DNA from: Antedon mediterranea
Lineage: Eukaryota > Echinodermata > Crinoidea > Comatulida > Antedonidae
Direction of reading: 5' to 3'
Length of the DNA: 64,000 nucleotides
Assembly (NCBI RefSeq): GCF_964355755.1
Contig: NC_092674.1
Coordinates: forward strand, 1,803,001-1,867,000
Shown here: positions 1 through 64,000 of the stretch, one piece after another
Numbering within the stretch: position 1 is the stretch's first letter
Layout of the letters: each line of letters begins with the position of its first letter
Made by a program: the position numbers and the translations under genes
The notes under the pieces: generated by a model
Told to the model about the DNA's origin: nothing
Databases searched by the model: none
What the model saw: only the letters and a program-made list of their open reading frames with translations

Positions 1-199
1 TAAAATATCACAGACATACAATTAAAATTGGCAAATATAAAAATACCAATATAAAACAAGGATGCCAAGGATAACTCATAAAAGTCCTCTACGGACTTGT
101 TTCCAATGAGGTCCTTTGAAAGAACAGCAAAAAAGACAAACAAAGCTACATAAAAAAAATACAAAAAACAGCAAAAAGGACAATCGAAAAAAGAAGAAG

Positions 200-1000
200 C
201 GCTAATTAAATAGTTTCTAGAGCTAGTGAACGTTCCTGTAGATACTTTTTAAGTTTACTTTTAAAACAACAAACAGTTTGTGATTCCTTAATGTTAATTG
301 GTAAATTATTCCATTCTTTAATAGCATTGTAAAAAAAGGTCACATGTGCCATTGGCTTGATAGTTGGGATTCTAAAATTAAAATTGCATCCCCTAGTATT
401 GTAATTATGACTGTCTGAAATTCTAATAAAACGATTGCATAAATAAGGTGGACAACAATGATGATATATTTTAAAAACATGACAGACTCTAAGAAATTCG
501 ACACGGTCTTGGACTTTTAACATACCAACGTCGTTTAGCTGATATTGACCAACATGAGATCGGGGACCTAACTTTTTTATAAAACGAACCATTTTGTTTT
601 GAGTCGTTAGCAAACCGAATAATCGAACATCGGTTGGATTAAAGCAAAACTAAGAATTTTGCGACAATGTGAATTAAGAAATGATGATTGTCGGTACAGA
701 AATTTCAGTCTGCCGTTTGCTTTGTTTATAACAGAGCGGGCAATGACGTCACCTGATACATTTTGGTCAATCTCAATACCTAGATATTTGATAGATTTTG
801 ATCCATTTATAGTCGCAATCAATATAGAATTCGTTTACTTTGCTTAATCTACGTTTAGAACCAAACAGGATGCATTCGGTCTTACCCATATGAAGCGAAA
901 GTTGATTGTCGATCAGCCAATTATTGCATGATACGAGATTGTTTTTGAAATTGCGACATTTAAACTTTTTGCCTCGATGATCATAATTAAAAAATGATCG
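200..1000 (-). pseudogene. Non-LTR retrotransposon (LINE) 3' fragment, reverse transcriptase C-terminal part
   Basis: Read on the minus strand, this is the second half of a LINE reverse transcriptase in broken frames. From about 960 down to 845 the frame reads WLIDNQLSLHMGKTECILFG, the stretch that normally follows the catalytic YADD box. At 822-607 comes KYLGIEIDQNVSG, typical of the RT thumb region. At 613-206 comes the usual LINE ending, with EWNNLP and FKSKLKKYL. The two later pieces are in different frames and the catalytic core is missing, so the copy is 5'-truncated and dead. The clade cannot be fixed from this piece. Confidence 0.8.
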
Positions 1001-1955
1001 TGGATTTAAAGTAAAAAATATTAAATTGTTTAGTTAAATATATACATTTAATATAATTAAGTTTGTTGTTTTGTGTTTTTTTGTATTTTTTTTTTGTAGG
1101 CCTATTAGCAAAACAGATGGAATCGATCATTACTTCGGAAACTCCTGTAAAAACAACCGGGATTTTTTATACTTGAGCCTGGTTTCCTGTCGACGTATAT
1201 CACTTTTGTTGTGAACTACATCGATTTGTCTTATAGAAATGCGGATTTTACAGGAAACCGATTACGATCGACAATTTATTTTAATTTAAACGATGAGAAT
1301 TTGTGGATAAATGTTAAACCACAGTTTAATTCTAAATCAATAAATGCAATTCTAATAGTAAAATATTCTCTTTACAAATGCGTGGTTCAAAGATGTGTTA
1401 TTGTCTCCATAAAAATGAAAAACAAAGAAGAATAAATTCAGATTGGAGCAATTTTGTAGTTTAAAAAAAGTATTTTCTTTAGCGAAAAAAAGTATAAACA
1501 TTATTATATATAATTTACCCATTTATTATTTTGTTTTGTAATGATCCATTTATGTATGCTATGCTTATGTGAATGGAAATAAAGAAAGAAAGACTTTCAA
1601 TAAGTTATTTTTTAGTTTTAATAAAGTGATTCCGTTAGGCCTATTTCACTAAAATGACAAAGTAAATAGTTAAATTCAACAATTTTTTTTATTTAAAATC
1701 AGTTTGTTTCGATCCAATATTTGATCAAAGTGTATAACTATTATGTGATATTAAAATGGCATATTCAACTAAATTTTAAGAATGAAATTCAGGGGGACAA
1801 TACATCTTTAAAAGTAAGTAAAATATAAGAAGGAACAGATTTACCAAAGGATTATGAAAAGAAAATTATTAGTTTCATATAAAAGTGATTATAATTATAA
1901 ACCGGCCTCTAGTAAAACAGTAGACCGATAATTGTAGGGTTTGGCTTGGGAATAA
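1001..1955. other. AT-rich intergenic sequence, no gene seen
   Basis: Short open frames exist, for example 1211-1435 (+), but they have no recognisable domain, no splice context and no paralogue in the window. Two TAGGCCTA palindromes fall here (1097 and 1636). Confidence 0.5.
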
Positions 1956-2231
1956 GCGTGGTTCCCACTAGAACGCAACACAGCGACGTATCGACGCAAA
2001 GTGATGCATTGCGTAATCGCAAGTGGGAACCGACGACGCAATAGTGCTGTAAAAATCGCAGGTTTGATTTCACGCAGGTGGGGGCAAACACAATTACCGG
2101 AAGGGCATTTTCTTACGTTGCGTAGATTGCGTTACGTTGCGTAGATTGCGTTACGTTGCGTAGATTGCGTTACGTTGCGTTACGTTGCGTAGATTGCGTT
2201 ACGTTGCGTCGCTAGTGAGAACCAAGCTTTA
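1956..2231. mobile_element. MITE with terminal inverted repeats, expanded by an internal 19-bp tandem repeat
   Basis: The left end reads GTGGTTCCCACTAGAACGC and the right end reads GCGTCGCTAGTGAGAACCAAG, which are inverted repeats of one another. Related elements lie at 48153-48286, 48794-48928 and 49231-49440. Inside, 2113-2209 is a tandem array of a 19-bp unit (ACGTTGCGTAGATTGCGTT) with about five copies, one shortened. No coding capacity. Confidence 0.7.
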
Positions 2232-2438
2232 TAGAACATGTTAACAATTATATGTGTTTCTCTTTGGTATGCACATTGGAATTGAATACTATTGAATATT
2301 ATATAACACCTATATAAATTCCTGTCATTTGATTGGACGAATGTGGGTCACATGGCGTGCAATAGTACGCACTATTCAACGATCGTTAAATAGTACTTTT
2401 TGAAACATTTTTGTTTGTTATTTAGATGTTATATAAAA

Positions 2439-2598
2439 CAAATAATGAATGTTTTGTATTCGTGTAATGGTACAAATAATGGCACTTGGTGAATGATGAA
2501 AGGTTATATCAACTCGGCTTTGCCTCGTTGATATAACCTTTCATCATTCACCTCGTGCCATTATTTGTACCATTGCACTCATAAACATTCATTATTTG
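2439..2598. repeat. Long palindrome (foldback hairpin)
   Basis: Arms of about 70 bases face each other around a short spacer near 2515-2527. The left arm contains GGTACAAATAATGGCAC and GAAAGGTTATATCAAC. The right arm contains GTTGATATAACCTTTC and GTGCCATTATTTGTACC. The outer ends CAAATAATGAATGTTT and AAACATTCATTATTTG also pair. Only a few mismatches interrupt the inner 45 bases. It is probably a foldback-type transposable element or MITE. Confidence 0.85.
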
Positions 2599-2631
2599 TA
2601 TACTATTGAATACTATTGAATACTATTGAAT

Positions 2632-3080
2632 ACTATAGTTATACAAAATCAAACGCTCACATAACTCCTGTCCTGATGGATTTGCATTGGTTGCCTGTTC
2701 AACAACGTATTAAGTACAAACTTGCGTTGTTTGTATTCAAGATCCTAAATGACAGTGCTCCTGCTTATTTATCTGACCTTGTGGATCGTTACGAATCATC
2801 CCGCAGAGGCCTACGATCATTGTCACAAAACCTTCTTCAAGAGCGTAGAGCGAAAAATCAGTGGGGTCAGAGATCTTTTTACGTTGCGGCCGCAAGTGTA
2901 TGGAACAGCTTACCAGCAACAGTTAAATGCTCAACTAGTCTAAACAGTTTCAAGACCAACCTAAAGACGTCGCTATTCGCTGATGTTCTCGCACGTTGTT
3001 AATGCACAAAGCGCCATGAGCGCCACATGGGTGGAGGATACCGGCGCTATATAAGTTTTCATTTATTATTATTATTATTA
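2632..3080 (+). pseudogene. CR1/L2-like LINE 3' fragment (copy 1, plus strand)
   Basis: The open frame 2616-3002 carries the C-terminal end of a CR1/L2-type reverse transcriptase: LHWLPVQQRIKYKLALFVFK, then APAYLSDLVDRY, then SVWNSLPATVK and FKTNLKTSLF before the stop. The 3' UTR is about 60 bases and the element ends in a short (ATT)n tail, as is usual for this group. It is 5'-truncated at a TTGAATACTA-type simple repeat. The same sequence lies inverted at 3583-4200. Confidence 0.85.
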
Positions 3081-3180
3081 TTGAATACTATTGAAGACTA
3101 TTGTGGTTATTCTGATAAAAGTATCAATTACTCAAAGACATTTCAACGTTTGTTCCTTTAAAAAATATTGTGTAGTGGTC

Positions 3181-3280
3181 TGTCTACACTATCGAACTAG
3201 TTTGACAAAAGAAGTGTGATGTGCCCAAATATGGTAGTGATATGCCCAAATATGATATTGATATGACATCATCATTATGA
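3181..3280. mobile_element. MITE fragment, CTGTCTACACTATCAAAC family
   Basis: The fragment starts CTGTCTACACTATCGAACTA, followed by the family's internal repeats GTGCCCAAATATG and GATATGACATCA. Only the left half is present. Fuller copies are at 37919, 46005, 50596, 61904, 63008 and 63714. Confidence 0.7.
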
Positions 3281-3582
3281 CCTTGATTTTTTGTGTAATT
3301 TGAATCTTTAAAAAACAAACAAATAATTAATTTATAATTTGTGTACATACATACATCAATATCTATAATAGATCTGCTGCTGTAAAAAGTGACGGTCACC
3401 AAATTTAAATACTAAAAGAGGAAAATACTAAAGGAGATTTACTCTATAAGATTGAGTTGTTTTTTATTCTCTTTAAAGAAAAGATACAAAAAAAGAGAAA
3501 GGGAATGGAAGAAAAAAAGTACTTTTATCTATATTTAGGTTGTATACATATTATTTAAATTTGTATGTAATAAATAATAATA

Positions 3583-4200
3583 ATAATAATAAATGAAAAC
3601 TTATATAGCGCCGGTATCCTCCACCCATGTGGCGCTCATGGCGCTTTGTGCATTAACAACGTGCGAGAACATCAGCGAATAGCGACGTCTTTAGGTTGGT
3701 CTTGAAACTGTTTAGACTAGTTGAGCATTTAACTGTTGCTGGTAAGCTGTTCCATACACTTGCGGCCGCAACGTAAAAAGATCTCTGACCCCACTGATTT
3801 TTCGCTCTACGCTCTTGAAGAAGGTTTTGTGACAATGATCGTAGGCCTCTGCGGGATGATTCGTAACGATCCACAAGGTCAGATAAATAAGCAGGAGCAC
3901 TGTCATTTAGGATCTTGAATACAAACAACGCAAGTTTATACTTAATACGTTGTTGAACAGGCAACCAATGCAAATCCATCAGGACAGGAGTTATGTGAGC
4001 GTTTGATTTTGTATAAGTTACAATTCTAGCTGCCATATTTTGCAAGCGCTGCAAACGTTGTATTTGAGATTTTGGTATGCCAAACAACAAGGCATTACCA
4101 ATGTCAATTTTAGAAGTGACAAATGCGTGTACAATCAATTCAGCTGTTTTCTTGTTAAGATTACCGCGAATACGACCAAGGTTCCTAATCGATATGAGAG
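3583..4200 (-). pseudogene. CR1/L2-like LINE 3' fragment (copy 2, minus strand)
   Basis: On the minus strand this is the same RT C-terminus and 3' UTR as 2632-3080, with the (TTA)n tail at 3583-3592. The frame 4138-3653 begins further upstream with FVTSKIDIGNALLFGIPKSQ and RLQRLQNMAARIV, a canonical CR1/L2 segment. Over the shared part the predicted protein is identical to copy 1, and the one DNA difference I found inside the coding region is silent (AAGTAC/AAGTAT), so both insertions are young. Confidence 0.85.
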
Positions 4201-4249
4201 AAATGAGATTTTAAAGATGAATGAGAAACGTAATATTTATAAATAGATT

Positions 4250-5515
4250 TAAATATAGTTTATATATACAAACATAATAAAAATGGAAACAAAAACAGCA
4301 ATTTTGATTGCAAAGAAAGTTTACTTAATAAAATAATTATGTAACATGTTTTGAAATGGAAATAAAAGGTAATGGTGACCTCACAAAAGGCAAAATAAAC
4401 ACAAAAAAACTTCACAATTGTTCTAATTTCTGCAATTTCGGTTTTTGCATCTTCATTATAGGTACTGGAATTTTTTTTGTAATAGGTTCAATACGCTTTT
4501 AATAAAAAAAAAATATCAGTGTTTTAAAAATAAATCAGTGGAATTTTAAAAGCAGTAACCTACCATCGGCTCCCATGGAGTATGAGAAGCAACTGCACAA
4601 AAGAGTTAACGGCGGAGAGTCGAGTCTTATATTCAAGCTGTTTGCCGCCCCCTATCGTTAAGAAACTTTGAAAACAAGGTGATTTAACAATAATATATAA
4701 ATTTAAGATACTAGAACGTGAAATCAATAGAAATATGAATAAATTTACTTTGTTTCTGTTTAAAAACTGAAATAGAAATGAGATTAGTCTTATTATTTTT
4801 TACTAAAACAGCAGCTAATTCTCGATGTATAATATAAATTAGCATTACGCCAGATTTAAATATTTATTATTGCAATTTCACTCTTCTCTAACATTACTGT
4901 ATATTTTTGTGTCACCCGGCTCCCAGCATGCACCAAGAGAGGAATGACATTTCTGTAAGTTGAGTTTAGTAGGCCTACTAACTTCTCGCAAAGTGCACAT
5001 CATGTTGACTACTTATTTAAACTGTTTGTCGCCCTCTGTCGTTAAGAAAACTAAAAAAAAAAACTGTATGATTGTTGGTACTTCTTGTACATGCAATTTA
5101 CCATGGAAAAAAATTAACTAATTCCTTCATGAACGATTTCTGAAAAAAAAGAAGGAAATGATTATAGAACAGAATGTACTTATGTTGAGTACTTCTCCAT
5201 ACCTAGCATTAATGTAGGTGAATGTGAACATATAAATCCAAAGGCAAAATACTGAAAAAATGACAATGCTGTGGGTGTATATATATATATTATCATAGTA
5301 TACCGTATTAGGCCTATATTAGTCCTACAGTTATCGTATACTGTAAAAATTCATTAAACAATTTTATGCCTAATTATATATCAGGAATTATGGTGAAACA
5401 ATTTAGATGATGGTATAATAGATGTAAAAAAAATGACTACTACACTATGTTTAGTTGTTTTTTGTTTTGAAGTAACGTGTTGCAAGATTCTCATGTTTCA
5501 ATATCTGAATCGCTG
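4250..5515. other. Intergenic sequence before the gene array, no gene seen
   Basis: There is a loose local duplication: 4560-4690 and 4915-5060 both hold GGCTCCCA followed later by CTGTTTGCCGCC or CTGTTTGTCGCC and CGTTAAGAAA. At 5225-5290 there is a short minus-strand copy of the AAATCCAAAGGCAAA sequence seen at 33320-33365, next to a TA repeat. Confidence 0.5.
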
Positions 5516-5520
5516 CATTG

Positions 5521-5545
5521 ATATCATTACGCGCTAGCCTATAAA
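5521..5545 (+). promoter_or_regulatory. Array promoter 1 (ATATCATTACGCG box plus TATAAA)
   Basis: ATATCATTACGCG lies at 5521-5533 and TATAAAG at 5540, about 95 bases before the ATG at 5637. The same pair of elements precedes the other genes of the array. Confidence 0.65.
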
Positions 5546-5636
5546 GTAAAACAGATTTATAGTAGATGTGACAGATCGCATGGTCGTAGAACCAATAACG
5601 TTGTTAGAAAAAGGTAAATAGGGTTCAGGAAAAATA

Positions 5637-6814
5637 ATGGCGGGAATAGACCAGCCCGGTCCCAATCAAAGGTAAGAAAATTAAATTAAATTGAAGATTT
5701 AAAATATCTTCATCGGTTGTGTACTGTACTGTAATTAATACTCAATTATTATAAAACTGATTCGATGTTTCTTTCACTAATTTCACATCAGTTGAATTCC
5801 GTAATTGTGTTTTAATAAATAAATAAATACCAAAATTCTCCAAATAAATGTATACATATTAAAATGTATATTGTTTTGTAGAATTTTAAACATATTTCAT
5901 TATTTCATATTTATCATCAGAAAAAAAATATTTGAATTTAAATACATTGTTTTATACATTTATTTTTAAATACATTGTCTAATTTGTTAATGTATACAAA
6001 GAAGTAAATTTATTAAATTGGTAACGTCATTTCAAATAAATTAAATCAAGAAACAAGATGTAGGCTTGTCTTAATCATTAATCTATAGCAGAGGTAAATA
6101 TCAGGCAAATTGCATAATAGTCATAATATAAAAATTGGTTGGTATCTTTTATTAATACAAATTAATCTTTCATTAATAAAAATATTAAAAATAATTTGAT
6201 AATGAATTTTGGCATAAGTTAAAGATTGCTATTAACATTCTTTGCAATGTTTCTCATATACTATTATTTGAGAACTGTAATGTTTGGATTTTTGAAATTA
6301 TATTATTTTTACCATTTTAAGAATTTATATTTATTCATTGTTAACAGCATAGATTTAAAATTACACATTGTTGGAGAAAATAGATACCTCACTGAAAGTG
6401 GTGTTGGACATTGGACAATCAGCCAGTTTCTAGAAAATATACATTTAGGCGCGTACAGAGCAGAATATATTAATGGGGCTATCATTAATGAATACAGTCA
6501 ACTAAGAAATCTTACATCTAAAACTCTATACCTAAGGTACGTTTACTCGTCATCAGTATTATAATCACCATCATCTGAAACATCATCTGCACCTGCATTT
6601 TTTAAACAAAATTGGCGTTTATTAGTAAACCCAAACCGTTGTTTTTTTTTTTATTAATTTGCTGGTCTATATCCTAAAAAACTTAATTCCAGATATATCT
6701 ACCAACACATTATAGTTTAGTATTTTAGTTTTAGTTTTTGATAAAGGTAACTTTGTAATAGCAATGACTGCTTTTAATGTGTCAATATATTTTTTCTATT
6801 TTAGGCGGCGCTAG
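5637..6814 (+). CDS. Array gene 1: leader plus divergent ubiquitin-like domain, three exons, ends in Arg-Arg-Arg
   Basis: Exons are 5637-5671, 6348-6536 and 6805-6814, giving 77 aa. Exon 1 encodes MAGIDQPGPNQ and stops in phase 2 at AG|GTAAG, as in all array genes. Exon 2 starts after TTAACAG and encodes a domain that I align weakly with ubiquitin: IDLKLHIVGENRYL for the first hairpin, FLENIHL for the helix, YINGAIINEYSQLRNL for the segment corresponding to IFAGKQLEDGRTL, and KTLYLR for the last strand. A third exon after TTTTAG adds only Arg-Arg and a stop, where ubiquitin has Gly-Gly, so it should not be conjugable. If the intron at 6537 were retained the end would be LRYVYSSSVL. The family assignment rests on array context as much as on similarity. 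Confidence 0.55.
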
Positions 6815-6914
6815 TCGTGTCGATGTCGTTGTTTTTGCTGACTTGATTCTCCAAGAAAGTACTTCAACAACAACAACAACAGATTTTCCATTTATTTACA
6901 AAAGCTTCTGTTTA

Positions 6915-6965
6915 AGTTTTTTTCACTGTTAATTAATGCTATTTAAACCTTGCTTCATGAAATCA
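6915..6965 (+). terminator. Shared 3'-end block (copy 1)
   Basis: TTTAAACCTTGCTTCATGAA matches the poly(A) region repeated after other array genes (9395, 11408, 16190, 18929), although here AATAAA has changed to TTTAAA. Confidence 0.4.
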
Positions 6966-7225
6966 TTATAGTAAAATATAAATGTATTATTTACATTGAT
7001 TACGTCTACTCAACAAATCAATTAATGAATTAAATTTAATAACATATATACAAATAAATTATTCTTGTGTGTTATTGTTTGTTACGATAGTAAAGTCTGT
7101 TTCCACGAGGTGAATCTATTCCTGTGATAAAAAAACTTGTATTTTTTATTTACGTGTTGTGATGATTTTTAAAAAGGCCCAGCAAACATCAGCAGATTCA
7201 GGAGAATAATGTAGGATTCGTGTGG

Positions 7226-7362
7226 ATAGATTCGCCATACAAGGCCATATACATGGCTGCAGTTGCGTGCTAAAATTTGAATTAGTGTTTACCGACCGAC
7301 CATCCGACCAACCGACCGACATAGTGAGATACATGTAGAGTCGCGTTGCACGCGAATAAAAC
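7226..7362 (+). repeat. Dispersed repeat with a (CCGA)n core
   Basis: GGCCATATACATGGCTGCAG, a short A/T spacer, CCGACCGACC-type repeats, then AGAGTCGCGTTGCACGCG. Members of the same family lie at 19119-19226 (+), 35515-35605 (-), 38397-38490 (-) and 60179-60263 (-). Confidence 0.65.
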
Positions 7363-8038
7363 CAGGAAATATGTGTTTATTGCGACAAAGCTCCTATTCA
7401 TTGAGAATGGCAAATGGGATGCACTGTTTACAAAATTGTCTTAAGGATTTGTTTAATTAAACGGTTACTGTAAATTACAAAATATTTTTTTCTGGAGCAT
7501 AGGCAATTGTGTTCTGCAATAGCAAAATGCAGCCTTCACTTGAAACGCCCCCACAATCTATACCAATGACTTATAAGCACCTCTTAAATGTTTTAATGTT
7601 TAAAATAAGTTTGTTAATCTAACAAATAATAATGTGAACATCATAGAAATAATATTTTTTTTTTATCGATTATGGTATTGTTATTAAATCCAAGAAGAAT
7701 GCAAAAGTAACCATTTACATAGAGTGAATTTAATAACATTACAGTTTAACCTTTCGGTGCTCTAACTACGATGGCTTCTAACTCTCCAGGCATTGTAATA
7801 ATTATATTTATAACTTTTCATTCATTATTTTAAATAATTTAAGTTCAATAGTATGATAGTCATTATTCGTACAGAAATTGTATTTGTACTGTCAACTTAC
7901 AGGAGTTAAATTATATAAAAAATGTGAGTGGTACCAAATACACCGATTAGATAGAAGGAACAAATGGGGTTTGGATGGGTGTCCGGTATCGTAGGTATCC
8001 GCTTACTAGAGGAGAGAATTCACTTCAGGTACCATTAA

Positions 8039-8060
8039 ATATCATTCCGCGTAACTATAA
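8039..8060 (+). promoter_or_regulatory. Array promoter 2
   Basis: ATATCATTCCGCG at 8039-8051 (one change from the consensus), then CTATAATATA at 8054. The ATG follows at 8149. Confidence 0.6.
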
Positions 8061-8148
8061 TATACCGATTTTCTAATTTAAAACAGAACTATTCATAGAT
8101 ATCAGTGCTGATAAATACGTTTAAAGTGAACTATCTTACTCTGGAAAT

Positions 8149-8607
8149 ATGGCTGACAAATTCCAACCAGCTGCAAATGAGAAAAAGTAAGAAAATAATT
8201 AGTAACGAAGGGTTAATTATAGTTGCTATTATTACAGTTAATATTATTTTAAAGTTCGGAATGGACTAATAAATATCACTTTTTCAGGATTAATTATTGT
8301 TATAAAAAGTAACAATAAAAAGTAGAAAAAAAAAATTCTGATTGAAATTTACTTTTGTTTAGCTACCTTTCGTTTCCTTTAAGTATGTTAATTGGTTTTC
8401 TGTGAAACAAAAAGTAAATTTTTTCTACGAAATGTATATTTTGAACATTCCAAAATTTGTTTATATATTTTTATAACTTTTGTAATTTAGATAAAGCGTT
8501 AATAATGTATTTTTATTTTTAACAGGATATGCCCTAACTGTCGCCAATGGTTCTCTCCAAAAGATTTTAAGATACATATTAAAACATGTTTACCGAAAAA
8601 AAAATAA
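8149..8607 (+). CDS. Array gene 2: micro C2HC zinc-finger protein (39 aa)
   Basis: Exons are 8149-8186 and 8526-8607, with a 339-bp intron (GTAAGA...AACAG) in phase 2. Exon 1 encodes the leader MADKFQPAANEK. Exon 2 encodes one zinc finger, CPNCRQWFSPKDFKIH then IKTC, with spacing C-x2-C-x11-H-x3-C, followed by a basic tail PKKK. That spacing, and a Phe at the fourth position after the second Cys, match the zf-C2HC_2 finger found in repeated form in the ZC2HC1 proteins. Here a single finger makes up almost the whole protein. Possible roles are nucleic-acid or protein binding. No signal peptide or membrane segment is visible. It is the closest paralogue of the gene at 10133. Confidence 0.7.
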
Positions 8608-9369
8608 ATAAAATTACGCTATACGTAACACGACATGGGCTGGTTATACAAATAAGTTGTTAGTTCGTTAGTAACAGTTACAGTGAAGAGAGTAAAAACA
8701 CAATGAAAGGATAAACTGGATGCGATGATCTCAAGGCACTCAACAATAGTAAAAGAAATATTCCAGATCATTCTCCACATTGACCTAAGCCATATTCCGG
8801 GACTTAAAAGCAAAATTATTACGATGCAAGTTAATGTTGTCAAGATTACTTAAAGATACAGTAATACCTTCACATTTTAATATGGATTATACGGCAAATA
8901 CTGTTCGATTACAAAACTGTTCAATTCAAACATGAAATTTATATACTTGTCCTATAAAAAAAGTAAGTGGTTCATACATAACAAACTGAATTATGAACTT
9001 TTAAAATAAATATGTTTACTTTTTTTCTTATTATTTTTGGATTCTATTTTATTACAATATGTAGAATAATTAATAATTATGTAATAATTGGTAATCCATT
9101 TATTTACAAACAAAATCGCATTTAAACTTTTAATTAATATTAAGAATTGACAATGTTTGAATTCTCACAGCTTATGAACTTTTAAATTACATTTATTTAC
9201 ATTTTTATTGATTTAGGGATTTGTAATAGATTCCTATTTCATTAGATTCATGTGGTGGGTTTCTAAGGGTGGACAAAGTGGGATAGGAGCCATTTTATTA
9301 AATTAATTTCATTTACTGTATTTACAAACACTTTCTAGCGTCCGAAAACATCTCCACTTTATTAACAGT

Positions 9370-9415
9370 GTGTGAGTTCTCTAGACTGCCGCTAAATAAA
9401 CCTTGCTTTTATTTA
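9370..9415 (+). terminator. Poly(A) signal of array gene 2, shared 3' block
   Basis: AATAAA at 9395-9400 sits in the block AGACTGCCGCTAAATAAACC, which recurs almost unchanged at 11408 and 18929. Confidence 0.6.
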
Positions 9416-10049
9416 ATCATTTAGTCAAAATAATGTGTCTTTTTTTGGTCATTTATTTTGTTTAAAATTAAAATACGCTGTTTACATAGAGAACGTTCAA
9501 CCAACAAGTGTTGTTGAGTGTTTCATGATATAGTGGAGGCAGACGAATCCAGAAAAAGAATGTTTTGTCTTCTAAGTTCGGAAAGACAGTTTTTCTACTT
9601 ATACTTTTGTAGGTATTATATACAACTCTAAAACAACATAGACCTATATCAAATTATAGTTAAACTATAATTAGGTAAAGATAAGCTATAAATTGCGGTC
9701 AAAATATTCTGGATCTGTTAAATAACCTCAATTGATTAATTTCCATGCCACAGTAAGCAGAGAACCTAAATACAGCATTTTTACACGTGGTCCAATACAC
9801 TGTGGATTAATTAAATTTTCACTTTATAGGTTATAACAAGAGAAACATCAGAATATTTTCTTTAAAATTCTTTTTTTTTTAAAGAGAAATGAAATCATTA
9901 TAACTGGCATGATATTGAAACAAAAAAGAAAGAGTAAAACTAAATGACGATTGTTGCTTTAAAAAAAGAATGGAAATTGATTTACAATAGAGTATGATCG
10001 ATATTTCACCCTTTTGTTAAAAGCAGTGACTTACTTTGGTTAAGATATA

Positions 10050-10079
10050 ATATCATTACGCGTATATATAACTATAAAA
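10050..10079 (+). promoter_or_regulatory. Array promoter 3
   Basis: ATATCATTACGCG at 10050-10062 and TATAAAAA at 10073. The ATG is at 10133. Confidence 0.65.
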
Positions 10080-10132
10080 ATACAGAACTTCTATTCTAAA
10101 CTAAAACGCTTCATAGTCATAGTGGCGAAAAT

Positions 10133-10653
10133 ATGGCTGACAAATACCAACCATCAGCGAACGAAAAAGGGTAAGAAGGCAATATATAGTTTGGAATATT
10201 GTTCACATGTAATCTATAAGGTAAAATTTTACATTAAATAGAGCATAACTAAAAATTCGTTACTGTGAATCAAGAGCACGATGAATAATAAAGAGATGAG
10301 AGATTGCTTATAAATTTTGGCAACATAACATTATAAAGTTCCATCTAATTTTTAACCTAATTGGACTTCCAAGTAACTCTTTTTAAAATTCTCACCTGTG
10401 TTATTGAGCCTAAATCTTAGAATTCACAAATTATTGATAATATAATTACTTATCGTTTTATATCGCCCTAGCTTCTTGGTCGGTTTGTTACTAAACTTAG
10501 AAATACTTGTTTTCAAAATGTTTTTAGAAAATTATAAAAAGTTTTAATACGGGTTTTTTTTTCATTTTTAACAGCCAATGCCCACACTGTCACTGGTATT
10601 TCTATGCAAGAAACATAGCGGCACACGTACGAAACTGTCCATCAAGACCATAG
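10133..10653 (+). CDS. Array gene 3: micro C2HC zinc-finger protein (38 aa)
   Basis: Exons are 10133-10170 and 10575-10653, intron in phase 2 (GTAAGA...TTTAACAG). The leader is MADKYQPSANEKG. Exon 2 encodes CPHCHWYFYARNIAAH then VRNC and a short PSRP tail, again C-x2-C-x11-H-x3-C. Zinc ligands are intact while most other positions differ from gene 2, which suggests selection on the finger rather than neutral copying. The shared 3'-end block with AATAAA at 11408-11413 lies about 750 bases downstream. Confidence 0.7.
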
Positions 10654-11377
10654 ATCTTATGATTCTACGTTACCGTATAATATGTGTCACGCTGCATGCA
10701 TGAAGTATGTATACTAGTATGTCTCACGCTTCATGGACTGGTGATATAAAAAACAAAGGTTTAAGGATTGTTACCAAAAGTTCCGAAGAGCCAAAGTATA
10801 AACTGGATACGAACTAAATATATTATGACGCCTATGAACTCAACAACCGTAAATTGATATTCCCGGACCTAATTTCAAAATTAAGCAACAGTTATAGTAC
10901 AACGTGAATTGTCGTAAAGTTTACTTACAGACACGTCTTCGTTCACATTTTCAATAAATATGAATTATATGAAAAATACAATTACAGAACTGTTCCATAT
11001 AAACATGGTGTTAGTTATGTTTACTATGAGCCTAAACTGTTTGTGGTTCATACTTGTAACAAACCAACACGCGTATCGTAATTGACATTATCTATTTACG
11101 TAGAGATACTTACTACATTTTAATTCGATTGCTGGTGTACAGGCATACATTTAAGATATAATATTTGGTTAAATGTACATGAATTAAGAAGGTGTAACAA
11201 AAATCACGACAAAAAAATGTATCACTGTAGTATACAGTGGATAATATTTATAATGGCCTTAAAGATTATACTAAGAGAGACGGGAATATATAGAATAATT
11301 GATTAGATAATTAAAAAAAGTAAAAAGTTTCTAAGTATTTGAAAAATTTCCATGCCAGAATATATTAAGATTTGACA

Positions 11378-11425
11378 GTGTGGGAACTCTCAAATAGACT
11401 GCTGCTAAATAAACCCTGCTTTATG
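11378..11425 (+). terminator. Poly(A) signal of array gene 3, shared 3' block
   Basis: AGACTGCTGCTAAATAAACC, with AATAAA at 11408-11413. The sequence continues with a copy of the region that follows 9400. Confidence 0.6.
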
Positions 11426-11952
11426 AAAACATTTGTCATAATAATGTGTATTTCTATGTCATTTATTTTGTTTAACGGTAAACTGTGCTGTTTGAGAACT
11501 ATACAGTCTTTGATTGTTTTACTCTTATGTAGAAAATAATTCACTAATTTAATTTTGATTATCACACCATTTAATACATGCATTAGTATATCTATTATAT
11601 AATAACTTAATATAACTAAACTAAGATGGGATTTTGGAAATTAATTCTGTAAATTTAATCAGATAGATGGAAATATCATAGATTGTAAAATATTAGTATT
11701 TTACCTAACAAGAATATATATTAAGAAATAATACCACACTGCAAAAGGGGTGTAGACTGGGTCAAGTTTAGATTTAGGAAAATGGAAACTACAAAGCTAA
11801 GATACTTATGTCTATAATTAATATTTCGTATAATTGGCCTCTGAGTTTTTCTTTATAATTATGTTTTATCCATATTTGCAAATAATATATGCATGAAAAA
11901 TTGATCAATAAAGAAGTATTGTTGAGAGACTTATTTCAGTATATAAAATACG

Positions 11953-11977
11953 ATATCATTACGCGAAAACTATAAAG
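11953..11977 (+). promoter_or_regulatory. Array promoter 4
   Basis: ATATCATTACGCG at 11953-11965 and TATAAAG at 11971. The whole stretch from about 11900 to the ATG is nearly the same as 17465-17627, upstream of gene 6. Confidence 0.65.
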
Positions 11978-12061
11978 CAGAGCAGAATTTCTCTCTTATG
12001 ACAAAACGGTTCATAAACGAACTTCTGATAAACACGCTTAAACGATACTAATCTGGGGGTA

Positions 12062-12772
12062 ATGGCTGATCAACCCAGAGACGAACCAGCGGCAAATGAA
12101 GGGTAAGATGCTAATCATATCTAAAAGTAAATTATATAGATATAGGCCTAGTATACTTAACAGTAATATTTACTGTCAAGTGTTTGACTTATTTTTACGG
12201 GTTAAAAGGTTCTATATTCGTTACCTTTCAAATAATACCGTTACTGAAGATCAAGAGACGTAGATGAATATTAAAATAAGTAGTAAGGATGGTGCTTATA
12301 CATTTGACTAATTTCATCAAGAATTAGAATGTTTCAATTATATTATACTTCCATCTAAACTTTTTATAGAATATTTACTCGTAATATTATTAGTCCAGTT
12401 CATTTTAAATGAAATAGACAAAATTGATCAAATCAATGGAGGGCATATAACAAGATTGTTTGCGAAAGTCACACTTTACCACCTTAATAGAAGAAATACA
12501 AAAAAAAATAACTAAAATTCTTTTTGTATTTAACTGTTTCTAAATTACTTTAGAAAAAACTATTAGATTTGCGCTAGTTTGTTTGTAATACAATATCAAA
12601 CAAGATAGTCTCTGATATGTTAAGATGTATATAAACGTTACTACATGATTGTCTCTGATATGTTACGTTACTACATGATTGTCCTTTGCTTTTTAACATC
12701 AGATGCCCACGCTGCCACAGGTCGTATTGGTATTACACTTATTGGATTCACCGTTTGTTCAACTGCAACTAA
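12062..12772 (+). CDS. Array gene 4: micro C2HC zinc-finger protein, aromatic-rich (36 aa)
   Basis: Exons are 12062-12102 and 12703-12772, phase-2 intron ending AACATCAG. The leader is MADQPRDEPAANEG. Exon 2 encodes CPRCHRSYWYYTYWIH then RLFNCN and a stop. Spacing is C-x2-C-x11-H-x4-C, one residue longer than in genes 2 and 3, with an unusual run of Tyr and Trp between the ligands. The last 100 bases of the intron are almost shared with gene 6, and part of them is locally duplicated (CTACATGATTGTC occurs at 12640 and 12671). A longer open frame over exon 2 (12645-12932) is in another frame and not favoured, because only the phase-2 frame keeps the Cys/His ligands. Confidence 0.65.
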
Positions 12773-13538
12773 GAAAGATGATCTTTCACGTTTAAATATC
12801 ATGCTATATGGACTAGGAATATACAACCAAATCATCAATGGGACAGTCAGTAAGTTATCAAGAGAGAGAAACCAAAAAAAAAAAGAAGAAGAAACTGAAA
12901 CACTAATGATACAAACCAAATACATTGTGTAAGTACCTTTAATAGTAATGGGAGATTCAATACACCGTAAATAACTTTTTTTACTAACTTGTTCCATCTT
13001 GCAAGTGTGGAGGATGACAAATATTTCTCAAACTAAAAGTTCTCTACTTACAACATTCTGATATTTAGACCAAAATAATTGTCAGTACAGTACTACAATT
13101 TGAACATTTTTGTAATTTTGTTTATGAGTCTATATTTATTTTAAGATGTGTAATTCCTAGAACACTTTTTACTACTTTTTTTGTTTTTATACGCTATGAA
13201 AATGACAGCTACTATAATATCCAACTATAAACTTCCTAATTGTCGTACGACCAATGTTTCTATATTATATCTTGTTGACTAAAAAACCTTTAAAAAAGCA
13301 AAAGCTACAGGCCTACATTAATAGTTATTATGAACTTTTCGCTGCATTATATCTGATTATCTCTATCATCCTTTGTTGTTTCGTTATACAATTAGTATAC
13401 GCATCAAGGTATATATTATCTAGATCTACTATTTGGTGATTTTTAATACACTACTACATGGGTGATAATATTAATTTGTTCATATTGTCTAAATTATGCA
13501 TCTTATGAATATTTCATTGATTCATCTTTCACAATGAA

Positions 13539-13598
13539 ATATCAATGCGCGAACTGCATTTACCCAATACGTTCAATTGTATCTATTCCATAAAATAA
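13539..13598 (+). promoter_or_regulatory. Array promoter 5 (variant box)
   Basis: ATATCAATGCGCG at 13539-13551, the variant also found before gene 7 (19634), followed by a weak TATA candidate CATAAAATAA near 13589. The ATG is at 13684. Confidence 0.45.
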
Positions 13599-13683
13599 AC
13601 TACACGACACTTATACACACTCATTTTAGAGAACATTCTAGTTCTGCATCTAAATTATATACGTAAGTTTTTACTCTGAAAAC

Positions 13684-14338
13684 ATGTCGGGTGGTAGTGG
13701 CCAACCAACATTCGAACCATCACCAACTGAAAAGGGGTAAGAATATCGTCTTTAATTAGTAAAGCAGATTATTGAAATTTATATTTAGCAGATAAATATT
13801 CAATGATAACAATTTTGAACTATTTCATATTAACAGTAATATGGAACTTAAATCGTTAAAATACAATTTTAATAAACATAATTAATTTTTTTTCGATCCA
13901 AGCCGTTTTGTTGTTTTTTAATACAAACATCAATAAAGGTTTTTGCTGGCCAACTTTTGTTAAGGCCAACTAAGACAGCATCGTACGACGAGGCCCGACG
14001 AAACGCCTCGACTCGTCGGTGCTGTCTGAACTGAATCCCGACGAGAGACCAGTCGTCTTCGGATAGCCTCGTCGTACAACGCAGTCTGAGTTGACCTTAA
14101 TAATGACGCTGTCTGAGTTGGCCTTAATAAAAGTTTAATTTTGACAATTTTGAAATGTATTTTTAGTTGTTTCGAATGTGTAAAACGTTAATTATCTTTT
14201 GACAGAGATGACAAAGATACGACCGATACGTCAGGTGGTGAAAACACCGGAAGCACCACGAGCAAACGCAGTGGATGTCCGACATTGTTCACCTATTGTT
14301 CCGAATGGCCGGCTACAGATATTGATGTTAAACTGTAG
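13684..14338 (+). CDS. Array gene 5: leader plus Ser/Thr/acidic tail (61 aa), no known domain
   Basis: Exons are 13684-13736 and 14206-14338, phase-2 intron (GTAAGA...TTGACAG). The leader is the longest of the array, MSGGSGQPTFEPSPTEKG, and contains the core FEPSP. Exon 2 encodes a polar stretch DDKDTTDTSGGENTGSTTS, then KRSGCPTLFTYCSEWPATD and a short end. The two cysteines (C-x6-C) do not form the C2HC finger of the neighbours. It may be a diverged finger exon or an independent module. AATAAA at about 14460 could end the transcript. The product looks disordered and no function can be proposed. Confidence 0.5.
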
Positions 14339-14479
14339 ATTTAATGATTCAGTAAATGTCACCAATCGTAAAGAAAAAATGGATACAACCTAATTACATT
14401 ATTATGGCCATGGTTTCCCGTTTCATCTTTAAAAAATACTTGACACCAACTTCATCGTGAATAAATTTTGATCGTCAAG

Positions 14480-15180
14480 CCTACTTTCATATATTTTTAT
14501 CCGCTATGAAAATATATAAAGTATGACAGGTACCTTTGAGCTTTTTTCAACTATAAACTTCTCAATTGCAAGTAATTTGTGGATGTTTCTGATATATGTT
14601 TACTCTCAGAACATCTAAAGAAAACAAAGCAACAAATATGAATAAGTCCCTGTGACACAGGCCTACAATGAAGATTACTATGAACATAGAAATAACTAAC
14701 GCTCGGGACTAATGGACTTCTCTATTTCACACCAGACTGAATAGTACGTAAATTGTAGATGTTGCAATAATGTGATTTGAATACGTAAATATTGTTTATG
14801 AATTATTTTACTGAAGTAAGTGTTGTGGTTACTTAGCATCGTAACTCTCACTTAATTATCGCAGATTTGGAAATGGTAAATTTAAACAATTGTCAAAATA
14901 TTATTCCTGTAATTTTGCGGTTTTTTGGTTTACCTTGTCATCATATTTGATAGGTATGTACCGCTCATATTGATGTAACTAGTTATGTATCCATTATATC
15001 ATTGTTTGCTTTTTAATATACTGCTCTACTACAGATTGCCTAGGCATATGCATATACAATGTTTTTCTTTGGGTTTTTTTCTTAAAGCGTTTTGATTCTT
15101 AGTTTTTTAAGCAATTGTTATTAATTACTAATCCTTGTTTCGTCGTTAAAATAGTATACTTAGTTTATAACTACATTAAT
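14480..15180. other. Array spacer, duplicated downstream flank
   Basis: 14490-14700 resembles 13180-13350: both hold CGCTATGAAAAT, then CAACTATAAACTTC, then ACAGGCCTACA and TTATGAAC or CTATGAAC. This marks an old duplication of the flank of gene 4/5. No gene seen. Confidence 0.5.
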
Positions 15181-15780
15181 ATACCTTGATGCACCTTGAT
15201 ATACCTTGATGCACCTTGATAAAACACGGTGTACCTTGATATACCTTGATGCACCTTGATATATCTTGATGCACCTTGATAAAACATGGTGTACCTTTAT
15301 ATACCTTGATGCACTTTGATATACCTTGATGCACCTTGATAAAACATGGTGTACCTTGATATACCTTGATGGACCTTGATAAAACATGGTGTACCTTGAT
15401 ATACCTTGATGCACCTTGATATACCTTGATGCACCTTGATAAAACATGGTGTACCTTGATATACCTCGATGCACCTTGATAAAACATGGTGTACCTTTAT
15501 ATACCTTGATGCACCTTGATATACCTTGATGCACCTTGATAAAACATGGTGTACCTTGATATACCTTGATGCACCTTGATATACCTTGATGCACTTTGAT
15601 AAAACATGGTGTACCTTGACATACCTTGATGCACCTTGATATACTTTGATGTACCTTGATATACCTTGATGCACCTTGATAAAACATGGTGTACCTTGAT
15701 ATACCTTGATGTACCTTGATATACCTTGATGCACCTTGATAAAACATGGTGTACCTTGATATACCTTGATAAACCATGGT
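15181..15780. repeat. 600-bp decamer minisatellite
   Basis: Sixty consecutive 10-mers in perfect register: mostly ATACCTTGAT, GCACCTTGAT, AAAACATGGT and GTACCTTGAT in changing order, forming 20- and 40-bp higher units. There are substitutions but no indel. All three minus-strand frames stay open (YQGASRYIKVH-like), which follows from the repeat and is not evidence of coding. Confidence 0.95.
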
Positions 15781-17340
15781 CTTGCGACTTTGAAGCTGCG
15801 CCTATGTGTTTCTCCATGCGTAGTTTTAGTTTTATAGTTGTTAAATTCACAATTTTAACGGTATGATTTTTTTAATACGCTAACTCTTAGAGTTCATATT
15901 GGGTTTGAGTTTATAGCATGATTTTCAAGAGTACGTTATTTTTACATTCTCCTTCTTTAAATACCATTTTTACATTTAAATAAATCTATTTATCGTATGT
16001 TAATTTATTGATGTTGACATTATAGTATAAACTTGGTTTATGTTTTTATTCCTACTCCATTTCTATTCTATTGAAGAATATATAAATGAATAAGAACCTA
16101 CAGATATTCTTTTACTATGCCATTTCTTTACAAATTCATTGTAGTAACTTCTGGTAAAGTTTTGACACTGTTAGTTCTTAGAATATTGCTGATAAATTAA
16201 ACCTTGCTTCATGAAATCGTGTCTCGTGTCTTTTTAAGCATTCATTATCTCTATTTATAATAAAATAGTGTTTACAGTGATCACGTCTAATCAACATATC
16301 AATATTAACTATCAACAGAGAATTTAAAGAGATTGTTAAGGAAGACATAAATCAACATCTCAATCGCAAAAAAATATATTTTTCTTAAACTCGACAGAGC
16401 AACATTGCACCATTGCAGCAGAATAACTTCACGTATATTCTTTAAACTTTAATAACTTGACTTTAGCTGCCACACCTAACCAATTTGCTGCTATACTCAA
16501 ATGAGTCTCTACACAGTATAGGAAGAGGATGATGATGATAATGATGATGATGATGATGATGATTTTTTGACTTTATATTCAATAATATTAATAACTAAAT
16601 TGACGTGTAACACAGATGATCTTGTAAAGAGTGATTACTGCTGCAAATGAAGAACAAACTAATAAGATATTCGGTAATACAGCATATCATTTGTATCACA
16701 TGTGGTGCCTGTATCATATAAGGTCAGTGTATGAGTATGATACTAGGAGATACATGTGAAACACATGTGATTTTCCTATTCCTATGATACTGAGGCAATC
16801 TAGATACAGTACCGAGAATCGGGTGGTCTATTTTAGACGAAGTGATTCGAAAATATGGTGACATGGGACTGCTGACTCTTGTAGTGACAGTAATCATTAC
16901 TTTAGAAGTCCCTGACCAATTTCATCTTTGTACATTGTATATATGTTTTGTTGGTCGAATAAATAAATTAAATGAAATGACAGTAAATAATACTTAAGGG
17001 GAAAGTTAATTCAAATAAGAACAATTTGGTATTTTGAAACATTTTTGTGATACATTTATACTAAAATAGAGAAAATTCATTATAAATAAAAGTTTAATCC
17101 TTTTCTCTGTTTTACTTAATATAAGCTTACATTACATGGACCTGAACTATGTAACTATTGAGTTACAAAAAACAGTTGAAATTAAAAGTTAGTTAAGTTA
17201 GTTTATATTACTTTGCATTTAATTTTGTAAAACAAAAACAACAACAATTATACAAGTAAAACAAATAAATAGTAGTTGTAACCACTATCTTAATTGGATG
17301 CAATTTTCATTCTAATTTAGTGCTTAGAACAATCTCATTG
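15781..17340. other. Array spacer with duplicated segments, no gene seen
   Basis: 16160-16215 holds another copy of the 3'-end block (AATTAAACCTTGCTTCATGA). 16526-16563 is a short (GAT)n run. 16660-16880 is duplicated at 19270-19510, sharing TTCGGTAATACAGCAT, TAGGAGATACATGTGAAAC and GATTCGAAAA. No open frame with array features was found. Confidence 0.5.
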
Positions 17341-17350
17341 GCTGTTACTC

Positions 17351-17385
17351 GACGCGCTATGAATTAATATACCATACTATAAAAA
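17351..17385 (+). promoter_or_regulatory. Second, upstream promoter copy of the ubiquitin-like type
   Basis: GACGCGCTATGAATTAATAT then CATACTATAAAAAGAT and, further on, TTCACTTTCTTTTTAAACGG. This matches the promoter and 5' UTR of the ubiquitin-like genes at 35870 and 38782 rather than the zinc-finger type. It sits only about 150 bp before the zinc-finger-type promoter at 17507. Confidence 0.5.
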
Positions 17386-17506
17386 GATATATAAATTGTT
17401 TTCATTCACTTTCTTTTTAAACGGAAATCCACCTATAGTTAAAAATGAATATTTAAAATAAAAAAGAAGTATTGTTAAGAGACTTATTTCAATATTATAA
17501 AATACG

Positions 17507-17534
17507 ATATCATTACGCAAAAATACTATAAAAA
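17507..17534 (+). promoter_or_regulatory. Array promoter 6
   Basis: ATATCATTACGC at 17507-17518 and TATAAAAA at 17527. The ATG is at 17627. Nearly identical to promoter 4. Confidence 0.6.
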
Positions 17535-17626
17535 CATTAAGCCGAACATATTTTCTCTCTTATGAAAAAACAATTCATAAACTAACTTCTGATAATATTT
17601 CTTAAACGACATTAATCTGAACAAAA

Positions 17627-18213
17627 ATGGGTGACGAGCCATCGCCAAATGAAAGGCAAGTAATACGTTATAGGCCTAGTATATTTAGCAGTATTATTTA
17701 CTGTCGGTAATAGTTTACGATATATCTACAGATTAAAAAGGTTATATTAAGTTGCCTTTTAAATATATACCGTTATGTGGGAAGGGTTCATCAACAATTT
17801 GAATGAAAGTTAAATTTTACTCTAATGTCAAAATAAAATTTTTATTAAATATTAACTCATAATTGTAATAGTTCAGTTCATTTAATTAAAAATATAAACA
17901 AAATGTATTAAATCACAGTGGAGGATATGTTATACGATTGTTTGTATACACTTATATTTAAAAAAAACTAAAATAAAACTAATTTTTGTATTTAGCCTTA
18001 ATTTATTTACATTAAGTTTAATTTTGCTTTAGTTTGTTAGCTAGTTTGTTAGAGAATACCAATCAAGATAGTCACTGATATATTACGTTAAGATGTATAT
18101 AAACGTTACTACATGATTGTTCTTTGCTTTTTAACATCAGATGTGAATACTGCCACAAGAAGTATTGGATTTATAGGATTCACCGTCTTTTCTTCTGCAG
18201 TGGGAAACCATGA
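17627..18213 (+). CDS. Array gene 6: micro C2HC zinc-finger protein (33 aa), GC-AG intron
   Basis: Exons are 17627-17655 and 18141-18213. The donor is GCAAGT instead of GTAAGT, a known minor donor class whose other positions match the consensus well. The leader is the shortest, MGDEPSPNER. Exon 2 encodes CEYCHKKYWIYRIH then RLFFCSGKP and a stop, with spacing C-x2-C-x9-H-x4-C, two residues shorter between Cys and His than gene 4. It is clearly the paralogue of gene 4: the ends IHRLFNC and IHRLFFC match, as do 100 bases of intron. Whether this shortened finger still binds zinc is open. Confidence 0.6.
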
Positions 18214-18894
18214 TCTTTCAGATATTGACAACCAAAAAAGAGAAATTGGAACACAGAGGATACGAAGCAATTAATACACTATGTGTATAACTTTCATAGT
18301 ACAGTAGTATAGTGGTATATAACAATACACTGAAAAGCAAATATGGGATTAACTTCTGAGTGAAAACCTAATCGCCAGGCATACGTACAGATATTTATTT
18401 TTATGGAGTATGACAACTATATTTCTCAACTACAAACGCCTATTTACACCATTTATGGTAGGCCTACCGAGATTTGTAACTGCAACAATATTTGTAATAC
18501 AATAACACACACATTATTACTGTAGTATTTTATGTGCATAACATTGAAATATAATAATACTATATGTTACAGATATCTGGACCAAATTTGAATCAAATGA
18601 TGTACAAATATTCTGAACATCTTTGTAACTTTGTTGTACATCATACATTATTTTAAAATCTTATGAAAAAAAAATTGCCCATATGATTATGATTAGAACA
18701 TTTTTATTAGAAGAGTCAGTAGTTATAACAATTTTCTGGATTGCAATTTTATAGTTGTAAATCTAGCATTTCAATGTAACATTGTTTATCTATTAGTGAT
18801 TCCGTTAAATTCAGATGCCCGGTTTTAGTATTTAATTTATTTGCAAAAGCTTCGTAGCATTCTCAAATATTTCCGGTATGATTATTAAGTTTGA

Positions 18895-18945
18895 CAATTT
18901 GTAAGCGTTCAAAAGTAGACTGCTGCTAAATAAACCTTGTTTTAT
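18895..18945 (+). terminator. Poly(A) signal of array gene 6, shared 3' block
   Basis: AGACTGCTGCTAAATAAACC, with AATAAA at 18929-18934. It matches 9395 and 11408. Confidence 0.6.
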
Positions 18946-19118
18946 GAAATTGTTTGTCATAATTTGTTTTTTTTTTCTCTAGCAAAAATATATGTTTTTC
19001 ATAAACTTGACAGAGCAACATTGCATCTCTACTGCTCTACTTTAAACTTAAATAACTTGACTTGTCTTCCATACTAAACCAATGATTTCACTGTATATTC
19101 AATATTAATGATAATAAA

Positions 19119-19226
19119 AACATGGCTGCAGTTGCATGCTCAAGTTTACCAACCGACCAACCGACCGACAAACGGACCGACGGACCAACCGACCGACTGT
19201 AGAGTCGAGTTGCACGCGACTAAAAA
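19119..19226 (+). repeat. Dispersed repeat with (CCGA)n core, copy 2
   Basis: ATGGCTGCAGTTGCATGCTC, then ACCGACCAACCGACCGAC and similar, then TAGAGTCGAGTTGCACGCGA. Same family as 7226. Confidence 0.65.
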
Positions 19227-19633
19227 CGTAACTCACATCACCATCTAAAGAGTGAGGATGCAGATGAAAGCACTAATAAGATTTTCGGTAATACAGCATC
19301 TCCAGTATCATAGGAATATTCGGTAATACAGTATCTCAGTTTATCACATGTGATGGCTGTATCATGTAAAGGTAGGTTATGGTATATGGTAGTAGGAGAT
19401 ACATATGAAACACTTGAGACGCTGTATTACCAAATACTGAAGAAATCTAAATACAGTGGTGATTTTGAACTTTCAAATAAATGATTCGAAAACTACGTGA
19501 CCTTTTCTATACATTGTAAAGTTCTGGTAAATCCTATTTCCAACTTTAAACTAAAGACAAATAGGAAGCAATCTTTTTACTACAAGTATTATGTTATAAA
19601 TGTATAGTATTTTGATATCTCTCTCCGAAAGAA

Positions 19634-19700
19634 ATATCAATGCGCAAATGCATTCAAGCAAATGCACCCAATTGTTTACTGGAAAAGTGTCTATTTATAT
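19634..19700 (+). promoter_or_regulatory. Array promoter 7 (variant box)
   Basis: ATATCAATGCGCA at 19634-19646, the variant shared with promoter 5, and a weak TTTATATG at 19693. The ATG is at 19819. Confidence 0.4.
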
Positions 19701-19818
19701 GCCAATTGTACCATTGGTAATAGAAAGCCTACACAAGTTAATACATATCGACGACTGTTTAATAAAGAAAAAAATATCTTATTTTTACGCTCCTAATTCT
19801 TTCGAGTTCTTTGTGAAG

Positions 19819-20215
19819 ATGAGTAATCAATGTATAGATCAACCAAGTCCAAAGTAAGTTACAACTTATCTTTTACTAAATAATATTAAAATATTGTTAT
19901 TATGTGTACGTCACACAAAGATATATTACAGAACAATTATCAGATTGAATTTTACTTGTGTGATTTAATAAGATACTATCTGAGAGAAAGCCTAAATTAA
20001 TAGTGTGTACGTATATCAATAAATTATGCGCATTATAATCATAATAATGTCATGATGAAATGTAATGTGTTTATGATATTGACTAATAGTATATATCTCT
20101 ATGCAGTATTTTGAGAAAATACCCACGTTGTAAAGTTCTTGCTTATGTCGTCGTCATTCTAGCTGCAATATATTGGTGTTGTGGTTTTGGATATTTCATT
20201 TCTGTCATTGTTTAG
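19819..20215 (+). CDS. Array gene 7: leader plus single transmembrane helix (47 aa)
   Basis: Exons are 19819-19853 and 20107-20215, phase-2 intron (GTAAGT...CTATGCAG). The leader is MSNQCIDQPSPN. Exon 2 encodes a basic stretch ILRKYPRCK followed by a hydrophobic segment VLAYVVVILAAIYW and CCGFGYFISVIV up to the stop, long enough for one membrane helix. With positive residues before the helix and none after, an N-in orientation is expected, leaving the leader in the cytosol. The branch region TTGACTAATA before the acceptor is shared with the orphan exon at 31869. An upstream in-frame extension (open from 19600) exists, but the ATG at 19819 matches the position and phase of the other leaders. 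A later 3' region (20540-20960) is shared with the gene at 28943. Confidence 0.6.
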
Positions 20216-20875
20216 TTTTAAAAAGAAAACATTAGTATGTGTGCTTACGTCACGTCAAGGTATGTACATCTAAAACTACTATTTTGTAATTATTCGACTA
20301 TGAACAAATACATGCAGTATTATAATTATTTACATTATAAACATTTTTTTTAATGATTACCTTTTTATAAATTAGTGTATTTTTGTACACTTGGCCATTA
20401 AACACTCGTTCACACCAGTAATGCTTAACCAACCCTAACATAGAATCTATTCAAACTCTACCTTGTTAAAAAAATTACCAAAACGCTACATTCTACATAA
20501 AGTAAATATCAAGACCTATTATTGAGTATGTTTTTAATTTCAGGAAATCGTAATTATTTAACTATGGAGCGCACACAAACAACGTAATATCTGGAAGAAA
20601 CCCCTAAATTGGGCATAATTTAAAGAATAAAAACAATTCTGTTTTATGTTTAATCTTTCAACAATAAATAGCTTGATCAGAGTCTGTTGAGGCCAACCAA
20701 CATATGCAAGACTACAGCAAAGGTAGTACTTAACCAAACCCAACTTAAGCACCAACAAATACTAATCATCTATGGAAACAGAATAATATAATTATACACA
20801 TTATTGAAAAAAAATAAAACCTCTAAAATATAAAGAATGTATAATAAATAACAATATCATCTTTACGAAATACTG

Positions 20876-20960
20876 TAGATCAATAAAATAAAGTTAGATA
20901 ATATGTACATTTCTACAATTTATTTCTATGCAATGTAGCGTTAATACTTATAATAATGAT
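20876..20960 (+). terminator. Poly(A) region of array gene 7
   Basis: TCAATAAAATAAAGTTAG, followed by ACATTTCTACAATTTATTT, which recurs at 30925 after the gene at 28943. A possible last non-coding exon begins after TTTCAG at about 20544 (GAAATCGTAATTATTTAAC), matching 30679. Confidence 0.45.
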
Positions 20961-21590
20961 GATGATGATGATAATGATGATGATTATGATGATGATAATG
21001 ATGATGATGATAATGATGATAATAATGATGATAATAATGATGATGATAATGATAATAATGATAATGATAATGATGATAATGATGATAATGATGATGATGA
21101 TAATGATAAGGATGATCATAATGATAATAATGATGATAATGATGATAATGATGATGATGATGATAATGATGATAATGATGATGATGATGATAATGATGAT
21201 CATGATGATGATGATACTAATAATGATGATGATGATGAGATGATGATGATGATAATGATGGTGATAATGATGATGATAATGATGATAATGACGATGACGA
21301 CGATTATGACAATGACAATTATGATGATGATGACGATGATGATGATAATTTGGATGACTATGATGATGATGATAATGATGAAAATTATGATGATGATAAT
21401 GATGCTGATGATAATAATAATGATGATAATAATAATAATGATAATAATGATGTTAATAAAGATGATAATAATGTCGACGACGATGATAATAATGACGACG
21501 GTGGCGGCAGTGGCGGGGGCAGCGGGGGCGACGGAGGCGGGGGCGGCGGTGGCGACGGCGGTGGCGATGGCGGTGGGGGCATATTTATTA
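20951..21590 (+). repeat. (GAT)n-type microsatellite changing into a G-rich GGC repeat
   Basis: About 530 bases of interrupted GATGATAAT repeats end in 21497-21582, a stretch of GGCGGNGGC with several runs of five G on the plus strand. It reads as poly-Asp/Asn, poly-Met/Ile and other low-complexity frames, so the open frames here are not genes. Shorter GATGAT blocks occupy the same place behind other array units (28440, 30960, 35085, 37700, 40460). Confidence 0.9.
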
Positions 21591-22382
21591 TGTCTAAGGG
21601 TTAGCACCAAACAACTTACTGGTATAATATATTATATGATAATTGCTATATAATGTAACACTGTTATACTAAAATAGTATAAGTTCTTCACATATAAAAT
21701 AGGTCTAAACGTTGTATTATCAAAATATCATCTGTGTCATTATTTGAGTCTAGATCTATATTAGGATATTTAAGCTGAATATCACTCATTTTCAGTAGTA
21801 CCTATAAGGGTGGTGCTAAAGTTTACACATAATTATTATGTGTATCTAAACTAACAGATCTCGAATCATATTATGTCGTTCTATCAATTTGCCCTCCTGC
21901 TTTGTATCAGGTAATTTCGATTACTACTAGTAGTCCAGTCAATCTAATGATATACCCACCACAAATTGCAATAGTAACAAAGCAAGTATTTTTGAATTCC
22001 ATATAAAGTGTAGAACGACATACTAAAAGTCACCGAAAATCCAAGCATTGGGTCAAGGGGTCAGAGATCAATAAAGGTCATTTTAAGTCAAGATTAATAT
22101 GCCCCATTAATTACATATATTTAACCATTTGAAATACATTATATACAAGTGTGATTTATATCATCCGAAAGCTTATTAAATTTCCTATTCAGTGATATCA
22201 AACTTATAGTCATAACATTTTATTTAGCATGTCATTTTTGCGGAAAAACACAACAAAATGTTTCAATTTTGGCTAAAAATGTTGTTTTCGCTGTAAACAA
22301 CAACGGTATATACACAGAGATACCCATGGGGTGAACATTTCAGTCCAAAGCGATACACATGACCAGCTCAAGATGCAGATGA

Positions 22383-23810
22383 GTGACATCTCCGTTCCTG
22401 TTACTTCTCGATGATCTACATTCCATTTTTTCCAGATGGCATTTGTGTTGCCATGGTTACACTATTTATATTGGGACGTATAAGTATTTTAACGATTTTT
22501 TAACCAGTAGAAATACAAAGATGTTCAACAGCAGTTTGACAATGACCTCCATGTTGTATGACATTCGGAACCATCTGGGCTGGATTGTCAACAGACCTGG
22601 TGATTGAAAAGGTTTCTATGAGAAGCCTCAAAGAAAACCAGGTTTGACAAGAGATTTAGGAATGAGTACATTCAGACCAAATCTGCGCTGTATGTAATGC
22701 CTTTGCAATAGTATCAGGGCGTTACTCCAACAGCGGCCAACATAAGACCTTGTGGCCACACGTCAGGAACACAATGGCAATTGAAAAATCCATTTGGTTA
22801 CGACTCAGAGACTTCATACCATTGACATGGGAGTTACTGCAGGTGACTCGGAATATTGGCAATGCGGTATTAAGCATTGAATATTTTGGAAGGATGTTAG
22901 GCCAGAAAGTCTTGCAATGTATTCAAGATCCTGGCAATAAAGTACATACAGGCAAATATGTGTGCATAGATCCTACAGTTCCAGAGGAGACTCGAGGTGA
23001 CAACAAGGAAGTTTTTGAACATGAACTTTGTTATCCACCAGCACTTTTTGAAACTACCAACTTACAATACTTTCAGCTAATAAACCAACATGATGCCATG
23101 TGGAAACAACTTCTTATGAATAGTCTAACACATCCAACTCACAGAATGCTGTCCAGTAAGCCTACATTTTAGATGGTAGTACTCTACTTCACAGCATTCC
23201 ATGGAATAGTGTAGAGACTTATGATGCGATCTGTAAAAAATATTGCCCTGCCATCATAGTCTTTGATGATTATGAAAGCGCCAAAGACGGCGCACATGGT
23301 AAGGCGGGTCAGGTGGTAGTGTCCCTGTACATTTTACCAGTGACATGTTCCACAAAATAGGATCACTTTCTGTAACAAACAACAATTTATAAATCTTCGT
23401 AACTAGTAATTGAACAACATGGCAATGAGTGAATGCAGCTGCTGATGCAGATGTTATTTCGGATAGTACAAAAAAACCATTGAATCAGCAAACAGGAAAA
23501 CATCTGTATCCGATGACTTTTTAGAGACATCTGTGATAACCTTCTGTTTGCTCATGCGATACTGGTGACACAACATCCAGAGTTTTCGGAATTGGAAAAC
23601 AAGTGGCTCTAAAAAAAGCTTGTCATTGCACTTATTTCTTCAGTCTTCAGATGCAAACAAGATACAAAGGATGACATTGTGGTTGCTAGAGAAAATGATT
23701 TAGTGTGTCTGTACAATGGATGACCTGGACAGCGTGGAATGCCTTTGACTCCATCCCATCTACAAGTACAACCTCGCATATCGCCAACTTCATAGTCGTA
23801 CCACAACCAA
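22383..23810 (+). pseudogene. Broken coding region of the 4.4-kb element, family not recognised
   Basis: The longest piece is the frame 22741-23172. It reads LWPHVRNTMAIEKSIWLRLR, then ELLQVTRNIGNAVLSIEYFG, then GKYVCIDPTVPEETRGD and further residues, which look like real protein sequence rather than chance. Before it, 22383-22607 is open in another frame, and after it 23650-23720 gives KDDIVVARENDLVCLYNG. Stops and frameshifts separate the pieces. No DDE motif could be pointed out. Confidence 0.5.
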
Positions 23811-24099
23811 GGTACTTAACATCATGTTCAAGTTCAAGTTATCTTTTAGCAATGGAGTGGGGTTGATATGTGTACCGAGGACTGGGGATGGAAGATCAGA
23901 TGATGGAAACATGGTTTCTCTACACACAGACTTAAAGCCAGCACCTGAGTATCTCCTTGAAGCATTCAGGGGTAACTAGAACTACATGTGATGAATGCAA
24001 TGGCATTGCACTGTACTAATACCCGAACAAGAAAGTGATACTGATGACATAGTTGTGAGTCCATTTCTATTTGAAGGATTAAAGAATATCATCCCACAC

Positions 24100-24990
24100 G
24101 GGGCAATTCAAATAAAAAGTTCTGGATTAAAATGATCTTACAAAATATACAAAAATATCACAATACACAGTACAATATAACAAGAGTCAAAGTTCAAGAA
24201 ATTAAGAGTCGGATGGCAACTGGCAAAAAAGAATTTCTTTTCCGGTTTGTTCTACATGCCGGGCATCGAAAGCGACGCCCATGAGGCATGAGCTCGAAAT
24301 CACTGAACAAGGCATGGTTAACATTTTTTAGAATAGCTCTATTTTTTTCTAGAGTTTGCATGTCACAGAAGGAAGACAAGCTACGAAGTTGACAACCTAT
24401 TAATTTAGAACTTAAATTAACAATTCTTTGTAGTGAGTTTCTCTCTTTGACCCTATTAAGACTAAAAAACCAGCATATAAAGGAAAACAGTTAAAACGTT
24501 CTCAATAAAGGAATTATAAAAAAACCTGAGAATTACTTTATCGACATTAAAATGGTTCAGCTTCCTTAACAGATAAAGTCTATGGTGTCCTTTCTTTACT
24601 ATTGCCTCTGTATTTAATTCCCAGCTGAGATTGTCCTCAAAATATAGTACCTAGGTATTTAGGAATGGACAATATCACTGGTTCGTCATTTATGAGGGAT
24701 ACCAGAGGGCTGCGTCATTTCTCCTTCCTAAAATCTACAATCATCTCCTTGGTTTTGGTCACATTGAGTTCCAAGTAGGAGTTTCCATAAAATTAGATAA
24801 AACCTTCTAATGCGGGACCATGACCGTCCTGTGAATTTTTAAGGAGAGACAGCAAGACAGTGTCGTCAGCAAATTTGACAAGATGACTATTGTCCTGTTT
24901 GCTGCGACAGTCATCCGTGTATATAATATACAGGAGATGAGAGAGGACGCAACCCTGGGGCGATCCAATACTTGTCATTACGTACATTCA
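24100..24990 (-). pseudogene. LINE fragment nested in the 4.4-kb element
   Basis: On the minus strand 24987-24793 reads GSPQGCVLSHLLYIIYTDD and LVKFADDTVLLSLL, the catalytic part of a non-LTR reverse transcriptase (FADD in place of YADD). Further down come LELNVTKTKEMIVDFRK, SIPKYLG, LYLLRKLNHFNVDKV and finally RKRNSFLPVAIRLL near 24200. The copy is 5'-truncated and has stops. The pattern resembles Rex1-type elements. That is a judgement by eye. Confidence 0.75.
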
Positions 24991-25116
24991 TTGATACTAA
25001 AATCATCAAAAATCTATCTATAGTTAAATCATGAGTTGATTCCAAATTATCAAGACTCATTAATTAATCAACAATAGTACATACCGCTAATGAATTTCAA
25101 TATTCTTCTAGCTAGC

Positions 25117-26120
25117 ATCATTTTTCCTATTTCATAACGATACAATAGGTACAGGAAAAACATTATTTGCACCAAATACTTGCAAAATATACATAAACAT
25201 AATTTAGTTTTACCCTATTTAAAGAAAATTTGAGTTTTCGTAAAAGGTCACTGACCTCTATAGTTACAGAACAACTGTTGTATCAATTAGTTTTTAGAGT
25301 AAGAAATACATATTATACACATTTGTAGTTATTTAGATGTTATTGGCAGGCATAAATGTTACCTACTACTACACTACCTGTTGTTGATAACAATTTATCA
25401 TTATTATAGGATTATTATTTTTATTTGAGTACATAATTAATTCAAAATACTTAACATCATTTTTCCTATTTCATATGACGATAGGTACAGAAAAAACACA
25501 AGTTTCATCAAATGCAACGGCAATTACGGAATAAGACATTTTGTTAGGAAAAATTTGAGTTTTTGTAAAAGGTCAATGACCTTTTGACCTCTAGTTAAGT
25601 ATAACTGTTGTATTAATTGTTTTTTTAATGTATATTAGTAGGATATATATACTCTACACATTGGTACTAAAGCTATTTAGATATGATTATAAAACAATGG
25701 ATTATAGGCATAAACGCTACCCCTACCCAAAAATTGTTTACATTACATTTGATCAAGAATCAATTTCAATAAGAATAGTACATCATTACTTTTAAAATTC
25801 TTCTAGTTAACATCATGTTTCTTATTTTATATATCGATAAGTACAGAAAAAACACAATTTTGATTAAATGCATCCACAATTATGGCATACGATATAACAG
25901 TTAATCATTTTTTAAAGGAAAAAAATGAGTTTTTGTAAAAGGTCAATAACCTTTTAACCTCTAGTTATATAAATAAGTGTTGTATTTTGTTTTTTTAAAT
26001 TGCATATTAGAAAGAAATATATATTCTACACACTGATATCAAGATTATTGAGATTGGATTATAAAACCACAAGTTACGGGCATAAATGTTACCCCCTACC
26101 CCAAAAATATTTACGGAATA
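25117..26120. repeat. Three imperfect tandem repeats of about 345 bp
   Basis: Units start at about 25117, 25454 and 25812 with CATCATTTTTCCTATTTCAT or a close variant. Each contains GGTACAGAAAAAACA and later TTTTGTAAAAGGTCA followed by ACCTCTAGTTA. They form the right inner part of the 4.4-kb element. Confidence 0.7.
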
Positions 26121-26692
26121 AAATCCCTATATAGTTGTTGAGATTACGTAAAAAATAGTGTGTTCCAATGCTTCAATTTTCGGTGACTTTTAATATGTCA
26201 TTCTAAACTACAGTTGGAATGAAAAAATCAATGTTTCGTTACTATTGCAATTTGTGGTGGGTTTACCTCTAAATATCACTAGATTGACTGGACTATAGTC
26301 ACGAGGAACAGACAAACTGAAATTTTAGTTGAAAGACAAAACAACATTCCTGCTTAGCAAGTATCAATTCATCTTCTAAATTAAAACCAAAGAAAACCAT
26401 CTATAAATTATTATGATTATCATTATTGTTAATATCACATTAAAAGAATATAAATACACATTAAGGACTGTGTTTAATCATATATAAATACACTTTCAGT
26501 ATATCATAATACAATTCTCATTTTGTTCAAAAAATAATTTGTTTAAACAATGTTGTATAGGAGCTCATGGAATTCATTTTGTTTGTACCAATACTAATTG
26601 TATTAAATCTCCCTAAATCTAACTTATTGTCTTTGTATTAATTCATTTTTGTTTCATGGAATTCGAGAGAGTCGTCTTCAAATTTGGTCAGT

Positions 26693-26745
26693 GTATCATA
26701 CTGTATCATACTGTATCATACTGTATCATACTGTATCATACTGTA
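26693..26745 (+). repeat. (TACTGTATCA)n, 10-bp tandem repeat
   Basis: Five copies of TACTGTATCA lie just upstream of array promoter 8. Confidence 0.9.
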
Positions 26746-26958
26746 GTCATTTTTTACTATTGTACATTTTCATTTTCTTCTGGAAAATTGTTTTTATATC
26801 TGAGAAAATGTATTTTCACTTGATCTATTTAAATAATGTTGTTGATCGTCTTTCCTCAAATGAATAAAAGTGCAAACACAGTATTGTTATCTATGCAATG
26901 CAATTATATCTACCTCACTGGTCTACGTTATGACACGTTATTTATTTTGGGGGTTTTC

Positions 26959-27005
26959 GTATCACTACGCGTACTCTGTGTACGTCAATACCATACTATA
27001 AAAAG
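26959..27005 (+). promoter_or_regulatory. Array promoter 8 (ubiquitin-like type)
   Basis: CGTATCACTACGCG at 26959-26972 and CATACTATAAAAAGA with TATAAAAAG at 26997. The box-to-TATA distance (about 25 bp) is the same as in promoters 9, 12 and 13. Confidence 0.65.
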
Positions 27006-27095
27006 ACCTTTTGAAAAATAATTATCATTAGTGTGTACAATTCACTTGCTGAACAACATAATCTATATATAGTTAAAGAGAAATATTTTAACAGT

Positions 27096-27648
27096 ATGGC
27101 TTTCAGGGATCAACCTGGTGCAAACCGAAGAAATGGGTAAGTTTACATAGGCCTAGTAAAAACATAAATACTTGTTAGCTAGACAAACTAATCATAATTA
27201 CACAGATTTTTTTTTTTTTTTAAAGACAATAATTAAGCAAAAGAAAAATGTCACCGGTTCCTTTGCTTTCTAAATTATTATGGTTCTGGAAAGATTACTT
27301 ATAACTTTTAGCTTCTATGATTAGTGTCTCTAACAAAATACTAGATTTGAACGTCACCCAATTCCAAAATGCCTAAAATCATACTCGTAAATTTCTATTG
27401 TTGAACTTAGTTTTCAGATATTTGTGAACAATCTTCAAGGTCAAGCTATACCATTTGACGTATATCCTGATACAGATGTAATGGGACTAAAAGATATGAT
27501 ATTCCGGAGATTTGGGGTTGCCGTAGGAAATCAACGACTATTGTATGGTGGTAGTCAGTTAAACGACGGGGACACCATGGAATATCTCGGCATTCGAATG
27601 GGAATGCAAGCAACAATTCACTTAGTTCTACGAGTACACGGAGGATAG
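27096..27648 (+). CDS. Array gene 8: leader plus ubiquitin-like domain ending VHGG (92 aa)
   Basis: Exons are 27096-27136 and 27411-27648, phase-2 intron ending GAACTTAG; the nearer CAG at 27416 would give an immediate stop. The leader is MAFRDQPGANRRNG. The domain runs FQIFVNNLQGQAIPFDVY, then GLKDMIFRRFG for the helix, QRLLYGGSQLNDGDTMEYLG, and TIHLVLRVHGG before the stop. By alignment it follows ubiquitin along its whole length with a two-residue insertion near position 63. The Gly-Gly end is exposed without processing, so it could be activated by an E1. Of the seven ubiquitin lysines only K27 remains, so it is unlikely to form lysine-linked chains. R74 is replaced by His. Confidence 0.8.
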
Positions 27649-28357
27649 TAAAACAGTAATGATTAAAAACTGCAAATTATGACATAGAAAAGAGATAATG
27701 TTTTTGTTATCGCATTGAAGATGGACTTTAAGAATTCTTTTGCTAAATTAGTTATATATATATAGGTCCTATGTGATATTTATATTAATTAAGTAAAACA
27801 TACGATATTACCATGGTATTAATACTGTGCTTACTTTCATTCTTTTAATTAAGAATAAGTTAAGTTACACGGGTTTAATTATATATGTTGACTTTTTTTC
27901 ACTGTTGTTGGTACGTGGTACTTGGTAATTGACTCTTCATTCCTTGGGGTAGGGTCCTCATCTTTATATAGGATATTTCTTTTTAAGTTATTGTATTTTT
28001 CTATTTATCATATACTTTAAGATCGCGTAATTATTAAGTATTTAGTATTCTTAAAACTCGTTATTTCTACCTTGTGAACCATAAATACGTAATTATAAAA
28101 TATTTAGTTAATAACTTATAAATAACTTTATAGTTGCCCTTAAATTTTTAAATTTTAATATTGTAAAGGAAATTCATATTCCTTTTATTTTGTATAGTTA
28201 TCTTAGATATCAATTTCAAATGTAGCTATTGTTCTGTTTTTTTTTAAAAATAATTAGTGAATATTATAAATGTAGAATATTAAAGGCAATTATGTAGTTA
28301 ATTTATAATATTTAAACTAATATATAGAATGCTCTAAAACTCATCGATATTATTATT

Positions 28358-28405
28358 ATTTCAATAAATATATATTCGAATTAAAAATACATGATTTTGT
28401 TCTTT
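28358..28405 (+). terminator. Poly(A) signal of array gene 8
   Basis: TTTCAATAAATATATATTC, with AATAAA at 28363-28368, about 715 bases after the stop. The same TTTCAATAAAT block recurs at 35010 and 37635. A GATGAT-rich block follows at 28440. Confidence 0.55.
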
Positions 28406-28827
28406 ATTTATGGGTGTAGGCCTAATATCTAGCTACTTAATCATAGAGGTGATGATAAGGTGATGATGATGATAATATTGACAAGTTGACAGGATGAGGT
28501 GATGATCATGACGGTAATATAAGTGAAAAAAGAATGATGACAATAATGATTATGACGATGGTGATACAACATAGTGTCGACAATAATACGGAAAACAAGA
28601 ATCGCCATCGATGACACATTGATCTTATTGATTATCATGATTTAAGATTCTTGGAGCTTTTTCTCAAATATGCACTTATTAAAAGTACTGTACTTTTAGT
28701 CCATGGCCATAGGGAAGAGTTAATTTTTTGTATATTAACACGATTTCTACCTATTGAACTGGCCTATGATATACTATTATTCACTTACTTCCACTAATCA
28801 CAGCATTATCACACTAAGATTATACAT

Positions 28828-28870
28828 TGTATTACTACGCGTCTATGTATCAATATTCCAAGGGTATAAC
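28828..28870 (+). promoter_or_regulatory. Array promoter 9
   Basis: TGTATTACTACGCG at 28828-28841 and a weaker TATAAC at 28865. The ATG is at 28943. Confidence 0.55.
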
Positions 28871-28942
28871 CAGATCATTTATGAAAAATAAATAATCTTT
28901 TGGTAAACGGAAATATAGTCCAAAAACTACTCGAGGTAAAAT

Positions 28943-30406
28943 ATGGCTAATCAGTTTGAACCAGGTGCAAACCAAATAAATCGGTAAGTACACGCAACCC
29001 CTTTACATTTTAGGCTACACTGGTTTAAAGTGATCAAAATAAGATACATAACTTGTAGGTCTACCATCACCATCAATATCCTTTCTTTCAAAAAATGTTC
29101 AAATAAAGTATATTCAGCAGAGACATCGTTCATCAGAGTCGGAACAATTTATTATTTATTATTTATTATTTTTCTATTTATGATTTAGGATTTATTATGA
29201 TTTGTTATTTATGATCTATTATGATTCATGATTTATTATTATCATTAATGATTAATGATTAATGATTCATGATTAATGATTCATGATTTATTATTATCAT
29301 TAATGATTAATGATTAATGATTCATGATTTATTATTATCATTAATGATTAATGATTCATGATTCATGATTTATTATTATCATTAATGATTAATGATTCAT
29401 GATTTATTATTATCATTAATGATTAATTATTATCATTAATGATTAATTATTATCATTAATGATTAATTATTATCATTAATGATTAATTATTATCCATGAT
29501 TCATGATTTATTATTATCATTAATGATTAATTATTATCCATGATTCATGATTTATTATTATCATTAATGATTTATTATTATCCATGATTCATGATTTATT
29601 ATTATCGATTAATGATTTATTATTATCCATGATTCATGATTTATTATTATCCATGATTCATGATTTATTATTATCCATGATTCATGATTTATTATTCATG
29701 ATTTATTATTCATGATTTATTATTCATGATTTTGCTGATGTATTACGTATAACGTATTACGTATTACGTATTACGTATTACGTATTACGTATTACGTATT
29801 ACGTATTACGTATTACGTATTACGTATTACGTATTACGTATTACGTATTACGTATTACGTATTACGTATTACGTATTACGTATTACGTATTACGTATTAC
29901 GTATTACGTATTACGTATTACGTATTACGTATTACGTATTACGTATTACGTATTACGTATTACGTATTACGTATTACGTATTACGTATTACGTATTACGT
30001 ATTACGTATTACGTATTACGTATTACGTATTACGTATTGCGTATTACGTATTACGTATTGCGTATTGCGTATTGCGTATTGCGTATTGCGTATTGCGTAT
30101 TGCGTATTGCGTATTGCGTATTGCGTATTACGTATTATTTATTATTTATTCGTTTTCACTAATTGTAGCTTATCTAAAGTTAGATTTCAGATACATGTTA
30201 CATTTAATGGAATGCAGAGACACTTCAACGTATTTCCTGAAACATTAGTAGAAGAACTTAAAAGAATGGCATTCAATAGTTTCGGAGTTGATGATGGAAG
30301 TTTAACCTTTAATGGTGTAGAACTAGTGAATGGTAACACCATGGCAAGGTGCAATATTATAGTAGGGTCCAACATTACCTTGCACGATTCATCATGCTGT
30401 AGGTAG
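28943..30406 (+). CDS. Array gene 9: leader plus ubiquitin-like domain without Gly-Gly (87 aa)
   Basis: Exons are 28943-28983 and 30184-30406, phase-2 intron of 1,200 bp filled by simple repeats. The leader is MANQFEPGANQINR. The domain starts FQIHVTFNGMQRHFNVFPET, continues with LVEELKRMAFNSFGV, LTFNGVELVNGNTM and NITLHD, and then departs from ubiquitin: the end is SSCCR instead of LRLRGG. An alternative splice at TGT AG|GTAGGT (30402) to an exon at 30679 would give CCRIS. Either way the conjugation end is gone, so it would act, if at all, as a non-conjugated binding domain. The upstream open frame made of the repeat (from 30065) is not part of the protein. Confidence 0.65.
29148..29735. repeat. 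AT-rich interrupted simple repeat in the intron of gene 9
   Basis: Mixtures of ATTATTATCATTAATGATTA, CATGATTCATGATTT and TTATTATCC units, about 590 bp, with local higher-order periodicity. Confidence 0.9.
29740..30136 (+). repeat. (GTATTAC)n heptamer array with a (GTATTGC)n end
   Basis: About 56 copies of a 7-bp unit. The last dozen or so before 30128 are GTATTGC, the others GTATTAC. It sits 50 bp upstream of exon 2 of gene 9. Confidence 0.95.
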
Positions 30407-30825
30407 GTCAATCCAAAACGCGTTTTCAAATTTTGTAATTACTGATTAATCATTTTCCAACCAGACATTCAATAATTCATTCATTTTCATGTGTTTTATT
30501 TTTAAAATACACTATTTGTTATTTTAATATAACACTATGGCAATTTGGAATAGAGTGAAGATATTTCCCAATGGGATCTATTTTAAATATGTAAAACTAC
30601 TTGAAAACTGCAATAACTAACGTAAAATGGTGTCTTTAAATCATGGCCTATTAATGTATATTATTTGTTTAATTTCAGAATTTCGTAATCAGTTACCATG
30701 GAAAGTGAATACAAGTAATTGCTGATTAGCCGTACCAGAAAATTGGAAAAATGCAGCTGATAACGGACAAATAAAGCAATTCAGTATTCAGTATAATCAT
30801 TACCGGTACTATTACTGTTAATTAA

Positions 30826-30850
30826 CTTATTAATGAATAAATAAAATTGT
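30826..30850 (+). terminator. Poly(A) signal of array gene 9
   Basis: TTAATGAATAAATAAAATTG holds overlapping AATAAA signals. A GATGAT block begins at about 30960. Confidence 0.5.
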
Positions 30851-31340
30851 TTACAGCATTTAACAATTTTTTTTAAAATGCTGTAGGTCAGTAATAAAAG
30901 TTACCTAATTAAATATACATATAAAAATACATTTCTACAATTTATTTTTAAATAAATGCTATTTCTATTGATAACACATAAAATCGTTGGTGATAAGGAT
31001 ACCCGATGATGACGACAATGACGATGATAATAATAATAGATGGTGATTATGGTAATAATGATGATGACTATATTAAATATCCATAATCATGGTCGGCTAT
31101 AGTGAAAAAGTGATAATAATGATATGATGATGCAAACGGCTAAATAATGGCTTCGGTGATAATAATAATAATAATAATAATAGTAAAAAGACGGTTTGCT
31201 TTCTAAACTAAGACACGTACAAATATATTCACCATTTCTCTAATTAAAAAGAGACAATGAAGATGTATATATTTAAACCAAGTAAGTTAAAAGTGGTTAG
31301 GACACAAACATTTATTCCATAATTTCTTTTTTAACTTTTA

Positions 31341-31446
31341 ACTCACTGTGAGCCGAGCGGTTAAGACAGTGGAACCGTAATTACATAGCCATAACATCGG
31401 CAGGGGTTCGAGGCTCACTCACTCCATGGTTCTGGTGGTAGAACGA

Positions 31447-31480
<34 letters not shown>

Positions 31481-31650
31481 AGTGTACACATCTAGCTCGT
31501 GTGCACTTTAAAGAACCTAGTACATCTTTCGAGACGAGTAAGGGGTTACTCAGGTGTATTAGTACATCACAGCCACTGGTCACCAACTGGGCCCTCTGGG
31601 AGACCAGTCTTTGACTGAAGAGGTTACCCAGTATAAATATATATTTCAAT
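31341..31650 (+). mobile_element. tRNA-derived SINE (family A)
   Basis: The 5' part, 31351-31420, looks like a tRNA gene: box A GAGCCGAGCGGTTAAGACAG and box B GGGGTTCGAGGCTCAC. A tRNA-unrelated body with GTAGGTCCAGTGTACAC follows. A minus-strand piece of the same body lies at 62630-62740. It interrupts the intron in front of the exon at 31869. Confidence 0.75.
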
Positions 31651-31868
31651 CTAATCAATTTTTTAATTCTTCACTGGCCATTCTATCGAGAATATGAAGA
31701 GATTGGTCTTAGTTATTTGTGGGTCGCGCCATGATACACTTACTAGATTACTATTTACTAATGTGATCTAGAGGTTCTATCTCATAGAGCCCAAATTCAT
31801 AGTGTGAAGGTAATACACTGATGTATTTTATGACATTGACTAATATTATTATGTGTCTATTTGTGCAG

Positions 31869-31980
31869 TAATAAGGAAGATGAATCGTGTTGGTTTTGGC
31901 TCTTTATTGTAATAATCTTTATTTCTATCATCATGATTATTGCCGATTTCATATATTTCATTGTTGCCGTTATCTTTTAG
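31869..31980 (+). pseudogene. Transmembrane-module exon without an intact first exon (gene 10)
   Basis: After TTTGTGCAG an exon in phase 2 encodes NKEDESCWFWLF and a hydrophobic run IVIIFISIIMIIADFIYF to the stop: 36 aa, one membrane helix. The preceding intron end (ATTGACTAATATTATTATG) is homologous to that of gene 7. The corresponding leader at about 31255-31290 (ATGTATATATTTAAACCAA then GTAAGTTAA) has been shortened and now ends in phase 1, which would put this exon out of frame. So it is either dead or is used from another leader, for instance that of gene 9, which is in the right phase. Confidence 0.45.
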
Positions 31981-32222
31981 AAACATAAGAGTTGGCATTT
32001 ACGGTAACGTAAATTTGATCTTTGTCAATGTATTCAGACCCTATTATTTGGGTGGTGCCGACGGAAACCTAAACATTACATTAATTAGTTATACATTACT
32101 CTATACATTTTGACAACCATTTTCATTTATACTTTGTATACTAACATTGTTTTTAAAGTCAGGCTCACTGACGTTACTTCTTAATTATCATACAATCATC
32201 TTCCTGTCTGCATTATTAATAT

Positions 32223-32261
32223 ATATTAATACGCGTATGTATGTACGGAGACTATAAAAAG
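32223..32261 (+). promoter_or_regulatory. Array promoter 11
   Basis: ATATTAATACGCG at 32223-32235 and TATAAAAAG at 32253. ATTCATTTTCTTGGCAAGCGG downstream matches the 5' UTR of genes 12 and 13 (CACTTTCTTGGGAAACGG). Confidence 0.6.
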
Positions 32262-32346
32262 ATCATTTTAAAAGACAAATTCATTTTCTTGGCAAGCGGA
32301 TTCTATTTATAATCAAGGAATACTATTTTGTACACATTTTAAAAAC

Positions 32347-32863
32347 ATGGCTGAAGTGTTTCAACCAAGTCCAAACCCAAAGCCACCACCAGTAGAGTGA
32401 GTACACGTAACCTTAGACCTGTAATTTGCCAAAGTATACATACAATTGTATTATTATAAATAATGATATCAAATGCAATGTGTTTTTAGTTTAAAAAGTT
32501 AGCAAATCACTACTAATAGATGTTTGGGCATTATTCTATTTGTCATAGACATTGTCCTTTTCAATAAATTCCCTAGTTATAGAATGTCATTCGTCACTAA
32601 TTTCAGTTATCTAAATTAGATATAAGGAAATAAAGGTGAAACTGAAGAAAAGCATTGATGCCAACAGGAAAACTTACATACTTAAAAACGTTGATTCAAC
32701 CATGAAAGTAAAAACATTTATTGAACGGATACAGGATAAATGGGAAGACGACGATGAGGATGAGGGCAACGGCGAGGGCAACGGCAAAGGCAAAGTTAAG
32801 AAGTTATATTACAATAAAAAACTGCAAAAAGAGGATGATATACTAAGCTCTGTATTAAAGTAA
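32347..32863 (+). CDS. Array gene 11: leader plus charged, ubiquitin-like-fold candidate without Gly-Gly (97 aa)
   Basis: Exons are 32347-32396 and 32620-32863, phase-2 intron (GTGAGT...AAATTAG); the alternative CAG at 32606 would lead to a stop. The leader is MAEVFQPSPNPKPPPVE, proline-rich. Exon 2 encodes EYKEIKVKLKKSIDANRKTY, then DSTMKVKTFIERIQDKW for a helix, an acidic/glycine insert DDDEDEGNGEGNGKGK, and KKLYYNKKLQKEDDILSSVL. Strand-helix-strand order and KLYYNKKLQKED (ubiquitin: RLIFAGKQLED) suggest a very diverged ubiquitin-like domain that stops before the last strand. Highly basic outside the insert. Resemblance is weak and the position in the array is the main support. Confidence 0.55.
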
Positions 32864-33129
32864 TAGAGTAATATAATTCAACTGGTCACATTAGGCAGAC
32901 TAGGATAGCGTGAGTAAAAATATTTGTCTAAGGCTGAAAAATAACATAATACATAGTGCTCCGGTTTTATCAAGATTACTGATTATAAAAATGAAAATTT
33001 AAAAAAATACTTATTACACAATATAGGGTACCGTTGTACACAATATAGGGTACTTTTGTTATTGTACAAAATATTTCCACCGGCTTTGATTTAATTGCCT
33101 TACTATTGCCTAAGAAATATTTAAACAAT

Positions 33130-33358
33130 ATATATATGTCCACCCAGGCAGCACTTGCCAGCTTTATACTCTGACGTTATCCAAATTCCTTCACTTGCAC
33201 TGATGAAGGGCTAGTGTTGCCCGAAAGCTCTGCTAACTTTTCTGGCTGTTTACTTTATCATTTTGATTTAGCTTTTCGCTTTTTATTTTTGTATCTCCAT
33301 TGAGATCCAGCCACTGATACCCACAGCATTGTCATTTTTTTCAGTAATTTGCCTTTGG

Positions 33359-33365
<7 letters not shown>
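33130..33365. repeat. 3' region of an unidentified retroelement
   Basis: CACTGATGAAGGGCTAGTGT, TGCCCGAAAGCTCTGC and AATTTGCCTTTGGATTTATA. The last part recurs inverted at 5225-5290. It runs into the (AT)n at 33362-33414. I suspect a Penelope-like or LINE tail but cannot prove it. Confidence 0.4.

Positions 33366-33414
<49 letters not shown>
33362..33414. repeat. (AT)n microsatellite
   Basis: About 26 uninterrupted TA dinucleotides. Confidence 0.98.
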
Positions 33415-33416
<2 letters not shown>

Positions 33417-33745
33417 TTTTTATTTTATTTTTATTTATTCAATTTTCTGCCATATACAATACAAAGAAAACAAAACAAATATAAGAGGCAAGGAAAGACC
33501 AAACAGGTGCTAAACACCTATGCTAGTTGGTCAACAAAGAACAGAGCACAGAAATAAACCAATACAATCTCAAAGAAACAAAATTACGTTCTACAATTAA
33601 AGCATCTACAAGAAAACTACACACATTTTCAATATCAAAGTTATTTTTAAAATAAATATTGAGATAATTTAATAATTTAGGTTTTAAAAGAAATATCTAA
33701 ATTGCGAATTTCACCGGGTAAGTTGTTCAAAATTCTGGTAATATT
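33415..33745 (-). pseudogene. LINE 3' fragment
   Basis: On the minus strand RILNNLPGEIRNLDISFKT and a stop (33745-33685), the usual end of a non-LTR RT, followed by an A/T-rich 3' UTR. Inserted in the downstream region of gene 11. Confidence 0.55.
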
Positions 33746-34307
33746 AATATATATCAATTATTAATTAACTAATAACCATGACTTTTACTGAAAATAATGT
33801 ATTGTTTCATTTCAGGATTTTGATTGCATTGTGTAACTACAACGTTCCTGTTGGTCATCGTTCGTATTAAAATGACTTTAAAGATATATTGTCCCCCTAA
33901 AAAAATATTTGTTTAAATTTTTTTGTTGAATATGTTATTTTAATGTCACATAATAGTTATTCACTCTCACAAAAAATTGGGTCTGAAAAAAATTTATTTA
34001 CCTGAGAAAAATGTAATTTAAAGCAAAAAATGGTCAAATTGTCTGGAAGACAATGAATTTTTGGGTAATTTAACTGTTTATTTTGTCTTTTTATAGGTGA
34101 AATAATGTTTGTCCCCCCCCCCCCCGTTTTTTTTCTTATGGAAGTGAACAACTTCATTAAAACTGCAAAATGGCCTATTAAAAGTCCGATTTTAAAAATC
34201 TTTATTTTTCATGATTTTGGGGGACAATACATCTTTAAATAAAATGAATATCATATTATTTACAAAAAATACTATATATAATTGTATTTTTTTTAATGTC
34301 AAGTAAA

Positions 34308-34640
34308 TAATAATAATAATAATATTTATAGAGCGCACATATCCACCAAGTTCTCAAGGCGCTTGTAAAAACCATGAGATAAATATTAAATGTGCTTAAT
34401 TAGACTATACTAATTAGTTATGCATAATGTGAGAATTAATTAATATTATTATTAATTATTGAATATCATATTATTTACAAAAAAATACTATATATTATTG
34501 TTTTGTTTTAATGTCACGTAAATAAATATTAAATGTGTTTAATTAGACTATACTAATTACTTATGCAAATGTGAAGATTAATTAATATTATTATTAATTA
34601 TTAATATTATTTTCATTATTAATTATGTATTAATTAAGCA
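34308..34640. repeat. LINE/SINE tail and local AT-rich duplication
   Basis: (AAT)n followed by ATTTATAGAGCGCACATATC and CTCAAGGCGCTTG, the tail type of CR1/L2-related elements. Then 34455-34620 repeats 34240-34450 (ATATCATATTATTTACAAAA and TTAGACTATACTAATTA in both). Confidence 0.5.
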
Positions 34641-34857
34641 AATCAGACAACAATATTTTTTGTGCTATACCATTAAAGTTTCTTTTCATTATGTGTAAAC
34701 AATATTATTATTATTATAGATAATTAGATAAATCATGAATGATTCCACCGAACTTACGAGTTAAAATAACTATAGTGAGGCATCTAATGAATAGGCAAAC
34801 TGCCTTAAAATGTGACATCTTTCGAGGGGTATTCGTTTCGAGAAACTATTCTTATCA

Positions 34858-34935
34858 TCAGAAAAGAAAACAACGCTTAGAGTACTTATATACCAATAGG
34901 ACAAGTTGTACTCTATGCGTTGTTTTCTGTTCTTA
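34858..34935. repeat. Imperfect inverted repeat
   Basis: GAAAACAACGCTTAGAGTA and TACTCTATGCGTTGTTTTC pair around a 25-base spacer. Confidence 0.7.
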
Positions 34936-35004
34936 TTATTAAATGTGGAAATTACCTAAATCCTTAACTTAAAGTTAATACATTTTATTCTATAAATGAT
35001 AATA

Positions 35005-35050
35005 TTATTTCAATAAATATGCATTAGAATCTAAGAAAACATGATTCTCT
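35005..35050 (+). terminator. Shared poly(A) block at the end of gene 11 unit
   Basis: TTTCAATAAATATGCATT, with AATAAA at 35012-35017, then AACATGATTCTCTTTATT. It matches 28358 and 37630. A GATGAT block follows at 35085. Confidence 0.5.
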
Positions 35051-35869
35051 TTATTATTTCAATATATAGTTACTATTTAAAAATCATAGAGTTGATGATA
35101 AGGTGATGATATATCAAGAAATATGATGATGATAATGACAAGTTGACAGGGATGAGGCGATGGTCATGATATAAGTGACAAATTAAAGATGACAATAATG
35201 GTTATGACAATGGTGAAAAAATAATATAACTTATCGATGACGTCAACGTTGATTACAATGCCTTCAGATATTGATTACATGATTTCTCAGATTGCACTTT
35301 TTACATATACTTTTAATTCGCCAAACGCATCCAAACGTATGGTAATTTTCTATCACCCTGGTTAACAAGAATGAGAACATATTTTGACACTGGTAGCCTT
35401 TTAGTAATCCTGTATCTGAATTTCTCTGCAATGATCGAGTTATATATTCCTAGCTAGCTATCGACAATTTACAAGAATGCTTGTAACAATCCCGGATATA
35501 GGCAATATTCTCTACAGCTCACTATGTCGGTCGGTCGGTAAACAACTCAAATTTAAGCACGCGACTGCAGCCATGTATATGGCCTTGTTAAATCGCGGTT
35601 TTATTTTGTTCATAAGATATACGCCAGTTAGACCCGAACGAATTGTAATCAACTGTTTCGCCTTATGATACAGCAACGCATTATAATTATGATTTTCTAA
35701 CATTCGTATTCCTACCAAATCTACCAGCCAAATAAAAGCACACCTTAAACCTAACAAGTGAACATGTCGAGTGTTTACTGCAATGGTAGGGGTAGAATAT
35801 GTAGTACATTCATCTATTGAATTATATTTCGCAATATTATCTCATTCTCATTCGATTCTCTGTTTGCTG

Positions 35870-35915
35870 TGTATTACTGCGCGTTCTATGAGTCAATATA
35901 CCATACTATAAAAAG
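35870..35915 (+). promoter_or_regulatory. Array promoter 12
   Basis: TGTATTACTGCGCG at 35870-35883, then CTATGAGTCAATATACCA and TATAAAAAG at 35907. The ATG is at 36032. It is almost the same as promoter 13. Confidence 0.7.
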
Positions 35916-36031
35916 ATCATGGGGAAAAATATTGTCATTATAACAACACTCACTTTTTATTCTGTAACACTCACTTTCTTGGGAAACGGAGATCAAAGTT
36001 ATTATTTTAAAAGGAATATTTGAAGAACATT

Positions 36032-36508
36032 ATGGCGGATGAGTTTGAACCAAGCCCAAATCCAAAAAACAGGTAAGTTTACACATGCCGATAGTACCGT
36101 ACAGTTTATAATAGCAATAATAAGTACTAAACGCGTCAACTTATTTGTTTATCAATTTCTGAACTGTATTAGGTCAATTGTTACTTCAAATAAATTTGTA
36201 TTCTAAAATATTTTTCACTACTTTATCTGTATAAAGCCGAATAGGTAATTTGAATTACAAATGTTTATTTGTTTAGCTTTCAGATATTTGTGAAAGAACT
36301 TCAAGGAATAAGTACACCCTTTGATGTATATTCGGAGACAACTGTATTAGAACTTAAATATAAGATAAACAGTGATCTTAATATTCCCATAAAACAGCAA
36401 CGATTAACATATGAGAGTAAACCGTTGATCAACGAGAATACCATGGAATTTTACGGCATCAGAAAGCACTCAACCGTACACTTGCTTCTACGACTGCGCG
36501 GAGGATAA
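36032..36508 (+). CDS. Array gene 12: leader plus ubiquitin-like protein with intact LRLRGG end (90 aa)
   Basis: Exons are 36032-36072 and 36277-36508, phase-2 intron (GTAAGT...TTGTTTAG). A 14-residue leader, MADEFEPSPNPKNS, is followed by a domain of exactly 76 residues, the length of ubiquitin, aligned without gaps: FQIFVKELQGISTPFDVY, LELKYKINSDLNIP, QQRLTYESKPL and STVHLLLRLRGG, then stop. By ubiquitin numbering K6, K27, K29, K48 and K63 are kept, K11 and K33 are not. R42, H68, R72, R74 and G75-G76 are kept. In the hydrophobic patch L8 stays, I44 is Thr and V70 is Leu. The Gly-Gly is the true C-terminus, so no processing protease is needed. By family knowledge it should be conjugable, with the leader as an N-terminal tail. 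The partner enzymes are unknown. Confidence 0.85.
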
Positions 36509-37629
36509 ATATTATTGATGTGTATACCGTGTAACTGAACTGAACGCTATCAAAATGGAATATCATGATTGTTTGAAAAACTATATTTCACCGTAAAATC
36601 GCATTGTCACATCGTATATGAAGACGGGCGTCGTGAGGTGGTTTCCCGAATGATCGTAAAAGCAAAACGATACTGGGTATAATCGACTTGTCACCAACTA
36701 GCCATCTATTCATAAAAGTACTGATGTAGCAGCCTATCTGTACGGCGACTATATAATGGACACGAGACATGACTTACCACGACTTTTAGTTGATAGAATA
36801 TTGACAAAAATTTGTTATGAAGAGTTGTACGTGGATGTTTATGAAATTATGTCATGTTTGTAACATACAAATAAACAGTTTTAAGTTAATTTAGATATAC
36901 AGAAGAAAAGCAAAGGGATTATGGAGCGGCTATTAATAAGTATACAATACTAAGTATTGAAATTATAAAATGTTAAGCGATCTTGTCAAAGGTCAAGCGC
37001 CTATAGCCTGCCACGTTTCGATACTTAATATTGAACTTGACCTGATGTGGTTCCACAATATCTTTATATGAAAATGGTAGAGTCGATAGAAAATAATTAA
37101 ATATTGGTTATTGTTAATCAGTTATTAATATACATTGTTTTTGTTTATGTTAAACTAGGTATATGCCTATATTTAAACCTGTTTCACCTTGTTTAAAGAG
37201 AATATATCTTTAAGAATAAATGTTTATGTTACGTTCTGTGTTTCGGTTGTCAGTGTTTTAGTTATTTATATTAAGTAAAACAGACAATCGTAAGAATATG
37301 TAAAAATATGATAGTTTCCATTTCGTGTAAATATTTGCATATTGTTTATATTTTGTTAAACTAAAATATCTCTATATTAAATTTAAATAAACAATGTACA
37401 AATAATTCATATTTTGACATTTATAATTTCTTTCATATCAGTTCAATATGATTTTGCTATCATTTTATTATCGCGAAATTTAAGTTTGCACAGAAAATAA
37501 AATGATACAAAATTCCGATTTATATTTATATTCAAATAATACTCCATGTCCATTTTAATTTATAATTAAGAAGTAACTACACTAATTAAATTATTATGTA
37601 TCACTATTATGTATCACTATTATGTATCA

Positions 37630-37685
37630 CTATTTCAATAAATGTATATTAAAGTATAAAATACACGCTGCTCTATTCTCATTTT
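37630..37685 (+). terminator. Poly(A) signal of array gene 12
   Basis: TATTTCAATAAATGTATATT, with AATAAA at 37637-37642, about 1.1 kb after the stop, followed by a GATGATG block from 37700. Confidence 0.5.
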
Positions 37686-37918
37686 ATGTTAAATTCAGCA
37701 ATGACAGAATAAATGGTGGTGGCAATGATGATGTTGTGATGATAGTTACAAAATATCAAAGATGATGATAACAAGTTGATATGATATGGCGATGATGATT
37801 ATGACAATTACTGTAATATAGTGACAAAATAAAGATGACTAATGATCACGACGAGTTGATATATTGTCGATACAAAATACAGAAGATTATACGCCTTCTT
37901 CAAGTCTAAGTTCAATCT

Positions 37919-38070
37919 TAAGCTCTGTCTACACTATCAAACTAGCTTGACAAGAAAATGTGATGTGCCCAAATATGGTAGTGATATGTGCAAATATGGT
38001 AGTGATATGATATCATCATGTCCTCCATATATGGGCACATCACTTTTTTTGTGTGTAGACAAGGCTTTAG
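37919..38070. mobile_element. MITE, CTGTCTACACTATCAAAC family, nearly complete
   Basis: Left end AGCTCTGTCTACACTATC. Internal GTGATGTGCCCAAATATGG and GTGATATG repeats. Right half CATATATGGGCACATCACTT and the right terminal repeat GTGTAGACAAGGCTTTA. Confidence 0.8.
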
Positions 38071-38781
38071 TTTACCATCAAACTTCGTCAAAAAATGCAT
38101 TCACATGTATATTCATTCTGGTGTCACCCTAGTTGATCAACAGCGTATGCATTGTGGGAAAGGAAATCGGAAACACCTTTTCAAAATGTATAACAAATTG
38201 GATGATGCTGTACAATACATTATTGACGTTTGCCTCTATTTTCACAACGAAATAAAAGAAATACATGTTAAATTCCCTTTTGTTTATTTTATTGTTTAAA
38301 AAAGAATGGAATGATCGAGCTATATATTCCTAGCTAGGTATCGAGAATTTACAGGCATGCTTGTAATGTTAAAAAATCCCGGATATAGGCAATAATCCGT
38401 TTTTAGTCGCGTGCAAACTATGTCAGTCGGTCAACTCAAATTTGAGCACGCGACTGCAGCCATGTATATGGCCTTGTTAAATCGCGGTTTTATTTTGTTC
38501 ATAAGATATACGCCAGTTAGACCCGAACGAATTGTAATCAACTGTTTCGCCTTATGATATAGCAACGCATCACAATTATAATTGTCTAACATGCCCGTTC
38601 GTAATTCTACCAAATTTGCCAGCATCACTGCCAAATAAAAGCATGCCTTAAACCTAACAAGTGCACATTTCAAATAATCACTGCAATGGTAGAATATGTA
38701 GTACATTCATCTATTGAATAAATCTCTATACAATGACATTACTATTTCGCAATATTATCTCTTTAACGATTCGCTGTTTAC

Positions 38782-38827
38782 CGTATTACTGCGCGTTCTA
38801 TGAGTCAATATACTATACTATAAAAAG
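38782..38827 (+). promoter_or_regulatory. Array promoter 13
   Basis: CGTATTACTGCGCG at 38782-38795 and TATAAAAAG at 38819. The 5' UTR repeats that of gene 12 (CACTTTCTTGGGAAACGGAG). Confidence 0.7.
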
Positions 38828-38945
38828 ATATTGGGAAAAAATATTTTCGTTATTAAAACACTCACTTTTTATTCTACAACACTCACTTTCTTGGGAAACG
38901 GAGATCTAAGTTATTATTTAAAAAGAGGTATATTTGAAGAACATT

Positions 38946-39747
38946 ATGGCGTTTGATTTTGAACCAAGCCCTAATCCAAAACACAGGTGAGTTACCATTT
39001 AAACGAAATAGTACAGCGTGTGGTTAGATATTAGAATGAATAAATAATTATTGAACACGTTATTTGTATTTGTGTCTGAATTCCATACACCTTTTTTTAT
39101 TTGTACTTGAATTAGGTATTATTTGTTGTTGTACGGAAAATAAATTTATCCTTACATACATAGGGTAACTATCGGGAATCAAATTTACACAAATAAATAT
39201 TTCAATATTTATCTCTTATCTCTTATCAGCATACGCTGTTTAGGGTCACTCTCTATAAATAAGGTGAAATAAATAAATAAAATAACTTTATTTTTTTTAT
39301 AATTATGCAATTTATTTATATAAAGAATTTGGGGGAAATTAAAGAAGTTTTACTTCCTTTTCCTACCTTTCTCTCCTTCTGTAATTTATAAAAAAAAATA
39401 GATTATTTTATTTTTATTAATTGTAGATTGAAACAAATAAAGAGATAAATTATTACTTAATTAAATCAAAGAATTTGAAAACAAGTGTTTTTTATTCATG
39501 TCTTTTTTTTTTTAGATTTCAGATTTTTGTGAATGATCTGAAAGGAAAGAGTACAACATTTGACGTATATGCTGAGACAAAAGTACTAGACCTTAAACGG
39601 ATGATAAATGAACGACTTCAGGTTCCAATCAAATCTCAACGCTTAACGTATCAGGATAAACAGTTAGAAGACCATAACACAATGGAATGGCATGGTATTC
39701 GAAAGGATGCAACAATCACCTTGCTTCTACGACTGCGAGGAGGATAA
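38946..39747 (+). CDS. Array gene 13: leader plus ubiquitin-like protein with intact LRLRGG end (90 aa)
   Basis: Exons are 38946-38986 and 39516-39747, phase-2 intron (GTGAGT...TTTTTTAG). The leader is MAFDFEPSPNPKHR. The domain is again 76 residues: FQIFVNDLKGKSTTFDVY, LDLKRMINERLQVP, QRLTYQDKQLEDHNTMEW and ATITLLLRLRGG, then stop. Kept are K11, K27, K48 and K63 (ubiquitin numbering); K6, K29 and K33 are changed, so the lysine set differs from gene 12. KQLED is as in ubiquitin itself. I44 is Thr and H68 is Thr. The gene and 700 bases of its upstream flank are a tandem duplicate of the gene 12 unit, 2,914 bp further on. The longer open frame from 39475 reads through intron sequence. Confidence 0.85.
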
Positions 39748-41942
39748 AGACTAATTAATAATGTGTGTATACAGTGTAACTGAAGGCTTTATAAAACTGA
39801 ACACTAACGGAAAATTGAACTAACGGAAAATCAGAATAGTGTAAAAACAACATTTCGCAGTTAAGTCGTAGATACTTAATTTTTATTACCCTGAAATGCT
39901 GGTGAACAAGAATATATATTTAGAAATATATTTTTCGAAAGGATTACATAAAAAAAAAACATTTACATCAGTAAAAGGTAACAAATTCAAGATTTGTTTA
40001 TTAGGGAATGGTTGAAGAATAATTGTACTATCATTATTATTATTTTAAAATGGTTTAAAGAAAAAGAATATAAAACGGATATAAGAATGATACAGCGATG
40101 TTATTGAATAATTCAAAGTGATGTACAATTTTATGGTAAAATGAATATTGAATGAATGATCTTTGGTCAAAAGGAAAAAACCCGCTATTACATGTCAAAG
40201 TCTACGAGACAGAGCCTTTACGATATCTTGTACGAAATCAGCTATCGGATAGCCTTGGTTATTTATATTAGTAAAGTACTATGTTAAAATATATAAAAAA
40301 TGTTCATTATATATTTGATTCTAAAAATTATATTTAAAATGTATGTTATTCCGGGGGTAAATGTGTTTATACTATTTGAACTATGGATAAATTAAAGTTT
40401 AAACATTAAAATAGATGATTCTTTAATCTCATTTTTTGTAAAATCTATCAATGGCAAAAGGCAGGGTGATGATGATTGAGGTGATGACGATAGGCCTACA
40501 AAGATATCAAGAATGATCATAATTTGACATCTAAGGATTATTATGTTGATACAACAGTGTCGATACAAATATATATAATAGTATGCCCTCTTAGTGGTTT
40601 AACAATAAATTTACCTTCAGACTTCGTCAAATATATACTTTTCCCCAAATTCACGTCTAGTTCAATAAGTGCATTCACCTCAGTTTATCAATAGCGCGCG
40701 TATGCATTGTGGGAAAGGAAGCACTTTTTTGACAATCTGTAACATACTATATGCTGCTACATATACAGTATGTACAGTACTACATTTAGTGATGTCTTAC
40801 TGTCAAAGGTCAAAGTCAGGGTAATACTAAGATCTCTATTCTTTACAATCACAACGAAATAAAAAAAATACAACATGGTACATGTTTTGTTTATTTTATT
40901 TTTTTAAATAGTACTAAAATCAGTTGCAAAAAGTACTTTTAATTTATATATATACAAACAGTGTCAGTTATGTATACAATATTTACATAGAAAAAGCCTC
41001 CAATAATGTCGATAATAATGTATATTATTTATTAATCATTACGCTTATATTAAAATAAATACTTTTAGTCAAATACAAATGGGGTTTATCCTTAGGCACA
41101 AACAAGCTAGTAGAGTAGGCCTACTGTACTCGAAGCTAGAGTAGCTTCTGGGTTAGGCCTACTCATTTTCAACAGCTTGCACTCATCTGACAAGCTAGTG
41201 GGCCTATATATTGTAGGCCTACTACAACAACACAAGGCTAAACAAAAGGGCCTACACAGCCTGCAATACACTGGGCAATAATAGTAATTGTACCATAAAA
41301 CTGTTGATTTTTAAGATAAACTACCACAATCATATACATTGAAACACTAATATAAACATCTCCATATAGATACAGAAAAATACTTCACTTTTCCTTAAAT
41401 TCATACGAATTTTATAGGATTTATAGGAAAATACAGTACCAACAACAAACCACAGCATCCACCATTGTAATTTTTGTAACGGTTTGCGCACGCTCAGATT
41501 GGTAGTTTGTTTAACGTGTGGAGGTCTATCTTAACTCCACAGCAACAAAGCTAACAACCAAAGTTTAAAAGAAAATCGTGCTGTTGGCTATGATATCAAA
41601 ACAATTAATTACTTTATTAAAATATAAAACAATTAAATGTAAGCTCGATTGTGTCATAATTAAACTATTCAACATATTTTTGCGTTTTACAGTAACTTAT
41701 GACATATAACAACCTTAATTTTAACAGCATTTGAATGGAATAAAATTATGATTTGAGCAGGACGTAAAATCCAACAACGCCCCCTATACCTAATTACAAT
41801 TAGAAGGCCGGATAAAAGTAATTATTAGGAATTAGAATAATATATTAAGCAACGTTGTTGAGACAAAGACAATGTTAAATGATATCTTCGGTTAAGTTTC
41901 ATTCTTGTTTTCAGACGATATTGTTCAATGTTCTTCTAATTT
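39748..41942. other. 3' flank of gene 13 and intergenic sequence, no gene seen
   Basis: Possible poly(A) signal ATTAAA at 40391, then a weak GATGAT block (40460-40500) and 40590-40760, a diverged copy of 38065-38180 (ACTTCGTCAAA, GTATGCATTGTGGGAAAGGAA). From 41105 to 41220 three TAGGCCTAC palindromes crowd together. Confidence 0.5.
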
Positions 41943-43101
41943 TCATTTATTAATTTCACCACAAGAGGACTTCTCCATAAATTCGGCATATTCAATCATT
42001 TCTTGTATCAGTCGTTCCTCCTCTTCAGTAACTGAAAGAAAATTATCATAATATTATTTTATTTAAGTTAAATGAAATAGTATTCATATTAAATACTGCA
42101 TTAATTAAATTAATATTGTGTAATTTATTATACAACTATTTACGTTATTTACGTTATTTACGGGAGGAATAACATTAAAATAATACGTAATTAATTAATA
42201 ATTTAAAAATAATATATAAGAGTTTAAACATTATTTTATTTTTGTAATATCAATTTATATCATCAATTGATATCATTTATTAAAAATCAATTCAATATAT
42301 CAAAGACTATTAATAATATGTACATTCTTAAACGTAATATTAACATATTTGTCGACACGGGTCACGTGTTATGTATACAGAATTACATACGTCATCAAAA
42401 TGGACGATAATGACACCAAATGCTTCTGCTAATATGTCCCGTATGTAACTCCACCATATGGGCGGCAATGAACCATTTTATGTATTTTTATGTTAAAATA
42501 TGTTCCATATATTTACTCTTTCGGTATGATAATGTCAAACCAAACTGTATATTTAATCAACTAAGTCCCTTATTTAATCTTATGACGGTAATAAATGGAC
42601 AAAACTATCATTTTAAAATAAAGTCCATTTCGATCATATGGTATTAAGAATAAATATGAACGATAATGAACCATTATATCTATGTTTCGAGTAAATATTC
42701 AATACCGATATCCATATAATCAACAAAAAAGCAACATTTCTATGAACATTTTCGAACAGTGTGACTGGAATAACGACACATTTATTATGGCGATACACAC
42801 AAGATGATAATACGCGACGATATAGAACAACGCGTTATTCTACTAGTAATATACATAACTGCTTAGTACAGATCTATAATAATAATATATAAAAGTTACC
42901 AAAACTACTATTTTTTTTATATTTCTGGTTTGGAATACAACAACAATGCTTACCTGACTGTTTAACCGTTGGTTCTGGTTCAAATATTTGAGGTCTCATT
43001 GCCAATTCAGCTACCGCTACCATTTTGTTTTTGTTCAAGCCATCTTTTTCAGCAATACTTATGATCTTATTTGCACACGTCCGCAAATGGCTGTGTTCCA
43101 T
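41943..43101 (-). CDS. Two-exon gene, 78-aa protein, not recognised
   Basis: On the minus strand exon 1 is 43101-42954 and exon 2 is 42031-41943. The intron (GTAAGC...TTTCTTTCAG, 922 bp) is in phase 1. The protein starts MEHSHLRTCANKIISIAEKD, continues GLNKNKMVAVAELAMRPQIF and EPEPTVKQSV, and ends in an acidic helix-like segment TEEEERLIQEMIEYAEFMEK with a short polar tail. Clean splice sites joining two open segments in frame make it convincing. No signal peptide, membrane segment or motif known to me. It has no relation to the array. An in-frame upstream GTG at 43131 exists, but the ATG at 43101 is the natural start. Confidence 0.65.
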
Positions 43102-43424
43102 TGTAATATTGAACTTGATAAAGGCGTTCACTAAACTGATATTCGTTCCACCAACGGAAATCCAAGCCGGTTTTTATAAATAAATTCAGTGTAGTTTACA
43201 TGAGTAACAACTGTTTCAAACTTGTAACAAAAATTACGATTTGTTTGATTTAGTAGCGAATATAAAACTGTTCCGTTTCCCGTTGTTTATACTGAACGCT
43301 GATCCGCTGATCCGCTTCTCCTGCCGACCCGTCTATATGCATAACCATATTAGGATCAATGAATTGTTGTGTGGGTCGAAGCTCAAATACTACGTATGCA
43401 AATTAAGCAAGTAAAAAATACAAA
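43102..43424. promoter_or_regulatory. Bidirectional promoter region
   Basis: 323 bp separate the two divergent ATGs. The stretch 43290-43345 (GCTGATCCGCTGATCCGC, CTGCCGACCCG) is richer in G+C and CpG than its surroundings. No clear TATA for either side. Confidence 0.5.
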
Positions 43425-43463
43425 ATGGCGAGAACACGAACGGTTATCTGTGACAAAAAAAAG
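43425..43463 (+). CDS. First coding exon of a divergent plus-strand gene (partial)
   Basis: ATG GCG AGA at 43425 opens 13 codons, MARTRTVICDKKK, ending at a perfect donor AAG|GTAAGAG in phase 0. Its position, head-to-head with the 78-aa gene, supports it. No matching second exon was found in the remaining 20 kb, so the gene is partial here and the call is tentative. Confidence 0.4.
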
Positions 43464-43469
43464 GTAAGA

Positions 43470-44736
43470 GTGATATTCATATGTCAACTTGTTTTGCTTT
43501 AACGAATAATTTACATTGGAAAAAATACGTGTCTGTTTATAATGTTCAAAACGTTGATTGGTTCGTTTGAGAATTTGTAAATTCACTCCGATGACAATCT
43601 ATAAAGGTATGTTCACTCCGTGGTATATATTGCGTGTACTATACTATCAAACCATTGTCCGTGTATTACTCAACATTTTCTTGTTCCGCTTTTATGAAAT
43701 GTATTTGACGACTTTTCCTAGCTTAAACATTAATATTAAGCTACGTATATATATACAGTAGTATTACACAATACATGAAATAAGTATTAAAACTATGTCA
43801 AATTATGAGGGTATACGTTAACTGTGGCCTTTTGTTTGAATATAGAAGTCTTACTTATAAGCACTATTATGACACAGTATGTATAGCACTCAATGAATAT
43901 ATATATACATATATAAGGGTGGGGTTGTATTAGGTTTATACTTATCTGTAATTACTTTACCCACATCAAACACAATTCTTGATAATTCACGTCCAACATT
44001 CAGTATTAAGACTAGACACAATAGGAGTTTTTCTATTTTCTATTCACCGGCCAACTTGAGATTTTGAAAGAAGTCGGGGGAACTCGTGATGCAAATTGAT
44101 AGTGACTGACTATTGGTAAATTACATAATCATTGTATTTGCATTTACACACGTGCATGGAAAATTGTATGTTAATCAAGTAAATTGAACCGTGACAAAAA
44201 TGTTCATAGCAATTAGTTATAATTCGTGTTAAAATATGCACATTAATTATCTTCCCGCACTCATCTTTCTCATCAAAAACATGTTGGCAAGATCATCAAT
44301 GAAAATGTTTCATTTTGATGTTTGTAACTAAATGTGGAAAAGAATCATTAGGTTGGCAGTGAACTTATAACGTGACGTGACGTAACGTAACGTGACGTAT
44401 AACATTGTCAGTGTATACAAATATATTAATCTTTAGTAGTTAAGTATATACTTAAAATAAATATTTTACTAAAACGTATTGAATACTCAGTGTTCTATTC
44501 GATGGGAATATTTTTAGAATAGAAATTTCACATATCTTGAAAACAAGGTATATTGGTTTCCGCATTATACGAGGATTACTCGCGTGTCCCCACGCGGAAA
44601 TGACACTATGTTTGTTATCAAAAGTGTGTTCGGTTTGTAAACGTACAATGCGTATTTTTACTTTCTCTATATAGTGGGTGCGTCTCACATGTATTATTTC
44701 TCTATATATACAAAAAGGGTTAGTACACAGGGTTAC
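43470..44736. other. Intergenic or intronic sequence, no gene seen
   Basis: AT-rich, with a short run of ACGTGACGTGACGTAACG near 44375 holding several CRE-like TGACGT cores. No supported exon. Confidence 0.45.
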
Positions 44737-45262
44737 AGTAGAGTACAGACAGTTAACTGTTATGTACGATAGAGTACAGACAGTTAACCGTTATTATAAC
44801 GGTAGAGTACAGACAGTTAACCGTTATTATAACGGTAGAGTACAGACAGTTAACCGTTATTATAACGGTAGAGTACAGACAGTTAACTGTTATGTACGAT
44901 CGAGTACAGACAGTTAACTGTTATGTACGATACAGTACAGACAGTTAACTGTTATGTACGATCGAGTACAGATAGTTAACTGTTATGTACAGTAGAGTAC
45001 AGACAGTTAACTGTTATGTACGATCGAGTACAGACAGTTAACTGTTATGTACGATCGAGTACAGACAGTTAACCGTTATTATAACGGTAGAGTACAGACA
45101 GTTAACTGTTATGTACGGTAGAGTACAGACAGTTAACCGTTATACGGTAGAGTAGACAGTTAACCGTTATTATAACGGTAGAGTACAGACAGTTAACCGT
45201 TATACGGTAGAGTACAGACAGTTAACCGTTATACGGTAAAGTACAGACAGTCAACCGCTATG
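44737..45262. repeat. Minisatellite of two interchanging self-complementary units
   Basis: Units of about 31-33 bp share GAGTACAGACAGTTAAC and then continue either as TGTTATGTACGATC or as CGTTATTATAACGGTA (in places shortened to CGTTATACGGTA). Both variants contain inverted repeats (AGTTAACT, AACCGTTA-TAACGGTT). About 17 units. Confidence 0.9.
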
Positions 45263-46004
45263 TAGTGGATTTGTTATTATTAATCTGGGAACTTCCGTTG
45301 AAATGATTCATTTAATTCGTAATCGCGTTTGTTCATTTCCGTTCAAGTTCGTTTCCTACTTCATGTCACGTCAGCAGTGCAGGCAGGAATGACATTTCAA
45401 CCATTTCCGGTTCCTTGGTTATGCACTTCCCACATACCGGTTGCTATGCTATGCATGGAAAGACAAATCACGTATAGCTTACTTGGGACATTGTAATAGG
45501 ATTATCAAATCATTAGCCGCGTTCATTTTCTATACATTTTCGTGTTAAATTATGTGTTTAAATTAGTTCTATAAATTAATTCAATTCTAAATAACTTTCT
45601 TTCGTGGGAATCACCCACCTTTATTTTAATTTCTTCTCATTTTCATTAACATGACTTAACAGGTATTTATAAACGTATTCATTTACTAACCAATGTATAC
45701 AATTCATAAAATGTCATTCTTAAATAACTTTAATTAAATAATTTCTTTTCTTTTCACCATGATAAACATCAATAATAGAGCGATAATTGAATAATTGAAT
45801 AAATTCAATATCCCTATTGTGTACGTATAATAGCGACAATAGCAAGGACAATAAGTCTATTCATAGATATTTCTTTGTATAAAAGAAGGTTAGTTTTTAA
45901 ATGCGTTATGAAGGTTAACGAATAAATTTGCATTTCTTTTGATCTTTATAAATTATGATACGAATTGTTATCGGTGGTATTAAGGTCATGTACTCGATAC
46001 TCTT
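45263..46004. other. Intergenic sequence, no gene seen
   Basis: Unique-looking AT-rich DNA with short open frames only. Confidence 0.45.
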
Positions 46005-46127
46005 AAGCTCTGTCTACACTATTAAACTAGTTTGATGTGCCCAAATATGGTATTGATATACCCATATATGTGCACCTTACTTTTGATTTTGTCACATAAA
46101 GTTTGATAGTGTAGAGACAGAGCTTTA
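46005..46127. mobile_element. MITE, CTGTCTACACTATCAAAC family, short copy
   Basis: Both terminal repeats are present (AGCTCTGTCTACACTATTA and GATAGTGTAGAGACAGAGC), the interior is shortened to one GTGCCCAAATATGG and one CCCATATATG. Confidence 0.8.
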
Positions 46128-46330
46128 GCTTTGGCAGATAGTATCCGGTAGATCTGACAACCTATTAGGAAACATAAACAAAGAAATCCTAAAATGTAAA
46201 TAGGCCTACATCTATCGATAAGTTAATGACAGACTACTATCACACCACCGAGACGCACGCGAAAACGTACGTGCAGCGCAAGTAATTTGAAAAATCGTGA
46301 CGGGAATGATGATCCATCGCGTCGACTTGC

Positions 46331-46728
46331 CTTGCGCTTACGTCCTTGCGTTGCGCTTGCGTCATTACGTTGCGCTTACGTCCGTGCGTTGCGCTTGCGT
46401 CATTACGTTGCGCTTACGTCCGTGCGTTGCGCTTGCGTCATTACGTTGCGCTTACGTCCGTGCGTTGCGCTTACGTCCGTGCGTTGCGCTTACGTCCATA
46501 CGTTGCGCTTACGTCCGTGCGTTGCGCTTACGTCATTACGTTGCGCTTACGTCCGTGCGTTGCGCTTACGTCCGTGCGTTGCGCTTACGTCCATACGTTA
46601 CGCTTACGTCCGTGCGTTGCGCTTACGTCCGTGCGTTGCGCTTACGTCCATACGTTACGCTTACGTCCGTGCGTTGCGCTTACGTCCATACGTTACGCTT
46701 ACGTTCGTGCGTTGCGCTTACGTCCGTG
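46331..46728. repeat. 19-bp minisatellite (about 21 units)
   Basis: The unit TGCGCTTACGTCCGTGCGT has variants CATTACGT and CATACGT. All three plus-strand frames remain open (RALRLRPCVALTS-like), as expected of a 19-bp unit without stops. Related in sequence to the ends of the MITE at 48153 (CTTACGTCCTTGCGTTGCGC at 48321), so it probably arose by expansion inside such an element. Confidence 0.9.
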
Positions 46729-46739
46729 TAAATTTAATT

Positions 46740-48152
46740 GATTGCTCGTACACAAAATACAATTTTATTCGAAAATTACAAATAGGTCAAAGTTAAAAGA
46801 ATCAAATTGCAAAAATATCATTATGCAATTATGACATTTAAAAAAGATTACTGCGCATGTCAAGTAAGCATGGCAACAACATTCATGAAATACCGACAAG
46901 CGACATACCACCATGTGACGTATGATATTTATATAAATGACAAGAATATCCAATAAAAACAAACAATTATTAGACATGTTATATTTAATACAAGGAATAA
47001 TAATTAAATTTATTGAAACGAAGACACCATCAATAGTAGGCTATTACACCATTTGTTATTTCATTAATTTTCCATAATTAATATAAGAAAATAAAACAAG
47101 TAGATCAAAACGTTAAGATTAAAATGATATAGTATAACATTACATGATAGGACAAAATGCCAATTCCACACCTTTGGTGCTGTTATATTTTTATATATAC
47201 AAGTTTCTAAAGCCGATTTTCCACTAGGCGAATTTGTTCGCGCATGTGTAGAAAGGTATTTGGAAGATGAAAATATGAATACGCATGCGTACAAGCTGGC
47301 GCTTTCGAATCGCGCGAATCACAGCCTGCGTATATGTCTATAGGCCGATAAGTAAACATATCACTCCAGTTTTTTTAAACAACATGTAGCTAGAATATTC
47401 ACAACAAAAACTCGTCTTCTCTCAATGATTACGAGAAATGATCCTAACATAATTAATAAAGCTATCGCGTCAATTGCTCCCCTGAGACCCACGCGTTTAT
47501 TTTAAACTAATCTTCAATCACCCGTGACTAATGACGATTTTCACTTGATCACGTGACAGCACTAATTACGACTCAATTTAGTTGTAGAAATCTGTAAGTA
47601 AAAATCTGTAAGTAAAAGAAAACAAAATATTATAGCCCAATAGTATTTCAAAAGGATAGTAACAATAGACATTTAGTCATTACTAATACGGCAGTGAGTT
47701 GTAGGTCTACTGAGATGTTATAAGCGACACAAATTATCAGATTATTATTTTAGAGTTATTCATTCATTCATTGTTATATTTCGGATAGTACATCCATAAA
47801 CAAAGGAACCAGAAAATGAATAAATAAAGTGCGGATAACCAATTAAAACAAATTATTAATTTGTACCAACGCTGATGAAATTTGGATTGTGAAAATTAAC
47901 ATAACATCTTCCTAATTTAAAACATCAAATATTAATTTGTACCAACGCTGATGAAAGTTGGATTGTGAAAGTAAATTACATATTAGTCTATGGATTGAAC
48001 AAAAGTTATACAGACATGGAGATTCTCCGTGCGAGAACTGTAAATTAATATTCAAACACTGATCTATTACCGTAGGTCATCATTTAATTCAATTGGTTTT
48101 ATTTTCCCCAAGCACATACATAGAGGATGCGCAATTGAAGATCTGTGCTACG
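46740..48152. other. Intergenic sequence, no gene seen
   Basis: One short direct duplication: 47850-47890 and 47928-47970 share AATTTGTACCAACGCTGATG and TTGGATTGTGAAA. Confidence 0.45.
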
Positions 48153-48286
48153 TAAAGCTTGGTTCCCATTAGGACGCACGCAAAGACGTATAAAGCGTGT
48201 TGACCAATGACAAGCGACAGTTCGAATAATCCATCGCTTGTGATTGGTCAACTCACTCACGCTGCGTCTCTAGTGAGAACCAACCA
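48153..48286. mobile_element. MITE with long inverted repeats (same family as 1956)
   Basis: Ends AAAGCTTGGTTCCCATTAGG and CTCTAGTGAGAACCAACC. Inner arms TTGACCAATGACAAGCGA and TCGCTTGTGATTGGTCAA pair, so the element is an almost complete hairpin. Confidence 0.8.
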
Positions 48287-48793
48287 TAAGTGACGTTGAT
48301 CTAGTTATCAATTCACTTGGCTTACGTCCTTGCGTTGCGCATCTAGTGGGTTAATTAATTTTACGGATCGCATAGCAATGAATAGTTGAATTTGGGGACA
48401 AAGATTTCCCCTAACAAAAAGGGTACAACCACGCATTATTCTTATTACACGCACCATTGCGTTTAAATAGACATCGAGTGTGTAATTGAATATAAGAATA
48501 ACCCACGAACAATACGTCACACAACAAGATTTTATATAAACCGCGACAAATAGTTTTGTATTGTTGTTGACAATACATGAAAAAAGGGAGAGAAGTTAAA
48601 ACGTAAGCAGTATGCGACAATAATTCTATTTGTATGAATTTTAAAATACAAACGACAATGAAAATAAAATAATACGCCTTCGGCCATAAACTAATTGTAA
48701 ACATATTATCGCACCTCTTCATTGGGACCCCTCTAGGAGACAACTTACCCGTCAAACAAACGAACAGAAATATGTTTAACAAGACGGTGAACA

Positions 48794-48928
48794 CCGCTAG
48801 CTTGATTTCCATTTGGACGCAACGCAATGAAGTATTCACAACGCAAGTTAGTGAGTTGACCAATCATAAGACAGTTGGTCAAATTATTTTGGGCGCGCTT
48901 AGGTCCTAGCGGGAAAGAAGCTTGATAG
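48794..48928. mobile_element. MITE of the 1956/48153 family, diverged
   Basis: GCTTGATTTCCATTTGGACG at the left, TTGACCAATCATAAGACAG and GTTGGTCAA inside, CCTAGCGGGAAAGAAGCTTG at the right. Confidence 0.6.
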
Positions 48929-49230
48929 TTGTTTGGTGTGGAATCGTCTTCCTCGGCAATACTTTTTGTAACAATCAATTATATACTACTACTACTACTA
49001 CTACTGTAACAGATTCCGCATTGCCAATAAAGTAATCCAACCCAATATCTGAAACAATGCGACGGGCGCTAGAAGGCTGGGTGATAGGCTTACTTGCGCA
49101 GCGGCGATTTGACTTGAATTTTGACTATTTTTAACACACACAAGTAAACCACTGAGTTAAATTGGCTTGTTAGTTCCGCAAATTAGCATAATTTACTTTT
49201 CGGTGTAGAAGTCATATGGCCTATAGACTT

Positions 49231-49440
49231 GGAGTGATAACGCAACGACGTAGACACAACAAATGAAATTTGACCAACCACAACGCGATAGGATCATCGG
49301 AATTGTCGCTTGTGAATAGATCATACATCCTTGTGCTGCGTCCAAATGGAAACCAAGCTTTACGCGCGCGTGGTTCCTATGACGCAATCAAGTATAAGTA
49401 ATTTGACCAATCACAACCAGACATTTCAACCAAGTGGGAA
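49231..49440. mobile_element. Two abutting MITE pieces of the same family
   Basis: AACGCAACGACGTAGACAC to GCGTCCAAATGGAAACCAAG (49231-49362), directly followed by GCGTGGTTCCTATGACGCAA and TTTGACCAATCACAACCAG (49368-49412). Confidence 0.55.
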
Positions 49441-49764
49441 GGAACATTATACACTTTTAGTACTGTACATCTTGAAAATAATATTTTCCGATAACTCTAT
49501 AGAAAGTAAGTTGTCCGCATACACATATACATGGGTTCGCATATCATTGTAGCTGTCTACTGAGGCTTAGAGGGGACTAACAATAGGCTAGTTTCAAATA
49601 GTCCTCTCCTCAGTTACTAAATCAGCTTGGCTTAAAAAATCCCCTTCTCACTCACCAAATCAACTCAAACTCACATCTTTACTTTGTTTAATTTTGATAC
49701 CAAAATAAGTAAAAGACGCACAGAAGCAATAATTGTATCCACAATAACCCATACAACTTTTAAG

Positions 49765-49865
49765 TAATAATAGTTTCCATAGAAACATTTAAAACATAAG
49801 TTATAATAGTTTCCATGGTAACATTTAAAATATATGTAATAATGGTATCCATGGCAACAATTAAA
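49765..49865. repeat. Three tandem X-box-like palindromes
   Basis: GTTTCCATAGAAAC (49773), GTTTCCATGGTAAC (49809) and GTATCCATGGCAAC (49845), exactly 36 bp apart, each followed by a variant of ATTTAAAACATA. The palindromes resemble the RFX-binding X-box. Confidence 0.7.
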
Positions 49866-50595
49866 ACATAGTTAATAACTTTATACATGAGTTCACACAT
49901 TCCAAGGGGTCTCATATTTTTGAAACAACACTAGTAGTGAAAGTAAACATGACAATGAATCATTGTTATCAGCAGCAACAGATGAAAAACCCCAGCATTG
50001 TTCATCTGCCACCTGTTATACAGTGCCTCTCATAAAACACTCTAGGACAAAGAAAAAAACACATTTTTATACTTCATGTTTTCTAACTAATAATACTCCC
50101 TCTCAATTCAATTTATTTTCCACATACACCACCTACAAGCATGTACATGAAGGATGCATATTTTAAGATCTGTGCAACGTAAAGCGCAAATCTTTAAGCT
50201 AATAAACACCCTCAATATGTTTTGTAATTGTTATCACTTTCTTATTTCAAAAATTTTAAATATTGTATAACTCGTTGAGATAACTTCATTAAGTTTTTGA
50301 ATGGTCCGTTACAAACATGGTATTTTTGACATTCTTAGCTATTTCAACAAGTACTTATTTTACAGTCTTACCTAATTAAATATGGCAAATACTCCTCAGA
50401 GAATAGTGTAGTTAAATGAAGGCTACAACCATATTCCTGAAAATAAAAACAAATCACACTTTTAATGCCTTATTTTCCAGTGTAGGATTAACATAGAAAT
50501 AGTTAGACTGCCAACAAAGTCAGTAAAAATGTGTGTGGATTGACAATTGGTATAATATTTTAATAATATAATATATCTAGCAACAGCTAACATCT

Positions 50596-50747
50596 AAAGC
50601 TCTGTTTACACTATCAAACTTTATGTGATGTGCCCATATATGGACATGCTGATGTCATACCACTACCATATTTAAGCATATCACTACCATATTTCGGCAC
50701 ACAACACTTTTTTTGTGAAACTAGTTTGATAGTGCAGACAGAGGTTA
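50596..50747. mobile_element. MITE, CTGTCTACACTATCAAAC family
   Basis: Ends AGCTCTGTTTACACTATC and GATAGTGCAGACAGAGG. The interior, inverted relative to the copy at 37919, has GATGTGCCCATATATGG and CACTACCATATTT repeats. Confidence 0.8.
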
Positions 50748-51486
50748 ATACGAAGAGTTTGGTAATAGGAATAATTTTGTTTGAAATAAGATAAATCATG
50801 TAGATAAGTTAGTTAGTTACTACTCATTATGACCGATATCATTTTACCAATTTAACTTGAATTGAATTTAGTCTAATTTAGCAAGATTAACAAACTATTT
50901 ATTGGTCTTCAATATTTAAATGATGTCCCAATCATCATCATACATCGCATAAGGCAAACTTTTGTCAGATAAAAATGTTTGATCATTTACAGAGTAAAAA
51001 CCTATTTGAAAGGTCAAAATCAGGTCGGTATTTATGCTAAGGCAGGATATCGAACATGCACACAAGACATGTCGTCGTCAAGTGATTATAGTTAGATATT
51101 GTGTTTATAAACCTAGATAGCGTTCGTTCTCGTTTACATACACCATCGCAGCTAAACTTTGTTCTTTACACAATCAATAGTTTGATGTAGAATATACTAG
51201 TAACACTTTAGCGATAGCTTCATCTTCATGAAACCCAAAATAAACCAAACAGTACACACTATCATACAGTATTAGGATTTCGGCATTAGCGCCATTATAA
51301 TTATCTTTTTACCATTGGAATTGATCACGATTAGTTTGTACCATGAATAACTGAATCATGCCAAAGAATAAATGCCTTTTTTTGCTATAGTGATAATTAA
51401 AACTGAAGTCGTACTCGCATTGAATATCAAACATAAAAAATGTGACATTCAAGAAAATTACTATATGCTAGATTTCTTACAGTATG

Positions 51487-51895
51487 TACATGTTGACCTC
51501 TGTCTAATACATGTTGACCTCTGTCTGTTACATGTTGACCTCTGTCTAATACATGTTGACTTCTGTCTGTTACATGTTGACCTCTGTCTAATACATGTTG
51601 ACCTGTCTATTACATGTTGACCTCTGTCTATTACATGTTGACCTCTGTCTGTTACATGTTGACCTCTGTCTGTTACATGTTGACTTCTGTCTGTTACAAT
51701 ATGTTGACCTCTGTCTGTTACATGTTGACTTCTGCCTAATACATGTTGACCTCTGCCTATTACATGTTGACCTCTGCCTATTACATGTTGACCTTTGTAT
51801 GTTCCGTGTTGACCTCTGCTTGGTACGTGTTGACTTCTGCTTGGTATGTGTTGACCTGTAAATGCTACATGTTGACCTCTGTCTGTTACATGCGA
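51487..51895. repeat. 21-bp minisatellite (about 19 units)
   Basis: The unit ACATGTTGACCTCTGTCTGTT has variants CTAAT, CTATT and TGGT. Period 21 is a multiple of 3, so long in-frame repeats such as HVDLCLL appear on one strand and RGQHVTD on the other. No start context, splice sites or partner exon support coding. Confidence 0.9.
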
Positions 51896-52389
51896 CATTT
51901 GCCTGTTTTTGTTGACTCTGTTACATGAGCAACTCTCTGGGCAACTCTCTGTCTACTTTTGCATGCTTGTTGTTGACCTGCCCTGCTGCATGTTTTATAA
52001 TTTATGTCCAAAGTCACTACAACCTCCTTTACCTACATTAAAACATTAAAATACATTGAATATATTAATTCTGGAATTTCCAATGGAAATTTTCTGTTAC
52101 AAATTAGTCAGAAAAGGTATATGATCTTTTATCAGATTAATCGCCACTCACAGTTTAAAGTGTAATTCATGAAATATTGTAGTAGTAACATCATGTTTTA
52201 AATAAATAATACAAATTAATTACATTATGTATGTATACATGTACAGTATATCATTATCTCAAACACTAATCGTCGTTAGACATTGCGCGTCTCACTTTTT
52301 GAGCAAGCATGTGTATAGGTCACCAAGTGAGCCTCTCCGAGTGAGCTGGTGTGTTTTCATTTAAACCGAGCATATGACCATACCATGTT

Positions 52390-54520
52390 CAATTCAATTT
52401 TTCAATTCATCGACATTTTTATTCCATAATCAAAATAAAAACATATACAAATACAATACAAATAATAAGATAATGGAATGGGATACAAAATAAGCACAAG
52501 TGCTTTAAGCATGTAACCCTAACAAAAAGATCAAACAATTAGTACAAACAAAAAGAACAAACCAAAATAACATAATGTGATTTACTTAACTTAAATATTT
52601 CTATTGTTATAATATTGCTTTAATCTCTGTTTAAACAAACTTAAAGTGGGGGATTGTTTTATATAGTCTGTTAAATTGTTCCAAATATGTGTTCCTTGGT
52701 AGAAAATACATTGCTGTCCGACTTTGGTGCGTTTTAGTTGTGGACAGTAGTTTGACCTGTTTCTAGTTGAGTAATTATGGAATGAGGCAGATGTACTAAA
52801 TAAGTTATTAAATGATTCAGGTAATAGATTATGTTTATATTGATACATAAATATAGCAGTGTGTTTCGTATAAAGGTCAAAAATATTTAATGTTTGGGTT
52901 GAAATAAAAAGTGGATGAGAAGGATGCATAAAATGAACATGACAAATATTTCTAAGTGCTTTTTCTGGAGAATATGTATACGGTTTAAGTTTGTAGCAGA
53001 AGTAGCACCCCATACTGTGATAGCATACGTTATTCTAGGTAATATAAGTGCATTGTATACCGTTAACAAGATAACAATTATTCTAGAAATACTGTTTGCT
53101 ACCTCATTTACATGAAAATTAAACGATAAAGTTTCATCCAGAAATAAGCCTAGAAATTTAACTTCAGTAGCTTTTACTATACATTCATTTCCCATCCTCA
53201 ATTCTAGTGAGGTAGTGTCAGCTGACTTATTTCTAGCCTTAAATATAACATATTTTGATTTGTTTACATTTAGCGTTAATTTGTTAGCAATAAACCAGTC
53301 CGAAAGTATAGATAACTCCTGGTTCATTGTATCAAAAGCTTGAGTAATATCATTGTGACTATAAAACACATTTGTGTCATCTGCATACATAATCATGTCT
53401 ACATGGTTACATGCTAGACTAATATCATTAATGAATATAAGAAATAATAATGGACCCAATATGGATCCCTGAGGAACTCCAGTGTTTACTGTCATTTTAC
53501 TAGATGCAGTATTAACAATAAATGTGTATTGTAGTCTTTTTTTAAGATAGTTTGAGAACCAGTTTAGCGGAACTCCTCTTATACCATAAAATCTTAACTT
53601 ATCTAATAATATATCATGATCGATTGTATCAAACGCTTTTGATAAATCAAGGAAAACTCCTAGTGTGAACTCTTTATTCTCAATAGCGTTTGTGATTTTT
53701 TCAATCGATTGTATTAAAGCATGACTAGTTGAATGGTGTTGTCTAAATCCATACTGTGTTTTACTCAGTACGTTATATTTTGAGAGGTAACAAATCGTTT
53801 GATCATACACAATCCTCTCAAATATTTTGGAAAAAAAGGGTAAAATGGAAATAGGCCGATAATTATTTATATCGGAGATGTCACCATTCTTAAATACCGG
53901 GATAACTTTAGCAATTTTTATATCAGCCGGGACACAGCCCCATGATAATGACGTATTAATAATATGCAATAAAGGTTTTAAAATAAACGGGGAAGCAGAT
54001 TTTATGAGTTGGGCACTTATACCATCATGGCCAGGAGAAGTATTCTTTGTGTTTTTAATATAGTGGTTAAGTTCATGTTCAGTAACAGGCTTAAAAAACA
54101 TTGAAGAGGTAAAATTTCCCTTTAAGAAAGTTCTGTGGGTGATTTCTTCATTTTGAGATTCATGCCTAAATTTATTATTTAGTTTTTCTCCAATATTAAT
54201 AAAAGAAGAGTTGAATGCATCAGCTTTCTCATCATTATCAGAGAAAGTCTCAGTACCCAATTTTATTTTTGTAGGCAAATTGGTAGTCTTTTTCCTACCC
54301 ATTATATCATTTAGGATTGTCCACGTTTTTTTAATATCTTGTTTATTTGGACCATATAATATTCTTTTTTCCGATTTCTAATAGTAGTGGTTAACTTGTT
54401 TCTAAAATGTATGTACGTACTTTTATTAGTAGTGGTGTTATTTTGTTTGTACTTTTTATATAATTTATGTTTTTGAGAGATAGTCTTCTTTTCTTTACAT
54501 CCTTACTCCACTCAAACAAT
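52390..54520 (-). pseudogene. Non-LTR retrotransposon, 2.1-kb 5'-truncated copy with RT domain
   Basis: On the minus strand the frame 54302-52887 (471 codons) covers most of a reverse transcriptase: PVFKNGDISDINNYRPISIL, FLDLSKAFDTIDHDILLDKL, NTGVPQGSILGPLLFLIFIN, MYADDTNVFY and NKLTLNVNKSKYVIF. The catalytic YADD is intact. A frameshift near 52980 moves the C-terminus into the frame 53013-52591 (KALRNICHVHFMHPSHPLF to FKQRLKQYYNN). Upstream, KKYKQNNTTTNKSTYIHFRN and KEYYMVQINKILKK (54510-54330) precede a second frameshift before MGRKK. No endonuclease domain is present. The RT motifs suggest the Jockey/CR1 group. Confidence 0.9.
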
Positions 54521-54789
54521 ACAATATATATTTTAAGCATGATGTTTACACTTGTAACATTACCTAGAGAAATTTAAGATGGCTGCTGGTCCTGTTGTTA
54601 ACTGACATTGAAACTACCGTTTGTAAAAGGAAAACTCTAAAATACAAAAAAAATAAAAATAACTAAAAAAAACATTGCATTTACAAAAGTAATGTACAAT
54701 TGACTTACATAACAATAAAAAAGATGTAATAAAAACAAATTTAAATTTAAATTTTAAAAAAGGTACAACAATATTGCCTTGTCTCTTAG

Positions 54790-55105
54790 GTTCTATGAAG
54801 TATGTTTAGCATATTAATTATTGTAGGGATGGGTGAAATTTTAAATCTTTGGGTTCTCGGATTGAATTGTTGATATTTGACCTTGCCATAGCAAACGCGC
54901 TATACTACGGATAGTAGAGAGAAAATAACTATGTTCGATAGCTTCTTGCCAAATGTCAGTACAAGATTATCATGTCTGACTTTTAGCAAAGGTAAATTAA
55001 AACATTTTAAAGCTAATTTATATGAATTATGATTAAGGCCAAGAATAATTTGAAGGGCCCTTTTTTTAACCCTTAAATTAGGCATATGAAAATAGTAACC
55101 CATCC
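54790..55105 (-). pseudogene. LINE RT C-terminal fragment, separate element
   Basis: Minus-strand frame 55103-54900 reads KKRALQIILGLNHNSY then LKCFNLPLLKVRHDNLVL and FGKKL, a typical RT C-terminal segment of a different LINE from the one at 52390. Confidence 0.65.
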
Positions 55106-55611
55106 CCCAACTTTTCCGGTCAGCAACTCATTACAAAATAATAAAACAGTACAAATAAACACATTTGGTTGAACTCTTGAACTTTTTTATATAAACTCAA
55201 AAACACTCAATCCTCCCCCACTCCCGAGATTAACATGCATTTTCAAAAGACGGCTGCATCATAAGTTATTGTGACTCTAATAGTAACATCCATGGGTTAC
55301 TATTAAAGTAGTGGGTTATTATTATAGATTGACCTACAAGGTGGGTTACTAATCTGATATTAAAACTTGATTTTGATTTGATAATGTCTGTCTTAGAAAT
55401 ACATATCTTTATTCTGCTATTTCAATAGTGACATTTTATTCTATTGTGGTATTCAGTAAATACATAATACGTCATTGATTTGATATAAAAATGGCGCCGA
55501 GTTTGTATTTCACAACCTATGATATCTAAAACAAAATGTCATGCATGTTTTATGCAAAAATTACAATCAGAAAGCAGTTCAATGGTTCAAACCATTATGC
55601 AAATTAGGTGT

Positions 55612-57600
55612 TGTGGTGGGTAGTAACAAAGTGCGAGGCAGCGAGGCACGCGAGGCAGGGAAGGCATGCGAGGCAAGTCAGAAATTTATGCGAGGCATCG
55701 TTTTACCATCATCAAAAAATGCGAGGCATCATTTTATCATTTCTCAAAATTGCAAGGCAGGAAATCACCGAAATTGAAGTAGCCTAGCCTAGACCCGCTA
55801 GGCTAGTTTCCTTTTGCACCTGCCTTGTATTTTAACCAAGGCTTTATCCTGAATACCACAGCTTAGAATTAGTAGGCCTACTTTAATGAAGAAAAATCAC
55901 ATAAAAGTAACAATAAATCCATTAAATTGGTGATTTTACACACGTTGTTTTTCTCGCATTTCGCACACTCAATGTTCAATATTTTGGTTTCTATGGAACG
56001 CCAAAAGAGCAAAATTAATTAGAGGGCTAAAAACTCTGTGGAATCCATTTATATTTAACGCATTATTTGGTGAAAATCAAGTACAATTTCAATAGATTTT
56101 GTCACTGTCAGTAAGGAAAAATGTTACTGTTGATAATGTACACGGTTTCGTTAACCTTTTAAAGAATAAAATAGAAAAATTCATCATAATATCCTTAGTA
56201 GGATGTCCTAGGTCTAGACTAGGTAGTGATGTTGATTTAGGATCGATTATTATTCTTTGAAAACAGAACAGTATCAGCAGTAACATATTACAACATTTTT
56301 ATTGACAAATTAACAAATATATTGAAATAAAACGTGTTTTTCACCAATAAATGCATGAGAAATTGACGCATTCCACTGAGTTTTAGTCCTCTATTATCGT
56401 TGCTCTTTTGGCGCTCCATAGAAACAAAAATATTGAACATTGAATAAGTGAAATTCGCGAACAGTGTGCGAGAAACACGCCTGTAAAATCATTAATTTAA
56501 GGATTTATTTGTTACTTTTTATGTGATTCTTTCATTAAAGTACTCATGAGGTATACTTCTAAGGTGTGGTATTCACACTACACGATAAAGTTAGTTATCA
56601 AATTTGGAGTAAAAATACAAGCGAAGGAAACTAGCTCCAGGTTTATTAGTACGTACATGGACAACAATAAATAAAAATCGTTTGTAATATACCTAGCTTA
56701 CTAAAACAGGAATAGTGTATCATTATTAAATATTACACCAATTATTATTATATCAAAATTGATTAAATTATTTTCTACATAGGCCTCTTATCTAGGTTAG
56801 GGCTAAGCATATTAGCTAAAGTTTAATTTACAATTGTCGGACGTAAGTCTTTTTTCTTTGCGGCATGTTATTGGATCGCCATATCAGTTACCTTTTATTC
56901 ACCGCCAGTTATTGAACTTGTCCTGGCAATCGCTGTTCACCTTATTTGCGAGAGAGGTACACGTGTTGTTCCTAGAGAATGGAATGTCAAAAATGTCTTT
57001 GGCACGCCGCTCAGAGAGAAGTCTGTGCGTTGCTGCTGAAATCACGTGCTATAGTAGGGGAATGCACCACAATCCTCTGAGCTGAGGGCTGAATCATTCC
57101 GCTACCTGCTAAATAGTAAAGAGGGATTTTCCATCTCTCGGGTCTACCGGATCTAGGCGCAGGGGTGTGACAAAATATTATTTTCACTCTGCTATGTTCG
57201 AGAGACATGTGAGTGAACACGCATTTGATGAGTGTGTCGCTATAACAATTATTGTTTATCGAAAGTTGAAGACCGTCGTTCAGATTTTTTAACCGTAGTT
57301 TGGGCACTTTTGTAAAAGTAAAATTTGACACGATATGACTTGAATGAAAAGACAATCGTTACATAAAAATAAACAACATGATGAGTGTATACACGAATAT
57401 ATTTAGATACGCTTGTATCGATTGATTATTAGGCCTATAATATAGCATAATAGCACGTTAAGATATGTCTCGCACCTTTTTGAAATTGTAAACTATATGC
57501 CTCGCATGCCTCGCACTTTTGGAAATGATAAAATGATGCCTCGCACAAATATTTGGCATGCCTCGCGTGCCTCGCTGCCTCGCACTTTGTCAACACTCTG
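55612..57600. mobile_element. 2-kb element with inverted GCGAGGCA-rich ends
   Basis: Left end ACAAAGTGCGAGGCAGCGAG, then several GCGAGGCA copies to about 55760. The right end (57462-57592) is the inverse, closing with GCCTCGCTGCCTCGCACTTT. The arms are about 140 bp and imperfect. A second inverted-repeat element lies inside (55795-56650). No coding region recognised. Confidence 0.65.
55795..56650. repeat. Inner foldback with arms of about 300 bp
   Basis: Left arm: CTAGTTTCCTTTTGCACCTG, CACATAAAAGTAACA, TCAATGTTCAATATTTTGG and CGCCAAAAGAGCAA. The right arm carries their reverse complements: TTGCTCTTTTGGCGCTCC, AATATTGAACATTGA, TTACTTTTTATGTGATT and GAAGGAAACTAG. The spacer is about 56070-56335. 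Confidence 0.75.
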
Positions 57601-57760
57601 TTGTGGTTGGAGAAGACAAGATGGCTGACATGTTTTACCTTGCACATGTGGTTTAGTTGTGTTAGGGTTAGTTGATAATACATTTTATATTTTGCTAGCA
57701 GTATGATATTAAACTGTAAATTTGTAAAACAAAATAAACATCAAATTTCCTAAGATGTGA

Positions 57761-58025
57761 GAGGATGTGGCGCAGTGTGTTGGACATTGGGCTTCTAATC
57801 CAAAGATCAGGTGTTCGATTCTAACACCTATCGCATTGCTTGTATTGTTTAGCAAGAAGGTGTATAAATGTGTACCTGGTAAGGTCAAAACACAACTGCA
57901 CTGATTACTGGCTGCAACATTATATGTTTCCATATGTGTTTAATTCAAAATGACTGGGGTAATAATGTAAAGCGCTTGTAGTCTTTGAACGTTAAGTATC
58001 ATGTAAGAAAAACCTTATTATTATA
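57761..58025 (+). mobile_element. tRNA-derived SINE (family B)
   Basis: The head has GGATGTGGCGCAGTGTGTTG and box B GTGTTCGATTCTAACACC. The body includes GTACCTGGTAAGGTCAAAAC and AATGTAAAGCGCTTGTAG, and the tail ATATAAGAAAA-like then TTATTATATT. The body and tail recur at 63318-63476. Confidence 0.75.
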
Positions 58026-58800
58026 TTATTCTCTTCATCCCATAATTATTGGGAAGTATTACTCAGCAAATGCAAACCAGAGCTAAGCCGGTTACTTTTA
58101 GCTTTGTGGCTACAAAACCTAAAAGGTTTTTAAAGCTCTGTCTACACTATCAAACTTTATTCAATTGCATATCCTGGGAGCTCCAGGGCTGACCCAAAGT
58201 GTAAAAGTCAATTTACACTCGTGAGAGGTAACGGTTAGCGTAAAAACGAGTAGCTTGTCCCATGTAGAATCTGTATCTATCCTGAGCGAAAACCGTAAAT
58301 GGTCATAATAATATAAGGAATAACATAGATTCTATATTTTTATTACCATTGCTGCTCTGCTGTAAATTAGCCTTTTGTTGCGATCGTAGTAAATTTTCTG
58401 AAGCCAAAAACGCTAAAATCTACAAAATCGGTAATCATACTTTAATATCTTGAAACTACATTTTCAAAAAAGCACCTGCTTTTTCTCATAATTCTGGAAT
58501 TTCCAATGGAAATTTTCTAGCAACTTGACAAAAGACCACATCTATTATTGTTGAAACACAAATCCAATATTAGGGATTGCCTTAACAGTTTGGAAAAACA
58601 ACTAAATTGAATAATCTATCTCCTAATTTTGGTCATTTAGAATTGAATTTATTAAGTGAATGTTAATTAGCTTGACAATAGATGAACTTGAGAGATTTGT
58701 CAAGACACGCATAATCAATCGCTGTTTTATATTGTGTAATAAATAATGCTACAAATGTATTCGCCAATTTTGAATGCTCTAATATTTTGGTAGTGTGTGG

Positions 58801-59262
58801 AAACTAATGCCTCTATGTTAGTTATCAAGTCAAATGAACAAGCTAGGTATTCAACATGATGCGTATGATTGAGTCGCAAACTAATGCCTCTATGTTAGTT
58901 ATCAAGTCAAATGAACAAGCTAGGTATTCAACATGATGCGTATGATTGAGTCGCAAACTAATGCCTCTATGTTAGTTATCAAGTCAAATGAACAAGCTAG
59001 GTATTCAACATGATGCGTATGATTGAGTCGCAAACTAATGCCTCTATGTTAGTTATCAAGTCAAATGAACAAGCTAGGTATTCAACATGATGCGTATGAT
59101 TGAGTCGCAAACTAATGCCTCCATGTTAGTTATCAAGTCAAATGAACAAGCTAGGTATTCAACATGATGCGTATGATTGAGTCGCAAACTAATGCCTCTA
59201 TGTTAGTTATCAAGTCAAATGAACAAGCTAGGTATTCAACATGATGCGTATGATTGAGTGGC
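58801..59262. repeat. 77-bp satellite, six copies without length change
   Basis: The unit runs from AAACTAATGCCTCTATGTTA to GATGCGTATGATTGAGTCGC. Six copies fill exactly 462 bp, differing at only a few bases (for example CTCC for CTCT in the fifth). Confidence 0.95.
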
Positions 59263-59291
59263 AATCAGTGAACCACTGTACAATTGACATA

Positions 59292-59482
59292 TTACAGTCA
59301 ACTCTCCCAATACCAACAGACTCTCTGAAAACCGGAAACTCTCCTAAATTCAGACTTTTCATGAGGTCCAAAATGTTCCAAATTAATTTTTATCATTAGA
59401 AACAAATTCCGAATACTTTTCCGGAAAACCAAACATCTTAGGGCAGCCCAAATGTGTCCGGTATTGGGAGAGTTGACTGTAC
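59292..59482. mobile_element. MITE with CAGTCAACTCTCCC ends, probable TA target duplication
   Basis: Ends CAGTCAACTCTCCCAATACC and CCGGTATTGGGAGAGTTGAC are inverted repeats, flanked by TA. Such ends are typical of Tc1/mariner relatives of the Tigger/pogo group. Confidence 0.75.
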
Positions 59483-59495
59483 TACTAATGCCAAG

Positions 59496-60440
59496 GTTAA
59501 ATAGGAAACAAAGAATTTGTCGACTGTGTATATAGCCTCCACACCAAATATTGATGGCAACCGTGTCGATAGAAAATAGTAATTTACATGCACGGCCATC
59601 ATGGCCATACAAAACTAATATATACATGCATGACCGTGTCGATAGTCTCAACCGAAGTTAATAACGAAATGAGTTAGGAATATCTGCATGATCAGTTCCC
59701 AACATAATCCAAACCAGATCTGTTTTTTTTCCAAATCAAGTGGGCTAATCAAATAGGATATTCAAAGAAAATAAAATCAGTAGTAGAATACCGATTATTG
59801 CATCAACTACACATGTTTTACAGAAACCATTTACGTTGTTTATCAGTCTGCATTTTCTCATAGATCTGGAATTTCCAAATTAATATTTTTATACACAGCA
59901 TAACAAAAGAATGTATTACAGTTAAAAGTGATAGGGATTTAAATAGAAAACAATGAATTTGACTCATAGTCAACTGTGTATATAACCATCACACTAAATA
60001 TTGATGGCAACCGTGTCGATAGAAAATAGTAATTTACATGCACGGCCATCATGGCCATACAAAACTTCAAAATATATGCCTGACGGTGTCGATAGTCTTA
60101 ACCAAAGTTAATCATAAATGAGTTCGGAACAGGTGGATCTGCTTCACCAACCTTGACCAACATAACCAACCAGATCTATTTTTAGTTGCGTGCAAACGCG
60201 ACTCTACAGGTCTGTTGGTCGGTCGGTAAACACTAACTCAAATTTATGTATATGGCCTTGTTTAAATCAAGTGGGCTAATCAAATAGGATATTGAACGAA
60301 AATAAAATCAGTAGTAGAATACAGATTATTGCGTCAACTACATGTATTTTACAGAAACCATTTACGTTGGTTATCATTCTGCATTTTCTCATAGATCTGG
60401 AATTTCCAAATTAATATTTTTAACACAGCATAACAAAAGA
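59496..60440. repeat. Direct duplication of about 440 bp, second copy interrupted
   Basis: 59500-59905 and 59941-60430 share AAATATTGATGGCAACCGTG, GCACGGCCATCATGGCCATA, AACCAGATCT and AGATCTGGAATTTCCAAATT. The second copy has gained a (CCGA)n repeat element at 60179-60263. Confidence 0.8.
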
Positions 60441-60815
60441 GGTGTTACTGATATAGGGACTGTCTCAACAGTTTATGAAACAACAAAACAAAACTGAAGC
60501 TCACAATATAGAACACCATCAGCTTTTAATCATTAGCCTCAAAATGACTGAAAAAATTTTAAATAAAAGTGTATACTGTAGCATGCTATAAACGTAGATC
60601 TTAAGTACACCATCAGTGAAGTCAACTGATACTAAGTATCCGTCAATGACGGCCATGTGTCTTTAGAAGACAACGGCTACAAGAACAGTAATAAGTTAAT
60701 AGTAAGCACTCTGGTACCAACTATTTCTGGCAGAAAGATTTTAAATGGACACACCTATTATTTTGATCAGTTACTACTGTCAAATTAAGCCTAAGTGTGT
60801 ACACCCTTAGGCTAG

Positions 60816-61168
60816 CAGTTCACTCTAACAACCCTACAACCTCACAGTTCACTCTAACAACCCTACAACCTCACAGTTCACTCTAACAACCCTACAACCT
60901 CACAGTTCACTCTAACAACCCTACAACCTCACAGTTCACTCTAACAACCCTACAACCTCACAGTTCACTCTAACAACCCTACAACCTCACAGTTCACTAA
61001 CAACCTTACAACCTCACAGTTCACTCTAACAACCCTACAACCTCACAGTTCACTCTAACAACCCTACAACCTCACAGTTCACTCTAACAACCCTACAACC
61101 TCACAGTTCACTAACAACCTTACAACCTCACAGTTCACTCTAACAACCCTACAACCTCACAGTTCACT
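60816..61168. repeat. 29-bp minisatellite (about 12 units)
   Basis: The unit CAGTTCACTCTAACAACCCT plus ACAACCTCA. Two units have the same 2-bp loss (CAGTTCACTAACAACCTT), so a block has been copied within the array. Confidence 0.95.
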
Positions 61169-61903
61169 CCATCCATAGAATTAAGACATATTATGTGACT
61201 GCTTTAGCAGTAATAGTTAAAATAAAAAATTCATTTTGGAGATAATTCTTGATGTGGGGTAGTTAGTTAGTGATATTCATCAAATACTACCAGAATTTAC
61301 TGGGAAGGATTGAAACAACATTCCCTTGTATTGTATAAACCAACTTTGTGAATCATAAATGAAAACTTGATGAATTTCAACCCTGTTATAGTCTATCAAG
61401 GTAAATAAAAGTAATCAACTTAAATATGAATAAAAACAATTTAGACAAATGTCAAGGGAAGAAAACCTTTACAGCCCACTTCAGGACTAAATTATTTAAT
61501 TTTAAAACTGGGATTTTACAGACCCTTTTGGTCAATACACAATACAATCATGGCATTATCTACTAGAGAATATTGTTTAATAAAGTACACTACAAAAAAA
61601 CGACATCTGTTACCGATATCAATAACATCACAATAGAAAGGGTGAGATTGTTTTTAGATTTGGGTTTTTTCCACAATTCAGTAAGAGCCCCCCAATCAAA
61701 ACATGCCACATGAAGCATTTAGGGACACCCTTCTATGTTGTGCCAAGAAATGATTTGATTGTTTTACAGTGTACATGTAAACAATATAAGATATATAAAA
61801 GACAGACAGAATATATTGTAGAATCTGAAATTTGGTGGGGTGGGGGGTTATGCCATGTGTGTTTTGTTGTTTTTTGCAATGAATTAAAACACAATATATA
61901 CAT

Positions 61904-61968
61904 TAAGCTCTGTCTACACTATCAAACTACTATGACACAAAAAGTGTGATAGTGTAGACAGAGCTTAA
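61904..61968. mobile_element. MITE, CTGTCTACACTATCAAAC family, minimal copy
   Basis: Only the two terminal repeats remain: AAGCTCTGTCTACACTATC and GATAGTGTAGACAGAGCTT, 65 bp in all. Confidence 0.85.
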
Positions 61969-62629
61969 GTCTCCATAGTTTGAACAAATGATGCAAAGAA
62001 CTACATTTCTTTGACTAGTGTTCCTAAACACAATCTGCATTAGATTAGACTATTCTGATAGTTGTAAAATTTATGCAACAAGATGAACAAATAAACCTAG
62101 AAAATCAACAGGTAGCAAACCAAGTGGAATAGTGGAGAGAAAATTAAATCAAATCCTCATTAAAAACGTACTGATCATGATATTGCATGAAATCTATAGC
62201 ATTATAAACTAGATATACTGAACACATAATGACAAACAAGTGCGATTCTTAACAGGGGGGTGGGGGCGTAAATTAGATCTTGAACGCCGGTTTCAAGGAA
62301 GGATAGAAATAAATATATTGAGTTGAAAGGTTCAACAACCTCTTGCGGTGTAAGATTATACAGAATCAGCAATTTCCAATAACCGGAATGGCTAACCTGG
62401 GAATTCTGATAAACTCCTCCTGGTTATTAGTAAACAAGTTAACAATACTAATCCTTACACAGCATGTGGGCATTTCATACAAAAAGCGTACAATTTATTT
62501 TAAAAATCATTGAATATGAATTTAGTATCAGTTTGTCTGTCTCAAATCTATAAACATGTTACTACTTCATCGACCAAAGTTTTACAATCAAGCTTATTAC
62601 AGAACTAGGAGGCCTACTTTAAGTGGTGA

Positions 62630-62740
62630 CTGTGTGAGACAGTGGCTGTGTGAGCTAATAAAAGTGCACACATCATTTTGTGTACACTGGACCTATGGGT
62701 TATAATCCAATCCAAGAAGACTACCACTAAAACTATGATA
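62630..62740 (-). mobile_element. SINE family A fragment
   Basis: On the minus strand CATAGGTCCAGTGTACACA and GTGCACTTTTATTAG match the body of the SINE at 31341. Confidence 0.5.
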
Positions 62741-63007
62741 CATGTTTACTAAAACTGTTGTCTGTTGACCTCATCTTTGTTATGAATGTCTTGAATGCTG
62801 TGTCTAACTAATGTACAGTTTACATAATGTATACACTGTTTTGTAGTAGCTATTGAATGAAAAACAGTAATAACAGCCTCATGTTTCCCTTAACCTCTGT
62901 ATATACTATGGTAAAATTATATTAGTCTTAATGAGAAGGACTAACTAACTTATCTACATGATTTATCTTGTTTCAAACAATTATTCCTATTACCACACTC
63001 TTGGTAT

Positions 63008-63150
63008 TAAGCTCTGTCCACACTACCAAACTAGTTTGACAACAAAAGTGTGATATGCCCAAATATGGTAGTGATATGCTTAAATATGGTAGTGATATGA
63101 AATCATTGTGTACATATATGGGCACATCACATTTTTTTGCCACATAAGAA
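63008..63150. mobile_element. MITE, CTGTCTACACTATCAAAC family
   Basis: AAGCTCTGTCCACACTACC at the left, two GATATGC or TGGTAGTGATATG repeats, CATATATGGGCACATCACA at the right. The last few bases of the right end are diverged. Confidence 0.75.
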
Positions 63151-63317
63151 GCCTTTGTTTAGTGTGCTCTGTTTATGTTGACAATGTCACAAACATGGAA
63201 TGAGTAGAGAGCCTCTTTTTGTTGCATGTACCTTTATAGTATAGAAGTGGATACCATTGTGCGTTTCTAATGCATACTATATTCGCTATATTCATGTATC
63301 TCTTTTATATATATATA

Positions 63318-63476
63318 AATGTGTACCTGATAAGGTCAAAACACAACCTCACTGATTATTAGCTGCAACATTATGGGAGTATGATTCCATACATGTTTAT
63401 TTCAAAATGACTAGGGTAATAATGTGAAGTGCTTAGAGGCTTTGAGTGCCATATAAGAAAAACTTCATTGATATAT
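63318..63476 (+). mobile_element. SINE family B, 5'-truncated copy
   Basis: GTGTACCTGATAAGGTCAAA, GACTAGGGTAATAATGTG and GTGCCATATAAGAAAAAC match 57840-58020. The homology continues into the flank (58020-58260 against 63480-64000), so this is part of a larger duplication. Confidence 0.65.
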
Positions 63477-63713
63477 TGTTCTCTTCATACCATAATTGTG
63501 AGGAGTATTACTCAGCAACTGCAAACCACAGCTAAGCCTTGTGGCTACACTAGGTGTAGAAGGATTGGTCCCAAATCGGGGAAAAATTTCATTGTTTGCA
63601 GCTGATCCCGAGTGTTTACACTTTGCGTTCCATACGATCAAATCAACATGTAAATTGTGATATGATTCAATGCATAAGCCAGTCTAATGCATATTGGAGC
63701 ACCTTCTGAATTT

Positions 63714-63845
63714 TACAAAAAAGTGTGATGTGCCAAAATATGGTAGTGATATGCTTAAATATGGTAGTGATATGACATCATGTCCATAAATGAGCACATC
63801 ACATTTTTTTGTCACATACAGTTTGATAGTGTAGACAGACCTTTA
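63714..63845. mobile_element. MITE, CTGTCTACACTATCAAAC family, left end missing
   Basis: AAAAAAGTGTGATGTGCC, two TGGTAGTGATATG repeats, GAGCACATCACATTTTTTTG and the right terminal repeat GATAGTGTAGACAGACC. Confidence 0.75.
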
Positions 63846-64000
63846 GGTGGGCTGCACAACGATCGGCCTAAATAAATTGAGCGCGTTCAATAATCAATTG
63901 CCAATCATGGGAGCTAAGCTCCAGGGCTGACCCAAAGTGTAAATTAAAGGCCAATTTACATACACAAGCGGTAATGGTAAGAGGAAACCATGTAGCTTGT

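Follow-up and report, generated by a model that had tools for sequence, protein, structure and literature searches.

Along 5.5-39.7 kb of the 64 kb window analysed from the crinoid Antedon mediterranea lie 12 small genes (g1-g12) in tandem, all on the + strand and with predicted products of 33-97 aa, as had been expected from a sequence-only reading that counted about a dozen. Each gene has its own promoter copy, a leader of 10-18 residues and a first intron in phase 2 (12/12), behind which stand second exons of different types: ubiquitin-like domains ending in GG (g8, g11 and g12), a decayed ubiquitin-like domain (g9), C2HC-type fingers (g2, g3, g4 and g6) and four singletons, transmembrane (g7), acidic (g5), charged (g10) and unclassified (g1). 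The finger, transmembrane, acidic and ubiquitin-like classes named by that reading were all found, its list being incomplete in that g1 represents a further class. The spliced models of g8, g11 and g12 are identical letter for letter to NCBI proteins, which confirms the predicted exon junctions in 3 of the 12 genes only. Neither a tRNA nor an Rfam family was found when the window was scanned for them. The coordinates are collected in Table 1.

Table 1. Positions of the array features within the window.
Feature	Position	Strand	Sequence or remark
g1 promoter element	5522..5533	+	TATCATTACGCG; TATAAA ~10 bases past CGC
g1 leader exon	5637..5671	+	MAGIDQPGPNQ; phase-2 donor GTAAGA
g1 exon 2	6348..6536	+	unclassified, SAM-like at best; coordinates read from sequence
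g1 candidate tiny third exon	6805-6814	+	would close protein as ...LRRR-stop
3'-end motif, downstream of g1	6944..6956	+	TAAACCYTGYTTY
g2 promoter element	8040..8051	+	TATCATTCCGCG; one base from consensus
g2 leader exon	8149..8186	+	MADKFQPAANEK
g2 exon 2	8526..8607	+	finger C-x2-C-x11-H-x3-C
3'-end motif, after g2	9397		TAAACCYTGYTTY
g3 promoter element	10051..10062	+	pattern scan, weight matrix
g3 leader exon	10133..10170	+	MADKYQPSANEK
g3 exon 2	10575..10653	+	finger C-x2-C-x11-H-x3-C
3'-end motif, after g3	11410		TAAACCYTGYTTY
g4 promoter element	11954..11965	+	pattern scan, weight matrix
g4 leader exon	12062..12102	+	MADQPRDEPAANE
g4 exon 2	12703..12772	+	finger C-x2-C-x11-H-x4-C
g5 promoter element	13540..13551	+	TATCAATGCGCG
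g5 leader exon	13684..13736	+	MSGGSGQPTFEPSPTEK
g5 exon 2	14206..14338	+	acidic Ser/Thr-rich tail; no Pfam match
3'-end motif, between g5 and g6	16198		TAAACCYTGYTTY; attributed to g5 on position alone
Worn promoter and 5' region, g8-g12 type	17345..17487	+	just upstream of g6; matches g12 38786-38947
g6 promoter element	17508..17519	+	TATCATTACGCA
g6 leader exon	17627..17655	+	MGDEPSPNE; GC donor (GCAAGT)
g6 exon 2	18141..18213	+	finger C-x2-C-x9-H-x4-C
3'-end motif, after g6	18931		TAAACCYTGYTTY
g7 promoter element	19635..19646	+	TATCAATGCGCA
g7 leader exon	19819..19853	+	MSNQCIDQPSP(N); core N arises on splicing only (AA|T)
g7 exon 2	20107..20215	+	single hydrophobic segment, transmembrane-like by reading
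g8 promoter element	26960..26971	+	TATCACTACGCG
g8 leader exon	27096..27136	+	MAFRDQPGANRRN
g8 exon 2	27411..27648	+	ubiquitin-like, ending LVLRVHGG; spliced protein = NCBI P0003
g9 promoter element	28830..28841	+	TATTACTACGCG
g9 leader exon	28943..28983	+	MANQFEPGANQIN
g9 exon 2	30184..30406	+	diverged ubiquitin-like, without R42, R72, terminal GG
Orphan transmembrane exon	31869..31980	+	g7-exon-2-like; open frame; leader match upstream absent
g10 promoter element	32224..32235	+	TATTAATACGCG
g10 leader exon	32347..32396	+	MAEVFQPSPNPKPPPV
g10 exon 2	32620..32863	+	charged domain, ~80 residues; unclassified
g11 promoter element	35872..35883	+	TATTACTGCGCG
g11 leader exon	36032..36072	+	MADEFEPSPNPKN
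g11 exon 2	36277..36508	+	ubiquitin-like, ending LLLRLRGG; spliced protein = NCBI P0004
g12 promoter element	38784..38795	+	TATTACTGCGCG
g12 leader exon	38946..38986	+	MAFDFEPSPNPKH
g12 exon 2	39516..39747	+	ubiquitin-like, ending LLLRLRGG; spliced protein = NCBI P0001

The promoter type, TATYAHTRCGCR, is usually accompanied by a TATA-type box. A pattern derived from the array genes themselves, from which g2 is off by one base, has 11 matches, all on the + strand and each upstream of an array member, with 0.17 expected. With held-out weight matrices, 11 of the 12 promoter sites outscore every non-member 12-mer and that of g7 is beaten by one; in this procedure g11 and g12 were the one pair withheld jointly, and g1, g3 and g4, whose sites are identical, were trained on each other. 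The locus had been described as having one shared promoter, which is actually a set of 12 similar copies, one per gene. The 5' UTRs contain interferon-response-like sequences by eye, to which no weight was given.

The leader exons, which range in length from 29 to 53 nt, share the core [EQ]-P-[SGA]-[PA]-N (T once) and by reading are polar and devoid of signal-peptide character. A common core had been predicted correctly, its proposed form F-x-P-S-x-N proving too strict (F in 6/12 and S in 7/12 leaders). The F-x-P element was considered as a PABP-binding, PAM2-like motif, and this candidate was dropped because F is absent from 6/12 leaders. A scan blind to the leader (donors GTAAG, GTGAG and GCAAG) found, both strands of the window taken together, no more than 28 stretches of 26-62 nt that run from an ATG to a phase-2 donor; 12 of them are the array genes, and the other 16 lie 4 on the + and 12 on the - strand. 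When each leader core was scored held out, all 12 members reached 12.0-19.6 bits and the best of the 16 non-members at most 3.3; a leader regex, derived from the array genes, matched 12 times in the window, always in + strand array genes, with no match elsewhere or in 100 dinucleotide shuffles. Held-out scoring and motif scans thus bear out the claim that unrelated second exons follow a promoter type, a leader and a phase-2 intron that these genes have in common. It is rather unlikely that the leader has been kept for an RNA or splicing reason, such as start-codon context or the donor, and has no role in the protein: the leader is short and its core codons are alike at the DNA level too (by reading), but the conserved core precedes the donor, the leader exon varies in length as given above, and the same peptide core recurs in another crinoid.

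That crinoid is Anneissia japonica, of another family, in which the same leader stands on the same ubiquitin-like domain. In Antedon, the ubiquitin family profile (PF00240) is matched above cut-off by g8 (E 3.3e-16), g11 (2.5e-17) and g12 (5.6e-17), g9 remaining below it. R42 and R72 are the E1-facing arginines of ubiquitin; they are kept together with G75 and G76 in g8, g11 and g12, and R42, R72 and the terminal GG are also present in the Anneissia homologue. These four proteins resemble ubiquitin and single-domain ubiquitin-like modifiers in the PF00240 domain, with 39-46% identity to ubiquitin. They differ in that Phe stands in place of Met1, behind an added leader of 14 residues, that I44 is Thr or Leu in 4/4 and V70 is altered in 3/4, and that the array members stop at GG, with no tail needing cleavage. 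Exon 2 is under purifying selection between g11 and g12 (dN/dS 0.34, Fisher p = 0.0007 on rounded counts). The members with a GG end are probably modifiers that become conjugated. FAT10 is a ubiquitin-like modifier with two ubiquitin-like domains. The interferon-induced modifier ISG15 (PMC11354881) is likewise described, in the parts of the sources consulted, as having two such domains (PMC8834048), whereas each of these array genes encodes a single one. A further exon from ~30679 is possible in g9, and the ubiquitin-like query, of which g9 was a part, gave no fourth Antedon match among the 120 of 145 matches listed. The ubiquitin-like class of the sequence-only reading therefore holds for g8, g11 and g12 and, below cut-off, for g9; g10 is not detectably ubiquitin-like, its alignment being confined to the leader and without a Pfam ubiquitin match. 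A single-sequence structure model of g10 is helical, with low confidence. For g1, a ubiquitin-like assignment was also rejected, as the match was limited to the leader and first residues, with none in Pfam; SAM_1 reached E 0.11 and 13.3 bits against a curated cut-off of 23, and the single-sequence structure model a pLDDT of 59.8.

The C2HC finger exons were predicted correctly. In six frames of the 64 kb, the pattern CxxC-x(8-11)-H-x(3-4)-C occurs four times, exactly in exon 2 of g2, g3, g4 and g6 (mean 0.4 and maximum 3 in 100 shuffles). The spacing of g2 and g3 is that of zf-C2HC_2, or UBZ4-like, from which g4 and g6 depart in the last one or two spacers; against the curated Pfam cut-off of 27 bits for zf-C2HC_2, g2 scores 16.3 and g3, g4 and g6 have no match. 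In the pairs g4/g6 and g2/g3, exon 2 is conserved no better than the intron. This would agree with a reading in which only g8, g11 and g12 are functional and the other genes are decaying relics with frames open by chance, as would the confinement of NCBI proteins to those three genes, the loss of GG in g9 and the GC donor of g6. We regard it as quite unlikely, since none of the 12 genes (g1 by reading) lacks a leader, a phase-2 donor, an acceptor, a stop or a promoter element, the finger pattern is confined to those four exons, and the core N of g7 is made only on splicing.

Traces of duplication were sought by comparing the first 46 kb blindly with itself at the DNA level, after masking seven repeat tracts and listing each reciprocal match only once. 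Matches for g5/g7, g10/g11, g1/g5, g7/g9, the orphan exon and the relic had E values of 3e-5 to 3e-8; when the same queries were run on the reversed sequence, 13 matches reached <=1e-4, the best 5.7e-10. The weaker blind matches are therefore at noise level, and position-specific tests were used instead, in which local alignments at places chosen from the blind scan were each compared with 500 shuffles. The 260 bases upstream of g5 and g7, whose second exons are unrelated, aligned better than in any shuffle (0/500), the score restricted to 180 bases being reached by 22/500 and the promoters sharing only 53% identity end to end. The 5' block of g10 and g11, again with unrelated second exons, gave 0/500 with the leader and 3/500 without it. 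Among the 3' blocks, g1/g5, g5/g6 and g7/g9 each gave 0/500; g1/g6 3' (11/500) and g1/g3 5' (19/500) were weak, and the g1/g5 exon 2 score was reached by 103/500. The worn g12-type promoter upstream of g6 gave 0/500, and the homology of g6 with g4 starts at 17445, within this worn region. A 3' motif built from g2, g3 and g6 and allowed one mismatch finds g1, g5 and one unrelated site, with 1.01 expected overall.

Promoter and leader subtype mostly track the type of exon 2, so that the case named beforehand as telling against the sequence-only reading, leaders random with respect to the second exons, is not observed; the exceptions point to exchange or new exons. Exon-2 dS is 0.49-1.17 in 7/8 pairs and saturated in one, and the array is therefore old; dN/dS in six pairs besides g11/g12 is 0.59-0.82, a weak constraint. 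The description of the cluster as lineage-specific and rapidly evolving is thus only partly right, given this age and the ubiquitin-like member in Anneissia.

It might also be argued that the genes are ordinary tandem duplicates of an ancestral gene joining the leader to the ubiquitin-like domain, and that the other second exons are new reading frames, born de novo in intronic or flanking sequence once the ancestral exon 2 had gone, and not acquired modules. With ~20-44 codons the finger, transmembrane and acidic exons are short, and they fall below Pfam cut-offs or have no match; one homologue search with g5 and g7 returned no candidate; and ongoing loss would show in the decay of g9, in the orphan transmembrane exon and in the worn promoter. 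Nevertheless, C, C, H and C are retained in 4/4 finger exons and there are two diverged copies of the transmembrane exon, both with open frames, so that finger and transmembrane exons are inherited modules, whatever their origin; we hold this course of events to be somewhat unlikely.

The architecture has partial parallels. In the precursor genes of dermaseptins, peptides of amphibian skin, and of conotoxins, a conserved 5' exon or leader precedes very different downstream products; their leaders are secretory signals and their products secreted, unlike what is read from the array leader. Among the matches listed for dermaseptin exon structure, titles and abstracts did not treat gene structure with a conserved leader. 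In the SpTransformer (Sp185/333) genes of sea urchins, also echinoderms, exon 2 is a mosaic of shared elements, whereas the second exons of the array are of unrelated types. The SpTransformer genes are described in the part of the source consulted as small, tightly clustered two-exon genes with a relatively conserved exon 1 and a diverse exon 2, which respond to immune challenge (PMC5491942). According to the same text, however, their leader is hydrophobic, whereas the array has polar leaders. In the titles and abstract openings listed on the A. mediterranea and A. japonica genomes, crinoid immune genes, shared first exons and exon shuffling, ISG15 in echinoderms, SpTransformer and ubiquitin-like modifier arrays, the array is undescribed, which is weak evidence given thin coverage of subscription journals and preprints. 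The match for crinoids and ubiquitin-like proteins concerns, as far as its text was available, antimicrobial peptides.

Taken together, the array is best read as an old crinoid one, where differing second exons came to stand behind copies of one promoter-leader cassette, and we consider it reasonably probable that these small, probably co-regulated genes were built in tandem on a duplicated 5' cassette. In this cassette the element TATYAHTRCGCR would stand upstream, usually together with a TATA-type box, and would be followed by a short 5' UTR and by the leader exon, which ends in a phase-2 donor and supplies a polar, non-secretory-looking N-terminal tag. The varied second exons may have arisen by duplication and recombination inside the array, or by exon birth downstream of the copied cassette. 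The proposal supposes that g1-g7, g9 and g10, the nine genes beyond those matched at NCBI, would be expressed, that one factor would co-induce the array, that a ubiquitin-type E1 would conjugate the GG-ended members through the four kept residues, and that the products would act intracellularly. More tentatively, and with less than even confidence, the tandem promoter and peptide-tag cassette might serve as an intracellular platform for the repeated installation and co-expression of new effectors (tagged ubiquitin-like modifiers, micro zinc fingers, membrane peptides and acidic ones), the shared tag being a common address or regulator, and the joining of leader and ubiquitin-like domain would predate the split of the two crinoid families. 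A stress or immune role is a guess.

Leader-exon families with replaceable second exons are known for secreted products. The array would represent a version without an evident secretory signal, ubiquitin-like modifiers included, and would offer a naturally replicated experiment on the origin of new short proteins and of new ubiquitin-like modifiers, in a group described, in the portion of the source consulted, as the sister lineage of the remaining living echinoderms (PMC11336682).

Twelve candidate genes, g1 to g12, were found on the plus strand by a reading of positions 1-46000 and a motif scan. Each opens with a leader exon that starts at an ATG and holds 29-53 coding nt (10-18 residues, the junction residue included), followed by an intron with a phase-2 donor, GT in 11 genes and GC in g6 alone. 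The acceptor is AG in every case, and a stop codon comes shortly after it; product length ranges from 33 to 97 aa. Counted without the leader sequence, stretches of 26-62 nt from an ATG to a phase-2 donor number only 28 on both strands of the 64 kb, and 12 of these are g1 to g12. A regular expression for the leader core gives 12 matches, all within the genes, and 0 in 100 shuffles; both this expression and the promoter pattern were taken from the genes, and held-out scoring was therefore added. The leader cores of the members then score 12.0-19.6 bits, and those of the 16 non-member stretches (4 on the plus and 12 on the minus strand) at most 3.3. Within the window, the leader core separates members from non-members, and the same-strand genes with a common leader and phase-2 intron proposed by the sequence-only reading are borne out.

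The promoter element, TATCATTACGCG, scanned for as TATYAHTRCGCR, has 11 matches, all on the plus strand and each before a member, where 0.17 are expected. Because the patterns came from the genes themselves, each site was scored by a matrix built from the other genes, g11 and g12 being the only pair omitted jointly; 11 of the 12 sites rank above every non-member 12-mer on both strands, the results for g1, g3 and g4 being the least independent, since their sites are identical and trained on each other. The g7 site is outscored by one non-member 12-mer, at 31736 on the minus strand. Downstream of the element, a TATA scan finds TATA(A) in ten genes, CATAAA in g5 and no match in g7. Genes g1-g4 and g6 have a spacing of about 8-14 bases between CGC and box; in g8-g12 it is about 21-29 bases. 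The common promoter type claimed earlier is recovered as an element standing before members only, and the array is a set of genes alike in promoter type and in N-terminal peptide.

The second exons differ, and the finger, transmembrane-like, acidic Ser/Thr and ubiquitin-like types described from the sequence were all found, g10 and g1 adding further ones. A C2HC-type finger is encoded by g2, g3, g4 and g6, and its pattern occurs nowhere else in the six frames of the window (shuffle average 0.4); the Pfam matches stay under the cut-off, those of g2 being to several families of zinc fingers and that of g4 to a zinc ribbon, and the g3 and g6 fingers have none. The second exon of g7 is a single hydrophobic segment, of which the orphan transmembrane exon is a diverged copy with an open frame (alignment score reached in 0/500 shuffles); the leader-core expression finds no match upstream of this copy. 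An acidic Ser/Thr tail is encoded by g5, a charged domain without assigned kind by g10, and a SAM-like segment at best by g1. A protein search with g5 and g7 gave no match.

The second exons of g8, g11 and g12 match PF00240 (E 2.5e-17 to 3.3e-16) and show 39-45% identity with ubiquitin across 76 positions, with K27, R42, R72 and the terminal GG kept, Met1 replaced by Phe directly after the exon junction, and Thr or Leu at the I44 position. Residues R42 and R72 of ubiquitin have roles in activation, and these ubiquitin-like members, judged by sequence, retain the activation residues; they stop at GG, and trimming is therefore not needed. A diverged ubiquitin-like copy in g9 (32% over 71 positions) is without R42, R72 and GG. 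In a protein search the spliced models of g12, letter for letter, and of g8 and g11, also exactly, equal Antedon mediterranea proteins, that of g12 uncharacterized; three of the 12 splice models are therefore independently annotated, with the predicted junctions. Among the 120 of 145 matches listed for the query that also included g9, there was no fourth Antedon row that could be g9. The remaining ones carry ubiquitin-family Pfam labels, mostly without a name; six proteins in all were opened or aligned, and some of the unnamed ones may carry a leader too. The crinoid Anneissia japonica (Comatulidae; Antedon belongs to Antedonidae) has a 92-aa protein, there named ubiquitin-like protein 4A, with the leader MSFGFEPSPNPKNR followed by FQIFVKDLQG and the C-terminal end CRGG; K48 and K63 are kept in it, g11 and g12, and absent from g8. 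Because this protein carries both parts, the join of leader and ubiquitin-like exon is common to two crinoid families.

In a blind DNA self-comparison of the first 46 kb, strong homology links g4 to g6 along the entire gene (E 5e-77) and g11 to g12. It also links g8 to both g11 and g12 in the promoter and the second exon, and g2, g3 and g6 to one another in their 3' regions. The reversed-sequence control produced 13 matches with an E of 1e-4 or less (best 5.7e-10), and the comparison is not reliable past the strong matches: by this yardstick the g8-g12 promoter match (7e-8) alone is not significant, and g8-g11 (1e-11) and the exon-2 matches are. Collinear places were therefore retested singly with 500 shuffles each, most of them picked from the blind comparison and so not independent. 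The score was reached in 0/500 shuffles for the 260 bases upstream of g5/g7, the g10/g11 5' block with the leader, the worn g12-type promoter upstream of g6, each of the 3' blocks g7/g9, g1/g5 and g5/g6, and g2/g3 3', which served as positive control. Support was weaker for g10/g11 without the leader (3/500), g1/g6 3' (11/500), g1/g3 5' (19/500) and the 180 bases upstream of g5/g7 (22/500), and the second exons of g1 and g5 are unrelated (103/500). A 3' motif, TAAACCYTGYTTY, matches five times, after g1, g2, g3, g5 and g6 (0.01 expected), its pattern having been built from these sites and the copy 1.86 kb past g5 being given to that gene by position only. A version built from g2, g3 and g6 alone, with a single mismatch allowed, picks up g1 and g5 together with one unrelated site on the minus strand, with 1.01 expected overall, so that the count alone is no proof for g1 and g5.

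On a joint reading, genes with different middles have ends in common (g5/g7 upstream, g10/g11 5', g7/g9 and g5/g6 3'), and the finger gene g6 occupies the former site of a promoter of the other type. The noise control weakened the blind matches, the argument for exchange was largely restored by the position-specific tests, and new second exons may have come via shuffling or birth in place. Between g11 and g12, exon 2 has a dN/dS of 0.34, with changes at about 25/51 synonymous vs 42/180 nonsynonymous sites (p = 0.0007); elsewhere the values are 0.59-0.82 in six pairs, with saturation in one further pair. Conservation of exon 2 exceeds that of the intron for g11/g12 and g8/g11 but not for g4/g6 or g2/g3; constraint on the finger exons outside the C, C, H and C residues is thus weak.

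Several further features lie in and around the array. The roughly 60-base element at g1, g11 and g12 is likely a dispersed repeat, and the interrupted coding-like stretch is probably a decayed transposable element. Scans for tRNA and Rfam families found no match anywhere in the window.

Coordinates of features in and beside the array
Feature	Position	Strand	Remark
g1 exons	5637-5671, 6348-6536, 6805-6814	+	by reading; product 77 aa
3' motif copy past g5	16198		
Worn promoter	17345-17487		
Orphan transmembrane exon	31869-31980		
~60-base element	35529-35588, 38422-38477		84-90% alike; upstream of g11 and g12
~60-base element, inverted copy	7239-7301		downstream of g1
Short interspersed element-like	31333-31640		resembles tRNA-derived type, by reading; between g9 and orphan exon
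Interrupted coding-like stretch	22600-24100		longest frame without Pfam match
LINE-type reverse transcriptase-like frame	52887-54377	-	496 codons; by reading only
Head-to-head candidate first exons	41950-43110 / 43424	- / +	adjoining array; protein on minus strand, 78 aa after splicing by eye, without Pfam match
Long tandem repeat tracts	15170-15785, 20935-21480, 29130-30150, 44700-45260		in and beside array, one inside g9 intron; 20 of 30 families listed

Members of the array would be under joint control, their products may act inside the cell, the GG-ended ubiquitin-like members might be conjugated, and any role in defence or stress would be conjectural. The nearest described architecture in the literature covered is that of the SpTransformer genes of sea urchins (PMC5491942), whose leader, unlike that of the array, is hydrophobic and whose second exons are mosaics of shared elements, which those of the array are not. 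The interest of the array lies in a real and unusual structure rather than in a known function.
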